Positions 1-64,000 of a stretch of DNA of 64,000 bases are shown piece after piece. The DNA lies in contig OZ020491.1 in assembly GCA_963971405.1 (NCBI GenBank), forward strand, positions 13,014,855 through 13,078,854, in the 5' to 3' direction. Position 1 is the first letter of the stretch; each line of letters starts with the position of its first letter. The notes beneath the pieces are model-generated. The model saw only the letters and a program-made list of their open reading frames with translations. It made no database searches and was not told the DNA's origin. The DNA is from Psococerastis gibbosa (Eukaryota; Arthropoda; Insecta; Psocodea; Psocidae). The position numbers and the translations under genes were made by a program.

Positions 1-521
1 TAAATTCACATATATTGTAGTCGTTATTATATAATGTCGATAAAATGCGGGGGGTCGCTTGCCCCTTGATAGTTTGCTTCTGGGGTGTAAAAAAATAAAA
101 ATAACTCAATTTTAATGAAAAATGACTAAAAAATAATTTTTCTCCGAAACCTTTCTATCAATGATTTCTACCTTCAGGCTTGTTTTAGGTGTTAAATTGA
201 GTAACGAAACCGAACAGGTTGCTTTCTCAAAAAAATATTTGGTTTTGTGCAAAAAAATGTTTTTTTGAGAAAATGATAGAAAATTCACGCTCATATGCAT
301 TGCGTGCCCTGCCATTATTGCTGTGTGGTTATGTATTGGTCTCACCTATCTAGAATTTACCTCACCTCCAGTGACGTCAGGTGGACAACCCCCCCCCCCC
401 CCTCCCGAGATATTGGAAATTTAACCACTGGAAAATTATTTACCATGACATTACTCATATTCTCTATCTACTAATGTTGATAAATTGGAAAGCATGTTCG
501 AGTAAACTCGGACCGGTTCTT
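1..521 (+). repeat. RepA dispersed element, copy 1 (left end off window)
   Basis: Matches the 3' two-thirds of the copies at 4688 and 19071, including TGACGTCAGGTGGAC followed by a C14 tract (389-402) and the terminal sequence CGAGTAAACTCGGACCGGTT. No protein is encoded and no terminal inverted repeat is seen; class unknown. Confidence 0.8.
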
Positions 522-659
522 TTTTTATGACAATTTTTTTTTCTTCTAGAAATCTAGTCACCCTAGTAATGATGAATTCCTCATCTTCTCGTCCCATTCT
601 CTTTTTCTAGTTTCCATGTTTTCGTTTTTTTTTTTTTTATTCGTACGTTTCTGTTGCAG

Positions 660-770
660 AAGGAGACTCCTTCAGACGTGCAGCTACACGCAGCAGCTTT
701 CCACGGCGATGTTCTCCTCATCAGGAGGCTGCTGGACAGTGGGCGGGTTCACGTTGACAGCCGTGATAAG
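660..770 (+). CDS. ANKRD29: ANKRD29 exon A (N-terminal ankyrin unit)
   Basis: 37 codons, acceptor TTGCAG before 660 and donor GTAAAC after 770, phase 0 at both ends. Encodes KETPSDVQLHAAAFHGD and a GRVHVDSRD segment, the signature of the ANKRD29 N-terminus. Confidence 0.85.
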
Positions 771-3700
771 GTAAACAAATATAACCAGTCATAACTTTTG
801 TAAACATACTGCGTCTTGTTGAAACTCTGGATGTAATTCTGCCAGAACCGTCGACAGGAGGAGGGGCAGTCAGTGGTCAATCCAGAAAGAGGCGTACGGA
901 CCTGGGGTACCTGGGGATACAAATGTGCATGCGATGTGTCCAGAAACGTACTTTTTTTTAATTTTTAATTTTTAATAATTTATCCTCCCGTTGGAGACCC
1001 CCATCTCTCTTCCCCTCAGAGATGACAGTTCTTAATTTACAGCACACTACATCAACTGCTTGAGGGGAGGGATCGATTGTCTGTTTGCGCCTCCGCCTAA
1101 TAGGAATCCTAGAGCCGCCCTGAAAGCAGTGCGCTGCGGAATCATAGCCCATCTAAAATATACAATAGTATACTACATCATTTCTGTGGGCATATTATGT
1201 AGTCGTGGGGTAATGCGGCCTGACAATTTGCCACAAGCCCAATCTTAACAATGGTTTCTCGGTGGTCTCAGTGACCGTGAAATTATAATCGGACATCACT
1301 ATACATTTTCAATATTTGGTTCTCAGTTCTAGATTTTGAGTGCGGGATTTTGGCTAGAGATATGTGCGTATTTTTCCATATTATTTCTTAATCTAATGGT
1401 TCTTATGATCATGCACGGTAGCCAATAACCATCTACCTGAACTTTTTTAGAGGGGTTCAACAAAACTTTACAATCTAAAATATAAAGATACGAGTATGGT
1501 TCTTTATTGGGCTCCTGGGGCCTCGAAAACTTGTAAATCCGTTGTAATTTTGAAATCAATCATTTCGACCACCATCGCATAGCTTTCCTTACACTAACGT
1601 TTAAATAGGAAAGTAATAATATTCTGATTAAGTTAATATTTATTAGAGCCGCGAAGACTCCAGGATTGGCTTGTGATACAGATGGTATATATTGTTTCAT
1701 CATTAACCCAGTTTCTCATTTGCCTTTCCCTGGTTATTGTCCTCTTTCAAGGTTACTCGGTCCAGTAAGAATCTTCCAGCAATAAAGGTGTCTACGTACA
1801 TAAAACCTGGTTCTTTCAAATTCAGATGCAAATTAGTATAGTCGGCTGCCCGATCTGATTCCGATATTGTTCGCGATGCTTTGTTTCTCTGTGGCGAGAA
1901 AGCATTGGACCGGAAATCGCTGGTGTTTATGGATTCGGTCCGTTGCATTGTCACCTGTGTACCTTGCCCGGGTATGTGTGCCATCATTTGGTTTTTTTGG
2001 AGCGCAGTCAATGTCCTCGTACCTGGCCGTGACAGTGACAGCCATCAACTTTCGTGGGTCCTTGAATATATGGCTATCAATGCTCCTGACTCTTTTATAT
2101 TACAATATTAATCCACACTCTTTGCAAAAGCTGTATGATACGCAATTCCACATGCAGAATCATTCGGGTAGATTGTATTTACGCCTGGTTCACACGGAGG
2201 ATTCGAAAAGGGCGAGTTGCTGACGTTTGTTTTCATTGTAGCAAAAGGGCTAATTGGATTTTTAGGTTATAATTTGGTAATTATGTTGCTGTATATTCAA
2301 AAATTATTTATGACATGAAAGAATTTTCTTTTTTAAATGCCTCTTCCATCTAAGATCGGCGAGTAGAATCATGGTTTTCCTAAGTGTTAATCATCGTACC
2401 CAGTACACGTCTTTTGTTGTCTGGTCCGAGAAAATGTAGCAGATGAAGGGCCATTCGTTCAATCTGAAAGCTTAGGGCAAATTTTGAGTTTTCGGACCGA
2501 ATTCTTAGAGCATTTTATGTGGAATGTTAAATAACTTACTAGCCTACACTGCGTCTGTAAGCGAAGACTATCTTGTTGTCTTTCTGCTACCATTGCACCA
2601 GTCCGGAACTGAAAGGCCTCAAAAGGGCAGTTAAAGGTTTGCATGCTGTGGCGCCGTTAAATCTGACATTTCCTGCCCCGTTTCTCTACAGAGACTACAA
2701 GACTTAATGTCTTTTTTATATTTTTTTGGCGCTTCCCAAGCGCTTTCCCATTAAATCTGCGGTCACGCCCTGAACATTAATTAAAATACATTAATGCATA
2801 AAAATGATGCATGATGCATAAAAATAGCTAAAATAGGCCCTATTTGCCACCAACGTAGAGATGACTTACATAGGTTTTGCTACACGCACAACTTCTATCC
2901 AACTTAAGAGACTTAACAGTCCGCCTTCGTACCTGTCAATCAATACATTAGTTTGGCGGTTATTCCACCGACGTCAATAGTGGTAGTAATGGTGGTATTG
3001 ACGTGGTAGCAGACATTAAAGACAGTCTAAAAATGTCTGCTACCACGTCAATATCAGCATTACTATCACTATTGACGTCGGTGGAATAACCGCCTTTGAC
3101 GAAACTAATTGTGACGCCATAGCTCTCACAACATTTTGCTCAAATTGTTTACTTTAAAAAAAAATCACGTTTTCCAGTCTGTTCAGAACTGTATTTAAAT
3201 TTGTCCCATAGTTTTATAACATTTCAAAAAGGATGTGTGTAGCTACTCGTATACTAAATAAATTGGATTGAATACTTGTTAGCTATCAATTTTACCTATA
3301 CTGAAATGAACTGACTAATGAAATTAATTTTCGGCTTGTTGTAAATGACAGGCTTTCTACTGAAAGATTGTGGTATAACATCGTACACGATAAATGTAGT
3401 TGAAAACGTGATCTACCGTAGTCTATAACTGTCGGTGAACACGCAAGTCATATTGAATTTGAAATACGTGACATCTCGTAACCACTATCATTAGGTGTAG
3501 GTCTGATTAGTTAGTGGTACCTACTGCAGTAGATGGCCTGCCTACGTTAACCGATGTTTATTATTATATCTTGAGAAACTGTGAAGCCTCCTTTTTTAAT
3601 AAACTAGCGTTTGCTAGAAATGTATCTGAGCTTCCAATAGGTAGCTCTTGTGTACTTTTTTAATGATAATGTAACATTGCAAAAAAACCAATACTCGCAG

Positions 3701-6700
3701 TTCAGCCTTAACTAAAACCAGTTTTGGTGGGCTCGGTTGTACGAAAAGACAATGTGTTATTGGCGCTTATTCCACCGACGTAAATAGTTCACTACTGACG
3801 TGTTTGACGTGGTAGCAGACATTAAAGGCAGTGTAAAAATGATCTGCTACCACGTGAAACACGTCAATAGTGAACTATTGACGTCGTTGGAATAAGCGCC
3901 ATTGCAAATCAGGTTGATACTCTTTCGAAATTGAGCACAATGTTGATTTTTTCTCTTCCCTGGGTTTTGGCTTGTTGTATCTAATGGACCATTCTTTGTG
4001 GTTGGCCAAGGGGAACTGCTTACTGCAGACAATGAGAACACGTACACATGGCCCTATATTGTCCCGCTGCAGTATCACATAAATGTACTAGTAGTTGGTA
4101 GGTGTATCGAAAAAGGAAAGGGAACGATATATTACTAGTAGTTACTTAACCAGCTTTAATTAGATATGACTCATTTCACTGCCGGATATGAAATTCTCAT
4201 GTAACAAAATTTCGCTGGAATTTTTTTAAATATTTTTGCCAACTTTTTTGTTATAGCAGAAACGCTGAAGGCCGGCGTTGGAAAACTAACTAAAAAACAA
4301 TAGTTAATATAAATTTAGTTTTATAATTTATAATATGGACTAGTATATTAACATTATTACATCCAGTGTACAGTACGAGTAGGTAACTATAGTACAACAT
4401 AGTACGGCTAAAACATTCGACATAAAATAATAATGCACTTGGATGCATAATAGAGCCGGATTACGGTGTTTTAATATAACGACCATCTCATAGACAGTTA
4501 TCTTGTCTCCGATGAACATAGGCTATAATTAGGTGAGTCTACATTCTACAATGCTCTTGTCAGTCTTGTGCATTGTGTATATCGGCATGTTAACAAGTCT
4601 GCCGACATTAAATGTTATGTGTCGTATTGCCGGCATGAGGTGCACATGCATAGCTGTTGCCTGCTTCCATTAATTTTTCCAATTTTTGCTTTCGAATTTA
4701 TACGTAGTATAAGGAAAGCTTTGTGATGGTCGAAATTTTCGATTCCGAGATTTCAACGGATTTACACGTTTTGAGGTCCCAGGAACCCAAAAACGTGGTT
4801 TTTACGAAATGTCTGTCTATCTGTACATCGATTTCCGGGCAAACTACTCGGCCGATTTTGATGAAATTTAGCATGTAGGTTCACAAAAATCATACCTCGA
4901 GGCATTTTATTTTTATTTTGGGCTAACTCAATTTGGGGGGGGGGTTTGATTAAGAAAATTATTTCTCAAAAACGGCTACAACAATTTCTTTTAAATTCAC
5001 ATACAGTATATTATAGTTGTTATAAATGTTGATAAAATGCTGGGGGTTGCTTGCCCCTTGATAGTTTGCTTCTGGGGGTGAAAAAATAAAAATAACTAAA
5101 TTTGAAAGAAAAATGACTAAAAAATAATTTTTCTGCGAAACCTTTCTATCGATGATTTCTACCTTCGGGCATGTTTTAGGTGTTAAATTGAGTAACGAAA
5201 CCGGACAGTTTGCTTTCCGAAAAAACGATTTGGTTTTGAGAAGAAAAAAATTGCCATTATTGCTGGCTTAGTGGTAATGTGTTGGTCTGTCCTATCTAGA
5301 ATTTACGATGCCTCCAGTGACGTCAGGTGGACGATCCCCCCCCCCCCCCCCCCCCGTGATAACCGAAATTTATACATTGGAAAATTATTTACCATGAAAT
5401 TAATCATTTTCTCTCCCTACTAATTGATAAATTGGAATGCATGTTCGAGTAAACTCGGACCGGTTCTTAGTATTACGTCTTGTGTACTTCCAAACCATGG
5501 GATCACTGTCATGGGGCAGGGTTCAAGGCCAAAGGCAGGTGCAAAGACTTACTTAATACCGAAAAAGCTCTGTTTTAGGTACATAGCAATCAATAGCTTA
5601 TTTATAATAATAATAATAATGTCTATTGAAAACAAATTAAATATAGATACAGTGAGATTAGGGTTTATGGCCCTCCCTTACACCTAACTGTACATATCAG
5701 AGATAGCTTAATTGAAATATTTGCATGCCTATAATAAACTACATACCTTCCGTACATGATCAATGACCGCCAAATAGGCTTTAGTTTTATTTCCCTGTAG
5801 AACAGGGAGCTAAGGATTTAAGTATGTCGAGGCATGTGTATAGTTCCTATGGAAAACAAACAGGTCAAATTCAGTTCATAGGAGGTAGGGTATACAGTAG
5901 ATATTGTAGCTTTGGTTGCTTACCTTGTCTACTCGTAAAAAAATATTGTGTTATTAAAGGTAACGCCCAGTCGGAGTGACGTAACGTGGCAGCTCCTCCG
6001 GCGGTACCTTACTCTGAGAACGTGTTCAGGACAGTTCCCACAGAAATGGGGTCAGGTGCGATCTTCACGCAGAGGTTGACAGATTGCTGGCTCGACCTGC
6101 TCGAGGTTAATCGATAAAATATTATATAGGGCTCCGACTCGGGAAGATTGGATTGGTACCATAAATAGTAGATGAATGAGCCCGAATAAATTAAATAGTT
6201 AATTCATCAAAAGTATTGCATAAAGGGTTACTTGCATCCGTCATGGACGAGTAGAGAAAGTAATTTTCTACTTATTGTTTATTATTTTATTGTCATTAAA
6301 AAAATTATTTGGTTGAAAAACATCTCTGGGCATGCTTGATCAATTCTGCTCCTACACAATGTCAATGACCCTTTCTCTTCTCTACTCATTTCCGTGATAC
6401 AAAGACAAGCTTTGTCAGATAGTCCAACAGAGCTGCGTAGACTGCCATATGACTGTGATACGTATGCTATAGCTATAGTACTGGGATGATGGGCTAATTA
6501 TAAGAGTGAGCCGAAAGGCCCAAAATTCGCCCATTATGAAAAACAAAGACAATTTTCTTTCATTGTTTCTAGTATAATAACACTCTATAGGGACTTTTCC
6601 CTTTTCACACTATTCCGGACCCCCCCCCTCCCAAATTTAGCAAAATAGCTAATATTGTAGATAATTATCTTTAAAAAAATCGCCGGGGAGACCCCGGTCC

Positions 6701-9700
6701 CCCTTTTTCCAGTTTTCGTTATCGTCTGCAAAATCAACATTTTTTGCCAACAAACTATTTCAGGCCTATCTTTTAAAAAACAATCCCCCGGGGGGGGGGG
6801 GGGGGAGGGCGAGCGCCAAATGAAACACCACCCCATTCGAAAACCTATCGTAAGTGGGCAAACTTTATACCCCCAAAAAAAATCTGGCTGCGCCACTGCC
6901 ACTTGCTAATTGGTAGGTTTAATTTAGACTCGATATAAAAAGAAAAATTTAATTGCCCAATTCGGTGGCTAATTCATCTACCATCTCTGTTGGTGAAAGA
7001 TTGCTACCAAGCATTTTATATTTATATATATTTATATTTGTACAGGTACAGTTTGCACCTGTTACATCTATACAAAAAACTCAAAATATCAAGGAAAACA
7101 TGACAATGGAAGTGCGGTTATTTCCTGCTATGCTATTCCATTACTACAAACGTACAAAAATAACTGAAACAAAATGGAACAGTGAAAAATAAAACTTAAA
7201 CTATAAATCCGTAAAGACTGACTTATTTTTAAAGCTCAGATTTTGCTGGCAACATCCTAAGTTTTTTTTTATTTTAATTTTTTATTTTAAAAGTAGACAA
7301 GCGGTCAAGGAAAAGATCTACAATTCCTTTTGAACCCATAAAGTTCAATACAATCTCGGCTTCGTTCATAACATAGTAGCCCAGATGTCTCAAGAACTAG
7401 GAGCTTAGTATAGTATACACTAGATATGATGGTAATAATATATAAATAGGTTAGATAATTAGTCAGGATATGCGGATATAAGAAGTGCAGTAGCAAGCTT
7501 CGACCAGGAACTTTTTAAGGGCAGTATAGTAAATGTCTTGGTGCCGTTTATAGATCTTCCGGAAATATAGATATTTAGTTGAAATAATTTGTTTCCAATT
7601 ACTTGCTCCCAGGGACGGATTTGGCTTTTGTGCGGATATAGGCACTGCCCTTGTCGCGGACATTAATAATTATTTTAAAATGTTTATAATCAAAATAACT
7701 TACTTTCTTATCCTTAACTAAAATGTTACACATAATTATTTTAAATATTTTTACATAAGATGTACAAAAAAAAATTAAGTATCTACGCGGTACGCAGTAC
7801 GCATTTGCCTCAGTTGCCTACTGGTAAATCCGCCACTGTAAGTAATTTCAATGTAAACACAAGACATGTAGAGTAGTGGTAGACTCCGACTTTCACCCGA
7901 AAGGTAGATCTTTCGAGTTCCACACTTGCTACGTTTTCTGGCCATGCTTTGGAGGGTATGTGAAGCAGGCGGTCCCGGGCCTTCCTAGTTGAGTGTAAGA
8001 GATAGCCATAACTCCGCTAGGTTGGCTTAGTAATGGAACAAAAAGTAAATATTTATTTATGTACTTTATTATTTTCGGTTGATATACCTGTGGATAGTTG
8101 TGTTGCATAGGGCTAGTTTTGGTGAAAGCGAAGGCTCCGCATGGCTGCCCTCTATCCATTGGAAGCCTCCCAGTCTATGTTTTTGCCTATAGTCCGGGTG
8201 CATCTCCTTCATGGTTCTATAAGTGTCTAGTAACCTCCGCTTCGCCTCCATTTTGTTGGAGTACGTTCTGCATTTTTTTCGTCCCCTCCGGATTTCACGT
8301 CTTGCACTTTTTAGCAGATCTGGCCATTCAGATCTTTCCTTGTACATAGCACTAACTAGTTCTTTTATAGCGGTGCTGTAAATTATAGTAACGGAGATCG
8401 CAGCTTCATCAGAGTTCAGCGATCCATAGGTTAATAGCTTTTTAATTTTTTATAAGGGGAAATTGTTTATTTTGATGTAGTCATATTTCACTGGCTATCA
8501 ATGAAATACCAAAGCGTAGAAAAGAACCGGTCCGATTTTACTCGAACATGCTTTCCAATTTATCAACATTAGTAGATAGTGAATATGAGTAATTTCATGG
8601 TAAATAATTTGCCAGTGGTTAAATTTCCTCGGGGGGGGGGGGGGGTGTCCACCTGACGTCACTAGAAGTGAGATAAATTCTAGATAGGTCAGACCTACAC
8701 ATTAATTACTACACAGCAATAAATTTTCTATCATTTTTTCAAAAAATACCTTTTTGTGCAAAACCAAATAGTCTTAAGGGAGAGCAACCTGTCCAGTTTC
8801 GTTACTCACTTTAACACCTAAAACATGCCTGAAGTTAGAAATCATCGATAGAAAGGTTTCGCCGAAAAATTATTTTTCATTAAAATTTAGTTATTTTTAT
8901 TTTTTTACCTCCAGATGCAAACTATCAAAGGACAAGCGACCCCCCGCATTTTATTGACATTAATAACGACTACAATATATGTGAATTTAAAAGAAATCGT
9001 TTGACCGTTTTTGAGAAATAATTTTTTTAGACGTTTCTTGGAGTTTTTTGAAAATTGAATTGACCCAAAATAAAAATAAAATGGTCCTGAGGTATGATTT
9101 TTGTTAACCTACATGCTAAATTTCATTAAAATCGACGAAATAGTTGGCCCGGAAATCGATGAACAGGCAGACAGACAGACAGACATTTCGTAAAAACCAC
9201 TTTTTTTGGTTCCTGATACCTGAAAACGTGTAAATCCGTTGAAATCTCGGAATCGAAAATTTCGGCCATCACAAAACTTTCGTTATACTACGTATAAATT
9301 CGAAAGCAAAAAATGTTAGATAGGGGGGGGGGCCTGGACTAGATGCTCTTGAAAATTGAATGACTTGAACAAATTAAATTGCAAAATATTGCGCCCAACA
9401 AACAAAATCGAAATCTTTTTTTCTTTTTATGGCTCTACAGCCCCTGGGGACATGGAAGGAGCCTCCCCGAAGATTGCGCTTATGAGCGATCGGGCGTCCC
9501 TGGTAACGGCGGGAATTACCCCGTTGGCCAATCCTTCCACCACCGGGTCAAGCGACAACAACGTGTCCTAGGCTCGGACACGTTAAGTAAGTAAGTAAGT
9601 AAGTAAGTAAGCCCTTGATAGGCTTTGGCCTGCCCGACAACACTCCTCCAGTCATCTCGGTTTTGTACGATGCTCCACCATCTATACGGACTCCGAACTC

Positions 9701-12700
9701 TCGAAGGTCAGTTTCCAACTCATCCTTGCAGCGGTTTTCGAGGACGTCCGGCCAGTCGCCTTCGTGTAAACCGAAATCTGTGTTACCGAAATTATTTGTG
9801 GCAAAATTGCCGTATAACAGTTAAATATGGTTATATTGTACAATAATAACATCAGCCTCGTGGTCCAGTCAGTTTTCATAGGTGAATGGGCCCCCATTTG
9901 GTTTTGGAGTGAATTGTGGGTAGCGGATCTTCAAATGTAAATTCTGTAAGATCTATGCCTAGGCTACATAACCGAAAGTGGAGGACATGGAAAAAACTGG
10001 ACTTGGCGGGATTCTAACCCACGATCTACGCCTACCCGGGGCGTCGTCTTAACCGCAGGCTACATGCCTGAAACTTCCCACTAACTTACAAGCTTTTCCT
10101 ACTACTATAGTGACCTACAATACTAATCAATAACGCTCTATGAATGTGAAAAATCCAACTGCTACCTAGTACAGAGCTGTAGCTCCAAACTTAGCGTAGG
10201 CATATTATTAATAAAACTCCTGAAAATGCGTTACAACCAATAAAGGATTTGAATTCACTGATAGAACAGCTATATTCTGCGTGTCAGTAATTCCAAATAC
10301 AGAAATAAATTATGATTGTGATGTTGTGTTGTTGCAGGATGGAACAACACCTCTGATCCTAGCTGCAGCCAATGGACATCTCGAGAGCATTGTCGAGCTG
10401 CTGGATCAAGGAGCGGATCCAAAAATCAAGAGGACGGTGAGTAGCAACGCTGAGCTCTTATCCTGCATGCAAGATCTATAGAATGCCAATAATTGTAACA
10501 CAACAATTTGTGCTAGGATTGCCAAGTGCAAGCCTCCAGGAAAATGGCTAATAAAGAACCGTGACTATTACAATTATTTAAATAGTATTGTTGTAATAGG
10601 CCATTCCATAAAAAGTTGAGACTCCACAGATAAATTTACTTTTTTCCTAGTTTTAGTTGTGACGGAACTTATTAACCAACTAAGTACCTACCTACATTAT
10701 CTCGTGTTTTTTAAAAATAATAATATTTAAACAGCAGGTGAGATAAATTTACTTCAAAAGCTTGTCTTTTATTGCCTTTTTCATCTGGACATTTCCGTAT
10801 CTTTATTCTATAATTTCAGCCTTGTTGTAACGCCTGCGAAGTCATGATTATGCAGCCATGTGCACATATTTAAGTTAATTCCTTACCGCCTTATCATTTC
10901 CTCTGCTACTTTCCTCCCTAGGCCTACTATTAAGTACGGTATTAACTATTAGTTAGTAGATAGTGTTACTATTAGTATTTACTTATTCCTAGGGTTAAAA
11001 ATGTAAACAAAAAATTTTTACCCCAGGAACGTTTATCAGCTATATGACTGATGTAGCATGTACCTAAATTATAACCATAATTTGGGTTTCCACCTTTTGT
11101 GTTCCTTTTATAATGGCCGCAAAACTGGATAACAAAGCCACAGAGACGATAAAAAGTGAAAGATGTTTTGGCTGGCTGGATCAATAATGACAGAGTACAT
11201 ATCAATGGCTTTCTTTGTTAACCGCACATCGCGCTATTATAAGCGCACCCGACGGGAACGCGTGCTGCATCTCCATTACCACTGCTGCCCGATTTCCGTC
11301 AAAGGAAGTTAGATGGGCATCGTTAATGACGGTATTTGAAATTATAGTGTGTAGTCGAGTATGACAAAAATTGAACGAACATAACTTAAGAACGGAAACC
11401 ATTGCTGTATTAAAATTAGTGGTTCGCACAAGTAGGAAGAATTCTTGCGCGAGGCGAGGCAAGAACCGAAAATAAGTCGAGACAGGCTAACCCCTGTATA
11501 AGGCGGGGATTCCACCGACGGGCTAGGGCTAAATACAAAAACGGTGACGTGGTAGCAGACATTCAAGACTTAGGCGGGGTTTCCACCGACCTCGCCTTGC
11601 AGAATGCAAATGACATTGACGGAAATGTTTGTTTTCCTCTATTCCATAGTTAAAATTGATCAATGATCATACAGTAAAATCACAAACAAACTAAAATTAA
11701 AAAATGGCGGCCTGGGATATGTTAAGTACAAACATTTTAATAGATTTCTATAAAAAGAAAAATTCTAATTTCCGTCAATGTCATTTGCATTCTGCAATGC
11801 GAGGTCGGTGGAAACCCCGCCTAAGTCTTGAATGTCTGCTACCACGTCACCGTTTATGGATTTAGCCCTAGCCGGTCGGTGGAATCCCCGCCTAAGGCAA
11901 GACATTTCGCTTGACTAGAAGGGGAAATGTTTTGCAAGTAGTGGTTGGCCGTTGCGCGCGGTTCATTACTTCAATTACCGTCTAATGGGGCATCTTCCGA
12001 CAATTTGCACTTTTAAGTACACACAATTTCGAAGTAGTTCTGACCAACATCTTCATATTCCCATCTATGACTTCTACGATCATTACATTTTCAAATCCTA
12101 CTGTTACGTTTCTAGTATATTATGTTTAGTTTTCCAGAAGAAAAAAAAAATAATAAAACACGTGTGTCGCAAGTTACCCTGAAGTTGGAGTAACATGTGA
12201 TTTGTAATTTCTACCGGATAATTTAAGCATGGGTTCCAAAAACGGTCCGTCCATGTTGGATTTATATAGTGAACAGTACAATTCTTTATAGGAGAGATCA
12301 AAACTATAACAAAACCAGCCATTGAAAAGCAGTGGTGGATTAAACAATAAGTTTTAGGAGGGGCGGATGGCAATTTGAAGCTTTGTTATTAGTAGCTAGT
12401 CAACAAAAAAAAACGTAAAAACGTGGCAAATGGACACTTGTAGACAGTGATTGACATTTTCGCGTCATTTCCTTCTTTTTTAAAACTAATGTGTGAAATT
12501 ATTTGTGTACCCTTTGTGATAGAAAATGCTTCTTCATATTTGATAGCTTTGGGTGCTTTCAGGGGGGGGGGCGACCCCCCGACCGCCCCCCCTTTAATCT
12601 GCCACTGTTGAAAAGACATAGCAAGATACAAAAAAATATTTATGGTGGGCTCAAATATCCCATCTCTCCTATATATAGAACTCTAGTGTCTCCATTAATT

Positions 12701-15700
12701 TGGCCATTTTGTTTCAGACTGGTACAACAGCTCTGTTCTTCGCTGCGCAGGGTGGCTACCTTAGTATAGTCATATCTCTCCTAGACCATGGCGCCATCAT
12801 TGATTCTCCCAGCGTGGTGAGTTATCATATCTATGTCTACTTGTTGGCGCTCGCGGAATCTTAAGAGTAAAAAATTATAAAACATTATTCGTGGAACACT
12901 GGATTATATGTAATTATTTCCCCATTTTAATGCAATTACAGTATAGAGATGTTCAAAAATGTGCATCGTGAGAGGAACAAAGATAATAAAATAAAATAGA
13001 TGGTGCCTAACCGTTAGCTACAGTGGTGAAACGTAGGGGTAAACATAAATAATTAGATTACTCGTGACTTCGTGGTATTTCATTTTAATAAACAAAAAAT
13101 AACAAAAACTTAGAGTTTTAGAAAAACTGGTTATAACAACCCGAATTAGTAAAACCCAAATAATCGTTAAGAAATTAACTTTGTCTAAGAAACCCACTTG
13201 TGTTAGTATAAAACCCTTAGCGCTTTCGGCAAGAACTGCCATCTACAGAGGGAAACCCACTCGCACCTTATCTGCGATTTGAGACTTGCTCAACTCGAGG
13301 AGAAGATGCAAATGTGACTAGGGAGAGGAAACCTTGGTTTATATAGGACTGGGAGGAGGGGGTGGGAGGGGGCGTGGCTGGTTACCCATTCCTAACCTAC
13401 TAGCTAGATCTATTAGAGGGGATGATTGTGTGAATGTTATGTCGTTTGTTAATTTTTCCCTATTGTGTAAAGCTCTTTTGATTTCAACATTTTCAAACAG
13501 GTATAGGAGACACCAACACCAACAGCACATTCGCGAAACACCTTAACTCGGAAAATCACATATTCGATCCTCACAATTGGGCAGCCCTACACAAAGTAAA
13601 GAAAAGTTACACTTTAAATTTTTTTGAAAATGTTGAAATCAAAAGAGCTTTACACAATAGGGAAAAATTAACAAACGACATAACATTCACACAATCATCC
13701 CCTCTAATAGATCTAGCTAGTAGGTTAGGAATGGGTAACCAGCCACGCCCCCTCCCACCCCCTCCTCCCAGTCCTATATAAACCAAGGTTTCCTCTCCCT
13801 AGTCACATTTGCATCTTCTCCTCGAGTTGAGCAAGTCTCAAATCGCAGGTAAGGTGTAACTGTGCTAGTGGGTTTCCCTCTGTAGATGGCAGTTCTTGCC
13901 GAAAGCGCTTAGGGTTTTATACACAATTAAGTGGGTTTCTTAGACAAAGTTAATTTCTTACCGATTATTTGGGTTTTACTAATTCGGGTTGTTATAACAA
14001 GTTTTTCTAAAACTCTAAGTTTTTGTTATTTTTTGTTTAGTAGGGGTAAATGTCATAGGTGGAAATGTGGCCGAGTGCTCCTGTATCCTGTAACCTGTAT
14101 TACATACAGCATATGCAACCGGAAGCAGCGCCTTTAACTTCCCGTTTGACAATCATGTGTACCAAAATTTAACACACCATACACGCTAATCCCTCAAGTC
14201 CTAACCTTGACTTTGAACAATTGCATTTATACTTGCAATCGATTTGACCTTGAACTTTTTCAAAAAGTCAGCACTCCAACAAATATTGTTTCCAATCTGC
14301 AGTGGGAAGTAGCGCGGTTACAAATTTTGATGAGCTGCGTGTTTATTCGATCACGTGAACTGGTTTAAAGACTGTGCTAGGTTGTCCCGTTACTGCTGGG
14401 GCAAATATCAGGAAATTGAATAGCTACAATATACGAGTAGGTACAAAAAACCCTAATTTATGTTTGTCTAAAATTACGGTGGATTTTCTTATATAATATT
14501 CTAATTACGCTTGGTGCATCACATTAAGTACCTAAAGTTTCATAAACTTAACTCACTTAACTACGAACTATGAATATGATAAATGTATTGTAATTCCTTC
14601 CTCTTCAGCTCCTGCGTCGTCCGTCAGTTGATCCATGAATTCCTTCTTCGGCCTTCCCCCAAATGATTTAAATTGGAGCCACGGTATGACACTAGATATA
14701 ACAGTATCATTTTTTTCTAAGCCGCAACCGGTTGGGTTCGGTAGCCCTTACTGCAGGCTTTGATTTATTGTAACCCGGTTCACCTCCGTTTTGGTACTTG
14801 AGCCCTCACCTTCTGCTCTTCTGGTTACATCTTGCAAGTTTTAAAGTAGCGTAAACGTAGGGTTATTGTGCAAATTTGTTTTTTTTCAGTTTTATGCAAT
14901 TTCTTACTATAGGCTATTTTTGATTTCCAGGATGGAGGAACACCATTGTTCGTCGCATGTCAGTGCGACCATCTTGAAGTTGTTGAAGAATTAGTCAGGA
15001 GAGGAGCCAATGTCAACAGTCATATGAAGGTGCGTATGCTTCCTATATTGAACACAGACATTCTATACCGGTGTTCGTAATCGTAAAGTTGCCAGTTATT
15101 TTTTGCAAGGCTTTTGGACGTACTGTAAATCTCGTGGCCCATTAAACACGATTAAACACGGTGTTTTCGCTGTTCCTAGACGTACGGCCACTCTTACGGC
15201 TTTCCTATTTATACGTAGTATAGGCCTATATGGAAAGCTTTGTAATGGTCAAAATGTTCGATTCCGAGATTTCAACGGATTTATGTAATCAGTCATTTGT
15301 CTTCTTACAGGACCACGCTACACCTCTCTTTATAGCCGCGCAAAACGGGCACCTTCAGTGCCTGAAATTCCTGCTGTCCCAAGGAGCCGAACCTGACCCC
15401 CGGAGAACGGACGGTGCTACACCTCTGTGGATTGCCTCCCAAATAGGACACCACTCTGTTGTTAGGGAGCTCTTGCATCATGGTGCCCGGGTGGACGCTT
15501 TAAGACACGTACGTCCTGCAGCTTCTATACATACGTTAGAAATATGACTTGGAAGGCCGAATATTTGTACTTGAAATGATAGGCTATTTAATTAACATAC
15601 CTAAAGTAAAATTATGTACCGTGATAGGTGAGGCGAGCGAGTTCAGTGAGTTCCATACTTTCCTACATTTTCTGGGGGTGGAGAAGAAACGCGTCCTGGT

Positions 15701-18700
15701 TGGTCCTAAGGGAAGGCTTTATAGTCCTGTCTCTGGTATGTTGGCCTCACTTCAGTATGGTAGTAGGAATAAAGAAGCACGATTCATTTATCACCCTGTC
15801 CTAGGCAACTTCTAGCGAAGATCATGACAATTTGTACCTTGGAGACTGTTACTTTAAAAAGGGAAGTCTTTCCAAACCACTGCCGCAGGTTCTTAAACCA
15901 GGATATTCTTCTGCCGGGAGCCCTCAGTCCTTCTATCTTCCCTTGATTTATAACTTGCAGAAGTATGTTTCAGTTTCTTAACCGTCAGAAGCAACTCAGC
16001 TTCTTTATCCATTCGCCCTTGGGACTTTAGTATTAGGGACACGATCTCTCCAAGATACCGCTCATGCACGAGAAAAGTGACACATTTCTAAATATTGACT
16101 TTTGAGATAATTCAAATTTTAGTTCTGACCTTGTTTTAGTTTTTACTTGTAGTACTATCGAGGCACTTAATGCTTTTGAGATGTGATAGCTTACTTGAAA
16201 GAGAAGTGTAATTACCACGTCAACGCCTAAAGCACATTCCGAATTATGTCAGTATTGCCAAACCCGAAGTAGTCGAACTTGACAATGGATCAGTGACAAA
16301 ACATAATCTTATGGAAACAAATTGAACTAGATATGTGACACTACATTCATAAAATTCGCTATATTTTCCTGGACATTTTTGCATAAATAACTCAATCTTG
16401 CAATTTTTTGGAAATGTGTCACTTTTCTCGTGCATGAGCGACATGTGCAGCATTCGTCGTCTGTATATTCATATTTCAAAAGCACTTATTCTGTTTATCC
16501 CTCCAAACCATATACCAATTACCAAATAACTGGAGCCAATGAGCGTCAAGAATAGTAACCTTTGGCAACTGTTCTTCTTGGTTATTCCAAGTTGGTGCAT
16601 AATTTACAGTCAGTACTTCCAAAGCATACGACGCCAGACGTCTTCCTTGGAACTTGGGATACTTGGTATCAAGGGCGTAAAAGTCACTATTCCACAAGTG
16701 CTACCTGCATCCTGATCATGGCGATTATAATACCGGTATTTATTTAATCCCCTGGCATTAAAAATGTAAACAAACAAATTTTGAGTAGCACTTTCCATTA
16801 TAAAATTATCTTGTTTACATTTTTAATACCAGGGGATTAAATAAATACCGGTATTATGATCGCCATGATCAGGCTGCTGTTCATTGCGTATAAGGCCGAC
16901 AAATTGCTGCACAGGTAGTGCACGGGGAAGAATAGTGACTTGAACGCTCTACGTGGTGCCAGAAGTAAACCAGCACGTTTCTTGAAGGCATGGCTATATT
17001 ATAGTATTCTGTGGCATAGCTTATGAGTTTTAACCCCAATATGTTTGAGCTCACACCACAGGCGTAGGTGCTAGACCTACTGAACTGTGCTGAAAATCAA
17101 ATGCAGTTTAGTTTATATTCATGCATATAGTATTTATAGCTAGGTGATATCTTCAATGTAATGTGGTTGATTTTTTTATCTCAATGCATATACATAGGCC
17201 TATATTATTATTATTATTTTAAACAATTAAATCTTGTTTTAGGACGGTGCTACGCCTCTCTTCAAAGCTTCCCACAAAGGCCATGCATGCGTTGTCACGG
17301 AGCTACTTAAGTATAACCCCTCTTTAAATTTGTTACCTGTAAGTACAAAATCCTTTATAATAACCGCAATTAGAGGATATAAAAAAAACTGGACTTGGCG
17401 GGATTCAACCCACGATCTACGCCTAATCGGGGCGTCGTCTTTACCTCTAATTTCAGTTTTAACGAGGAGATTACCTCTTCAACCAAAGCTAATTTAATGT
17501 CAGTGTTATAGTATATACCATATAATACTACAATATAATCCTTTATAATATAAATATGCTTTATATCATTATTATTTTCTCAAGAATTAAACCAAACTAA
17601 ACATATTTTGAATGACTTAGACCAGTACAGTCGTCGCAATTGCGTGGAGATTCATGGCATTGAACTAAATGCTCGTGAGAACGTCCAAAATATCCATTGA
17701 CCGGCTAGGGCTATTTCCAACAACGGTGACGTGGTAGCAGACATTCAAGACTTAGGTGGCGTCTCCGCCGACCTCGCATTGCAGAATTGACGGAAATGTT
17801 TTTTTTCCTCTATGCCATAGTTAAAATTGATCAATGATCATACAGTAAAAATACAAACAAACAAACTAAAATTAAAAAATGGCTTCATGGGATATGTTAA
17901 TTACAAACATTTTAATAGATTTCTAAAAAAAAGAAAAACAAACATTTCCGTCAATGTCATTTGCAATCTGCAATGCGAGGTCGGTGGGAACGCTACCTAA
18001 GTCTTGAATGTCTGCTACCACGTCACCGTTGTTGGAAATAACCCTAGCCGGTCAATGGAATGGGCGCCTTAGTAGCCAGTAAGTTAAATCTGTCTGCAGG
18101 CATGAGTCTAGTAGAAGCATGTCACAGGCTTAAAGCTAAAAACGGTGGGTCCCGTCCTCCACCGATAATTGTTAAGTTCTTGAACCGTAAAAATGCAGAA
18201 CAATGGTTATAAAAAGGAATTGCGAGGAGTGATGTTATTGGTGGATCAATGGCCTCAGCTCTATACATAATTGAGAGTTTGACCCGCGCCAACAAAGAAC
18301 TATACTGGCATGCGCATTATTTACATGAAAAAAGACCTTAATACCAGCACGTTGCTTAAAATAAGAAAAGTTACTGACATTCCTCCTCAAATCCCCCACC
18401 AAACTGTCACTAAATAAATAATCCTCGACATAGACTATGAATATATACACAACCTGCTACTAAAGTTATTTTTCAAGATGCTCCGAAATTCTTAGCTTGC
18501 AAACTGCTTTTACTCAATGCCAGACAGATCACCATAAAATATTGAGAAAAACTAATGTTCAATGCAACACGAATAAAATTGTACATGAGGAGTTTAAGTG
18601 ATTAAATATTAAAAACTACGTTATTTTAGTTTTCGTACTGTGTACTGGCTGCTGATCTTTATTTTACTATTACAATTACTATATTTGCTCAACCTAGCTT

Positions 18701-20878
18701 TAACGAATTTTCTAAATATTTAAACTAGGCCGAACTGTAAGTTACTGTTAAAATTGTCTATGCATTACTTTACTCGTATATTATATTTCCCCAGCGATAA
18801 AAGTCTCTTAGAGTACTTAGTGCTGGGGTAGACAATGCAATCTGTGCTTGTAAATTTTGTAATATATTATTTACTTACTTATTATATATCCTACATATTA
18901 AGCAAGCATTTTTCATTTTGATGGGTGATGGTGGGCGTCTGGGACAAATAGTGATAGGCATGAAACATGCAGTAAAAGAAGTTTACTCCAAGTACTGAAT
19001 TCTGAATTCATGCGACAATCGCCTTGCTTTTACCAGCCGCGGCCGTTGTAGCTGTTTATCTCTTTTAATTGCTTTCCAATTTATACGTAGTACCTATAAG
19101 GAAAGCTTTGTGATGGTCGAAATTTTCGATTCCTATAGATTTCAACGGATTTACACGTTTTGAGGTCCCAGGAACCCAAAAAAGTGGTTTTTACGAAATG
19201 TCTGTCTGTCTGTCTGTTCATCGATTTCCGGGCAAATTACTCGGTCGATTTTGATGAAATTTAGCATGTAGGCCTAGGTTTAAAAAAATCATACCTCGGG
19301 ATCATTTTTTTTTATTTAGGGGGGTTTTATTCTCAAAAAACTCCAAAAAAACGTCTAAAATTTTTTTTTCTCAAAAACAGCTCCAACCATTTCTTTTCAA
19401 TTCACATAGGCTATATTGTAGTCGATATTAATGTTGACAAAATGCGGGGGGTCGCTTGCCCCTTGATAGTTTGCTTCTGGGGGTAAAAAACATAAAAATA
19501 ACTCAATTTTATTGAAAAATGACTAAAAAATCATTTTTCTGCGAAACCTTTCTATCGATGATTTCTACCTTCAGGCATGTTTTAGGTGTTAAATTGAGTA
19601 ACTGCTTTCCAAAAAAAAAATATTTAGTTTTGTGCAAAAAATTATTTTTTGAAAAAATTATAGAAAATTCGCCCTGCCATTGTTGTGTTGCTGTGTGGTA
19701 ATGTGTTGGTCTGACCTATCTGCAATTTATCTCACCTCCAGTGACGTCAGGTGGACAACCCCCCCCCCCCCCCCTCGATACATCGGAAATTTAACCATAG
19801 GAAAATTATTTACCATCAAATTACTAATTTTTTCTATCTACTAATTTTGATAAATTGGAAAGTATGTTCGAGTAAATTCGGACCGGTTCTTTAATAATCC
19901 GTGGTCAGGGAAAGGCTAGTTGGTAGAGAATGGGACTATGAAACGGAAAGTCTCGACTTCACCTGGTAATGTCTCTTCTATCGAAGATTGGCGCTCATCA
20001 TGGTAATAATAGTCAAGATGAGGAACCAGTAGAATCCGGGCTGATGGGCCGTGGTCGAAGTGAAAGTGAACTTCCAAACGTTTCGTCAACATCTGCGGTC
20101 GACATCTTCAGTGGAACTGCGTAGACTTCTAAGATTGTATCTCGGAGGCTCAGCAGCGACTGTTGTCGCTGTCACTGCTGTCACTGCCTCACAGTCGCTG
20201 CTGAGCCTCCGAGATACAATCTTAGAAGTCTACGCAGTTCCACTGAAGATGTCGACCGCAGATGTTGACGAAACGTTTGGAAGTTCACTTTCACTTCGAC
20301 CACGGCCCATCAGCCCGGATTCTACTGGTTCCTCATTCGACTCCGGCCGTGAAAGCCTTTGCAGTTATATAGTAGTCAAGATGACTATACTAGGGAATCG
20401 TAAAGCAGTGGTTTCCCGTTGTCCTTTTTATCCTTAAGGGTGCGGGTAGTGGAAAAACGCGGTTGTCGGGGGTACGTTGCTGACCACTTCATCCCAAATA
20501 GAGCAATGATCAGGAGGGAGGACCCTCTTCCAGTTCTCAGACCTAAACCTTCTTAGGTTATCGTGACACAGCGCTTTTGTTTTTTAAATATTATTGTTTT
20601 GTTTTTTCCAGAACGGAGAAAGTGCTCTTCACGCTGCAGCGTTGTTTGGGCAGGTGGGCATTGTTAAACAACTTATAGTAGCGGGGGCTGACGCGACGCT
20701 CTGCAATCATGACGGGATGACACCTCTGCAGGTCGCTATGGAGGCCAAGAAATCGGCAGTTGTGGAATATCTCAAGTCAAGCCATGTTAAAGTTAAAGTG
20801 GGCAAAGGCGCTATTAATGGCATTGTCAATGGTGTCCCTATTTTGCCCATAGCAAATAATCTGATTAAGAGCAAATAA
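660..20878 (+). CDS. ANKRD29: ANKRD29-like ankyrin-repeat protein, seven exons (5' end off window)
   Basis: Seven exons with matching phases (660-770, 10338-10436, 12718-12816, 14931-15029, 15311-15508, 17243-17338, 20612-20878) encode about 322 residues, nearly the whole protein (human ANKRD29, from memory, is about 301). The start KETPSDVQLHAAAFHGD followed by a GRVxVD segment matches the human N-terminus (KETPLANAAF, GRVDVD), and every later exon matches in order. Each ankyrin repeat opens with a DGxTPL-type motif and occupies one 96-99 nt phase-0 exon, except that exon 5 carries two. The last exon adds a lysine-rich tail and the TAA stop. Ankyrin stacks bind other proteins; no enzymatic activity is expected and the partner is unknown. 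The initiator exon was not found in bases 1-659. All introns are repeat-filled. Confidence 0.9.
1495..1610 (-). repeat. RepA fragment, degraded
   Basis: Minus-strand remnant of the RepA 5' part: AAACTTGTAAATCCGTTG, a 'TTTCGACCACCATCGCA' stretch and AGCTTTCCTTACA correspond to the start of the full copies. Confidence 0.55.
2955..3094. mobile_element. Harbinger-like foldback MITE (M1a)
   Basis: 140-bp near-perfect inverted repeat with ends GGCGGTTATTCCACCGACGT and its complement, flanked by the 3-bp direct repeat TTT (2952-2954, 3095-3097). The centre holds the core ACGTGGTAGCAGACATTAAA shared by the other M1 elements. GGC/GGG ends with 3-bp target duplications fit PIF/Harbinger. Confidence 0.8.
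3762..3900. mobile_element. Harbinger-like foldback MITE (M1b)
   Basis: 139-bp inverted repeat, ends GGCGCTTATTCCACCGACG, with target repeat ATT on both sides. Same core hairpin as M1a but different arms. Confidence 0.8.
4688..5468 (+). repeat. RepA dispersed element, full-length copy 2
   Basis: About 780 bp, from GCTTTCGAATTTATACGTAG to CGAGTAAACTCGGACCGGTT. Both ends can form short hairpins (GCTTTC...GAAAGC at the start, CGAG-TAAA-CTCG at the end). Carries TGACGTCA and a C20 tract at 5336-5355. Confidence 0.85.
5469..7867. other. Intron, mostly featureless
   Basis: ANKRD29 intron without coding exons. A CAGTGGCGCAGCC end on the minus strand at about 6898 with G/C runs at 6600-6805 suggests half of a hAT-like MITE. 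5975-6130 is locally GC-richer but not recognised. Confidence 0.4.
7868..8060 (+). repeat. tRNA-derived SINE, family S1
   Basis: Head resembles a tRNA (AGTGGTAGACTCCGAC as box A, TTTCGAGTTCC as box B), then a body containing GGCCATGCTTTGGAGG and GGTCCCGGGCCTTCCTAG and an AT-rich tail. A reversed copy lies at 23436-23658, and a tail fragment at 24165-24240. Confidence 0.6.
8523..9307 (-). repeat. RepA dispersed element, full-length copy 3
   Basis: Reverse-orientation copy, from AACCGGTCCGATTTTACTCG to the GAAAGC start at 9302-9307, with a G15 run at 8631-8645 next to the TGACGTCA site. Confidence 0.85.
9430..9830. mobile_element. LINE-like remnants with (AAGT)n tail
   Basis: 9430-9585 reads like a non-LTR 3' end (GCCCCTGGGGACATGGAAGG ... 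CTCGGACACGTT) running into an (AAGT)n tract at 9586-9611. Beyond it, 9612-9775 on the minus strand has an open stretch (WPDVLENRCKDELETDLREF) resembling a LINE ORF C-terminus. Family unassigned. Confidence 0.45.
9982..10078 (-). repeat. tRNA-derived SINE, family S2
   Basis: Minus-strand head with GGGTTAGAATCCCGCC (box B type) and CGACGCCCCGGGTAGGCG. Relatives at 17368-17535, 26720-27130 and 31975-32060; the last has a perfect GGGTTCGAATCCC. Confidence 0.6.
10338..10436 (+). CDS. ANKRD29: ANKRD29 exon B, one ankyrin repeat
   Basis: 99 nt between GTTGCAG and GTGAGT. DGTTPLILAAANGHLESIV is a canonical ankyrin repeat. The preceding intron, about 9.6 kb, is the longest of the gene and holds two near-complete RepA copies and two MITEs. 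Confidence 0.9.
10437..11501. other. Intron, nothing recognised
   Basis: AT-rich intron of ANKRD29 with no repeat or exon that I can support. Confidence 0.5.
11502..11892. mobile_element. Compound Harbinger-like foldback MITE (M1c)
   Basis: Outer ends GGCGGGGATTCCACCGACG, flanked by TAA on both sides (11499-11501, 11893-11895). Inside the central hairpin lies a second element, 11573-11821, with ends GGCGGGGTTTCCACCGACCT and flanking TA. The inner element carries ATGGCGGCCTGGGATATG, which translates as MAAWDMLSTNILIDFYKKK, resembling the start of a MADF/Myb-like ORF as found in PIF/Harbinger elements. Confidence 0.75.
12380..12610 (-). mobile_element. Possible hAT-like MITE fragment
   Basis: Minus-strand end CAGTGGCAGATTAAAGGGGG at 12607 with G/C runs, a type of end common in hAT MITEs. 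The other end is not clear. Confidence 0.3.
12718..12816 (+). CDS. ANKRD29: ANKRD29 exon C, one ankyrin repeat
   Basis: 99 nt between TTTCAG and GTGAGT. TGTTALFFAAQGGYLSIV closely resembles the human repeat SGTTALFFAAQQGHNDVV. Confidence 0.9.
13214..13252 (-). ncRNA. Hammerhead ribozyme-like motif, PLE3 minus arm
   Basis: Stem I CCCU/AGGG, core CUGUAGA (consensus CUGANGA, one mismatch), an extra U, stem II GGCA-GUUCU-UGCC, GAA, short self-complementary stem III AGCGCU, H17 = A. Mirror of the motif at 13876-13914. Confidence 0.6.
13876..13914 (+). ncRNA. Hammerhead ribozyme-like motif, PLE3 plus arm
   Basis: Same fold as at 13214-13252, with H17 = U. It lies about 100 nt downstream of the GIY-YIG frame and in its sense strand. 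Penelope-like elements are known to carry minimal hammerheads with a very short stem III. Confidence 0.6.
14931..15029 (+). CDS. ANKRD29: ANKRD29 exon D, one ankyrin repeat
   Basis: 99 nt between TTCCAG and GTGCGT. DGGTPLFVACQCDHLEVVEE resembles human DGGTALLAASQYGHMQVVET. Confidence 0.9.
15199..15284 (+). repeat. RepA 5' fragment in a 281-bp intron
   Basis: First ~86 bp of RepA (GCTTTCCTATTTATACGTAG to ATTTCAACGGATTT), ending 26 bp before the acceptor of the two-repeat ANKRD29 exon. Confidence 0.7.
15311..15508 (+). CDS. ANKRD29: ANKRD29 exon E, two ankyrin repeats
   Basis: 198 nt, two repeats in one exon (DHATPLFIAAQNGHLQ and DGATPLWIASQIGHHSVV). The second matches human PLWIASQMGHSEVV. 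Twice the usual exon length suggests an intron lost between two repeats, or never present. Confidence 0.9.
16059..16440. mobile_element. Foldback element with 30-bp inverted ends
   Basis: Ends CGCTCATGCACGAGAAAAGT and complement, about 380 bp. The sequence on either side (AGGGACACGATCTCTCCAAG and GTGCAGCATTC) is contiguous at 52325-52365, which looks like an unoccupied paralogous site. Confidence 0.6.
16708..16876. mobile_element. Foldback MITE, family M2, copy a
   Basis: 169 bp inverted repeat with ends CATCCTGATCATGGCGATTA / GATCAGGCTG, flanked by CTG on each side. Arms include ATACCGGTATTTATTTAATC. Related to 22428-22585 and 44141-44320. Confidence 0.75.
17243..17338 (+). CDS. ANKRD29: ANKRD29 exon F, one ankyrin repeat
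   Basis: 96 nt between TTTTAG and GTAAGT. DGATPLFKASHKGHACVVTE plus LLKYNPSLNLLP; the human counterpart is DGTTALLKAANKGYNDVIKE, LLKFSPTLGIL. Confidence 0.9.
17368..17535 (-). repeat. SINE S2 copy
   Basis: Minus-strand head GGGTTGAATCCCGCCAAGTC plus a flank also found at 27040-27125 (TACCTCTTCAACCAAAG). Confidence 0.5.
17693..18068. mobile_element. Compound Harbinger-like foldback MITE (M1d)
   Basis: Same nested organisation as M1c: outer arms GACCGGCTAGGGCTATTTCC, core ACGTGGTAGCAGACATTCAA, inner element inserted at the same place after AAGACTTA. The left terminus has decayed. Older than M1c by its mismatches. Confidence 0.7.
18069..19070. other. Intron, nothing recognised
   Basis: AT-rich sequence of the last ANKRD29 intron with no supportable feature. 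Confidence 0.5.
19071..19892 (+). repeat. RepA dispersed element, full-length copy 4
   Basis: GCTTTCCAATTTATACGTAG to CGAGTAAATTCGGACCGGTT, with a C16 tract at 19759-19774. TTTAAT on both sides may be a target duplication. Confidence 0.85.
20072..20116 (-). ncRNA. Hammerhead ribozyme-like motif, minus arm
   Basis: Mirror copy of 20238-20282 in the other arm of the palindrome, with the same core and stems. Confidence 0.65.
20238..20282 (+). ncRNA. Hammerhead ribozyme-like motif, plus arm
   Basis: Stem I UUCCA/UGGAA, core CUGAAGA (perfect CUGANGA), one extra U, stem II GUCGAC-CGCAGAU-GUUGAC (six pairs), GAA, tiny stem III ACGU, H17 = U with predicted cleavage after it. The degraded counterpart in PLE1 lies at 37796-37839 on the minus strand. 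Confidence 0.7.
20612..20878 (+). CDS. ANKRD29: ANKRD29 terminal exon, last repeats and C-terminus
   Basis: 88 codons plus TAA. NGESALHAAALFGQVGIV is the last clear repeat, followed by a partial repeat (DGMTPLQVAMEAKKSAVVEY) and a basic tail ending NNLIKSK. A hAT-like MITE begins 62 bp after the stop. Confidence 0.9.
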   Translation, partial: NGESALHAAALFGQVGIVKQLIVAGADATLCNHDGMTPLQVAMEAKKSAVVEYLKSSHVKVKVGKGAINGIVNGVPILPIANNLIKSK

Positions 20879-20939
20879 GTGTGTAGTATATTACATGCTA
20901 CTTACCTGTTATGTACAGCTATAATGGAGTGCTTTGTGG

Positions 20940-21190
20940 CAGTGGCGTAACGATCGGTGTTCGAAGGGGGCGGTGTTTCATTTGGTGACCCCCCCCCCAC
21001 TTTTTTAAAAATGTAGGAAAGGGGGAAAGCTGTTTTCATGGACGTACGCAGTTTATAAATTAGAGACATGGCCTTAACGTCCCTTGCGCTAGCGCCCATG
21101 GGTTCGGGAGGCCGAAGGGAGGCCCGGGGGTCTCCCACGACCATGAGGAATTTTTTTTTGCAGAGCCCCCCCCCCCTCGTTACGCTACTG
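20940..21190. mobile_element. hAT-like MITE just after ANKRD29 stop
   Basis: Ends CAGTGGCGTAACGA and TCGTTACGCTACTG, with flanks CTTTGTGG and CTTTATAG (6 of 8 match) as an 8-bp target duplication. It probably lies in the ANKRD29 3' UTR. Confidence 0.65.
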
Positions 21191-22427
21191 CTTTATAGTG
21201 ATGCTATTTTTCTATGCTCCAGCACTTGAACGTCTTTCCACCCTAAATGTTATAATCCAAAAGTCGGTGTCTTCGAGCGACCTTGAAGGTTCTCAGCGAG
21301 ATTAATACCATATCTAGGTAACATCTCTATTTTTTTATAATTTGTGGTTTTGTTTTAAATGAATTAAATATAATATGTAGATTAGCTGGCAAAACAACTC
21401 CATTTTGTCTTGGCTCAGCTTTCTCGTACAAGCGACGCATGCTAAAGATAGTTTCATTCTAAATTGGGACTTGGGAAGTACTAGTAGTAAATATTTACTT
21501 TTATCTACTATTAGTGAGGCACTAAATTATATACCCGGGTATTGTCATCCGCCATTTTTTATCCTGTATTTCCTATATGGTAAGTATTGTAATTATTTTT
21601 AAGAAATGCAAAAGATTGAAAAAAACGAAAACACGTTTTATTATATTTTTATTAAACACTACCCTAATTGGTAGGACGTTTTTTTAAATAAAAATAAATA
21701 AACAACGATAAATTTCTAATAATAAATGGATAAACTCCCAATGCTTGGTTTATACACCAGACTTATAATGGATAAAAAATGGTGGATGACAATACCTGTC
21801 TTAAATATAATAATATAGAGCACTAATTATTAGGCTTTACATTGAAAAATCACGTCCCAATTTTGACTGAAACTGTCTTTAATTAGCATCGACCGTACCT
21901 CCGCGACCTTCTATTGTGATAAATTAACATTTGCAATTCGTGATGCATAATATTATAGGCTTTTGAAAGTCTAATTTGTAGCCTATTGCATTCAGTATTA
22001 TCGTAGACCAACTGGCCAAGCCCTCTTCCATTGTGACTTCATTTGTAACGGAACGATATCTTCAAAATACTCGTTAGACTTTAGGACTTTAGTAGCTGTA
22101 AATCTAACCGTTATTTTATTTTGTTCAAATTGTTAGGTACTCACACGGTACCGTACTGTGTTTAAAGTTGTAGATCTTAGGCTATAAATATTAGGCCAAG
22201 GGGTGATTTGATTATGTTTTTCACAAGACTATAACCTCGCACGTTTTTACATAGGCTTTGAAGTCGCACACTGAAGGAAAAATAACCCTGAATTAATTGT
22301 CACAATGTTTGAACTCTGTTAATATTAGTTTTGTAACTTGAAGATTTTGTTTGTTACCTTCGTAGTTTATTAATAAATACCATCTGCGGTACTTAAATTT
22401 GTATGCTACCTAAGTTATTTACACCTG
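21191..22427. other. ANKRD29 downstream region, nothing recognised
   Basis: AT-rich. An AATAAA at 21687-21692 is a possible polyadenylation signal; otherwise no feature. Confidence 0.4.
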
Positions 22428-22585
22428 CAGCCTGATCGAGGCGATTATAATACCGGGGTTAAATAAATACCCTAGGATTATAACTGTAAACAAACAAATT
22501 TTGAATAGCACTTTCCATTATAAAATTATCTTGTTTACCAGGGGATTAAATAAATACCGGTATTATAATCGCCTCGATCAGGCTG
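22428..22585. mobile_element. Foldback MITE, family M2, copy b
   Basis: Ends CAGCCTGATCGAGGCGATTA and complement, flanked by CTG on both sides. 158 bp. Confidence 0.75.
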
Positions 22586-22941
22586 CTGATACTTATCATT
22601 TTTGAAGCAGAGCTCAAAATTTTACGTTGTAGCACTTACCAGCTAATGCTTCGTTAAAGTTTTGTCACTGACTGATGTGTGAATATGTACCTACTCAGCA
22701 GTAAGGAAGATTGAAAATATTTTGATAGTCACGACTGAATAGCCAACTGCTATTGGCGCTTGGGCGTTGAAACATCATTTGTGGTGTGTGCCTTGTGGAT
22801 GCCGATCTAATACCTGAAAGGCTGACCCTTGTTACTACAGACTTAGGAATCTTCTGAAATTGACTCCGTTGTTTGCCAACCTCCCATTTTCTGACTCAGC
22901 ATGTCACCGCCCGTGTGTACCAGGCATTACTGTGTAGTGTA

Positions 22942-23055
22942 ACTGCAAAGGCTTTCACGGCCGGAGTCGAGTGAAGAACCAGTAGAATCCGGGCTGATGG
23001 GCCGTGGTGCACTTTCATATCGACCATCAGCCCGGATTCTACTGGTTTTTCATGT
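22942..23055. mobile_element. Short palindromic Penelope-end element
   Basis: Contains ACTGCAAAGGCTTTCACGGC and the inverted pair around CCCGGATTCTACTGG, without the hammerhead part. TAGTGTA is repeated on each side (22935-22941, 23056-23062). Confidence 0.65.
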
Positions 23056-23435
23056 TAGTGTATAGTGCTCGACTTAGGTCAGTGGCAATACAATACCGTA
23101 TACGTAGAGTTCCGTTCCCTCTAATGTCTACTGTTAAGTTAATAAGTTGACCAACAAGCAGAAGCTATATAACACATTGTAAAGACTACTTACTTACTAG
23201 TCAACGCCCACCCTTGGCAGGTTAGCCTCAGGCATTTGGTGACATGCTGACCAGTATCTCCTTGCTGTCTCCCGGAAGATGTTGTCCGTTTGGCCTTCCC
23301 CGTCTTCTACCAGGGCTGGGCCACAGAACAACATAATATATAATAATATAATATAATGGGCTGGGCACTCTGGTAGATGCCCTGAATTCATTTCGCTATG
23401 CCCAGGGGCCAAAATTAATAAATGTATAAATATGA

Positions 23436-23658
23436 ACTTTTTTTGTTCTATTACGAAGCCAACCTAGCGGGGTTAAGGCTATAACCCCTCTCTTACACTC
23501 AACTAGGAAAGCCCGGGACCGCCTGCTTTACATGACCTCCGAAGCATGGCCAGAAAATGTAGCAAGTGTGGGACTCGAACCACAGAATACTATAATATAT
23601 ATGACTCGAACCAACAACCAATCGGGTGAAAGTCGGAGTCTGTACCACTAGGCCTACT
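23436..23658 (-). repeat. SINE S1 copy
   Basis: Reverse copy of the element at 7868-8060, with an AT-rich insertion near the box B region (about 23585-23615). Confidence 0.6.
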
Positions 23659-25180
23659 CTAAATGTCCTGTCCCTTTAATGTCTGAAGCAAGGACCCTGA
23701 TGCGATGCAGGTGGGAGGGGAGCTTGATAGTCATGGCCGGTGGTGGTCCTGAAAACAGCAACGCTCACATTTTAATAACTATATACAGTATATTATATAG
23801 GTATGGTACTTATTTTTGGTTCGTTACAATCATTCAACAGGGATGAACTAAGGTGATTCTTTTACGCTGAGCAAGTTTTTTAGTACCGGTAAACCGGGGC
23901 GTCGATCATCATTATAGGGTTTCAGTAAGTTTTCGAAGTACCATTTCAGTTTTTTGACAAGGGACCTGTGCGTAACAATTAAACGATTACTCTATCGTTA
24001 ATGGTATGCCAATGGTTTCCATTACTTTTTGTGGAAAAATAATCGGTTTTAATATTATTTTGTTGTGATCGACTTCACCCGGTGAGTGGGGCAAATTCGA
24101 TCACTCATCTTATTTTGAATGTTAATCAACTGAAACCAATTTCGATCAATTTTAGGGGTTTATAGACCTAACTCCGTTAGGTTGGCTTGGTAATAGCACA
24201 AAAAATCCCTTATTTATTTATTTATTTACAAGCGAACCAAGGTTTCCCTAAAATTCATAAAACACTGTTTTCTTCAGGAATCTAAAAAAAATCTATTTGC
24301 AACTAACTGTAACACAACTGCATGATTGTTTAAACCAAGCGCAACTTTTCTGAGATGTAATATTAGCAAATAAAAATAATTTCTAGGACATACGCTATGG
24401 AAGGGTAATAGTGATCGACTTTTCCCTTTTTTGACATGCGTCCACATTTTCCCTCCAAACGTGCGAAATTGAGAAATATTTTTTGGTTTGGTGGTAAAAA
24501 ATAAAATTTCAATGAACATGCTAAAATTCAAGTTTAGTCATAATGTGTGATATGGCAATAAAACATAGTTACATGTACCATGAAAAATTGAAAATTAAAT
24601 TTAAAAAACCCAACTAACTTTAACCCGCCAATAACACCTTAACAAAACTAAAATCTGCCATGTGCTCCAAAAATTATCTGCTGCCACGGCAAACATTCAA
24701 TGCCTAACCCAGTTGCGCGGGAAATTAAAAACCCGGACAGTGAACTTTAATCGAAGTTTACCCATGTGATCGAATTTGCCCCCGTATACGGTACCTACTT
24801 TTAGTTTTTTTATGATATGATTTTAAGCTGGCGCAAACTAACGGCAGTAGAAATGTAAGTTCACAGTGTCGTATTGTGCTTGCATATGGGAAAAGGCTCC
24901 GAATTTCGGGCTAGGCCCTATATAAGTTTTACCGTAAAAAGTGTGCGACTATGTGAATATGTTGTTCTGTGTTATACATTACCCATTAGGTAGGTACGGA
25001 TTCAAATAAGACAAGCGGCAAGTAATTGTTATAGTTTTGTAAACAAATATGAACCAAACTAACATGCACCTAAATGAAATATAATAATAAAAAGTTCTAT
25101 AAGCTTTAATTCAATCACCAAGACTCCAAGAGTACCAGCTTTTCACTAGCTAGTAGCTTTGTAGCTTAATTATTAGCTTT
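23659..25180. other. Intergenic region
   Basis: Holds only a SINE S1 tail fragment (24165-24240). The motif GATCGAATTTGCCCC near 24770 has a reverse relative near 24090, suggesting an old foldback. No exon supported. Confidence 0.35.
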
Positions 25181-25637
25181 GGCGCCCATTCCACATACGT
25201 ACATCGTCAATGAAAATTATGAAATTGAAGGACATTTCAATTTTACTCTATGCCATTGTTAAAATTGATCAATTATGAATTGATCATAGAGTAAAATATT
25301 AGAATATTAGAAGTTCTTTGGTAAAATCACAAACAAACAAACTAAAATTAAAAAATGGCGTCATGTGATATGATATGACAAGTACAACTATTTTAATTGA
25401 TTTCTTTAAAAAGAACGCATTTCTGTATAAAAATTATAATAAGGATTAAATAATAAGGCGACGAAGAAAACAAATGCAATTTAAAGAAACAAATGCAAAC
25501 AAATTTCAAAAATTTGGCGCACACGCTTCAATTGAAAATTGTCAATTTTCGAAAAAACATATGGAATATTCCCATCAATGAGAAATTGAAATGTCCTTCA
25601 CTTTCATAATTTTCATTGACGTTGTACGTATGTGGAA
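25181..25637. mobile_element. Harbinger-like foldback element (M1e1)
   Basis: Ends GGCGCCCATTCCACATACGT and complement, arms TCAATGAAAATTATGAAATT. The interior is related to the inner element of M1c/M1d and keeps ILIDFFKKNAFL-like codons. Confidence 0.6.
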
Positions 25638-25799
25638 GGGGGGTATTCCATATACGTACAACGTCAACGAAAAATTGAAAAATGACGTTTTAGCAGACAT
25701 TAAAGACATACTAAAAATTCTGCTACCACGTCAATTTACGTCATTTTGACGTCATTTTTCAATTTTTCGTTGACGTTGTACGTATGTGGAATGGGCACC
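25638..25799. mobile_element. Harbinger-like foldback MITE (M1e2), adjacent to M1e1
   Basis: ATTCCATATACGTACAACGT ... GTATGTGGAATGGGC, with the shared core TAGCAGACATTAAAGAC. It sits about 185 bp upstream of the first TRMT2A-like (+) exon. Confidence 0.65.
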
Positions 25800-25983
25800 G
25801 AATACCCGCCTTTTGACTCTTTTTAGAGCTAAAGTGGAGCATCCGAAACAAAATTTCCCTGCCAAGGTTCCAGCTGCGCCAAGAAAGTTCACTTTGTTAT
25901 GTTGGCAAACTGCAAGAATGAAGGAAAGACGCCTGTAATCTGCAATTTCGTAAATTTGTTTCAGTAATTTTATATTTCAATAG

Positions 25984-26108
25984 TTTTAAATAAAATGCAA
26001 GGTGTAAAGAGAGATTATACTGGAAAATCAAAGCAAACGAACTTGTCATTAGAGGAGCAAGCCCTGTATACCACAATACCACTTTGGAAAGTGCCATATG
26101 AAGAACAG
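25984..26108 (+). CDS. TRMT2A-like (+) exon 1
   Basis: Ends PLWKVPYEEQ before GTATTT, the conserved PLW-PY-EQ segment ahead of the methyltransferase part of TRMT2A. The 5' limit is uncertain: either splicing at AG 25982-25983 or initiation at ATG 25995, which would give a protein starting MQGVKRDYTGK. Confidence 0.6.
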
Positions 26109-29100
26109 GTATTTTGTAAAATTTATAATCCATTGTTAAAGAGTTGTAATTAGTAAAGACTTGAATGTTATTGAAGTAATTCGTGACATGCCTAGGAATT
26201 CCAAATCATTACCTTAATAATATGTGCAAACGTAACGTTTGTATTCCAATAAGCCGACCTCCGTAGATGGTGTTGCACTATCAGTTAGCAGGCAGCTTGA
26301 AACGCGGGGTCTCAATTTCTTAGTATAAATCCTAAAATAATATAAAGTGAAGTGAAGACTGAAGTAGTCTAAAAGCGCTGAAGTTCAAAGTGTTTTTTTA
26401 GGTGAAAGAAAAGAGTGACGCTGCCGTTAATCAAATTCTAAAATTATGCGAGTTAATTCTGACTAGAAATCCAAACCTTGGTGCTTACGTACAAGCGCAG
26501 CAAGAAGCCAATAAAGGCATGATGTGCAGGGTAGATCCCATGATGCGTACTTCAAACCCCAATGGCTACCGGGCGAAATGTGATTTCCGAGTTGGTGTCG
26601 ATGAGGTAACTTAAATATCAGTATACTAGCTACTCAGTACTCAACCTAACCTAACCTTTACAATTATTATTTACGCTATTGTATTGATAATCGGTGCAAT
26701 AAAGAATTATCTTATCTTACCAATTAGAGGATATAGCAAAACTGGGCTTGACAGGATTTACACCCAGGCGCATATGGTCTTTTTAATAAACTCCCGTCTG
26801 AAATCAAGAGGATCGACAAGTTGGACGCCTTCAGGAGTGCTTTGATTAAAATTATACGGTATAGTTGATTGCACGGTTTTTTGTGGTACCACTACATCAA
26901 CTTTACTTTGATCGATGGATTATTGGCAATCATTAGCATTACATGCTACTATCAACAACAACAACAACATCTACGCCTAACCGGGGTGTCGTCTTAGCCG
27001 CTGGACCACAAGCCCCGCCAAGCCCAGTTTTTCTATATCCTCTAATTTTCGGTTATAGCAAAGAGGTTGCCTCTTCAACCAAAGTTAATTTAATGCCAGT
27101 GTTATATATCATACCATATATAATATAATATATGCTAGCTACTTTAGGCGTATTTTGTTACACGAATATTTTACATTTGAACACAAATCCGTATTAAAAG
27201 TTGTACCAATCAGGGAACAGGAGGCAAAGAAGCAGAAAAATGCAACAAAATGAGCGTATTGTGATATTCAAATATTATATTGTAAGCAGTAGACATGAAT
27301 TCAAATTAAAGGCGCCAATCCAAAATTTGAAGTTTGAAATTTGAACTTAAAACAACTAACCAAAAAAAATAAAGAACCAGTAGAAATTGGGCTGTTGGGC
27401 CGTGGTTGATTTGAAAGTTGACTTTCATATCGACTATGGACCATCAGCCCATTTTCTACTGATTCTTTATGACTCTGGCCGCGAAAGCCTTTGCAGTTAC
27501 ATTTTAAAAAATAAACCCTATAAAAAGTCACACCAACAGCATAATATTAACCATTAACACGATAGTCATCACAAATCCAAGATGTCAGCCTAGCGTAAAC
27601 AAAGTTTTGTAAGCCAAAAAACCTAAAAAAAAACTTATCAGAAAAAAAATGAATATCTGATCTACCTCCCGAGCTCGGTTGAAATATGATTGAATACATA
27701 ATACTAATCCTGTTTACTAATCCGAATTAAGAATCGAACATTTAATACGCTCCGCCCCCTTTGGTAACAAAATGCACCAAATCCAGTAATCCAAATTCGA
27801 ATTCGTGTAACAAAATACGCCTTTTATGTGCGCTGTTGCACAGTGATAATTTTATTTCAATTATTGAGTAAAGACAAATTTTCAGACATTTACGTTGGAT
27901 GAGATAATTGTTTTCCAATCAGCTGCTGACTGGTGGGCTATTAAACTGGGTCTTATGTTTTCAGCTTTAAATATGAACTTCGCGACGCGTTCGGCTTGAG
28001 CTCTGTGGTCAGCATATTCCGATTTCTTCTCTTTAAAAATTGTCATTTTTTGTTTTTTATATTCAATTGAACTACTGTATATGGAATATGTACTAATGTG
28101 CTTAATGTAGAATAAAAATAACAAAAACACGCAGTTTTCTTTAAAATAATAAAAAACTCAGTGACAACATGGAACATGGGTGTTTAGTTGTGGGTGTGAG
28201 TCACTGCATTGTCCAACATTTTTCAATGGTTTGTTCGCAGGTAACTAATTTGAGAGTGGTAGGTTTCAAAGGAGCCAAGACTGGAGTATTGAGTGTGCGA
28301 CCTGGTGATAAAATGCTTCATCTGCCCCATCAAATAAAACTAGTTGTCAAGGTATGCTAAAAATTGGATCACTATTTTCTTTTCTTCGCCAATGCGTCAA
28401 GGATTCATTTATAATTTAAAACAGCTTGGTGTTCCCAGATTACTGTCGCTGAATCTGTGGATCCAGTCGAACTGAATTGGGGAACGGCTTGAAGAATTTG
28501 GCCCATTGATTGAAATAACACTCTGAATGACATATCGTCACAAACTTAACCCATAACGGTTTTCTATTTTGCTAGTTTGCCAGTCTAACTAGCTTAGGCC
28601 ATTAATTACAAATATATTCATGTTAGTGCTAACCAAATGATGGCTATTTATCGTAAACCTGGCATATAAACAAAGAATGTAGTTGATGGTTTGACCTCAG
28701 TTTGTTTACTCGTAGCTAATACGCTGCCGTTTTGCAGTTATTTGAAGATTACGTTCGGCTTTCTCCATTACCACCTTACTCACCGGAAAGTAAATCAGGT
28801 TTTTGGCATCACATCATGGTTCGAGTTTCGATGGCTGGAGAGGTAATGTTCAAATTGGAAATATTTGACTGTTTTAGTTTTTATGTATTATTTATGTTTC
28901 TAAAAAACGGCGTACGTGACTCAACAGTTCAGTTACAAAATTCTGCGGCTCTTCTTTTGACGCCGTCTTCAAGTTCGGATATTAATTAAGTTGCCGGAGG
29001 TAAATTTATCCGTCCATCCACCTGTTTATTTATTTTATGATAGAACTGAGAAATATTATATTTTATTTTTTCTGGACATAATAGTGGTCCCTTGCCCAAT

Positions 29101-32100
29101 GCCAACGACCCCATGGATTTTGCGGACACTATTTATATTATTTCCGTATGCATTTTTGCCCATTGGCAAACTGGAATACGTTCTCGATGTCAACCTACGT
29201 CGGCTACAAGCGACAGTGGACAGAGGCAAGATTACCATTTACGCAATGTAAAGATACTACTCTATAGAAAGTTTGATTTTTTAGAAGGCCTGGGCTCAGC
29301 AAGCTAAGGGTGATGATTAGGTATAAAGTGTTTGAGTTGTAATTTGCAAATTATTCTATTTGCTTGTCTTGCAGGTGATGATTTTAGTGGTAATGGTTCC
29401 GGGGAGTTTAACGCAACAACAGCTGCAATACGTCAAGTCCGACCTCACCAATTATTTCTTCCATGGCGATGGCCGCGTAGCTAATGTCCATTCATTGTAT
29501 TATCATCCTTATGATGAAAAGTGAGTCCTTATCGAACAACATAAGCTCTAGGGTTGTTAAGTGCAAAGGGGTGAACATTTTTAAGGCGCCAGTTGCTACT
29601 GGGATAATAATAATCAATTATGGCAAGTTCTAGAATGCATTTAATATTAAAAAAAAAAAAACTATTGCAGCAAAGTGTATTTATAATAAATGTGGTTTTT
29701 GCTGCAGGCTTTAATAATTTCCCATTTGTTTTCACAGGTCATAAAGTATATCTATGTGGTGCAATGTTTTTTTTATTTCATCAATATTTTCGTTATTGGC
29801 TGATTTATTTATTATTATTTTTAGTCAACAAGAAGCTATCCCAAACAATCTAGAGCTTCTGGGTGGCGTGCCGAGGCTAGTCGAGACGGTTATGGGCATT
29901 AACTTCCACATAGGACCCTTTACACACTTCATGAGCAATATGTGTACGTCGCAAAGCTTATACCAAGCGATTTCCGACCTTGTTCAACCGAATCCTAATG
30001 TAACAATAGTTGATATTTGCTCCGGAATCGGATCTGTAGGACTTACTCTTGCTAAGGTACGTATCAATATTTTATACTGTTTTTGATCACGCAGATGAGT
30101 ATTTGAAGGTTTGGATGAGGAATTAGACCAGATGGTCATAAATCCTATATAACGCGAAATTTTAGTCCCCCCTGGTATTTATGTAAGAACTAAGGTACCA
30201 AAAATTTAATTTTTCCTATTATATGATGCATGAAGTAGTCTTCTACAACTTACATGAGCCAAATCTTTAATAACTTGCTTTGTTAATAAATAAATAAAAT
30301 AAAAAGTTAATAAAAACAACTTTTGGTGTGCTCATTTTCTACGTAGCATGTCCTCTTGAAGAAAGCATGCTGCATGTTTGGAATAAAACTAAAATCGACC
30401 AGTTATTTTAGACAAAAATGCCATGATTTTTTTCTTTTTATTTCTCACATGCTAGGCAAATTTTTTTACATTTTATTTTCAGAAATGTCATGAGGTATAT
30501 GCTATTGAGATGCAAGAACAGAATATCGGTGACGGAGTCGTCACAGCTCAAATGAACAACATTGGAAATTTCTCATTCTTGCACGGGCGAGCTGAAGAGC
30601 AGCTGGGGGATCTGCTTAGGTCGCTGGAAGGTCGTGATAGAGAGATCGTCTGCATCTTAGACCCTCCAAAACTTGGAACCAATAAAAGAAGCGCTCTTAC
30701 GGATCTTGGTAATTATTTTGCTACTTTACACGTTCAGGCGCCCGAAGTACAGGAATTTTGCACTTCGAGGAAAGCAGCCTCTTCATAAGCAATGGAAATA
30801 TGTAAAATACGAATTAATAAATTGTTCAATTTTTTACCCATAGGGTAAACGCGCTTAGATGAGACAACCTGATATGTCCTATTCGCAAACGAACCGCTCT
30901 CACTTGGTCTCCCCTGCTCATCTGGTGTTCGAACAGGTTCCATTCCCCCACCCGTGGTTGTATAATTCTCAACTAGTTGCCTCCCGAAGCATTCCACCCT
31001 CTCTGTTTAGAGGTTGTGCTGTATTTTTGAAGTCTGACGGGTTAAAATAAGGGAAGGTAGGTGAATAAAGATTCAGAGCAGAATTTGCCGCGTTGTCGGC
31101 CTTGTCATTACCCTCTATCCCCGTGTGAGATGGACCCTGAGAAATTGTTCATTAACATATCTTCAAGAAACATGGATAGGTATGTATTTTATGTGAAAGC
31201 ACCCATGTCTCTCTTTAATAATGCACGGATAAATCCTTTGCTAAATGCTTGTTTCCTTCTTGTTAGGTTCAGCACTTGGAAATTGGTTTATAGCAAGAGT
31301 GGACAAAACTATAAGATTTATGACATAATTGCTAGCTTACTCGTAATAGTGCGAGTCTACACACCATGCGATTGGAGACCTGTCGAAACTCAACACAGGT
31401 ATTACCTACAGAGGCGACTTATTCGGATACATTCATTGACTTGTTGGTATGCGACGGTAAAGGTAAATGATGATCGAGACCTTCTCCTAAACACCTGCAA
31501 ATGCTGGTTTTTGTCCCACGATTGGAGCAAAGACCAGCACATGCTATTGGCCATTGTCAAACCGTTTTCGTCATCAAAGTGGAGGAAACCCACCATCTTC
31601 AGTAGTATCGAAATATTAGTTCTTGCAACAATCGGACTTTAATTACAGGTTATTATTTTATTAATTACTAAGGTGAAGTCTCTCGACAAAAGCTCACCAT
31701 TTTTTTCAGCATCGGTTGAAATAAAATTAGAATTCATGGCCACGGTGCAGATTTTTGCCCCAATGCGGGTAGTCATCAACAACTATTATTTTTATGCAAA
31801 CGTCAACCTTTTAAAATGATTCAAATGCCATCAGTATAAATTCAATAATTCATGTCACATTGGGGGGGGGGGGGGGGGGAATCCCTAATTTCACGAGAAT
31901 GCACAGTTAAAGTGTCGAAAACATACTTACCTGTTTTTGTTTGTTAGTAAAAGTCAACTAATCTCATTTTGGTCATGACATAGATAGGCATAGATCGTGG
32001 GTTCGAATCCCGCCGAGTCCAGATTTTTCTTAATCCTCTAATTTCGGTTATGACATGGGTGCAGTGAAAAAAAATGTAAAGTGGGGGTGGGTCTGCGCCC

Positions 32101-32445
32101 CACTCCCCTTCCCCCAACCCTATGTACCTCTTTCTAACACAGTATGGAGTTTTATTTGTACAAAAAACGATATTATTAATTGAACAACCGGGATTATACG
32201 ATTTCATTACTTTTTCAGCTTTCCGCATTGTCGATCAGGTGCGACAGTCTCCCTCGGTGTCTCGCTTCGTATATATCTGCAATAACAACAAGGGTCCTGT
32301 GCGGCTGTTCCTCGACTTTTGTGCATCACCACTTGAGCGTGGCAGTTACAAATTCACAGGGCTTCCCTTCGTGCCTGTGCGCATCATCCCTATTGATCTG
32401 GCCCCCCATACTCCTCATTATCAATTGCTGGTCCTTTTCGAACGG
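25984..32445 (+). CDS. TRMT2A-like m5U methyltransferase homologue, plus-strand copy, probable pseudoenzyme
   Basis: Eight exons (25984-26108, 26402-26605, 28241-28351, 28738-28842, 29375-29520, 29825-30056, 30483-30708, 32219-32445) join in one open frame of about 450 residues. They cover the TRAM-like and class I SAM-dependent methyltransferase parts of the TrmA/TRMT2A family, which makes m5U54 in tRNA. The SAM loop DICSGIGSVGLTLA and DPPK are present. Compared from memory with human TRMT2A, FFQVN reads FMSN (Gln to Met), YVSCNP reads YICNNN (Cys one residue early) and PHCEMLILFER reads PHYQLLVLFER (general-base Glu to Gln). No RRM exon is seen upstream, and no C-terminal exon after the donor at 32446. 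Frames and splice sites are intact. Most similar to the minus-strand gene at 41.9-63.7 kb. Confidence 0.8.
26402..26605 (+). CDS. TRMT2A-like (+) exon 2
   Basis: 68 codons, phase 0, from VKEKSDAAVNQILKL to GYRAKCDFRVGVDE. The GYR-KC-F-VG motif is diagnostic of the TRMT2A family (human YRNKCEFLVG). Confidence 0.85.
26720..27130 (-). repeat. SINE S2 copy split by a LINE fragment
   Basis: The minus-strand SINE head is interrupted at 26774-26967 by a 5'-truncated LINE tail on the plus strand: FNKLPSEIKRIDKLDAFRSA, then untranslated sequence ending in (CAA)n. The two SINE halves fit together across the insertion. Confidence 0.6.
27374..27505. mobile_element. Short palindromic Penelope-end element
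   Basis: Diverged copy: AACCAGTAGAAATTGGGCTG, inverted partner, tail GAAAGCCTTTGCAGTTAC. Flanked by AAAAAATAAA on both sides (27364-27373, 27506-27515). Confidence 0.65.
28241..28351 (+). CDS. TRMT2A-like (+) exon 3
   Basis: 37 codons between TTCGCAG and GTATGC, including GVLSVRPGDKMLHLPHQIKL. Matches VEPGDKLIHLPDNMKLAAK in the minus-strand gene. Confidence 0.8.
28738..28842 (+). CDS. TRMT2A-like (+) exon 4
   Basis: 35 codons, LFEDYVRLSPLPPYSPESK and FWHHIMVRVSMAGE. Together with exon 5 it totals 251 nt, exactly the length of the single equivalent exon in the minus-strand gene (49929-50179). Confidence 0.8.
29375..29520 (+). CDS. TRMT2A-like (+) exon 5
   Basis: 146 nt, phase 0 in and phase 2 out, VMILVVMVPGSLTQQQLQYV to NVHSLYYHPYDE. 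The upstream intron is absent from the minus-strand gene. Confidence 0.8.
29825..30056 (+). CDS. TRMT2A-like (+) exon 6, SAM-binding
   Basis: 232 nt, the same length and phase as minus-strand exon 6. Carries GGVPRLVETVMGINFHIGPF, the altered Q-x-N motif (FMSN) and the glycine-rich SAM loop DICSGIGSVGLTLAK. Confidence 0.85.
30165..30354. repeat. Half of foldback family F6, in TRMT2A-like (+) intron
   Basis: TATTATATGATGCATGAAGT to CTACGTAGCATGTCCT, matching one arm of the element at 59780-60174. Confidence 0.55.
30483..30708 (+). CDS. TRMT2A-like (+) exon 7
   Basis: 226 nt, KCHEVYAIEMQEQNIGDG to LDPPKLGTNKRSALTDL. DPP-K/R is the family's motif IV. It is 33 nt longer than the minus-strand exon, with the extra residues after DPPKLG. 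Confidence 0.85.
31330..31470 (+). repeat. Dispersed tRNA-like repeat S3
   Basis: GCGAGTCTACACACCATGCG ... CGGATACATTCATTGA. Related copies at 43690-43796 plus 45423-45480 (split), 49030-49200 (-) and 55350-55920 (broken). The 43.7 kb copy has a box A-like TGGCAAGGTGGTAGCGT, so a SINE is possible. Confidence 0.5.
31862..31879 (+). repeat. G homopolymer
   Basis: Run of about 18 G, one of many long G or C runs in this window. Confidence 0.8.
31975..32060 (+). repeat. SINE S2 fragment
   Basis: ATCGTGGGTTCGAATCCCGC is a textbook box B/T-arm, but no tRNA body precedes it. It continues like the other S2 copies into TAATCCTCTAATTTCGG. Confidence 0.6.
32219..32445 (+). CDS. TRMT2A-like (+) exon 8, catalytic segment
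   Basis: 227 nt, AFRIVDQVRQSPSVSRFVY then ICNNNKG and LPFVPVRIIPIDLAP, ending in LFER before GTAAGT. This exon should carry the catalytic Cys and the general-base Glu; by eye the aligned positions are Asn and Gln. No continuation exon was found downstream. Confidence 0.85.
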
Positions 32446-33142
32446 GTAAGTTACATATTATTCAATCCAATGTATTTAAAAAGGAAAACAAACCAATATT
32501 ATTCTTAAGGGCGCCTTGTATATGAGTTACGGGCTACATTGAGCGAACTGCTACCAGGAGCGCACTGGACACTGAGATTGCCCAGGAACCGACTAAAACA
32601 TTTTGCAACTTTCCTTTGACCTATCTTAGGGACTCGGGACACGATGCGTTTTTCCCAAGCGTTTAGGAAAAACGTTGCGTTTTAAAGTGAATATACACGG
32701 CACCCTGTGAGAAAACGCACCGCTGGACGCGCTATTTGGAATTCGAAATGAACCGATTTCTTGGAGCATGCGTTTTCTGACTTTTCTCGTCGGTTAGGCG
32801 GGCAACATGACAAACACAAAATCCCTGTCTATTTTGCTACTAAAAATGTCTGCTTCCACGATTTGCTTACTATCAAGAGACAAAATGGCGGAGGAACTAT
32901 AACAAGATATTTTGTCTGCATTTTTTGATGCGTTTGAGTCATTTCCGTGCCTCAGGCACACGAACATTCCAATTATTTTAACAAAATTATGAAAAATTAC
33001 TTGGCATTAACTGTAGCTCGTTAATAAGTCTAACATGGGAGTAATCGTACCGATTTAGTAAAAATCGTGATTTAAAACTTGCTGTCACTCATTGTTAAAA
33101 TTAACTTTGTATAGTTTTACGAATAAAATAAAATTAAAAATT

Positions 33143-33176
33143 CACAACCGGTTTCGGCTCACGCCATCGTCAAGTG
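33143..33176 (-). ncRNA. Hammerhead ribozyme-like motif, PLE2 minus arm
   Basis: Mirror of 34314-34347: stem I CAC/GUG, core UUGACGA, extra U, stem II GGC-GUGA-GCC, GAA, stem III ACCGGU. The first core base is U instead of C, so activity is doubtful. Confidence 0.5.
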
Positions 33177-33775
33177 CGATTGAAAACAGATAAAACAAAA
33201 GGTATGCAAGCTAAAACAAAATAAAACTCATTGTCAGGATAACACACAGCATCGCATAAAGTAAACAATTTAAATTGAACAATTAAACATTAACCAATGG
33301 AAGCGCCAACAAGGGGGAACTACTTAAAAAGGTTATGTCATTAAGTAACGATTTGTGTTTAACCATAGCTTCCCTGATCTCAATGGTTTCTAAATTATCA
33401 AGAAGTTTCCCCTTGTTGGCTACATGTAAGATCTTAAAATTATCGAAATCACAGGCATGGTTGTGGGTGTTTATATGTCGGGCAAAGGCGGACTGCGTTT
33501 CACCCACCACAACACAAACATGCGGCCATACACTCCATGATCCATAGACTCTTACATGTACCGTTGACGGTTGTACATTTTAACAAAGAACTTTCAACAA
33601 TTATGGAAATTGCTAATAATAATGGATATCCTGTGAGTCTAGTTAAGAATATTTTAAGGAAACACAGGAATAAGTTGACCCTCTCTTTAGTCTATGGAGC
33701 GAGCCAGACTTCTGAACCAGATGAAGGGTACGTTAAGTTACCATATCTGGGTAGGATTAGTTTGGAGTTGGCCTC

Positions 33776-34207
33776 TTGGATGGAGATAGGGTCGATAAGA
33801 ATGTGTCATTTTATTCTGTGGACTCGTTGGGTAAGCAACTGATTAATTGTAAACCTAAATTGGAGAAAGGGAGGAAATCAGGGGTTTATCAACTAGACTG
33901 TAATGATTGTGGTAGCTTATATATTGGACAAACTGGGAGAGGGTTTAAAGAAAGAATAGCGGAGCATAGACGGGTTGTAGGAAAACCCGACACTCAGTCC
34001 GCCTTTGCCCAACATATAAACACCCACAACCATGCCTGTGATTTCGATAATTTTAAGATCTTACATGTAGTCAACAATGGGAAACTTCTTGATAATTTAG
34101 AAACCATTGAGATTAGGGAAGCTATGGTTAAAAACAAATCGTTACTTAATGACATAACCTTTTTAAGTAGTTCCCCCTTGTTGGCGCTTCCATCGGTTAA
34201 TGTTTAA
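33776..34207 (+). CDS. Penelope-type GIY-YIG endonuclease fragment (PLE2)
   Basis: GIY-YIG signature GVYQLDCNDCGSLYIGQTGR followed by FKERIAEHRR, the endonuclease module typical of Penelope-like retroelements. Ends SSSPLLALPSVNV. Incomplete copy. Confidence 0.7.
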   Translation: MDGDRVDKNVSFYSVDSLGKQLINCKPKLEKGRKSGVYQLDCNDCGSLYIGQTGRGFKERIAEHRRVVGKPDTQSAFAQHINTHNHACDFDNFKILHVVNNGKLLDNLETIEIREAMVKNKSLLNDITFLSSSPLLALPSVNV

Positions 34208-34313
34208 TTGTTCAATTTAAATTGTTTACTTTATGCGATGCTGTGTGTTATCCTGACAATGAGTTTTATTTTGTTTTAGCTTGCATACCTTTTGTTTTAT
34301 CTGTTTTCAATCG

Positions 34314-34347
34314 CACTTGACGATGGCGTGAGCCGAAACCGGTTGTG
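34314..34347 (+). ncRNA. Hammerhead ribozyme-like motif, PLE2 plus arm
   Basis: About 105 nt downstream of the GIY-YIG frame, sense strand. Structure as in 33143-33176, with H17 = U. Confidence 0.5.
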
Positions 34348-34702
34348 AATTTTTAATTTAATTTTATTCGTAAAACTATACAAAGTTAATTTTAACAATG
34401 ATTGCGTATCATGTCGTTGATCTTCTTCGAGCTTCAACTGTAAAATTAGGAGCATTGCAGCAAATATAGCCTAGTCTTTTTTCTTCTTCCTTTTGGTCTA
34501 GGTATGTTAAAAAATTAGTTTTGCATTCTATTTTTAAGCAAAAATAACAATAAACAAAAATGGCGGACTAACGATTTAACGTCGGGAAAAACGCATCGTG
34601 TATCGTGACCTTCATTACGTTAAAATTGTGAAAATTGTGCGTTTTGACCTTGGTAAAACGCACCCAGAACGCTTGGGAAAAACGCATCGTGTGTCCAGAG
34701 AG

Positions 34703-35639
34703 CCTTATCTAGGAACCGGACCACCTATTTTAGAACATTCGGGTCCAGGTGGAATTCGCTCCTATAGCAAGGCTACAAATTCTACCCTCTCCTGGCTGTA
34801 GTGCGGGCCCTCAAATCAAATTTGATTTGGTCTGAAGGCATGGGAAATGATACTCTTAAAGCGATTTGTGCATTGTTTTATCTTTTAAAACATGTTGCTT
34901 GAAAGTCGTGCCTCTTCGCTCGGATTCACAGCAAAGCCTGAGGGTCGTTTACTTAATCGCTTATAAAGTCTCGGTGAGGAATAATGCACGGCTCGGCCAT
35001 GCATTGATTGAAAGTGGTGCCGGACAGTGTTCATTGCCGATACTTTCCAAAATCAGGTGGATGTAGATGTGCATACAGGGTGTCAAACATGTCCGGGTCT
35101 TTGGGCGCTAATAATTCCTGTTGACGTGCGTTGTGTGTTATATCATTTTTAGAGACATGATGAGGTATTTTGACTAAATTTGGGGGCTACAAATTTCTCG
35201 TTAAAAAAAGCTGTGGCACATGAAACCAATGAGGGTTCAGGTCTGTGATTCGCCCATTTGACCACTACTCTACTAGGGATGTTGTGGTCAACAACCCCTA
35301 CCGGCTATCATGAAGGCAAGGTACCCTGTATGGTTGGGTGGACCCAGGCAGAGCCTTAAAGTTTTAGAATGATGGCGGGGACAAAACTAAGTAGACCTTA
35401 TGACGTCATCAGGCAGGATAAGGAAAAATTGAAAATATAAGAGCAAAATAGTAGGGTTTTAATAGTAGTGAAGTATAGCTGTAGATTTTACAAAGCTAAA
35501 AAGGAATGCCTATATTCATATAGCTGCAATGGGGACCATGAAGTATGAACCACGTCTTACAATGATCGAGGCTGGGGGGGGGGGGGGGGCAAGTTGGACC
35601 GTGCCCCCCCCCCCTCAACTTTACGCCCCTGGACCCAGG
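34703..35639. other. Intergenic, nothing recognised
   Basis: No exon seen. Contains an 18-bp palindrome CAAATCAAATTTGATTTG at about 34814, and a G run with C-rich flank at 35574-35615. Confidence 0.4.
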
Positions 35640-36283
35640 ACGAAAACTTAAATGCTGGCCTTGATCCTTGTTCTGCGCATGTGTCAGGACAGAATTACCA
35701 TAATAATTGTTAGGTATTATTAATTATGACAGCTAATTTAATTAGTTACTGTTTTGACTATTTTCCATTACGAAACCGAGAATCTACTGAATTGTATTAC
35801 GGTATAGATCGTGTCTTATGGTTGGAAATGGAATACATAGCCTACCACTTTGCATATAGGGCCTACAGTGCCAACCTACGAACCATTTTTCATCTTTGGT
35901 CTTTCGCATCTTTGGCCCAGTAACTAGTTATGTTAGCTGCCATAGTAAACTAACAACTAGTACCTAACAATTAACCATTAATTTTGATAAAGTCAAAGTT
36001 CCAGAATTTAAAAATATAGCCTAAAAGTAAAACCTATTAAATAGGAAGGTGTGCTATAATCAAAATCCAGTACATACTGGTTGCATTTAGGCTTATAATA
36101 ATGTTTAAGGACCATGAAAAGCTATTGATAAAAATGAGTGCTGGCGGTTTTACTTTTAGGCTATATTTTAAAATTCTGGAACTTGTAAGTTGTACACCTT
36201 CCTCGTTGGAGGGTTAGAGCCAATTGGACTAAGTCCTGACACATGCGCAGAACAAGGATCAAGGCCAGCATTTAAGTTTTCGT
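35640..36283. mobile_element. Mutator-like (MULE-type) foldback element
   Basis: 644 bp with ~50-bp terminal inverted repeats beginning ACGAAAACTTAAATGCTGGC, flanked by a perfect 9-bp direct repeat GGACCCAGG (35631-35639, 36284-36292). Nine-base duplications with long inverted ends are typical of Mutator-like elements. A second, internal inverted pair lies at about 36000-36200. No transposase. Confidence 0.7.
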
Positions 36284-36489
36284 GGACCCAGGGCAGTTGG
36301 AAATATTTTCCTTTTACCGTGCTGCTATCTATTGGATTAGGAACTACTTAACAACTCGTGCGTGTTATTTTCAGTGCAAAACTCCCGGGAGAAAAAGCAA
36401 GCCGAAGAAACAGCCTGAACCTACGACGACTGCATATCTACCGCCTGATTATTGCTGTACTTAGGCTTGCGTCCGATGATGGCTCCTGC

Positions 36490-36800
36490 TTCGGAAGGAA
36501 TCAGTAACCGAGATTTAGACATCTCCGTTTACCCATGGTCAGTTATGCTCCTACAACCATCAGGCAACGACTGCGATGGTTCGGTCATGCAAATAGAATG
36601 GATTACAGCTGGGGGCTGAAAGGGGAAATATAAGGTACACGAAGACTACGATCAAGGAAGGGATACTGAAACTTAATTGAGGACGATCTCAGGAGAAACC
36701 GGAGGAAGTGTTGTTGTTTCCAACGCCTGCTTACAGCAACCCTGTCAGCCTGGCGGGGGGAGTGAGTCTGTTCAACTTGAGGCACCCTAAGGGCAGACTC
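36490..36800 (+). mobile_element. LINE ORF2 C-terminal remnant
   Basis: TTIRQRLRWFGHANRMDY and later EDDLRRNRRK resemble the LRWFGHVxRM and EDL segments at the end of RTE/CR1-type ORF2 proteins. Frames are broken; 5' truncated. Confidence 0.4.
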
Positions 36801-36953
36801 CTTCACCTCGGGGGAATGGGGAGTTGACTAACAGGAGGAAGTGGAGGAGGCTGACATATCATACCCGGTAATGAAAGCATTGTGCGCCGATGTTGGTATG
36901 TTTCGCTGGATCGTCGACCACAAAATCCGCGCATACAACACCGAAAGAATTCA

Positions 36954-37290
36954 AAGAACCAGTACGAGTGGACCCGTACATGCTTTCCTATTTATCTATT
37001 AGTATAAGTACCTAAATAGACAATCGTTCTATGGTAAATAATTGTCCTTTTTTGGGGGGTAAAAACCCCCAAAATAGAAAAAATGGTTCTGAGATGATTT
37101 TTGTGAACATACATGCAGAATTTCATTGAATGCCGTCGAGTAGTTTGTCCATAAATCGATGCCCTGACAGACAGAAATGTCATAAACCTTTTTTTGGGTT
37201 CCTTGGACGTCAAAACTTGTAATTCCGTTGAAATCTCGACTCGAAATTTTTTAGACCATCACAAAGCTTTCCTTACAGTAACTTATAATA
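36954..37290 (-). repeat. RepA copy with internal deletion
   Basis: Reverse orientation: ACATGCTTTCCTATTTATC at one end and ATCACAAAGCTTTCCTTACA at the other, lacking the middle including the C tract. Confidence 0.7.
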
Positions 37291-37809
37291 TTACCCGATT
37301 TTGGGACGTTCGCTTGTACACGAAAAAGTATAATAGGAAAGCAATAAGCGAACTACTAATGTGAAATCCTATCGCTACACCTGCAGTATTAAATGAAGGG
37401 AACTTAGAGCCACAGGCCCCGGTTCGCCCAGTATCGTTATTTATAAGGCAGTGCTTGTAAGCTATAGGCCTGACTTGTTTATATGTTAAAATGTATATAG
37501 GTTTCTTGGTATTGCAGTAAACCGTAAACGTTCTTTTACAGTTCATTATCAGCAGTTCACTGTAACAGTTTATAAACTTCATGTATTCTGGACTATTTCT
37601 TTCATTTTGAACACAAGAGTGTGTTAAATGGGGGACAGCCAGGCGCGGATCTAGAATGAGACCAAGGAGGGTGTTCAGATTAAAAACTAATAAAAAAGAA
37701 CCTCCCCTGTAACTGCAAAAGGCTTCCACGGCCGGAGTCAAATGAAGAACCAGTAGAATCCGGGCTGATGGGCCGTGGTCGAATTGAAAATGAACTTCCA
37801 AACGTTACG

Positions 37810-38340
37810 TCAACATCTGCGGTCGGCATCTTCATTGGCGCTGCGTAGACTTCGAAGGTTGTACCTCGGTGGCTCCGTAGCGAGTGACTGGGTAGGGGGC
37901 TGCGCACTGACCCTTATACCTGGACGTTGTTGTTGTGTTGAGAGCGAGGAGTCCCAATTGGCTGACGTCATCCTTTTCGTTGTTGTTTTGTTCAGCGCCG
38001 GATACCAGAGTTTGTTCACCTTTAAGCCTTCTTCCTTTCTGTTGAAATTGTGTTGGTGCTTGTATATTTCAATAGCTTCTCTGTGTAGTCTGGGGAAATA
38101 ATGAGTAGCCCGTGACAAGACAGTCGCCTGTTTGTAGTGCACCGTGTGTCTAGATTGTGTTAGTTCGTGCTCTGCAATCGCGGACTTCTCCGGTTGTAGA
38201 CGGCGGCAGCTTCGTTTATGTTCTTCTATTCTCGTGTTTACGCTGCGTTTAGTCGTACCTATGTATACTTCTCCACAAGAGCAAGGAATTCGGTACACAC
38301 CGGCTGATGTTAATGATCCTTGGCTGATCTTATCATGCAT
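37810..38340 (-). CDS. GIY-YIG endonuclease frame, PLE1 minus copy
   Basis: AGVYRIPCSCGEVYIGTTKR matches the GIY-YIG core with conserved Tyr residues, then the downstream Arg (NTRIEEHKRSC). The CxC within the domain is common in Penelope endonucleases. C-terminal extension of about 80 residues. Confidence 0.8.
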   Translation of the reverse strand: MHDKISQGSLTSAGVYRIPCSCGEVYIGTTKRSVNTRIEEHKRSCRRLQPEKSAIAEHELTQSRHTVHYKQATVLSRATHYFPRLHREAIEIYKHQHNFNRKEEGLKVNKLWYPALNKTTTKRMTSANWDSSLSTQQQRPGIRVSAQPPTQSLATEPPRYNLRSLRSANEDADRRC

Positions 38341-38443
38341 TGGAGCTGTTGCGTAGGCTTGAACACTGTTTTGATGTTATGACGTTCGAAAAGTTTCCCA
38401 ATGCGATCCGTGACTTTCTTTATGTAGGGCAAACACACCATTC

Positions 38444-38983
38444 CTATAGGTTGGGGTCTGTCTGCAGCCGTAGTGTTCTGTCTAGGATGGAGAGCTCGCT
38501 TGATTTCTTGAGGCGTATAACCGTTAGCTTGTAATGCTCTATCCAGGTGTTTGAGTTCTGATCGTAGTGGGGCTCACAAATCCGATTAGCACGGTGGATG
38601 AGAGTTTTCAGCATCGCACGCTTCTGGCTCGGATGATGGTTGGAACTCTTGCTCAGGTATCTATCCGTATGTGTTGGTTTGCGGTATACCGTGTGTCCCA
38701 ATGAACCGTCTCTATTCTTCGTCACCAAAACATCAAGGAAGGCCAACTGGTTATTGTTTTCTTTTTCCATGGTGAACTGGATTCGCGGGTGAATTGAGTT
38801 GATGTGATCCAGGAATTTCGTCAGATTCTCCAGACCATGATTCCAAACAACAAAGGTGTCATCTACGTATCGGAACCAACATTTCGGTTTTTGGGCTGCT
38901 GTGTCTAACGCCGTTTTTTTCAAAAGATTCCATGTAGAAGTTTGCAACCACCGGGCTAATGGGACTCCCCATTGCGACGCCAT
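38444..38983 (-). CDS. Penelope reverse transcriptase, catalytic YVDD part, PLE1 minus copy
   Basis: CWFRYVDDTFVVWNHGLENL contains the catalytic YVDD box; LAFLDVLVTKNRDGSLGHTV and YRKPTHTDRYL are Penelope landmarks. An overlapping frame at 38859-39137 carries the preceding motif with SPISPVVANFYMESFEK. Confidence 0.8.
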   Translation of the reverse strand: MASQWGVPLARWLQTSTWNLLKKTALDTAAQKPKCWFRYVDDTFVVWNHGLENLTKFLDHINSIHPRIQFTMEKENNNQLAFLDVLVTKNRDGSLGHTVYRKPTHTDRYLSKSSNHHPSQKRAMLKTLIHRANRICEPHYDQNSNTWIEHYKLTVIRLKKSSELSILDRTLRLQTDPNL

Positions 38984-39640
38984 CCAGTTGTTCGTAGAAG
39001 GTTGAATTCCATTGAAAGTATGTAGTTGTCAGAACGTGGTGGAACAAAGACGTGACGTCATCTGTGAATTTTTCCTTTATAAGCTCCATAGTTTCTTTGA
39101 TTGGTACCATAGTGGAGAGTGAGTGAGACGACATCAAAACTCACGAGCAGGTATCGGGTTCCAGGTGTAGGTCCTTCAGTTTTTCAATGAAGTGCGTCGA
39201 GTCTCTTATGAAAGAATCTCCGGTTCCTACATGTATCTGTAGCAGCTTTGTCAGGTATTTTGCCACGTCGTAGGTAGGAGATCCTATCGCGCTCACAATC
39301 GGACGTAGTGGCACATTCTGCTTATGGATCTTTGGGAGACCATACAGCCTGAGTGGTAATGCTTCTGATTTTACCAGGTTCCGCTTATCCTCGGTTGGTA
39401 AAGATTGTGAGCGCGATAGGATCTCCTACCTACGACGTGGCAAAATACCTGACAAAGCTGCTACAGATACATGTAGGAACCGGAGATTCCTTCATAAGAG
39501 ACTCGACGCACTTCATTGAAAAACTGAAGGACCTACACCTGGAACCCGATACCTGCTCGTGAGTTTTGATGTCGTCTCACTCACTCTCCACTATGGTACC
39601 AATCAAAGAAAACTATGGAGCTTATAAAGGAAAAATTCAC

Positions 39641-39840
39641 NNNNNNNNNNNNNNNNNNNNNNNNNNNNNNNNNNNNNNNNNNNNNNNNNNNNNNNNNNNN
39701 NNNNNNNNNNNNNNNNNNNNNNNNNNNNNNNNNNNNNNNNNNNNNNNNNNNNNNNNNNNNNNNNNNNNNNNNNNNNNNNNNNNNNNNNNNNNNNNNNNNN
39801 NNNNNNNNNNNNNNNNNNNNNNNNNNNNNNNNNNNNNNNN
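39641..39840. other. Assembly gap, 200 N
   Basis: Exactly 200 N, a conventional gap filler. The 535 bp to its left and right are the same sequence in the same orientation. Confidence 0.98.
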
Positions 39841-40454
39841 ACCATAGTGGAGAGTGAGTGAGACGACATCAAAACTCACGAGCAGGTATCGGGTTCCAGG
39901 TGTAGGTCCTTCAGTTTTTCAATGAAGTGCGTCGAGTCTCTTATGAAAGAATCTCCGGTTCCTACATGTATCTGTAGCAGCTTTGTCAGGTATTTTGCCA
40001 CGTCGTAGGTAGGAGATCCTATCGCGCTCACAATCGGACGTAGTGGCACATTCTGCTTATGGATCTTTGGGAGACCATACAGCCTGAGTGGTAATGCTTC
40101 TGATTTTACCAGGTTCCGCTTATCCTCGGTTGGTAAAGATTGTGAGCGCGATAGGATCTCCTACCTACGACGTGGCAAAATACCTGACAAAGCTGCTACA
40201 GATACATGTAGGAACCGGAGATTCCTTCATAAGAGACTCGACGCACTTCATTGAAAAACTGAAGGACCTACACCTGGAACCCGATACCTGCTCGTGAGTT
40301 TTGATGTCGTCTCACTCACTCTCCACTATGGTACCAATCAAAGAAACTATGGAGCTTATAAAGGAAAAATTCACAGATGACGTCACGTCTTTGTTCCACC
40401 ACGTTCTGACAACTACATACTTTCAATGGAATTCAACCTTCTACGAACAACTGG

Positions 40455-40994
40455 ATGGCGTCGCAATGGGGAGTCCCATTAGCCCGGTGGTTGCAAACTT
40501 CTACATGGAATCTTTTGAAAAAAACGGCGTTAGACACAGCAGCCCAAAAACCGAAATGTTGGTTCCGATACGTAGATGACACCTTTGTTGTTTGGAATCA
40601 TGGTCTGGAGAATCTGACGAAATTCCTGGATCACATCAACTCAATTCACCCGCGAATCCAGTTCACCATGGAAAAAGAAAACAATAACCAGTTGGCCTTC
40701 CTTGATGTTTTGGTGACGAAGAATAGAGACGGTTCATTGGGACACACGGTATACCGCAAACCAACACATACGGATAGATACCTGAGCAAGAGTTCCAACC
40801 ATCATCCGAGCCAGAAGCGTGCGATGCTGAAAACTCTCATCCACCGTGCTAATCGGATTTGTGAGCCCCACTACGATCAGAACTCAAACACCTGGATAGA
40901 GCATTACAAGCTAACGGTTATACGCCTCAAGAAATCAAGCGAGCTCTCCATCCTAGACAGAACACTACGGCTGCAGACAGACCCCAACCTATAG
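40455..40994 (+). CDS. Penelope reverse transcriptase, catalytic YVDD part, PLE1 plus copy
   Basis: Same protein as 38444-38983 on the other strand, residue for residue as translated here. Confidence 0.8.
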   Translation: MASQWGVPLARWLQTSTWNLLKKTALDTAAQKPKCWFRYVDDTFVVWNHGLENLTKFLDHINSIHPRIQFTMEKENNNQLAFLDVLVTKNRDGSLGHTVYRKPTHTDRYLSKSSNHHPSQKRAMLKTLIHRANRICEPHYDQNSNTWIEHYKLTVIRLKKSSELSILDRTLRLQTDPNL

Positions 40995-41097
40995 GAATGG
41001 TGTGTTTGCCCTACATAAAGAAAGTCACGGATCGCATTGGGAAACTTTTCGAACGTCATAACATCAAAACAGTGTTCAAGCCTACGCAACAGCTCCA

Positions 41098-41466
41098 ATG
41101 CATGATAAGATCAGCCAAGGATCATTAACATCAGCCGGTGTGTACCGAATTCCTTGCTCTTGTGGAGAAGTATACATAGGTACGACTAAACGCAGCGTAA
41201 ACACGAGAATAGAAGAACATAAACGAAGCTGCCGCCGTCTACAACCGGAGAAGTCCGCGATTGCAGAGCACGAACTAACACAATCTAGACACACGGTGCA
41301 CTACAAACAGGCGACTGTCTTGTCACGGGCTACTCATTATTTCCCCAGACTACACAGAGAAGCTATTGAAATATACAAGCACCAACACAATTTCAACAGA
41401 AAGGAAGAAGGCTTAAAGGTGAACAAACTCTGGTATGGTTTTATGTTTATTATGGTTTTAATTTAA
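41098..41466 (+). CDS. GIY-YIG endonuclease frame, PLE1 plus copy, 3' truncated
   Basis: Identical to the minus-copy domain up to EEGLKVNKLWY, then element sequence stops and flanking codons follow (GFMFIMVLI). Confidence 0.75.
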   Translation: MHDKISQGSLTSAGVYRIPCSCGEVYIGTTKRSVNTRIEEHKRSCRRLQPEKSAIAEHELTQSRHTVHYKQATVLSRATHYFPRLHREAIEIYKHQHNFNRKEEGLKVNKLWYGFMFIMVLI

Positions 41467-41664
41467 TAATCCATGAAGGGGGAAATAAAAAGTGTAACTG
41501 TCCTGAAAAGTAGATTCAATATAATCTCGATGGGTAGCTACATTAATACACCCTGATGATAAACAGAAAATGAAATTGGAAACTAAAGCAAACTTGCAAC
41601 TCTCGGAGAATCCAAGGGACGTCTTCAACGATAACCACAATATATTAGGTGAATAACGCGATTT

Positions 41665-41670
41665 TTTATT
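41665..41670 (-). other. Candidate polyadenylation signal AATAAA
   Basis: AATAAA on the minus strand about 250 nt beyond the TAA of the RGG exon. The spacing is plausible, but the region is AT-rich and the match could be chance. Confidence 0.35.
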
Positions 41671-41921
41671 AAACACTGCACCAAAGTAATAAATAATCTA
41701 CAATACATTTGCATCAATTTAAATGTATAAATAAGTTATAGTTTTGCATTTGCATGGAAAGTAATTACCATAACTCCTACTAGCATGACCGTCATTGCGA
41801 TTCTACAGGTCGTCCATCATAAACGCTTCCTTAGAGCATTAACATTATACAATGCCACGTACACGGCTAATCACCACCACATATCATGAACGTTGAAATT
41901 AATCAAAATAAAGTCAACTAT

Positions 41922-42499
41922 TTATCGCCTATTCCAGTTTCCCCGTCCACCCCTGGACCCTCCACGTGCATTGCCCCTACCTCCTCTACCAACAGCAGGT
42001 TTGTTGTCCCCTACTCCGACAAACCTGCTGCCTGACAATGGGTTCGCTCGTTTATTTTGATTCTGCCGGTCACGGTCTGGCCCACCAAAGCCAGAACCAA
42101 AACCTCCTGTCTGAGCCCCTCCGAAGCTAATCCCAGAACCAAAACCTCCTGTCTGAGCCCCTCCGAAGCTAATCCCAGCGCCTTGACCGATATTTCCGTA
42201 ACCTCCCGGAGTGGCACTGTAGCCCCCACCATAGCTTCCCGAGCTGCCAAACGAGGCGAGGCCAAATGCAGGTTGGTTGTTTTGCCAGGGGCTTGAGTTC
42301 TCGCCGTAGGGATCCTTGTAGCCACCTCTGTACCCTCCAAATCCTTCGCCGGTGCTATAGTCTCCCATGCTGAGGGGATTGCTGGGCCCGGCGCAGGGAG
42401 GACCACCGTAGGGTGAGCCTCTGCTCAGAGCTTGAAGGCCCATTGAAAGTCCTGCCCTAAAAGCTCGACCTTGTTGCTCCAGTTCAGCAATCCTGCGTT
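41922..42499 (-). CDS. TRMT2A-like (-) terminal exon, Gly-rich RGG domain
   Basis: 578 nt to TAA. Begins ERRIAELEQQGRAFRAGLSM, then a Gly/Ser/Tyr/Phe-rich low-complexity region with a direct repeat of GISFGGAQTGGFGS, and ends with RGG boxes (GRGGRGNARGGSRGGRG). Such tails bind RNA and are arginine-methylation targets in many proteins. If it does not belong to the TRMT2A-like gene, it is the 3' end of an unidentified RGG protein. Confidence 0.75.
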
Positions 42500-45400
42500 C
42501 TGGTAAACAAGGAATACACATTTTATTTCTAGACTCATTGCAGCTATCTTTTATTGTGTAATGCGTTTGTACCGAAGTTCGAATGCACTTTAGTTGTATG
42601 TACTTATGGTTTTTGACTATACAGAACATAATAGGAAATACAAATTATTTACTTACCAAATTTGCCGATGATGCTGGAATCGACAAACCGACCACCTCGA
42701 ACTAAAAACATTACCAGATTAGTAGGAGCAACAAAAACTAATCGCCACATTATGTGCAAGCTGTTGTAGGGCCTATGCAGACTCGGAGATATTGCCTATG
42801 GTACGGCTATCACTAAAGACTTGCAGTTTCTCATTGATTATTAAATATTATAGATCCCATCAGGCAACCTACCGCTATTCTGACTTGAGCCTTGAGGAAA
42901 AGGATTTTTTTTGTTACTAAAGAACGCTCGCAATATTACTCTAAAATATAACTGAAACCTTGACGTATGATGGAATGGAAGTTTGAAACATTACAGTTCT
43001 CTGTGAAATTTGGCATTGCTGGCGCAACAATTATTTCGTACAATATGAATGTTTTTTTTTCAAGTAATTATCCCTAGCCCCGTATCAAAACCAAATATTT
43101 CGTTCTACGCTTTTTTGTAATTGGATTGTGCAACTTACTGGGTCCAGGGCCGCGTCGAGGTCCCACGCGTGCCATAAGCGCTGGCAATGGCCCGCGCACA
43201 AGGGGAGGTGCGGGGAAAGGTGCAGGCCTACCGCGACCCCCTCGGCCCCTCAGTAAAGCACCGGTCCTCCGGGCGACGCATGAGGGTCGGTTCTTTGCCT
43301 TTGGCTGAGTTTTTTTCCTTCTCATTAGCTCAGGAACTGGTTTTGTTGCGGGTGGGAATGTGCTCGGATCCGTCTGTAAGCGAGCAGGCATACAACTTAC
43401 TCAATTACGCACTGCTTAAGTACTAAAACCAGACCAAACTACAATAATAGAGAACTGGATAATCATTTGAAAATATAACCAAAAGCACTCTAACCATCTA
43501 GGCACGATTCAAACATTAAATTTTAAGTTAATACTTGGAGAGACTTTCCCAAAAAGGTATATTCTCTAATTTAGGCTTTTAATATTCGTCAAAAATTATG
43601 AAAATTAAGAGGAAAACATATATATAGCATCGACGGGTTCATGATTTATATCATAAGAAGCAGACTAGACAAGTTACTCTAACAATCGACTTCGATGGCA
43701 AGGTGGTAGCGTACTTGTAATTGTGCGAGTCTACATGCCATGCGATCGGAGACGTGTCGTAACTCTGTACAAGTATTGATTTACTCATTGAGGCGAATGA
43801 AGGCCAAGGCCGGCCCGTGGTTTTTCGGCGCCCTAGGCGAAACGTTTGTCTAGCGCCCCCCTTCCCCCTCCTGAAAATCAATTTAACTTTTGTCTTCTGG
43901 CTTTCTTTCATTGGCTTAAATTCACGAAATTGCTGGGGGGGGGGGGGGGTGCTTTGGGACCCCAAGACTTTGATTCATTACTCATTCACGTCTGAAGTAA
44001 GTCTAGTAAATTATATGAATTTTTTATTATTTACATTTTATTTTTTTAACTATTCAAGTTCAGCAAAACAAAAAAATTAAAAAGTAAACTTTTGTTTCAG
44101 AAATTTTAAAAATTAAAAAAAAAATGTTTTTACTCTCCTGCAGCCCGATCGAGGCGATTATAGGCTAATACCGGGGTTAAATAAATACCCTAGGATTATA
44201 ACTGTAAACAATCAAATTTGAATAGCACTTTCCATTACAAAATTATCTTGTTTAAATTTTTACTACCAGGGGATTAAATAAATACCGGTATTATAATCGC
44301 CTCAATCAGGCTGCAGGCTGCTGAAATTCCTTTGTTAGACCCTGGAGAAAGGGGAGCCCGGGGGTTTCCCCCGCAGAAAAAATTGATAAATAGGCCCAAA
44401 TTAGTGAGGTTTTGCGCATGTTAGACCCTGGGGATAGGGGGGCCCGGGGGTCTCCCCCGGAGAAAAAAAAAAGATAAACAAGCCTAAATTAGTGAGATTT
44501 TCGCAAGCAGTACAGGTGAGCTATTGCCGACGAAGAAACCTACCTCGGAGGGGTCGGAGGGGGGCCCGGGGGTCTCCCCCGGAGAAAACTTGTAGAAAAA
44601 TAGGTCAGATGTATTGGGGTTTTGAGCATTTGGAGTAATATAGTTTTTGTGAAAGTACTTGATCAATATGTTGATTTTTTTTTTCATGATGTCTTTACTA
44701 TGCCTTTAGCTTCCAGAACGTCTTTGTCACCAGAAATCCTGGGGGGCGCTATGGGTGGACCTGGGGGGGGGGGGGGGCTAAGCCCCCCAGGACCCCCCTA
44801 TTTAAGCCAATGCTTTATCTTTTTTGAAAATTCTGATACTATTTCGCTGAGGTTAATATTTTGCGCCAAGTCAGGTTCAATAGATATGGTTTCCAAACCG
44901 ACCAATCTTTTTTTGAGTCATACTTGACCTCAAGTAAGTTTTGATTAGCTTCACTTGGAGAAGCTTCTTTCACCTGTGGCCACAGAAATAGGCAGCGTCA
45001 GCAGAATGCGGAGAGCCACAAGTAAATTAGGGTCACTTTCCTTTAAGTCAGATTTTAGAAGGAAGTCAAGTACATCTTTGGGTGTTGATTGTTCTGAAAC
45101 ATGGCGCGAGCGGAATCAAAACAACTCGTCGTATATGCGCGTCTCTGTCTCTACAGACGACGGACAACTACCGCGTCTCTGACAAAATATCTAGTAGGCC
45201 TACCGGTACTGTTAAAAGCATTATTATTAATTTTTTTTCTTCATTCTTCCTTTTAAGCCTTTTAAGCTGTTCAAAAAAAACTTCTTCAAACATTGTGTTT
45301 TTATTTCCGTTGAAGTTTCCTATCGTTTAATTTTTTTCCGAAGAGCGCCGCTCCGCGGCGCCCCTTCAAGCTCGAAGCCCTGGGTGTTCACTTAGTTCGC

Positions 45401-48400
45401 CTATAGGCACGAGCCGGCCCTGCTGAAGGTATCAATCGGATACATTCATTAAATTGTTTGTATGCGATTAACCGTTTATGATTAAAAAAAACTAAAAACG
45501 AAAGAATCTTGCAACATTTTTAATTTTTTTTTCGCAAAATTTGATATAGTTTGCAATTTCGGGACTAGGAGTGGGCGCAAAAACGGCCCGAAGTGAAGCA
45601 TAGAATAGTTTTCAAACTGAGAGCACGTCATCGTTTCGGTCAACAAAAACATTATCATTACAATAGGGGTCTTCAGTGTCGGTGTTATCGAGTTATCTTA
45701 AGTATCTTAAGTTAAGTTAACACTCGTGGAACCTGAAAACCGAGCTAACCGAAACGCACTTCTGAGTTGGTTAACTATGTTATTTAGCTAGCGCTACGAT
45801 CAACAATGGTGTGACCGCCACAATATTTGTTTATGTCGGTTGATTTCAAACACGCGTTTAGAATTTTTTATAATTTAAATTTATTTGTATTAAGTATTAT
45901 GTCTTAAGCAATTACCGTAAATACTTAAAAATCGAATTATCAAAATTAACAAAAAAATAGAAACCAAACATGGCCCTAGAATAGTTCAGCCATTTTCTCT
46001 AAAACAGTGCCACGAACGTCCTGACTGAGAGTGCCACCATACTTCATAACAATGACGTCAGAATTCTTCACTTTAAGAGTGGTGGGCCGGGCCTTAAAGA
46101 TTTGACCTCATTTTTAAACACTTACCCTCTCGAGAAGAACAGGAACCATGTTGTTGATGGTGAAGGGGGCGACGTCTATGGGAATGACTCGCTTGGGTAG
46201 GAATGGCAGTCCAACGAACTGCAGACCACTCTGCGCATCCTTCCCCTCAGCCGCACACAGCTCCAGTAGGTTCTTCGTCCCGGTCTTCGTGTTTGAGCAC
46301 ACGTATATAATACGATCTACGTTTGGCTGCGATCGGATTAACGAGATCACCTTAGTGCCTACAATCACAAATCACAATCACAATAGTCTGAATAACACGC
46401 ATTAACGCCAATATACAGTAAATATCGAGGTTAAGTTCCATCGAGCATAGGTTATCTATTTTATGTTTAATAAATTCACTATATTTACTAACTACATAAA
46501 ACAAACTAAGAACCTTGAAGCTGTGGCGTATGACATTTAGTGCTGTGATCTACATTCTCATGAATGAAACTAGGACCATAGCTGAAATAACTAATGATAT
46601 GCCTCTTGTTAGACCTGTGCCCATTGATATTAACTTTCTCAGCCCCAATGTGGTGGCAATTTGTTGATAATAGGTATAGTCCACGCAAAATGAGAAAAGT
46701 ATGTACGTGGAATGTTTTGATCCTGTACAACGCTAAAAATATTCTTAGCACAATTGTGTGTTACCTTGTTGCATTGGTTGCAAGGCGTAACAAAAATTGT
46801 GCAAAAAATATTTTTACAGTGTTGCACAGGATCAAAACATTCCATGTCCATACTTTTCTCATTTTGTGTGGACTATACTAATGATTTGAATGGTACTTAA
46901 GGGTACTTACAGAGTGGAGCCGGGTTGTGCGATGGTAGCCGGTATAGTAGCTTACCCGATTAGTCGATGAGTACCTGGCCGGAACGAGGGGTGTTCATAT
47001 TGGCGCTGTTTTATTCTACGGTTCCTTGCAGTTCTACATTGTAATTCAGGATGGATGGATTAGAAGAAACAATATTGCTTGATAGTGTTGCTATTTCAGT
47101 GCTAACCCTAACCTATATGGAAATTAACCCAACTCACCAAGATCCATCCGATCCGGCATCTCAAAAGAAGAACTGATATAAAGATGGGATATAAAAATAC
47201 ATTTTTTCTCCCGTGAATATACTAGCATATTATTTTATACATATCAACATTGGACAGGCATGGCGGAGGAAAACTGGGCATGCGCACGCCGCTCTACCAG
47301 CGCTTACAAGCTATGTAAACAATCTAGGTAGCAATTATAATTCCTTCCATCTAGGCACCCTGCGCCCATCCAGGTAACCTGCCAGGCTCCCCTGTGAACG
47401 GGTACACTGCCTACTGGGGCAACATTGTTACGTAGCGGTAAGCTACCATCCCGGCTACCAGCGGACATCCCGGCTCCACTCTGTAAGTACCCTAAGGCGG
47501 AAATTCCACCGGCGAATTTACTTCATTTGTGATGTTTTGTTTTAAGGAGACTATTATGTAGATACTTAACTTATCTATTATAAATTAAGTTATAATATGG
47601 TAGCAGATATAATTAATAAGTCTACCATATTATAACTTAATTTATAATAGATAAGTTAAGTATCTACATAATAGTCTCCTTAAAACAAAACATCACAAAT
47701 TAAGTAAATTCGCCGGTGGAATTTCCGCCTGAGATGTAAAAAAACGTACCAACTCCATGGCGCGGTGGGTCCAGGATTAGAACAAGAGATTCGTTTTTGT
47801 TGTCGGCGAGCAGCTGTTCCAGCTTCTCCTCACACTTCCCTTTGATAATCTCTACATTGCCGATGTTGTTCAGAGCCTTTGTCTTCAAGGCATCCTCTAC
47901 ATTTTGTTCTTGCGTCTCAACTGCGTATGCTTTCTTGCATTTCTAAAAAACATTATTTGACAATTTAATAACATTGACAAATGCAAATTATTATAGAGTG
48001 GGTTAGACATTATCAAACGACGCCGTGTACAAAAGGTTTTTTATCAAGTTCACTCAAAATCGTTCTAATTTACATTTCTTAAATATATTGGACTGGCCCT
48101 GTTGATGCATCTTCACATTCTATCTTGAAATGCTCCTTGTCAGGGCGAAAATGAATCTAACCAACAGGTTCCCAGTTAGTGACACAATAATGACTATAAT
48201 GGGGACATTCGTATGGAAATCCAAGTTTATTGCGTTGCTACTTTGAATTATAACAAATTAGACTCTGCAAGGAAAGTACTACGATAGCTGTCAATTGGCT
48301 TTGCATATCTTTTGGGATGACCCATCCCTCTTACATGTAACTTTGACCAAGCAAACCAAACACCTTTACTTGATAATGTACACCCTTCCTTTACAGAATC

Positions 48401-51400
48401 TAATTTGACCCTTAAAACCCAAATTTCGACTGAAATGTTCACAGTTCACATTCAATGTTAAGATCTAGAACAGGTCTACCAGTTTTTGAGGGGGGGGGGG
48501 GGGGGAAACTCTGCACAATCCTCACATTCTACCTTTAATCCACCCCTAACTCAACAACGGTGCATTTTCGGTACCTATCGCAAAATTTGGGCTTATTTTT
48601 GCTCCAAATGGAATTGGGAATGAGCTCTGGAAGTTTGTCACCGTTGACATGAAACACACTGTATATCGCACAACTACGAGGCTAACCTTAGCGAGAGTGA
48701 AGGCAATGCCACAGGAGCCGGCGCAGACATCGATAACAACAGTGCTCGGCGTGGGTTTTGCGAGTTCCTCAATGCTTTGGTAGATGTTCTCCATGCTATA
48801 CGGGTTGATCTTGAGGATGGAGAATGGACTCACATGGAATTTCAGCCCACAGATTTCTTCTACAAAGTCAGGCTGGCCCATCAGCAGTGTCAGTTCCTCA
48901 GTTAACGGCGCGACATGTCTGAAAATTTTCATTGCATCAGTCTCGCTCTCTGCAGCGAAAACCAGGAAGGTGTCTTAAGAGGATATGGCTACCCCTGGTT
49001 CACACAAAAACCGGTCAGTTTCTATTTCTTTTATTTTTAAAAGGGTTAAATCGCGTACAAACAATTTAATGAATGTATCCGATTAACCTCTTCAATTGCC
49101 TCACTAAGTCACCTAATAGGTACTATTGTCGAGTCACGACACGTCTCCGATCGCAAGGTGTGTAGAGACTCGTACAAGCACGCTACCACATTGCCACCGA
49201 AGTCGCTACTTTAAAATTGGTAACGCGTCTTATTAAGGATTAAGTCTGTCCAAATTGTGAAGAACTATTTCACACGTAATATCTTCATGAAACGATGCAC
49301 GCAATCGTATTCAGAAACGTGAATATACTAAATCTTTGCAGACTAACTTAACTAAAAAAATAAAACAGATCATTATAATTCGAGTTAACTTAGTAAAATA
49401 TCACATAAAAACATATAAAACATAAAAATTTGAGAATGACAATCTGTCGAAACCGGTCGTGACGATATTTTTATGTTTTATATCTTTTTATGTGATATTT
49501 TACTAAGTTAACTCGAATTATAATGAGTTCGAAATATTACAAAGTTACAAAGAAGACAATTTTATATATTAAAGCAGATCAGTTTTTGGGGTGCCGATTT
49601 TTTACGCTGTTTCTCTTAAAATTCCAAAACGCCACATAAACCATATTCTAAAACAAACAACTTTGTGCTGTTTGTAAAATGTGAGTAACTAACATACTTC
49701 GGCAAAGTGATAAGGAACGAAGAAGATCATCTTCTGTAACTTATATTTCAAGGTAAGAGATAAGGACTGAGAACATCCCCCTAAACACCCTGTGGCAGTG
49801 GTTCCGCAAGAGCACGAATCCCCTTTTCCGAGCAGCAGTCTCCAAGGACCAAATTGCCATGATCATCGCCAATCTTCGCTAGAACAGACATATAAAGAAA
49901 AGAAATAAATCTGAATACAACTACTTACAGTCCGGAAGATACGTGGATATAAAGAGACAAAACATTAACGTCCTTGCCTTTGCCAATGGTGAAGAAGGCT
50001 TTCAACTCTTCTTTGGTCTTCTCGAGAGCGGCGTCATCCAACCCATTCGGAGTGACTACCACCACCATCATGACACGTCCGTCAGGAGCCACACGGACCA
50101 GCAGGTTGTCCCATACTCCCCTCTTCAACTTTTTGTCGTACGCCTCTTTTCCAGATTCACGCACAAACTCCTGCAGTCTCTAAAAACCCCCAATATATGC
50201 GACATTTAATTGCATTACTGATAATGTGGAGCTAACAGTGGAGAGATAAAATTCACTAGTGGAATAGGTAATTTGATGAGTATACTCTAATTTTACATTT
50301 AACTTGCCAGTGTCGTCACATATACAAGCGGACTTGACGTAGAATACTAATAGGTAAACCAGAGCGACTCATGGCTCACGCATTTGAAATTCCCTTGCCA
50401 GAACTGCCAGCTAGCATCCAATGTTCTAAAGAAAAGTTCACATACTCATTGCCAAATTAAAATTTTCATGTTTAAAATATTGTAGTAGCCTATATTAATT
50501 TTTCAATTAATAATAACTTGGCTGATTATTGCATTTAATTCGGTTGATGATAGCCCTTAGTACGTTCGACCTAGATTAGCAGCCTATTACTACTGGAGGG
50601 GGCCACGTATAAAGCAGTATTTACAGTAGATCAAAGCTATTTTTAAAGGACTTCATTCATGGCCAGTTCAGCCTAGCGATTGTGAAACGGTCGGTATGAA
50701 ACAAATGGATCGCAATAGAGAGCAATGGAAATTACTGAAAATCTAGTTTTTTACTGTATCAAACTGGACTGTACAGACTGTGAATGAAGTCTTTAAATGG
50801 AATCATTCACGAGGGGTTCATTCCAAAATATGACACAACAAAAACAAAAAAAATAGAGGTAGTTGAAAAAGACTAAAGGAAGTTGAGTTTTGGGACATCA
50901 AGAATGGGTGGAACACACATAAAAATGCTATAGGCTCCTTCAGTCCGTGGTGCTTCAAATCAAAGAATTTTGAAATGTCACGCAACTGAACGTTTTTTAA
51001 GCCTAGGGATAATTATTTTCATGCATGTTTTCATACTTATTAAGTAACAAGACTACAATCTCTAAAACAGCTAATAATCGCACGATAATGTACAAACAAT
51101 TATACCAGCATCTGCAAGGATCGCAGTTTATGGAGTCAACAGACAAAAGTAGGTCACTACGATCTTATCGTACAGCACACAATAATGCGAATCAATTAAG
51201 GCGTAGGAAAGCATAAAAAGGATCGAATAAATAGTAATTCCAATGATTGTAGGGGTTCGCGAACAAAATAACCAATTGACCCAAAACCAATAGAGAAAAA
51301 TATTTTACCATTTAAGTAATTAGGAAATATGGCTACTGATAGAATTGGAAGCCATGTACCCACCTACATGCCCAATTCTTAGAAAGGTGTCAATTGAAAA

Positions 51401-54400
51401 ACTTTTAGAACCCGTAGGTATTTGGCAAAAGTTAGCACTGTAACGACCACAATCACGTGTACAGGCTCTAATAAAATGAAACAAGGTTTGTGTAGCGAGA
51501 ATCGATAGGCCCGCTACAGCGACCCTACCTTAGCAGCCAACTTCATGTTATCTGGCAAATGTATAAGTTTATCGCCAGGCTCCACTCCTAGGATTTTAGT
51601 TTCATTGTCATTGAGACAAAATCCCACGACCGTCTTGCCATCAATGTCTCTGCCTAATGAAACAACAAGAAAACAACCGCGTTAGTCCACCGACTTTCAT
51701 CATTGGGTTGCTCAAAATGTCCACAACCAAATACTATACCCAACAGTGGGAGACTCTTGTAACAAGAGTCATAGAAGGCTGCATTTGTAGTCATTCTGGA
51801 AAGTAAGTTATTCAGAGCGATGAGTCAAACCTGCAAATTTGGCACTCAAAATGTCCGTCAGAACAAGTTGGAGGGCAGGTTGATTGACGGTTACATGACA
51901 ACAAATAACGCCATTGCAACTATCATAATATAACATGTTCTTATTGCTAAAAAAAATAGTAATAAGTATAGTCCACGCAAAATGAGAAAAGTATGGAGTT
52001 GGAATGTTTTGGTACTGTACGACACTGTAACCTTTTCGATTGCACCATTTTGTCATGTCTTGCATCCAATGCATTTCCCCTATACAGATATAATGAAAAC
52101 ACTTAGGACTGTTTTGTTCGAATGTTGTATACAAAACTACAAAGCTTCTGTATTCCATATAAGATGTAAAAAGGGCATTAATGCGGATACGTCGCAAACA
52201 CTATCGTAGGGTGTCATAAAATAAAAAACATGTTCATCTTAGTTTTGGTATACAGTATGTGGCCGTTAACTTTTGGAACTCATCCTCAGTGGCTGATACT
52301 GTTGGGGTCTCAGAACAGCCTCGGAATTAGGGACACGATCTCTCCAAGATATGCGCAGCATTCATCTGCATTTCCACATTACAATAAAAATATTTACATA
52401 GGCTAACTAACACTTGTTTTGTACCTATTTTTCGACATTCCTGTTGGACTCATTTTGTTTTTCGTTGAAACAATAGGGATTTTATAAGGAGAGACTAGTG
52501 GAGCGCATATCAGAATTAATTGAGCCGCAAATATGCCTACTTCTGGAGTAGGCTACCTATATGATAATATTGCATCCCGGTGCTAGTGAAGGCTGGGTGA
52601 GTAACGTGCTTCTTCTATCAACGAAAGCGATGAAGGACTGCAATACAGATTATCATGACAGTGACAGTCTATCTTTTCGAAGAGTAGGTTGAGACACAAT
52701 TGCTTTGGCTGATACAAGATCTGTTGTGGTTATGGACAACGCCCGTAGCCCCGTAGCATAATAGAATGTTAGCAGAAGGTACCTTCAATGCGAAGGCATT
52801 AATGGCAACCAACGGCCTGGATATACCGCAGCCCAAGCCTACGAACCCCGTTCTTATTGCTAAAGACTAATTTTTCGACATTACCTTAATTGCCTAGCAC
52901 ATATGCTGCGGCCGCATGTAATGCCCAAAAAAAGACCAGAGCACTGGAAGAATAGTCCTTTGCTTTTGAGTGGTGAAAGTGACTTCTAAGGTCGGATTTG
53001 TAGAAAACATAGAAACAGGAATAACCATACTCTTAATGTGGCTATTCCACTTGTCAGTTTTTCTTTAATTTTGATAAATGTTGCTGCAACATGCATACAT
53101 ATTTTTACACCTCATTCCACTTGTCTTCAATAATTTACTGACAATTTTTGTTTTCAAGTGGAATAGCCAGCTAACCGTATTTTTAAAGTGTTAACTTCGG
53201 TGCAGTTATTATGGATACGGTAATATATAGTAGGTAACCCAAAAAAAGGACACAGACTGATTTATTATATCTATAAATACGGGAGATTCATCAGAAGAAG
53301 ATGATGAGGAGGATTGGATATAACATTCAGCTTGCAAATGAAAATATGGTTGAATTTAATACAGTGGATACGGTACCTACTTAACTTTTTTAACATTTAA
53401 TTTAGAAGTTTTGACGCAAAGAGTATCAGCCACTGAGGATGTCAGGCCGATTGAGCTCCAAAGACTGTGGCCATTTGGTGTTAGTCACGGCCATTTACTG
53501 TATACCAAAACTAAGATGAACTTATCAATTACTTTATGACACCCTACGATCGTGTTTGCGACGTATCCGCATTGATGCCCTTTTTACAACTAATATGGAA
53601 TACTGAAGCTTTGTAGTTTCGTATACAACATTCGAACAAAACAGTCCTAAGTGTATTCATTATATCTGTATAGGGGAAATGCATTGGATGCAAGGCATAA
53701 CAAAATGGTGCAATCGAAATTGGTACAGTGTCGTACAGTACCAAAACAGTCCAAACCCATACTTTTCTCATTTTGCGTGGACTATACAACTAGATGCATT
53801 TGGTATGCCGCTGAGAATATTTTGAGGACCCCAAGTATTGAAGTACCACAAGTAACATGAATAAAAGTAACAAAGCCCGCTTACTGATACGTACAGTATG
53901 TTTATATGATACAGACAGCACTTTACACCACTGCAACATATCACTCGCTATTGTTCCACAATTATACGTCTTCAAACATGCCTAGTTGTCTACAGCATTT
54001 TTGCCATCAGCTACCTTTACCGGTCTGGTGGGAGTCTCCTTTGAAACTTTATACTCATCGCACATGTCCCAGTTATCTAGGATGAAACCATTGAGGCAGG
54101 AGAACATATCAGAATGATAGAGAGGGTTTTAAAGCAACGGCATGAGCTCAATTACGAAAATTAATCAAAATCCATATGGCACTCTATTTGGCCCAATGGA
54201 CCGGTCACCTTTCAAGGATGCCCTCGACCAGGGCCGCGGCTAGGGCGTGGCAAGCCCAACCAGCAGGCAACCGACCGCAGGGGCGACCTAGGAACAGATG
54301 GTCGGACCAGCTCTCCGAGGATTTGAGAGCCTGCAGCATCCATTTCGACGCATGGAGGGGGTTAGCGGAGAATCGCGCGCTATGGAGGGGCTTGGTGCAA

Positions 54401-57400
54401 CAGGCGAGAGGTCCTCACGGGCCGATGGAGCCACCTTAAGTACATTAGGCCCGGAGTACAAACGCAGATTATACGGCAAGAGGTACGCAGCAGATCTGTC
54501 GAGATACATTGTGTAAAATTTCTTTAGAAAAATACACGGATTAATATTATTACATTGGACCAAATGCATTGGTGCGCAAGGATAGATTCTACTGCAACAG
54601 ACACCCATCAGATCTGTCGAGATATATTGGAGCAAATGCGTTGGTGCTCAAAGGCAGATTCTACGGCAGCAGATACGCAGCAGATCTGCCGAGATGTATT
54701 TGAGCAAATAAATTCGTGCGCAAAGGCAGACTGTACTGCAACAGATTTTAGCTAGGTGTACACACACTGTCAGCAGATCTGCTGCGTACCGGCATGTGTG
54801 CATCGAGCCTTAGCGGACCTCGCAGAGTCCAGCCGCAATGTAATAAAATAGACAAAACTACTCTGCAAGTCGAAAAATTGAAAAAACTATTAAAGTAAAA
54901 AGAAATATATTAAATCCAACCGAGATGACGCGGATTTAATAGACCGTGAAAATTCCCTGTATGTGAGAGATAAGTTTGTTTAAAAAATAGGAAGACAAAA
55001 TTGGTGTCATTGTGAAACATTTTGAAAGAGACACAGTAACAAAGAGACACAGGACCTTGTTTTACCATGGAGGGCACAAATAACAATTTAATATAGCGTC
55101 GGCCTTGTGTCGCCAGATGATTAGTCATGATAATTTGGTAACCCGATTACTGTCACTCATGAATACCCGTAAGCCGGGCAAAGCAGGTCTATCGTTACGG
55201 CACAGATGCTAATGCAGGTCCTGAAAAATCTAAATATCAACAACACTCTCTAAATGGCAATTTTAAGGATGGTACATAAGTTATTACTCAATATTGTTCC
55301 TGTGGCAAACCAATTGGTTGCAATTTAATTTATATCCTTAGCTAGCATAGTTGGTAGCTTGCTCGTATTTGAACGAGTCTCTACACAGTATGCTGTAATA
55401 ACAGGTATTACACCCTCTTCTCGGTCAATCTTTTAGGAAATGTGTGACTGAGCTGTAAATGTAATTGCGCCATTTCATTGTTTTGGACAAGCTTCATTTT
55501 GTAAACACAATTTTTTTTTTTAAATAAACATGTCTAAGAATATGGGACTTAAAAAACCGCTATGGTGGAGACCCCTAGACCCTCTCGTCGCAGATTTAAT
55601 GTAGTCACATTTTTATTGATTCCATTCCTCTGACCAGACCGATTGAGTAACACACAGTATGTGCTCATAAGATAACTGGTGATTATGTAATGCTACATTT
55701 CCAAGCAATCTACTACCGTCCCTTCTCTCTTTGGTTTTTCTTCGTGCAACAAGCTAGGATCCAACCAATTCTAGCACCACATATCTCTTCCTCCTATACA
55801 ATGCGACCGGAGACCTATCGTAACTCGACTCAGGTATTGCCTAATGCCTACACAGATGTGACAGAAATTGTTATTCGGATGCATTCTTATTGTTTATATG
55901 CGACTAATATTGAAATAATAATAATAAATAAAAGGTAACCTGTTTCAAGTTTCAATGCGCTATGAGGGCCATTAATTATGGCTCAGGTACACACGAACGA
56001 TTCGCACCACCATGACTCTGGAAAAATTGTCATTGTAGCATATATGTAGTTGGAAACCAGAGTCAACTTAAGAAAATACCGAGACTGGCGTGAGGCCGAC
56101 CGCACGCATGTGCGCGGTTTCCCCGACACGCACGCTCATAGAAATCATCTGAAGACTCCGTGGTTCGCACCAATCATTGACCATGCCCATTTCTTCCCAT
56201 GACAAATTTCTCTGTGAGTCACCGACGTGCGAATAGTCCGTGTGTACTGGGCCTTAAAAAATGTGAAAAACAGAATGAAAATGATGCCCATAAATTAAGC
56301 GTAGATATTCATAGTCTGTAGCCAGAAGAATCCTGTGGTAGGGATGAGACGCCATTAAATTTATGTAATGGCCAACTATAATTATTTTTTCGTCCATCGG
56401 TTCAAACCCTTGAGTAAGGATTATAAGAACCCTGAGGTTCAATACTTGTAAGTGTTGAAGCCTTTATATCTTCTAATGAAAGCGTAATCCATTATGTAAC
56501 TGGCAAAATTAGTGATATAGTTAACTCAACGTGAACTGACTCCGATGGCTAGGCAGTGGAGTCGACTCCACGACTATTAGTCCGGTCGACTCCAATAAGT
56601 CCAGCTGGACTAAGCTTAGAGTTTCATTGCATGCACACTGTCAGCGAGAGCATGCGCCGGCGGACTCAATGCTGCTAGTAGGTCATCGACATTAACGCGT
56701 GTTCATTGTGCCTACTATGCACCGCATTGTAGGATGAACATCGCGGGCCCTTCAAACTGTAACTGTTCATAGTTCTTATTATATTAATGAATGGCACTAC
56801 AAAATGTCGTATTGTAATTACAAGTTGCTGTCATAAGCTAAGAATGCAACATGGCCTCTAAATAGGCTGAATTCACTCCGTAGCGCACTGGGTGGTACAG
56901 GTGCAGGTAATCGGAATCGGCCTGATGAAGCAAGTTTACAAGCTATGCCGGTGTCAGTCCGGGCTTAAGTCAAGGAAATGTGCGGAATTACACATCGCTA
57001 GCCAACTAGTCTCTAAGCACATAAAAACCCTGGGACAGGTGTCATAATATCAACATAGTTTGGGTTTCACAAGTCCTAGCCCAATAATATGAACAACATA
57101 CCTATTCGGAATGTGCACTTGCTGCGGTAGCCCTCAACATAAGCGCAAGTCAGGACGGGATCAATCTGGAACATGGCCCCGTCGTTTTCGTCACACGCCG
57201 CCTCTGCCCACCCGGCCAACGCAGGGTTCTTCGCACACATTAGACAGTGCAACCGCTTTGACATCAGGACGACATCTTGCCGGGAAAGAAGTTTCTAAAA
57301 AGAAGGCAATGCAATGAGCCACAACTAAGAGAATGATCAAAACCGCTTATTTCTACAATAAACGGGGACTTTATCCTGCTGTGGTAGTAGTATAAAAAGC

Positions 57401-60400
57401 GTTATTTTATTGGACTAGCAATTGAACCGAACGAAACACAGAGTTTGTTCGATTTTATTAGAGGTATTCACGATCCGGTATTTAGCATGCTAAGCCGGGT
57501 TAAATCCAGAATCCCATTCTCGATCGTAAATGAAAACAATGGAAAATTATTTAGCAAGGCACTGAAATGTTGGTGCGCTAAACCCATCGTAAATGTCGAG
57601 AGATTTGCATAAACAACCTTGTACAAGCTTCGTAGAAAATGTACATTTTCGCACCTGAATTTATTATTATTATTCAAAAATTATACGATAAATTGCTTTA
57701 ACCAGATTTTATAGAATAATCATACATCTTAACCGGCAAATAGGCTTTTTTCTTTTATCTTCACATGAATTTTGCTCATTAATACATACGTTTGCTGCCC
57801 CCCCCCCCCCCCCCTCCACACGAGGGGCCTATACACATTGCCCTAATCTGAACTTACTATTGTTTCCGCATTATGACAATACAGTAGAATTTGGGTTAAA
57901 GGGCCGTGGCCGATCAGAAAGAGTGCTTCTAAAGTTTTTTTTAACTTACTTGGAAGCCTTGTTTCAGAACGACCACGGCCCATCAGCACGGATCTGTAAG
58001 ATTATCTGACTCCGTTGGTGTAAGCCTTTGTAAATACATTGTTTCTGCATTAATTTCAGTTTTGGACAAATTGACAACTCACAAACTGCTGAGGCTTTCT
58101 TACCAAGGGCATATTGTTATATTCGATAACATTGCTTAATTTTCAAGAAATAAAGTATAATGAACGACCGGTTCCGGCACTAAAGGATTGTTAGTTTGAC
58201 CATCTTGTGTGAGCCTGGCCTCGATTTACTTATTTATTGGGTATATGCCTTGAGTAGAAATTGTCACCAGTAAGAACGTGCATCCACCTACCAAATAGGA
58301 CTTTAACTAATTTAATTTGGTACTTTCTTATACCTGCAGCTCTATCATGCCGTTTACAGAATAATCGAACACCGCGAATAAGATTAAATTATTCTGAATA
58401 AACCTGAAGATGTTACGAGATAAGAATAGAAGCTTTTAACTTATTAGCTATTGCTAGGCATTGATTCATTTGTTTCTAAATACATGTTGGTAATTTTCAC
58501 AAGAGAGCAAAATGAGAGGAAAATTCAAATTGTATCCAACGCGATGGTTTAAAACAATTCATTAATTCTCGCCTATATTTTTGTGGTGGGTTTCATAATT
58601 CTAAATATGAAATTGAAAAGACGCAACTCATCAACAATAAAATATATTGTTAAATGACATTTTAATAAAATTTATTGTGGATCAGTAGCGTCTATTCATT
58701 TATAAATACTGTATATTTACAAGTACGTTAAAGTTCCACGAAGTCACTTATGATGAGTTTCTAAATTCTTTCTCCCTCAAATATATTAAGAATTATAAAT
58801 TATGTAGGCCTACAAATCTAAGGGAGCAAAAATTAGGAAACTCAGCAAAAAATATAGCTAAAGATCAATTAAATGTTGTGCAATCGAGGCAATTATGCTA
58901 CATTCTTCAATAATTGAAAATTTTCCGTTGCCAACGGACCTTTTTTAGGATGGATTAAAAATAACACGTAAGCTCTGCCATCCACAGAGGACTTTGGCAT
59001 ATGTATGAGGCAGGAATTTACCAATTAGGTTTCCAAGTATGGTTTTCCATGTATTAGATTATACAATGGCTGTGTAAAGATATTGCTGTATCATTTTGTA
59101 CCATAATGTACCATAACAGATAAATAGCAGTGAAAATTTCTTACGAGACACGCTAAGATAAATACCATCAGTACTAGCATCGGAAGGGCATTTATAACAG
59201 TCTAGAAACGCTTATACATGGCTGGGAGGAATACTTTACGGCCGTATTTTAATCAAGAAATTGTTCAAAGGCCTGTTATAAGTTAATGCTCGTGGACAAG
59301 TCGATTGCACAAGGGACGGGAATGCACAAAAGTTCACCCTGATACTAAATTCTCATAAAAGCGCTTAATCGTCTTCCCCAATAAGACTGGAGGGATACCA
59401 AAAAGGAATTTTACTGCGTAAACCCTTCATTGCTGTTAGCTAAGGACATTATGCATGAAAATATTATCTAATTTGTAAGTTTTATGCTATATTTATATTT
59501 GAAGCGATATTGTACTAGGGCCTACACAAGTGACTCATGCCTTTTGCACTTTATGAAACATGAAATTATTCCATTTTATTCATACTGTTCTTGTGCATTT
59601 CACAGCTGTATCACAGCATTTAGATTTTCGTTGTTATAATGTTTCCATGAATTATCAAAATTTTCTGTCGCCTATCAGTTTCACAGAAAAACCACAGCTC
59701 CATAACTAAATAAATCATTGTAGTACTGTGGATTAAATTTGGATAGACCAAATCTTTACAATTTCAATATTATATTAAGAGGACATGCTACGTAGAAAAT
59801 GAGCACCCCAAAATTTGTTGTTTTTATTGACTTTTTATTTTTTATTTAATTAACAAAGCAAGTCATTAAAGATTTGGCTCATGGAAGTTGTAGAAGACTA
59901 CTTCATGCATCATGTAATAGGAAATATTAAATTTTTGGTACCTTAGTTCTTCCATAAATACCAGAACAGACAGGACAGGAGTAAATTTTCGCGTATTCTG
60001 GGATTTTTGGAAGAACTACAAAAACCGAAAAGTAAAAATACCCGATTATATGATGCACGAAGTAGTCATCTACAATTTACATAAGCCAAATTTTTAATAA
60101 CTTGCTGAGTTAATGAAATAAAAAAATGAAAAGTATTTCATTTTGGGGTGCCAATTTTTTACGTAGCATGTCCTAGAAATAGAAATAGAAACCAACCCAT
60201 TTTGGGATGATTCAGGGGCGGACAATTAAAAACAAATCAGTGTATACCTGGTCTTCTTCCGAAACGTTCAACAAGGGCAAAGATTCAGAGAGGATTTCCT
60301 CCTCAAGAGTCAATGGTGCATCTTCTTCCGTCTTAGGTTTTTTCTCTTCTTGATCGTCACCTCCCTCCTCTCGTTTCCTCTTTCTATTTTCCAGGGGCAA

Positions 60401-63400
60401 CCATGGTTCAGCACGTATAGTTTTTCGCTTCCAAATATGGTTGTTTAACAGCCGGATAAGGTTATCCATGGCTTCTTTTTCGTTGAAATAAATTTTCAGT
60501 AAGGTATTTTTCTCATGACTAGTCACTTTCGGAGCTAAAACCTTAAAGGTGGAAGCCAGATACTGCTGAAAGTCCTAAAACAATATGCCTGGTTATTAAT
60601 TTATAGTTATTTACTATTTTATACGTTGTGTGGATGTATATTAAATTTAAATGCACCGTCCTCAATTGTGAAATGCGCGTGCCTGAGACTGCCATCTGCT
60701 TTGGCCAGATGCCTATAATGTATTAAAGTTAGACTCAAGGAATCCTAAGATTAGACAGAATTCATCGTGGCTGCTCCCGGTTGATGTACATCCATGAAAT
60801 GAACCCATAAAATCTAACGGGGCCTTTTCAATCACTGATTTGCGTCATTGCCCCACTAACGTGCTTCAAAGCTAAAAAATATGCCCAAAACAAAAATTAA
60901 ACAATAATTAAATAAATAAAAACTATTTTTAAATAAGGAAAGGGGAGCGTTATCCTAATGGCTAAAACTCAAAGATCCTCCGAATTGCTCAGAATTCGAC
61001 AAACCTGTGGTGTAAGAATTGTTCACTTGCTCACTGCCCAATAAGTTGTCATTAACAGTGAAACAATTAGACTCGAGGGCATGCTTATTGACACACCGAT
61101 TTACAGCTTGGCTGAACTGGACGGTGACAGTGCAACACCCTAGGGGGCTATTTAGGTGTAGTTATAACTCGCAATTTTGTTGCGGTTTGTGACAAAGTCT
61201 CTGTATTTCAGTATTTCCACCAGTCTTAACTAAGCCAACCGCCTAGGCATGTCGTCTTAGTTTTAGGCATCGTCAGAATCAGAGGGGGGAAAAAATGCGT
61301 ATACATAATTAAATAAAATTACATAAAATCCTAACGTTAGATAACTGGCAGTTATTAGGTCAATGTTAAGAGTGTTAGTATGTGTCAGGGGTGTGGAGTA
61401 TTAGAGGGTGGGGGAATGCTATTTCTAATTCCTATAGACTTCAAAGAACTCACTGACAGAACACGGACAAATGTTTAACAATTCTTTTTTAAGCATTTTG
61501 TAGAACAACTTATTGTCCTCAATATCCCTTATTCTGGGTGGTAAAACGTTCAAAAGCCAGTTCCCCATGACTTCGGGAGATTTAAGGGTTAAGGTAAGCC
61601 AACATGATTCTCTGTTTATACAATTACGATTTTTAGTGTTGTGGGCATGTATGTCCCGTGACCTAATGAGGTTGGGATTTGACCTGGCAAATTTCGTTAC
61701 CTCCAATATGTAAAGAGCCGGGAGGGTCAGGATTCCAGAGCTCCGAAACAGCGGTCTACAGGAAACAGTCTGGTCCCTAACACCAGCCATGATCCTAATG
61801 GCCCTTTTTTGTATGAGAAATGCCCTGGTGGCGTCAACCGAGTTGCCCCAGCATATTACTCCATATCTTAGGTGCGACTCGAAGAGCCCATAATAGACCA
61901 ATTTCAAAACAGCAGTACTGACCAGGAAGGATAGGCTCCACAAGAGGAAAGCGCATGAGGTGAGCTTTGCGCAAAGGTTGTTAACATGAGGTTTCCAGTT
62001 GAGAGCCGGATCCATAGTAACTCCCAGCAGTCCTACTTTGTCCCCTAGCCGGACCACGCTACCACCCATTTGCAACTGCGGATCCATGGGCTTATGAAGT
62101 GTTTTGAATACAACAAAATTGGTTTTACCCATATTAAGAATCAGTTTGTTAGCAGCTAGCCAGTCGCTTGCCACCCTAAGCGCCCCATTACAGGCAGCCT
62201 CTATTTCTGTTGCTGATGTGGCACTTAACACGAAATAGTTGTCTTCAGCAAAAATGCCTACAGATGGTCGACCAGGGGCCATGCTCATGCATTTGACATA
62301 ATCGTTTATATAAATGATAAATAATGTAGGGCCAAGGACACTTCCCTGAGGAACTCCTGTTTCAACATCCCTCCATCCCGATTTTTCGCCAACATCAACC
62401 CTTTGCTTCCTACCGAATAGGTAGCTACGGAACCAGTCCCCAGCGACCCTGATTCAGTTTCCTTAGGAGTACCTCATGATCTAGGGTGTCGAAAGCTCTG
62501 CTGAGATCACAGAAGACGCCAGCCGAAAGCTCACCCGATTCGAGGTGCCTAATGATGTCTTGGTACAATTTGACAATGGCGTCTGAGGTAGACCTACCCT
62601 GACGGAATTCAAATTGGCTCATAGAAAGTACTTCATGGTCCCTTAGAAAATCAAGCAATTGAATATTAACAATCTTTTCAATTATTTTTGAAAATGTAGG
62701 CAATAGGCTAATTGGCATGTAACTAGATGGGTCGATTATTGGGCCTTTCTTATAAACAGGTACAACAATTGCTTGCAATGTGGAAAAATACCTGTACTGA
62801 GTGATAGTTAATCATTTCTACCAGCTTCGGTAACAAGGGCTTGTAAGCTGATTTCAGGACCTCTGACGGGAGACCATCCCACCCTGAAGATGTGGTGGTT
62901 TTAAGAGACAGAATAATGCCCCCCACATCATGATCAGTCACGGGTCATCAGTACCAATTTACATTTGTATTCGTCATTAATAATGAAATTACTAATGCTA
63001 TTCTTTAGACTATGTTCAATGCTACTAACTGGGAATTCCTTCATCTTCGTCGCATCCATGGACATTTAATCCTTTGGTAGCCTGGTAGGTTAATGACAGA
63101 ATTGATTTATGACCCATGTAGTAGTAGTAGTATGGTTGGACACAGTCCCAGGCCACGGTGTGGGCCCATAGGACAGACATGTACATTCCGTCAACTTTTC
63201 TGCGGATCGCTTTCACAAACACTACTCTACAACTTACAAAGACGGCTTCTCAAATAGATGCAGCACTTCTAAATGCAAAATTCGCCTATATGTAAAATAC
63301 AGACAATTTTCTTAAAGACAATTTCTTTCTACCCCATGACTATCAACATTCAACACCTTAGTGACCAAGTCCAGTACCAAAGTCCGTGCGCTTAAGTTGT

Positions 63401-63736
63401 TGGTTGGCTACGTTTAAGAGTAGCGTAAAACGTAGGCTACAGTAATCGATGACAATTAAATGAGCTACATGCAAAATATAAATAAGAGCAACTTACAGGG
63501 AGATTTGGGAAACGGGTAACTTTGACTTGAAATGGATATGCGAGATCATCCGCATTTATATCACCATTATTTGTTTGGCTGGCCGGCTCAGTCTGAACAT
63601 CCATGGGGTCACAGGTCTCTGGTTCATTTTCAGTAGCTGCGTCTGCCATTTCAACGTCAAAATCATTATTGACCGGTCCAGCATCTGTTATAGTGGGAGT
63701 TTCTGATTTTCTGTCACGACCACGTCTTGCAAGCAT
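41922..63736 (-). CDS. TRMT2A-like m5U methyltransferase homologue with RRM-like N-terminus and RGG tail, probable pseudoenzyme
   Basis: Eleven exons (63736-63497, 60574-60248, 57294-57102, 51653-51529, 50179-49929, 48918-48687, 47942-47750, 46358-46126, 43373-43139, 42701-42657, 42499-41922) total 2652 nt, an unbroken frame of 883 codons plus stop with every phase matching. Order: acidic N-terminus, RRM-like segment (VKVTRFPNLP...HIWKRKTI), TRAM-like part, methyltransferase fold with DPPRHG, then an RGG/Gly-rich tail ending GGRGNWNRR. The fold is that of tRNA m5U54 methyltransferases. Key sites differ from human TRMT2A recalled from memory: FFQVN to ILKIN, YVSCNP to YVCSNT, HCEMLILFER to NNMVPVLLER, and SAM loop GTGT to GSCG. 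RNA binding via the RRM and RGG tail seems likely; catalysis is doubtful. The link from exon 8 to the tail exons is inferred from phase and the absence of other exons. Confidence 0.8.
42657..42701 (-). CDS. TRMT2A-like (-) exon 10, 45-nt microexon
   Basis: 45 nt between TTTTTAG and GTAAGT, encoding RGGRFVDSSIIGKF. Its phases (1 in, 1 out) bridge exons 9 and 11 exactly. Confidence 0.65.
43139..43373 (-). CDS. TRMT2A-like (-) exon 9, start of RGG tail
   Basis: 235 nt after acceptor GCTTACAG: TDPSTFPPATKPVPELMRRK, a basic stretch, LLRGRGGRGRPAPFPAPP and VGPRRGPGP. Phase 0 entry fits exon 8, phase 1 exit fits exon 10. Local GC is higher than in the surroundings. Confidence 0.65.
43690..43796 (+). 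repeat. S3 repeat, 5' part, interrupted by hAT-like element
   Basis: Continues at 45423-45480 (GGTATCAATCGGATACATTC). The intact order is seen at 49030-49200. Confidence 0.5.
43805..45422. mobile_element. Non-autonomous hAT-like element
   Basis: 1618 bp. Ends CAAGGCCGGCCCGTGG and CACGAGCCGGCCCTG; flanks ATGAAGGC / CTGAAGGT (6 of 8) as an 8-bp duplication. Next to the ends are CGGCGCCCTAGGCGAA and GTTCGCCTATAGGC. No transposase frame. Inside are an M2 MITE and three degenerate tandem units of GGGGCCCGGGGGTCTCCCCC type (44335-44640). Confidence 0.65.
44141..44320. mobile_element. Foldback MITE, family M2, copy c, inside hAT-like element
   Basis: Ends CAGCCCGATCGAGGCGATTA / AATCAGGCTG with CTG target. 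The right end has a small duplication (CAGGCTGCTG). Confidence 0.7.
45423..46125. other. Intron 8 part of the minus-strand gene
   Basis: Holds the rest of the S3 repeat (45423-45480); nothing else recognised apart from a short minus-strand open stretch discussed under rejected items. Confidence 0.4.
46126..46358 (-). CDS. TRMT2A-like (-) exon 8, catalytic segment
   Basis: 233 nt, GTKVISLIRSQPNVDRIIYV then CSNTKTG, LPFLPKRVIPIDVAPFTINN and MVPVLLER. Anchored on Tyr, the catalytic Cys position holds Ser and the general-base Glu position holds Met. Confidence 0.85.
46677..46875. mobile_element. TA-flanked foldback MITE (F3a)
   Basis: 199 bp with ends TAGTCCACGCAAAATGAGAA and TTTTGTGTGGACTA, TA on each side. 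Inverted arms pair over nearly their full length. TA duplication fits Tc1/mariner-type transposition. Confidence 0.7.
47496..47729. mobile_element. Harbinger-like foldback MITE (M1f)
   Basis: Ends GGCGGAAATTCCACCGGCGA and complement; arms of about 100 bp nearly perfect; flanks TAA/TGA. Core decayed to ATATGGTAGCAGATATAAT. Confidence 0.7.
47750..47942 (-). CDS. TRMT2A-like (-) exon 7
   Basis: 193 nt, KCKKAYAVETQEQNVEDALK to LVLILDPPRHGV. DPPR motif IV is intact. A foldback MITE (47496-47729) begins 20 bp past the donor. Confidence 0.85.
48687..48918 (-). CDS. TRMT2A-like (-) exon 6, SAM-binding
   Basis: 232 nt after TTTTCAG, HVAPLTEELTLLMGQPDFVE to DVCAGSCGIAFTLAK. The second Gly of the SAM loop is Cys and the Q-x-N motif reads K-I-N. 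Confidence 0.85.
49030..49200 (-). repeat. S3 repeat copy
   Basis: Reverse of GTGGTAGCGTGCTTGTACGA, GCGATCGGAGACGTGTCGTG and GGATACATTCATTAAATTGT. Confidence 0.5.
49371..49526. mobile_element. Foldback with a hammerhead-like loop remnant
   Basis: Arms of about 57 bp (CATTATAATTCGAGTTAACT...) around a 40-nt loop containing GACAATCTGTCGAAACCGGT and CGTG. The half GAAAC-CGGU-CGUG resembles the 3' half of the PLE2 hammerhead; the CUGANGA half is not conserved. Confidence 0.5.
49929..50179 (-). CDS. TRMT2A-like (-) exon 5
   Basis: 251 nt, RLQEFVRESGKEAYDKKLKR, GVWDNLLVRVAPDGRVMMVV, to LSLYIHVSSG. Corresponds to two exons (105 + 146 nt) in the plus-strand gene. Confidence 0.85.
50640..50805. repeat. 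Imperfect inverted repeat
   Basis: AAAGGACTTCATTCATGGCC paired with GTGAATGAAGTCTTTAAA. Probably an old MITE; no clear ends. Confidence 0.35.
51529..51653 (-). CDS. TRMT2A-like (-) exon 4
   Basis: 125 nt, RDIDGKTVVGFCLNDNETK and VEPGDKLIHLPDNMKLAAK. Phase 1 in, phase 0 out. Confidence 0.85.
51969..53784. mobile_element. TA-flanked element with long inverted ends (F3b)
   Basis: 1816 bp, same tips as F3a (TAGTCCACGCAAAATGAGAA), TA flanks, inverted arms of about 350 bp (51969-52310 and 53410-53784). The interior carries no transposase; it contains the 52325-52365 repeat and a small foldback at 53038-53170 (GGCTATTCCACTTG / CAAGTGGAATAGCC). Confidence 0.65.
54170..54440 (+). mobile_element. LINE ORF2 C-terminal remnant
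   Basis: QWTGHLSRMPSTRAAARAWQ, RPQGRPRNRWSDQLSEDLRA and WRGLVQQARGPHG are the characteristic end of a non-LTR ORF2 (GHxxRM ... GRPRxRWSDQL). 5' truncated; ends near 54440. Confidence 0.6.
54447..54755 (+). repeat. Minisatellite, about 72-bp unit
   Basis: CAGATCTGTCGAGATA-type units start at 54491, 54609 and 54681 (spacing 118 and 72). The first unit has about 46 bp extra. Confidence 0.6.
55350..55920 (+). repeat. S3 repeat copy, broken by inserted sequence
   Basis: First part 55350-55410 (AACGAGTCTCTACACAG), second part 55800-55920 (GCGACCGGAGACCTATCGTA ... CGGATGCATTCTTATTG). The sequence between is unidentified. Confidence 0.4.
55921..57101. other. Intron 3 part of the minus-strand gene
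   Basis: No repeat or exon recognised. A cluster of GTCGACTCC-like words at 56560-56600 is unexplained. Confidence 0.4.
57102..57294 (-). CDS. TRMT2A-like (-) exon 3
   Basis: 193 nt, KLLSRQDVVLMSKRLHCLMC to VEGYRSKCTFRI. The GYRSKCTFRIG motif identifies the family. Ends in phase 1, unlike the plus-strand counterpart. Confidence 0.85.
57892..58037. mobile_element. Short palindromic Penelope-end element, old
   Basis: GGGCCGTGGCCGATCAGAAA, inverted ACGACCACGGCCCATCAGCA, tail TGTAAGCCTTTGTAAATAC. The most diverged of the four. Confidence 0.5.
58038..59779. other. Intron 2 part of the minus-strand gene
   Basis: AT-rich, no exon and no repeat that I can support. Confidence 0.4.
59780..60174. mobile_element. 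Foldback element family F6
   Basis: Ends AGGACATGCTACGTAGAAAA and complement; arms include GAAGTAGTC and AATAACTTGCT. A half copy lies in the plus-strand TRMT2A-like gene at 30165-30354. Confidence 0.65.
60248..60574 (-). CDS. TRMT2A-like (-) exon 2, RRM-like
   Basis: 109 codons from DFQQYLASTFKVLAPKVTSH through IRLLNNHIWKRKTI, a basic then acidic linker (KRKREEGGDDQEEKKPKTEE) and PLLNVSEEDQ. The last motif aligns with PLWKVPYEEQ of the plus-strand gene. Donor is GTATAC. Confidence 0.8.
60575..61239. other. Intron 1 part of the minus-strand gene
   Basis: Nothing recognised. Confidence 0.4.
61240..62945 (-). mobile_element. Non-LTR retrotransposon (Jockey/CR1-type LINE), 5' truncated
   Basis: Reverse transcriptase segments in at least three frames. 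62941-62750: SGWDGLPSEVLKSAYKPLLP. 62778-62425: VVPVYKKGPIIDPSSYMPIS, FEFRQGRSTSDAI and motif A FCDLSRAFDTLDHEVLL. 62288-61425: the palm-to-thumb part, where the usual FADD box reads FAED, then LNMGKTNFVVFK, LGVTMDPALNWKPHV and a C-terminus ending SEFFEVYRN. Sense is the same as the host gene, in its first intron. Frameshifts and the altered catalytic box make it inactive. Confidence 0.75.
62946..63496. other. Intron 1, 5' part, nothing recognised
   Basis: Contains a short GTAGTAGTAGTAG microsatellite at 63118; otherwise nothing. Confidence 0.4.
63497..63736 (-). CDS. TRMT2A-like (-) exon 1
   Basis: 80 codons from the first Met (MLARRGRDRK), rich in Asp, Glu and Asn, ending AYPFQVKVTRFPNLP at donor GTAAGT. 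The first beta strand of the RRM-like domain lies at its end. The frame stays open upstream to about 63775 with a possible acceptor (TGCACAG), so an earlier start cannot be excluded. Confidence 0.75.
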
Positions 63737-64000
63737 TCTATCGTTTATGCGGTGTAGGTTTAAAGAAAAATCAACCTGTGCACAGTGAAATAAATAAAAT
63801 CTTCACTTATTAATTTATGGGCGACCCACCGCGTCCGAACAAAATACACAAAAGAAATACTACGTTGGTTAAAGTCATACTTTCTGCTTTATAAATAATG
63901 TGAAATAAACAATAAACTGTTATAAATTATTGTTTGATTGAAACTTGAAAGGCAAGGGATGATCTGTATAAACCATCATAGAAATACATTAACTGATTAA

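Follow-up and report, generated by a model that had tools for sequence, protein, structure and literature searches.

The 64-kb window analysed here, a continuous stretch of the genome of the insect Psococerastis gibbosa, raises the question of why two genes resembling TRMT2A keep long open frames while the active site for m5U formation is altered in both. We found that the two spliced TRMT2A-family genes lie inverted and tail-to-tail, each with eight coding exons (Table 1); the seven introns in each copy and the absence of stops rule out a processed pseudogene. Exon borders were picked by homology, open frame and GT-AG in models computed from the DNA, so that the stop-free frames and the GT-AG ends at 14/14 introns are partly properties of that construction. 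The initial annotation had described two paralogues with intact frames, of 8 exons on the plus strand and 11 on the minus strand. Both spliced models are open with homology along the protein, and the plus count stands, whereas the minus gene is modelled with 8. An 11-exon minus model was rejected, as alignment of the RRM junction and those after it to the fly RRM or the plus copy leaves no large segment missing. At the other end, GTAAGT immediately follows LFER/LLER in each copy, with the frame also reaching a stop 3 codons further on in the minus copy and 20 in the plus copy.

Table 1. Coordinates of the two TRMT2A-like genes and their motifs in the 64-kb window (residues in TrmA numbering unless marked as fly)
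Feature	Position	Strand	Details	Supporting observation
Plus copy, TRMT2A-like	25995..32508	+	exons 25995-26108, 26402-26605, 28241-28351, 28738-28842, 29375-29520, 29825-30056, 30483-30708, 32219-32508 (ends at in-frame stop)	open frame, GT-AG introns, RlmCD and rumA matches
Minus copy, TRMT2A-like with RRM	46114..63736	-	exons 63736-63497, 60574-60248, 57294-57102, 51653-51529, 50179-49929, 48918-48687, 47942-47750, 46358-46114 (ends at in-frame stop)	open frame, GT-AG introns, RlmCD and PF05958 matches
HFMSN (F-x-Q-x-N site)	29925..29939	+	Phe188 to His, Gln190 to Met	
SGIGSVG (SAM loop)	30021..30041	+	intact GxG, kept in plus copy	
LDPPKLG, then stretch up to near exon end	30657..30708	+	Arg302 to Lys	nine residues longer than minus copy; alignment gap of 5 + 4
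YICNNN	32272..32289	+	Ser323-Cys324 to Cys-Asn	nucleophile gone
APHTPHYQ	32401..32424	+	Phe351 to Ala, catalytic Glu358 to Gln	
APFTINNM	46147..46170	-	Phe351 to Ala, Glu358 to Met	
YVCSNT	46288..46305	-	Ser323-Cys324 to Cys-Ser	
AGSCGIA (SAM-binding GxG loop)	48702..48722	-	second Gly (222) to Cys	minus copy only
ILKIN	48804..48818	-	Phe188 to Ile, Gln190 to Lys	Asn kept
RRM RNP1 region NTLLKIYF	60485..60508	-	fly Phe99 and Phe101 positions are Leu and Lys	

Upon comparison with known proteins, both copies are firmly assigned by homology to the TrmA/RumA/TRMT2A family of m5U methyltransferases (COG2265, PF05958), over their RNA-binding and methyltransferase parts. A minus-led profile compared by hhalign with bacterial m5U methyltransferase relatives gave a probability of 100 over 421 columns (E 1.2e-39), which places both copies in the same family as RlmD/RumA and RlmCD, bacterial enzymes that make m5U in 23S rRNA and have rRNA as substrate. 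RlmCD is matched by the minus copy at E 2e-18 and by the plus copy at E 4e-16; PF05958 is matched by the minus copy above the cut-off of 23 (35.1 bits, E 9.9e-9) and by the plus copy below it (12.3 bits), and the rumA model matches the plus copy at E 4e-22, with both copies under its curated cut-off. One scan of viral contigs gave no relatives of the minus protein. The layout of the minus copy, an RRM followed by a RumA-like methyltransferase, is that of TRMT2A, the animal cytosolic tRNA m5U54 methyltransferase (fly CG3808), and identity to human TRMT2A in the catalytic part is 30.2% for the plus and 28.6% for the minus copy, calculated with a human sequence anchored on C538 that fits all seven further published residue positions checked.

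Next, we examined the active site. Gapless alignment pairs the six motif sites of the two copies with Q-x-N, S-C-N and P-x-T-x-x-x-E in TrmA, RumA and RlmCD. The three changes initially reported were all read in the sequence, namely Q-x-N to M-S-N (plus) or K-I-N (minus), YVSCNP to YICNNN or YVCSNT, and the Glu ahead of the final LFER to Gln or Met, and a sequence alignment of both proteins to TrmA and RumA gives no Cys or Glu at the catalytic columns. Only the Asn of F-x-Q-x-N survives in both copies. Invariance was counted over 80 rows, comprising 78 full-length bacterial relatives (RlmCD/RumA/TrmA), EcRumA and EcTrmA; the relatives were searched with RlmCD alone, a five-row mixed alignment being too diverse as a query. 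Q190, C324 and E358 are unchanged in 80/80 rows, and all three are absent from both copies; the retrieved loci are not independent, 37/80 having Streptococcus titles. RlmD/RumA and RlmCD carry all 21 invariant residues, as does human TRMT2A in the C538-anchored sequence (21/21), whereas the plus copy retains 13/21 and the minus copy 12/21. Seven are replaced in both (F188, Q190, N251, S323, C324, F351 and E358), three of them identically (N251T, S323C, F351A); Y44, R45, N192, G220, D299, P300, G304, Y321, D349, P352 and T354 are retained in both, and Asn325 is likewise kept.

On these alignments, it is highly probable that neither copy makes m5U through the known mechanism. Our confidence is lowered by human TRMT2A, in which methylation could still be measured for the single mutants C538A and E581A, less efficiently and with twice the Km for C538A, as described in PMC10484741, so that loss of the Cys alone need not abolish activity in that enzyme. 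The human "catalytic death mutant" of the same source combines E76, K104, F113, K242, F409, Q411, D510 and C538; its methylation is described as almost nil and its tRNA binding as near wild type (428 vs 306 nM). The equivalents of F409, Q411 and C538 are likewise replaced in both copies, and the three RRM positions of that mutant appear to be replaced in the minus copy, judging by a constant offset to the fly numbering. In contrast to the human mutant, D510 (TrmA D299) is kept here and the E581 equivalent is additionally lost.

It could be argued that real transcripts use other exons carrying the canonical residues, since the models are computed and leave two possible coding ends, at GTAAGT or at the in-frame stop. 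However, the catalytic Cys and Glu motifs ([YF][VILA][SAT]CN and [FL]PxTxHxE) do not occur in any of the six frames of the 64-kb window, and F-x-Q-x-N occurs ten times, never where the family profile matches. That profile, of active bacterial relatives (E up to 5), matched eight frames that contain modelled exons and, outside these, a single frame (59850-59927, plus strand, E 0.62). It missed the catalytic exon of the plus copy at this limit and matched that of the minus copy only at E 1.1, the alignment of the catalytic exon in both copies resting on whole-protein comparisons. The motif and profile search of the window thus gave no canonical exon that other exon borders would restore, and an error of the gene models is hardly credible. 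Nearly as improbable is a new chemistry or specificity, in which the Cys common to both copies at 323 would be a relocated nucleophile for another reaction. The retention of Cys323 with Asp299, Pro300 and Asn325, together with the normal SAM loop of the plus copy, would agree with this, but neither copy has the base Glu, Gln190 or Phe188, the GxG loop is altered in the minus copy, and a side chain shifted by one residue would be expected to face out of the pocket. A Cys moved by one residue is unlikely to act as nucleophile, since the Gln, the base Glu and a pair of Phe invariant in the family have gone too. The initial suggestion of a new specificity therefore found no positive support, whereas its alternative, the pseudoenzyme reading, is well supported by the loss of the nucleophile, the base and the Gln of F-x-Q-x-N in a window with no other exon carrying S-C-N or the Glu motif.

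When the two copies are compared with each other, synonymous sites are saturated (pN 0.440, pS 0.770), differences at codon positions 1/2/3 are 0.515/0.356/0.684, and the nonsynonymous p-distance is 0.44 vs 0.74 with shuffled codons; on these values the copies are not old pseudogenes. On average over both lines, selection has been purifying; a dN/dS taken between paralogues of this age is such a mean and is compatible with recent loss of one. Five of the seven plus-copy introns are matched in aligned codon position and phase by introns of the minus copy, the last of them depending on gap placement, and the plus and minus copies agree with each other but not with human (the C538-anchored sequence) at 73 sites, the other groupings having 42 and 37. 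The coinciding introns and the three identical replacements modestly favour loss of catalysis before the duplication, in what would be a common ancestor.

The reading that we prefer, with a probability of roughly 0.55, is that the two genes are conserved pseudo-methyltransferases, old TRMT2A paralogues retained for a non-catalytic binding or chaperone role. They would have kept the family fold and lost the m5U active site, the common ancestor would already have been catalytically dead, and the retained job would most likely be binding of the T-arm, tRNA or a related RNA as a folding chaperone or regulator, with a canonical TRMT2A elsewhere making m5U54. PMC11301382 terms E. coli TrmA a tRNA chaperone and describes rescue of tRNA-Ser variants by a catalytically inactive yeast Trm2, and E. 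coli viability is said in PMC7912444 to need the TrmA protein and not its activity. An RNA-binding role is plausible, and an RNA chaperone role specifically is a tentative proposal. In the minus copy, the RRM gave a gapless 68-residue match to the fly TRMT2A RRM 7pv5 (E 0.0064), the best among solved structures, and lacks the key RNP1 aromatic, the equivalent of Phe101, which PMC10836426 calls crucial, Phe99 being described there as not conserved. For the plus copy, no RRM was found upstream of 25995 (best plus-strand frame E 4.6, with a two-sequence profile of minus and fly). With the aromatic lost in one copy and the RRM not found in the other, tRNA binding may be weakened too, which weakens the RNA-binding proposal.

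The same two RRM observations would fit a role as partner or scaffold, in which catalytically dead proteins serve as non-catalytic subunits or regulators of an active enzyme and not as RNA chaperones. Trm6 for Trm61 and METTL14 for METTL3 are such non-catalytic partners of active enzymes. Purifying selection alongside catalytic loss and the intact SAM GxG loop of the plus copy point the same way, but TrmA is described as monomeric (PMC7912444) and neither copy has a known partner; we consider this role unlikely. Somewhat less probable still is that a constrained ancestor gave rise to genes recently disabled and heading to pseudogenes, one or both now drifting. Replacements that differ between the copies (Met/Lys, Asn/Ser, Gln/Met), the nine additional residues past DPP in the plus copy and the second GxG Gly lost in the minus copy would fit such a course. 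However, the copies are stop-free over 455 and 598 codons, and under neutral drift simulated at 0.05 per site there was a mean of 3.7 stops in 598 codons and 4% of 200 runs remained free of stops, whereas at 0.10 per site none did. The GT-AG ends, in part a product of the modelling, and the concentration of losses in catalytic motifs with structural motifs retained also argue against drift.

Retention for a non-catalytic role remains our preferred reading, and its fullest form, of two selectively maintained TRMT2A pseudoenzymes from an inactive ancestor that divide a non-catalytic tRNA-elbow function between a copy whose RRM is altered and one that apparently lacks it, with m5U54 possibly coming from another copy or missing, is more doubtful. 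The nearest precedent is bovine TRMT2B, a retained mitochondrial gene that has naturally lost its catalytic Cys, for which PMC7237155 describes replacement by Tyr and bovine mt-tRNAs without m5U54; the same source describes the catalytic Cys and Glu of TRMT2A as conserved in all species analysed. Whereas there the Cys is described as lost in the mitochondrial paralogue, here most of the active site is lost, twice, in TRMT2A-type genes. We found no report of inactive TRMT2A copies in the open-access literature searched (mostly titles and abstracts), and in the sources cited, a duty of tRNA-elbow enzymes beyond methylation has been argued so far from laboratory mutants and this one natural case. 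If the two genes are conserved and inactive, such a role would be testable without engineered mutants, and they would reveal which surfaces evolution retains once the chemistry is dispensable. The nine-residue extension of the plus copy may have been caused by a lost donor site, and the longer exon could be early decay.

When solved structures were searched with the predicted proteins of the two TRMT2A-like genes (the plus and minus copies, named after their strands; phmmer, E up to 1), RlmCD was matched by both the minus (E = 2.2e-18) and the plus copy (E = 3.6e-16), as were RlmC and RumA, with TrmA matched by the minus copy only (E = 0.003) and archaeal TrmU54 by the plus copy only; 7 of 16 minus-copy and 7 of 12 plus-copy structure matches listed were family members. 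The NCBIfam rumA model matched both under its curated cut-off (minus E = 1.1e-29, plus E = 4.1e-22), Pfam PF05958 was above cut-off in the minus copy only, and profile-to-profile alignment (hhalign) gave a probability of 100 (E = 1.2e-39, 421 columns). We paired exons from stop-to-stop frames (plus strand 20-37 kb against minus strand 41.5-64 kb); of the 8 and 11 exons in the initial annotation, the plus-copy count stands and the minus copy models as 8. To their LFER/LLER ends the plus and minus proteins have 455 and 598 residues, stop-free with borders picked to achieve this. Five of seven plus-copy introns match the minus copy in aligned codon and phase, the last adjoining an alignment gap, while one is shifted and one is found in the plus copy alone; the minus intron 5/6 region has a GTAAGT donor and a phase-2 intron position shared with the plus copy. 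The gene models thus show a duplication that carried introns along, and neither copy is a retrocopy.

Window coordinates of the modelled exons and neighbouring features
Feature	Coordinates	Strand	Remarks
Plus copy, exons 1-4	25995-26108, 26402-26605, 28241-28351, 28738-28842	+	GT-AG, consistent phases
Plus copy, exons 5-8	29375-29520, 29825-30056, 30483-30708, 32219-32445 or to stop 32508	+	
Minus copy, exons 1-4	63736-63497, 60574-60248, 57294-57102, 51653-51529	-	GT-AG, consistent phases
Minus copy, exons 5-8	50179-49929, 48918-48687, 47942-47750, 46358-46126 or to stop 46114	-	
Ankyrin-repeat gene	10224-20875	+	upstream of plus copy
Pfam Ank frames	10224-10478, 15224-15544, 17243-17494 (below curated cut-off), 20588-20875	+	Pfam
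tRNA-like sequence	9998-10069	-	30.5 bits, Rfam gathering score 29
Inverted repeat, 416 bases	33086-34404		98 percent
GIY-YIG frame	33761-34207		22.6 bits, at curated cut-off
Inverted repeat, 1299 bases	38002-41436		100 percent complementary; nested copies
N gap, 200 bases	39641-39840		
RVT_1 reverse-transcriptase frames	61425-62811	-	two, overlapping; minus intron 1
Similar non-coding pieces	30153-30408; 59759-60076	+; -	plus intron 6; minus intron 2

An alignment was built from the two copies, 80 relatives from bacteria, EcRumA and EcTrmA; after removal of two short rows, 21 columns were invariant across 80 rows (78 + 2), which are not independent (37 of 80 fetched loci carry Streptococcus titles). 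Seven of these residues (F188, Q190, N251, S323, C324, F351 and E358, E. coli TrmA numbering) are absent from both copies, the minus copy additionally lacking K18 and G222 and the plus copy R302, so that 13 of 21 are kept in the plus and 12 of 21 in the minus copy; Y44, R45, N192, G220, D299, P300, G304, Y321, D349, P352 and T354 are retained in both. The earlier claim of altered catalytic Gln, Cys and Glu is thus borne out, all three columns being replaced. The human TRMT2A row, anchored on C538 and in agreement with seven further published residue positions, retains all 21, and among 58 near-invariant columns the human row keeps 40, the plus copy 30 and the minus copy 27. By this alignment one third of family-invariant residues is missing in both copies, with losses centred on catalysis and the structural frame kept. 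The Cys is described as the covalent residue (PMC7237155, PMC10484741), the Glu serves as base (PMC7237155), and Phe409 and Gln411 of human TRMT2A were among the residues picked for a catalytically dead mutant (PMC10484741). Across six frames of the 64-kb window, no S-C-N or Glu motif was found elsewhere, and none of ten occurrences of the short pattern F-x-Q-x-N lies at a family-profile match. An active-family profile (E up to 5) matched eight frames with modelled exons and one other (E = 0.62), missing the plus catalytic exon and matching the minus one weakly (E = 1.1), which indicates strong divergence of these exons.

Over 427 aligned codons the copies share 161 identical residues, with p-distances of 0.515, 0.356 and 0.684 at codon positions 1, 2 and 3. 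The pS of 0.770 is near its shuffled value (0.743), so the duplication is old, and the pN of 0.440 lies far under its shuffled value (0.738), reflecting purifying selection on the proteins averaged over both lines. Under simulated neutral drift of 0.05 per site the minus frame held a mean of 3.7 stops and 4 percent of 200 runs were stop-free, falling to 0 at 0.10 per site. Decay may have set in very recently. Plus and minus share 73 site states absent from the human row (other pairings 42 and 37), and at three of the seven positions lost in both copies the replacement is identical (Thr, Cys, Ala). If replacements are independent with a fixed chance of coinciding per position, at least three of seven coincide with probability 0.026, 0.07 or 0.15 at chances of 0.1, 0.15 or 0.2. 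These shared states and coinciding replacements modestly favour an active site that had already been lost when the gene duplicated.

Since Cys, Glu and Gln are lost in two constrained genes, m5U formation by the known mechanism is unlikely for both copies (probability of its absence about 0.85). A result of PMC10484741 counsels care on inactivity, as a human Cys-only mutant still methylates with doubled Km, whereas an eight-residue mutant, alone among those mutants, is almost inactive; both copies are closer to the latter. We favour conserved pseudo-methyltransferases that would act in binding or as chaperones, given precedents of non-catalytic roles (PMC7237155, PMC11301382, PMC7912444): TrmA is described as a tRNA chaperone and catalytically dead Trm2 is reported to rescue tRNA (PMC11301382), and bovine TRMT2B is without its catalytic Cys (PMC7237155). 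A partner or scaffold role of catalytically dead copies ranks second. Cys and Glu are reported as conserved in every species analysed for TRMT2A by PMC7237155, so their loss would be new for TRMT2A-type genes within the openly accessible literature.

The top solved-structure match of the minus N-terminus was the fly TRMT2A RRM (68 residues, gapless, E = 0.0064), and in this alignment fly Phe99, Phe101 and Glu64 become Leu, Lys and Gln. An RRM ahead of the methyltransferase part suggests that the DNA comes from an animal. Phe101 is described as particularly crucial and fully conserved in the structures analysed, Glu64 as a minor contributor and Phe99 as not conserved (PMC10836426). Given a constant fly-human offset of 12, human E76, K104 and F113 appear to correspond to Gln, Thr and Lys. 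The human dead mutant, with similar changes, keeps tRNA binding (428 nM against 306 nM for wild type; PMC10484741), so binding by these copies may likewise persist despite the RRM changes. On the plus strand, a profile search found no RRM upstream of the plus copy, where a frame with ankyrin repeats extends to about 20.9 kb.

The ankyrin-repeat gene presumably resembles ANKRD29, and the tRNA-like sequence scores barely above threshold. The arms of the 1299-base repeat flank the N gap, and this repeat could reflect either the recent insertion of a mobile element or an artefact of the assembly. The GIY-YIG frame overlaps the 416-base repeat; GIY-YIG occurs in Penelope-like elements. The similar non-coding pieces, 89-93 percent alike in translated pieces, probably derive from a single short mobile element.
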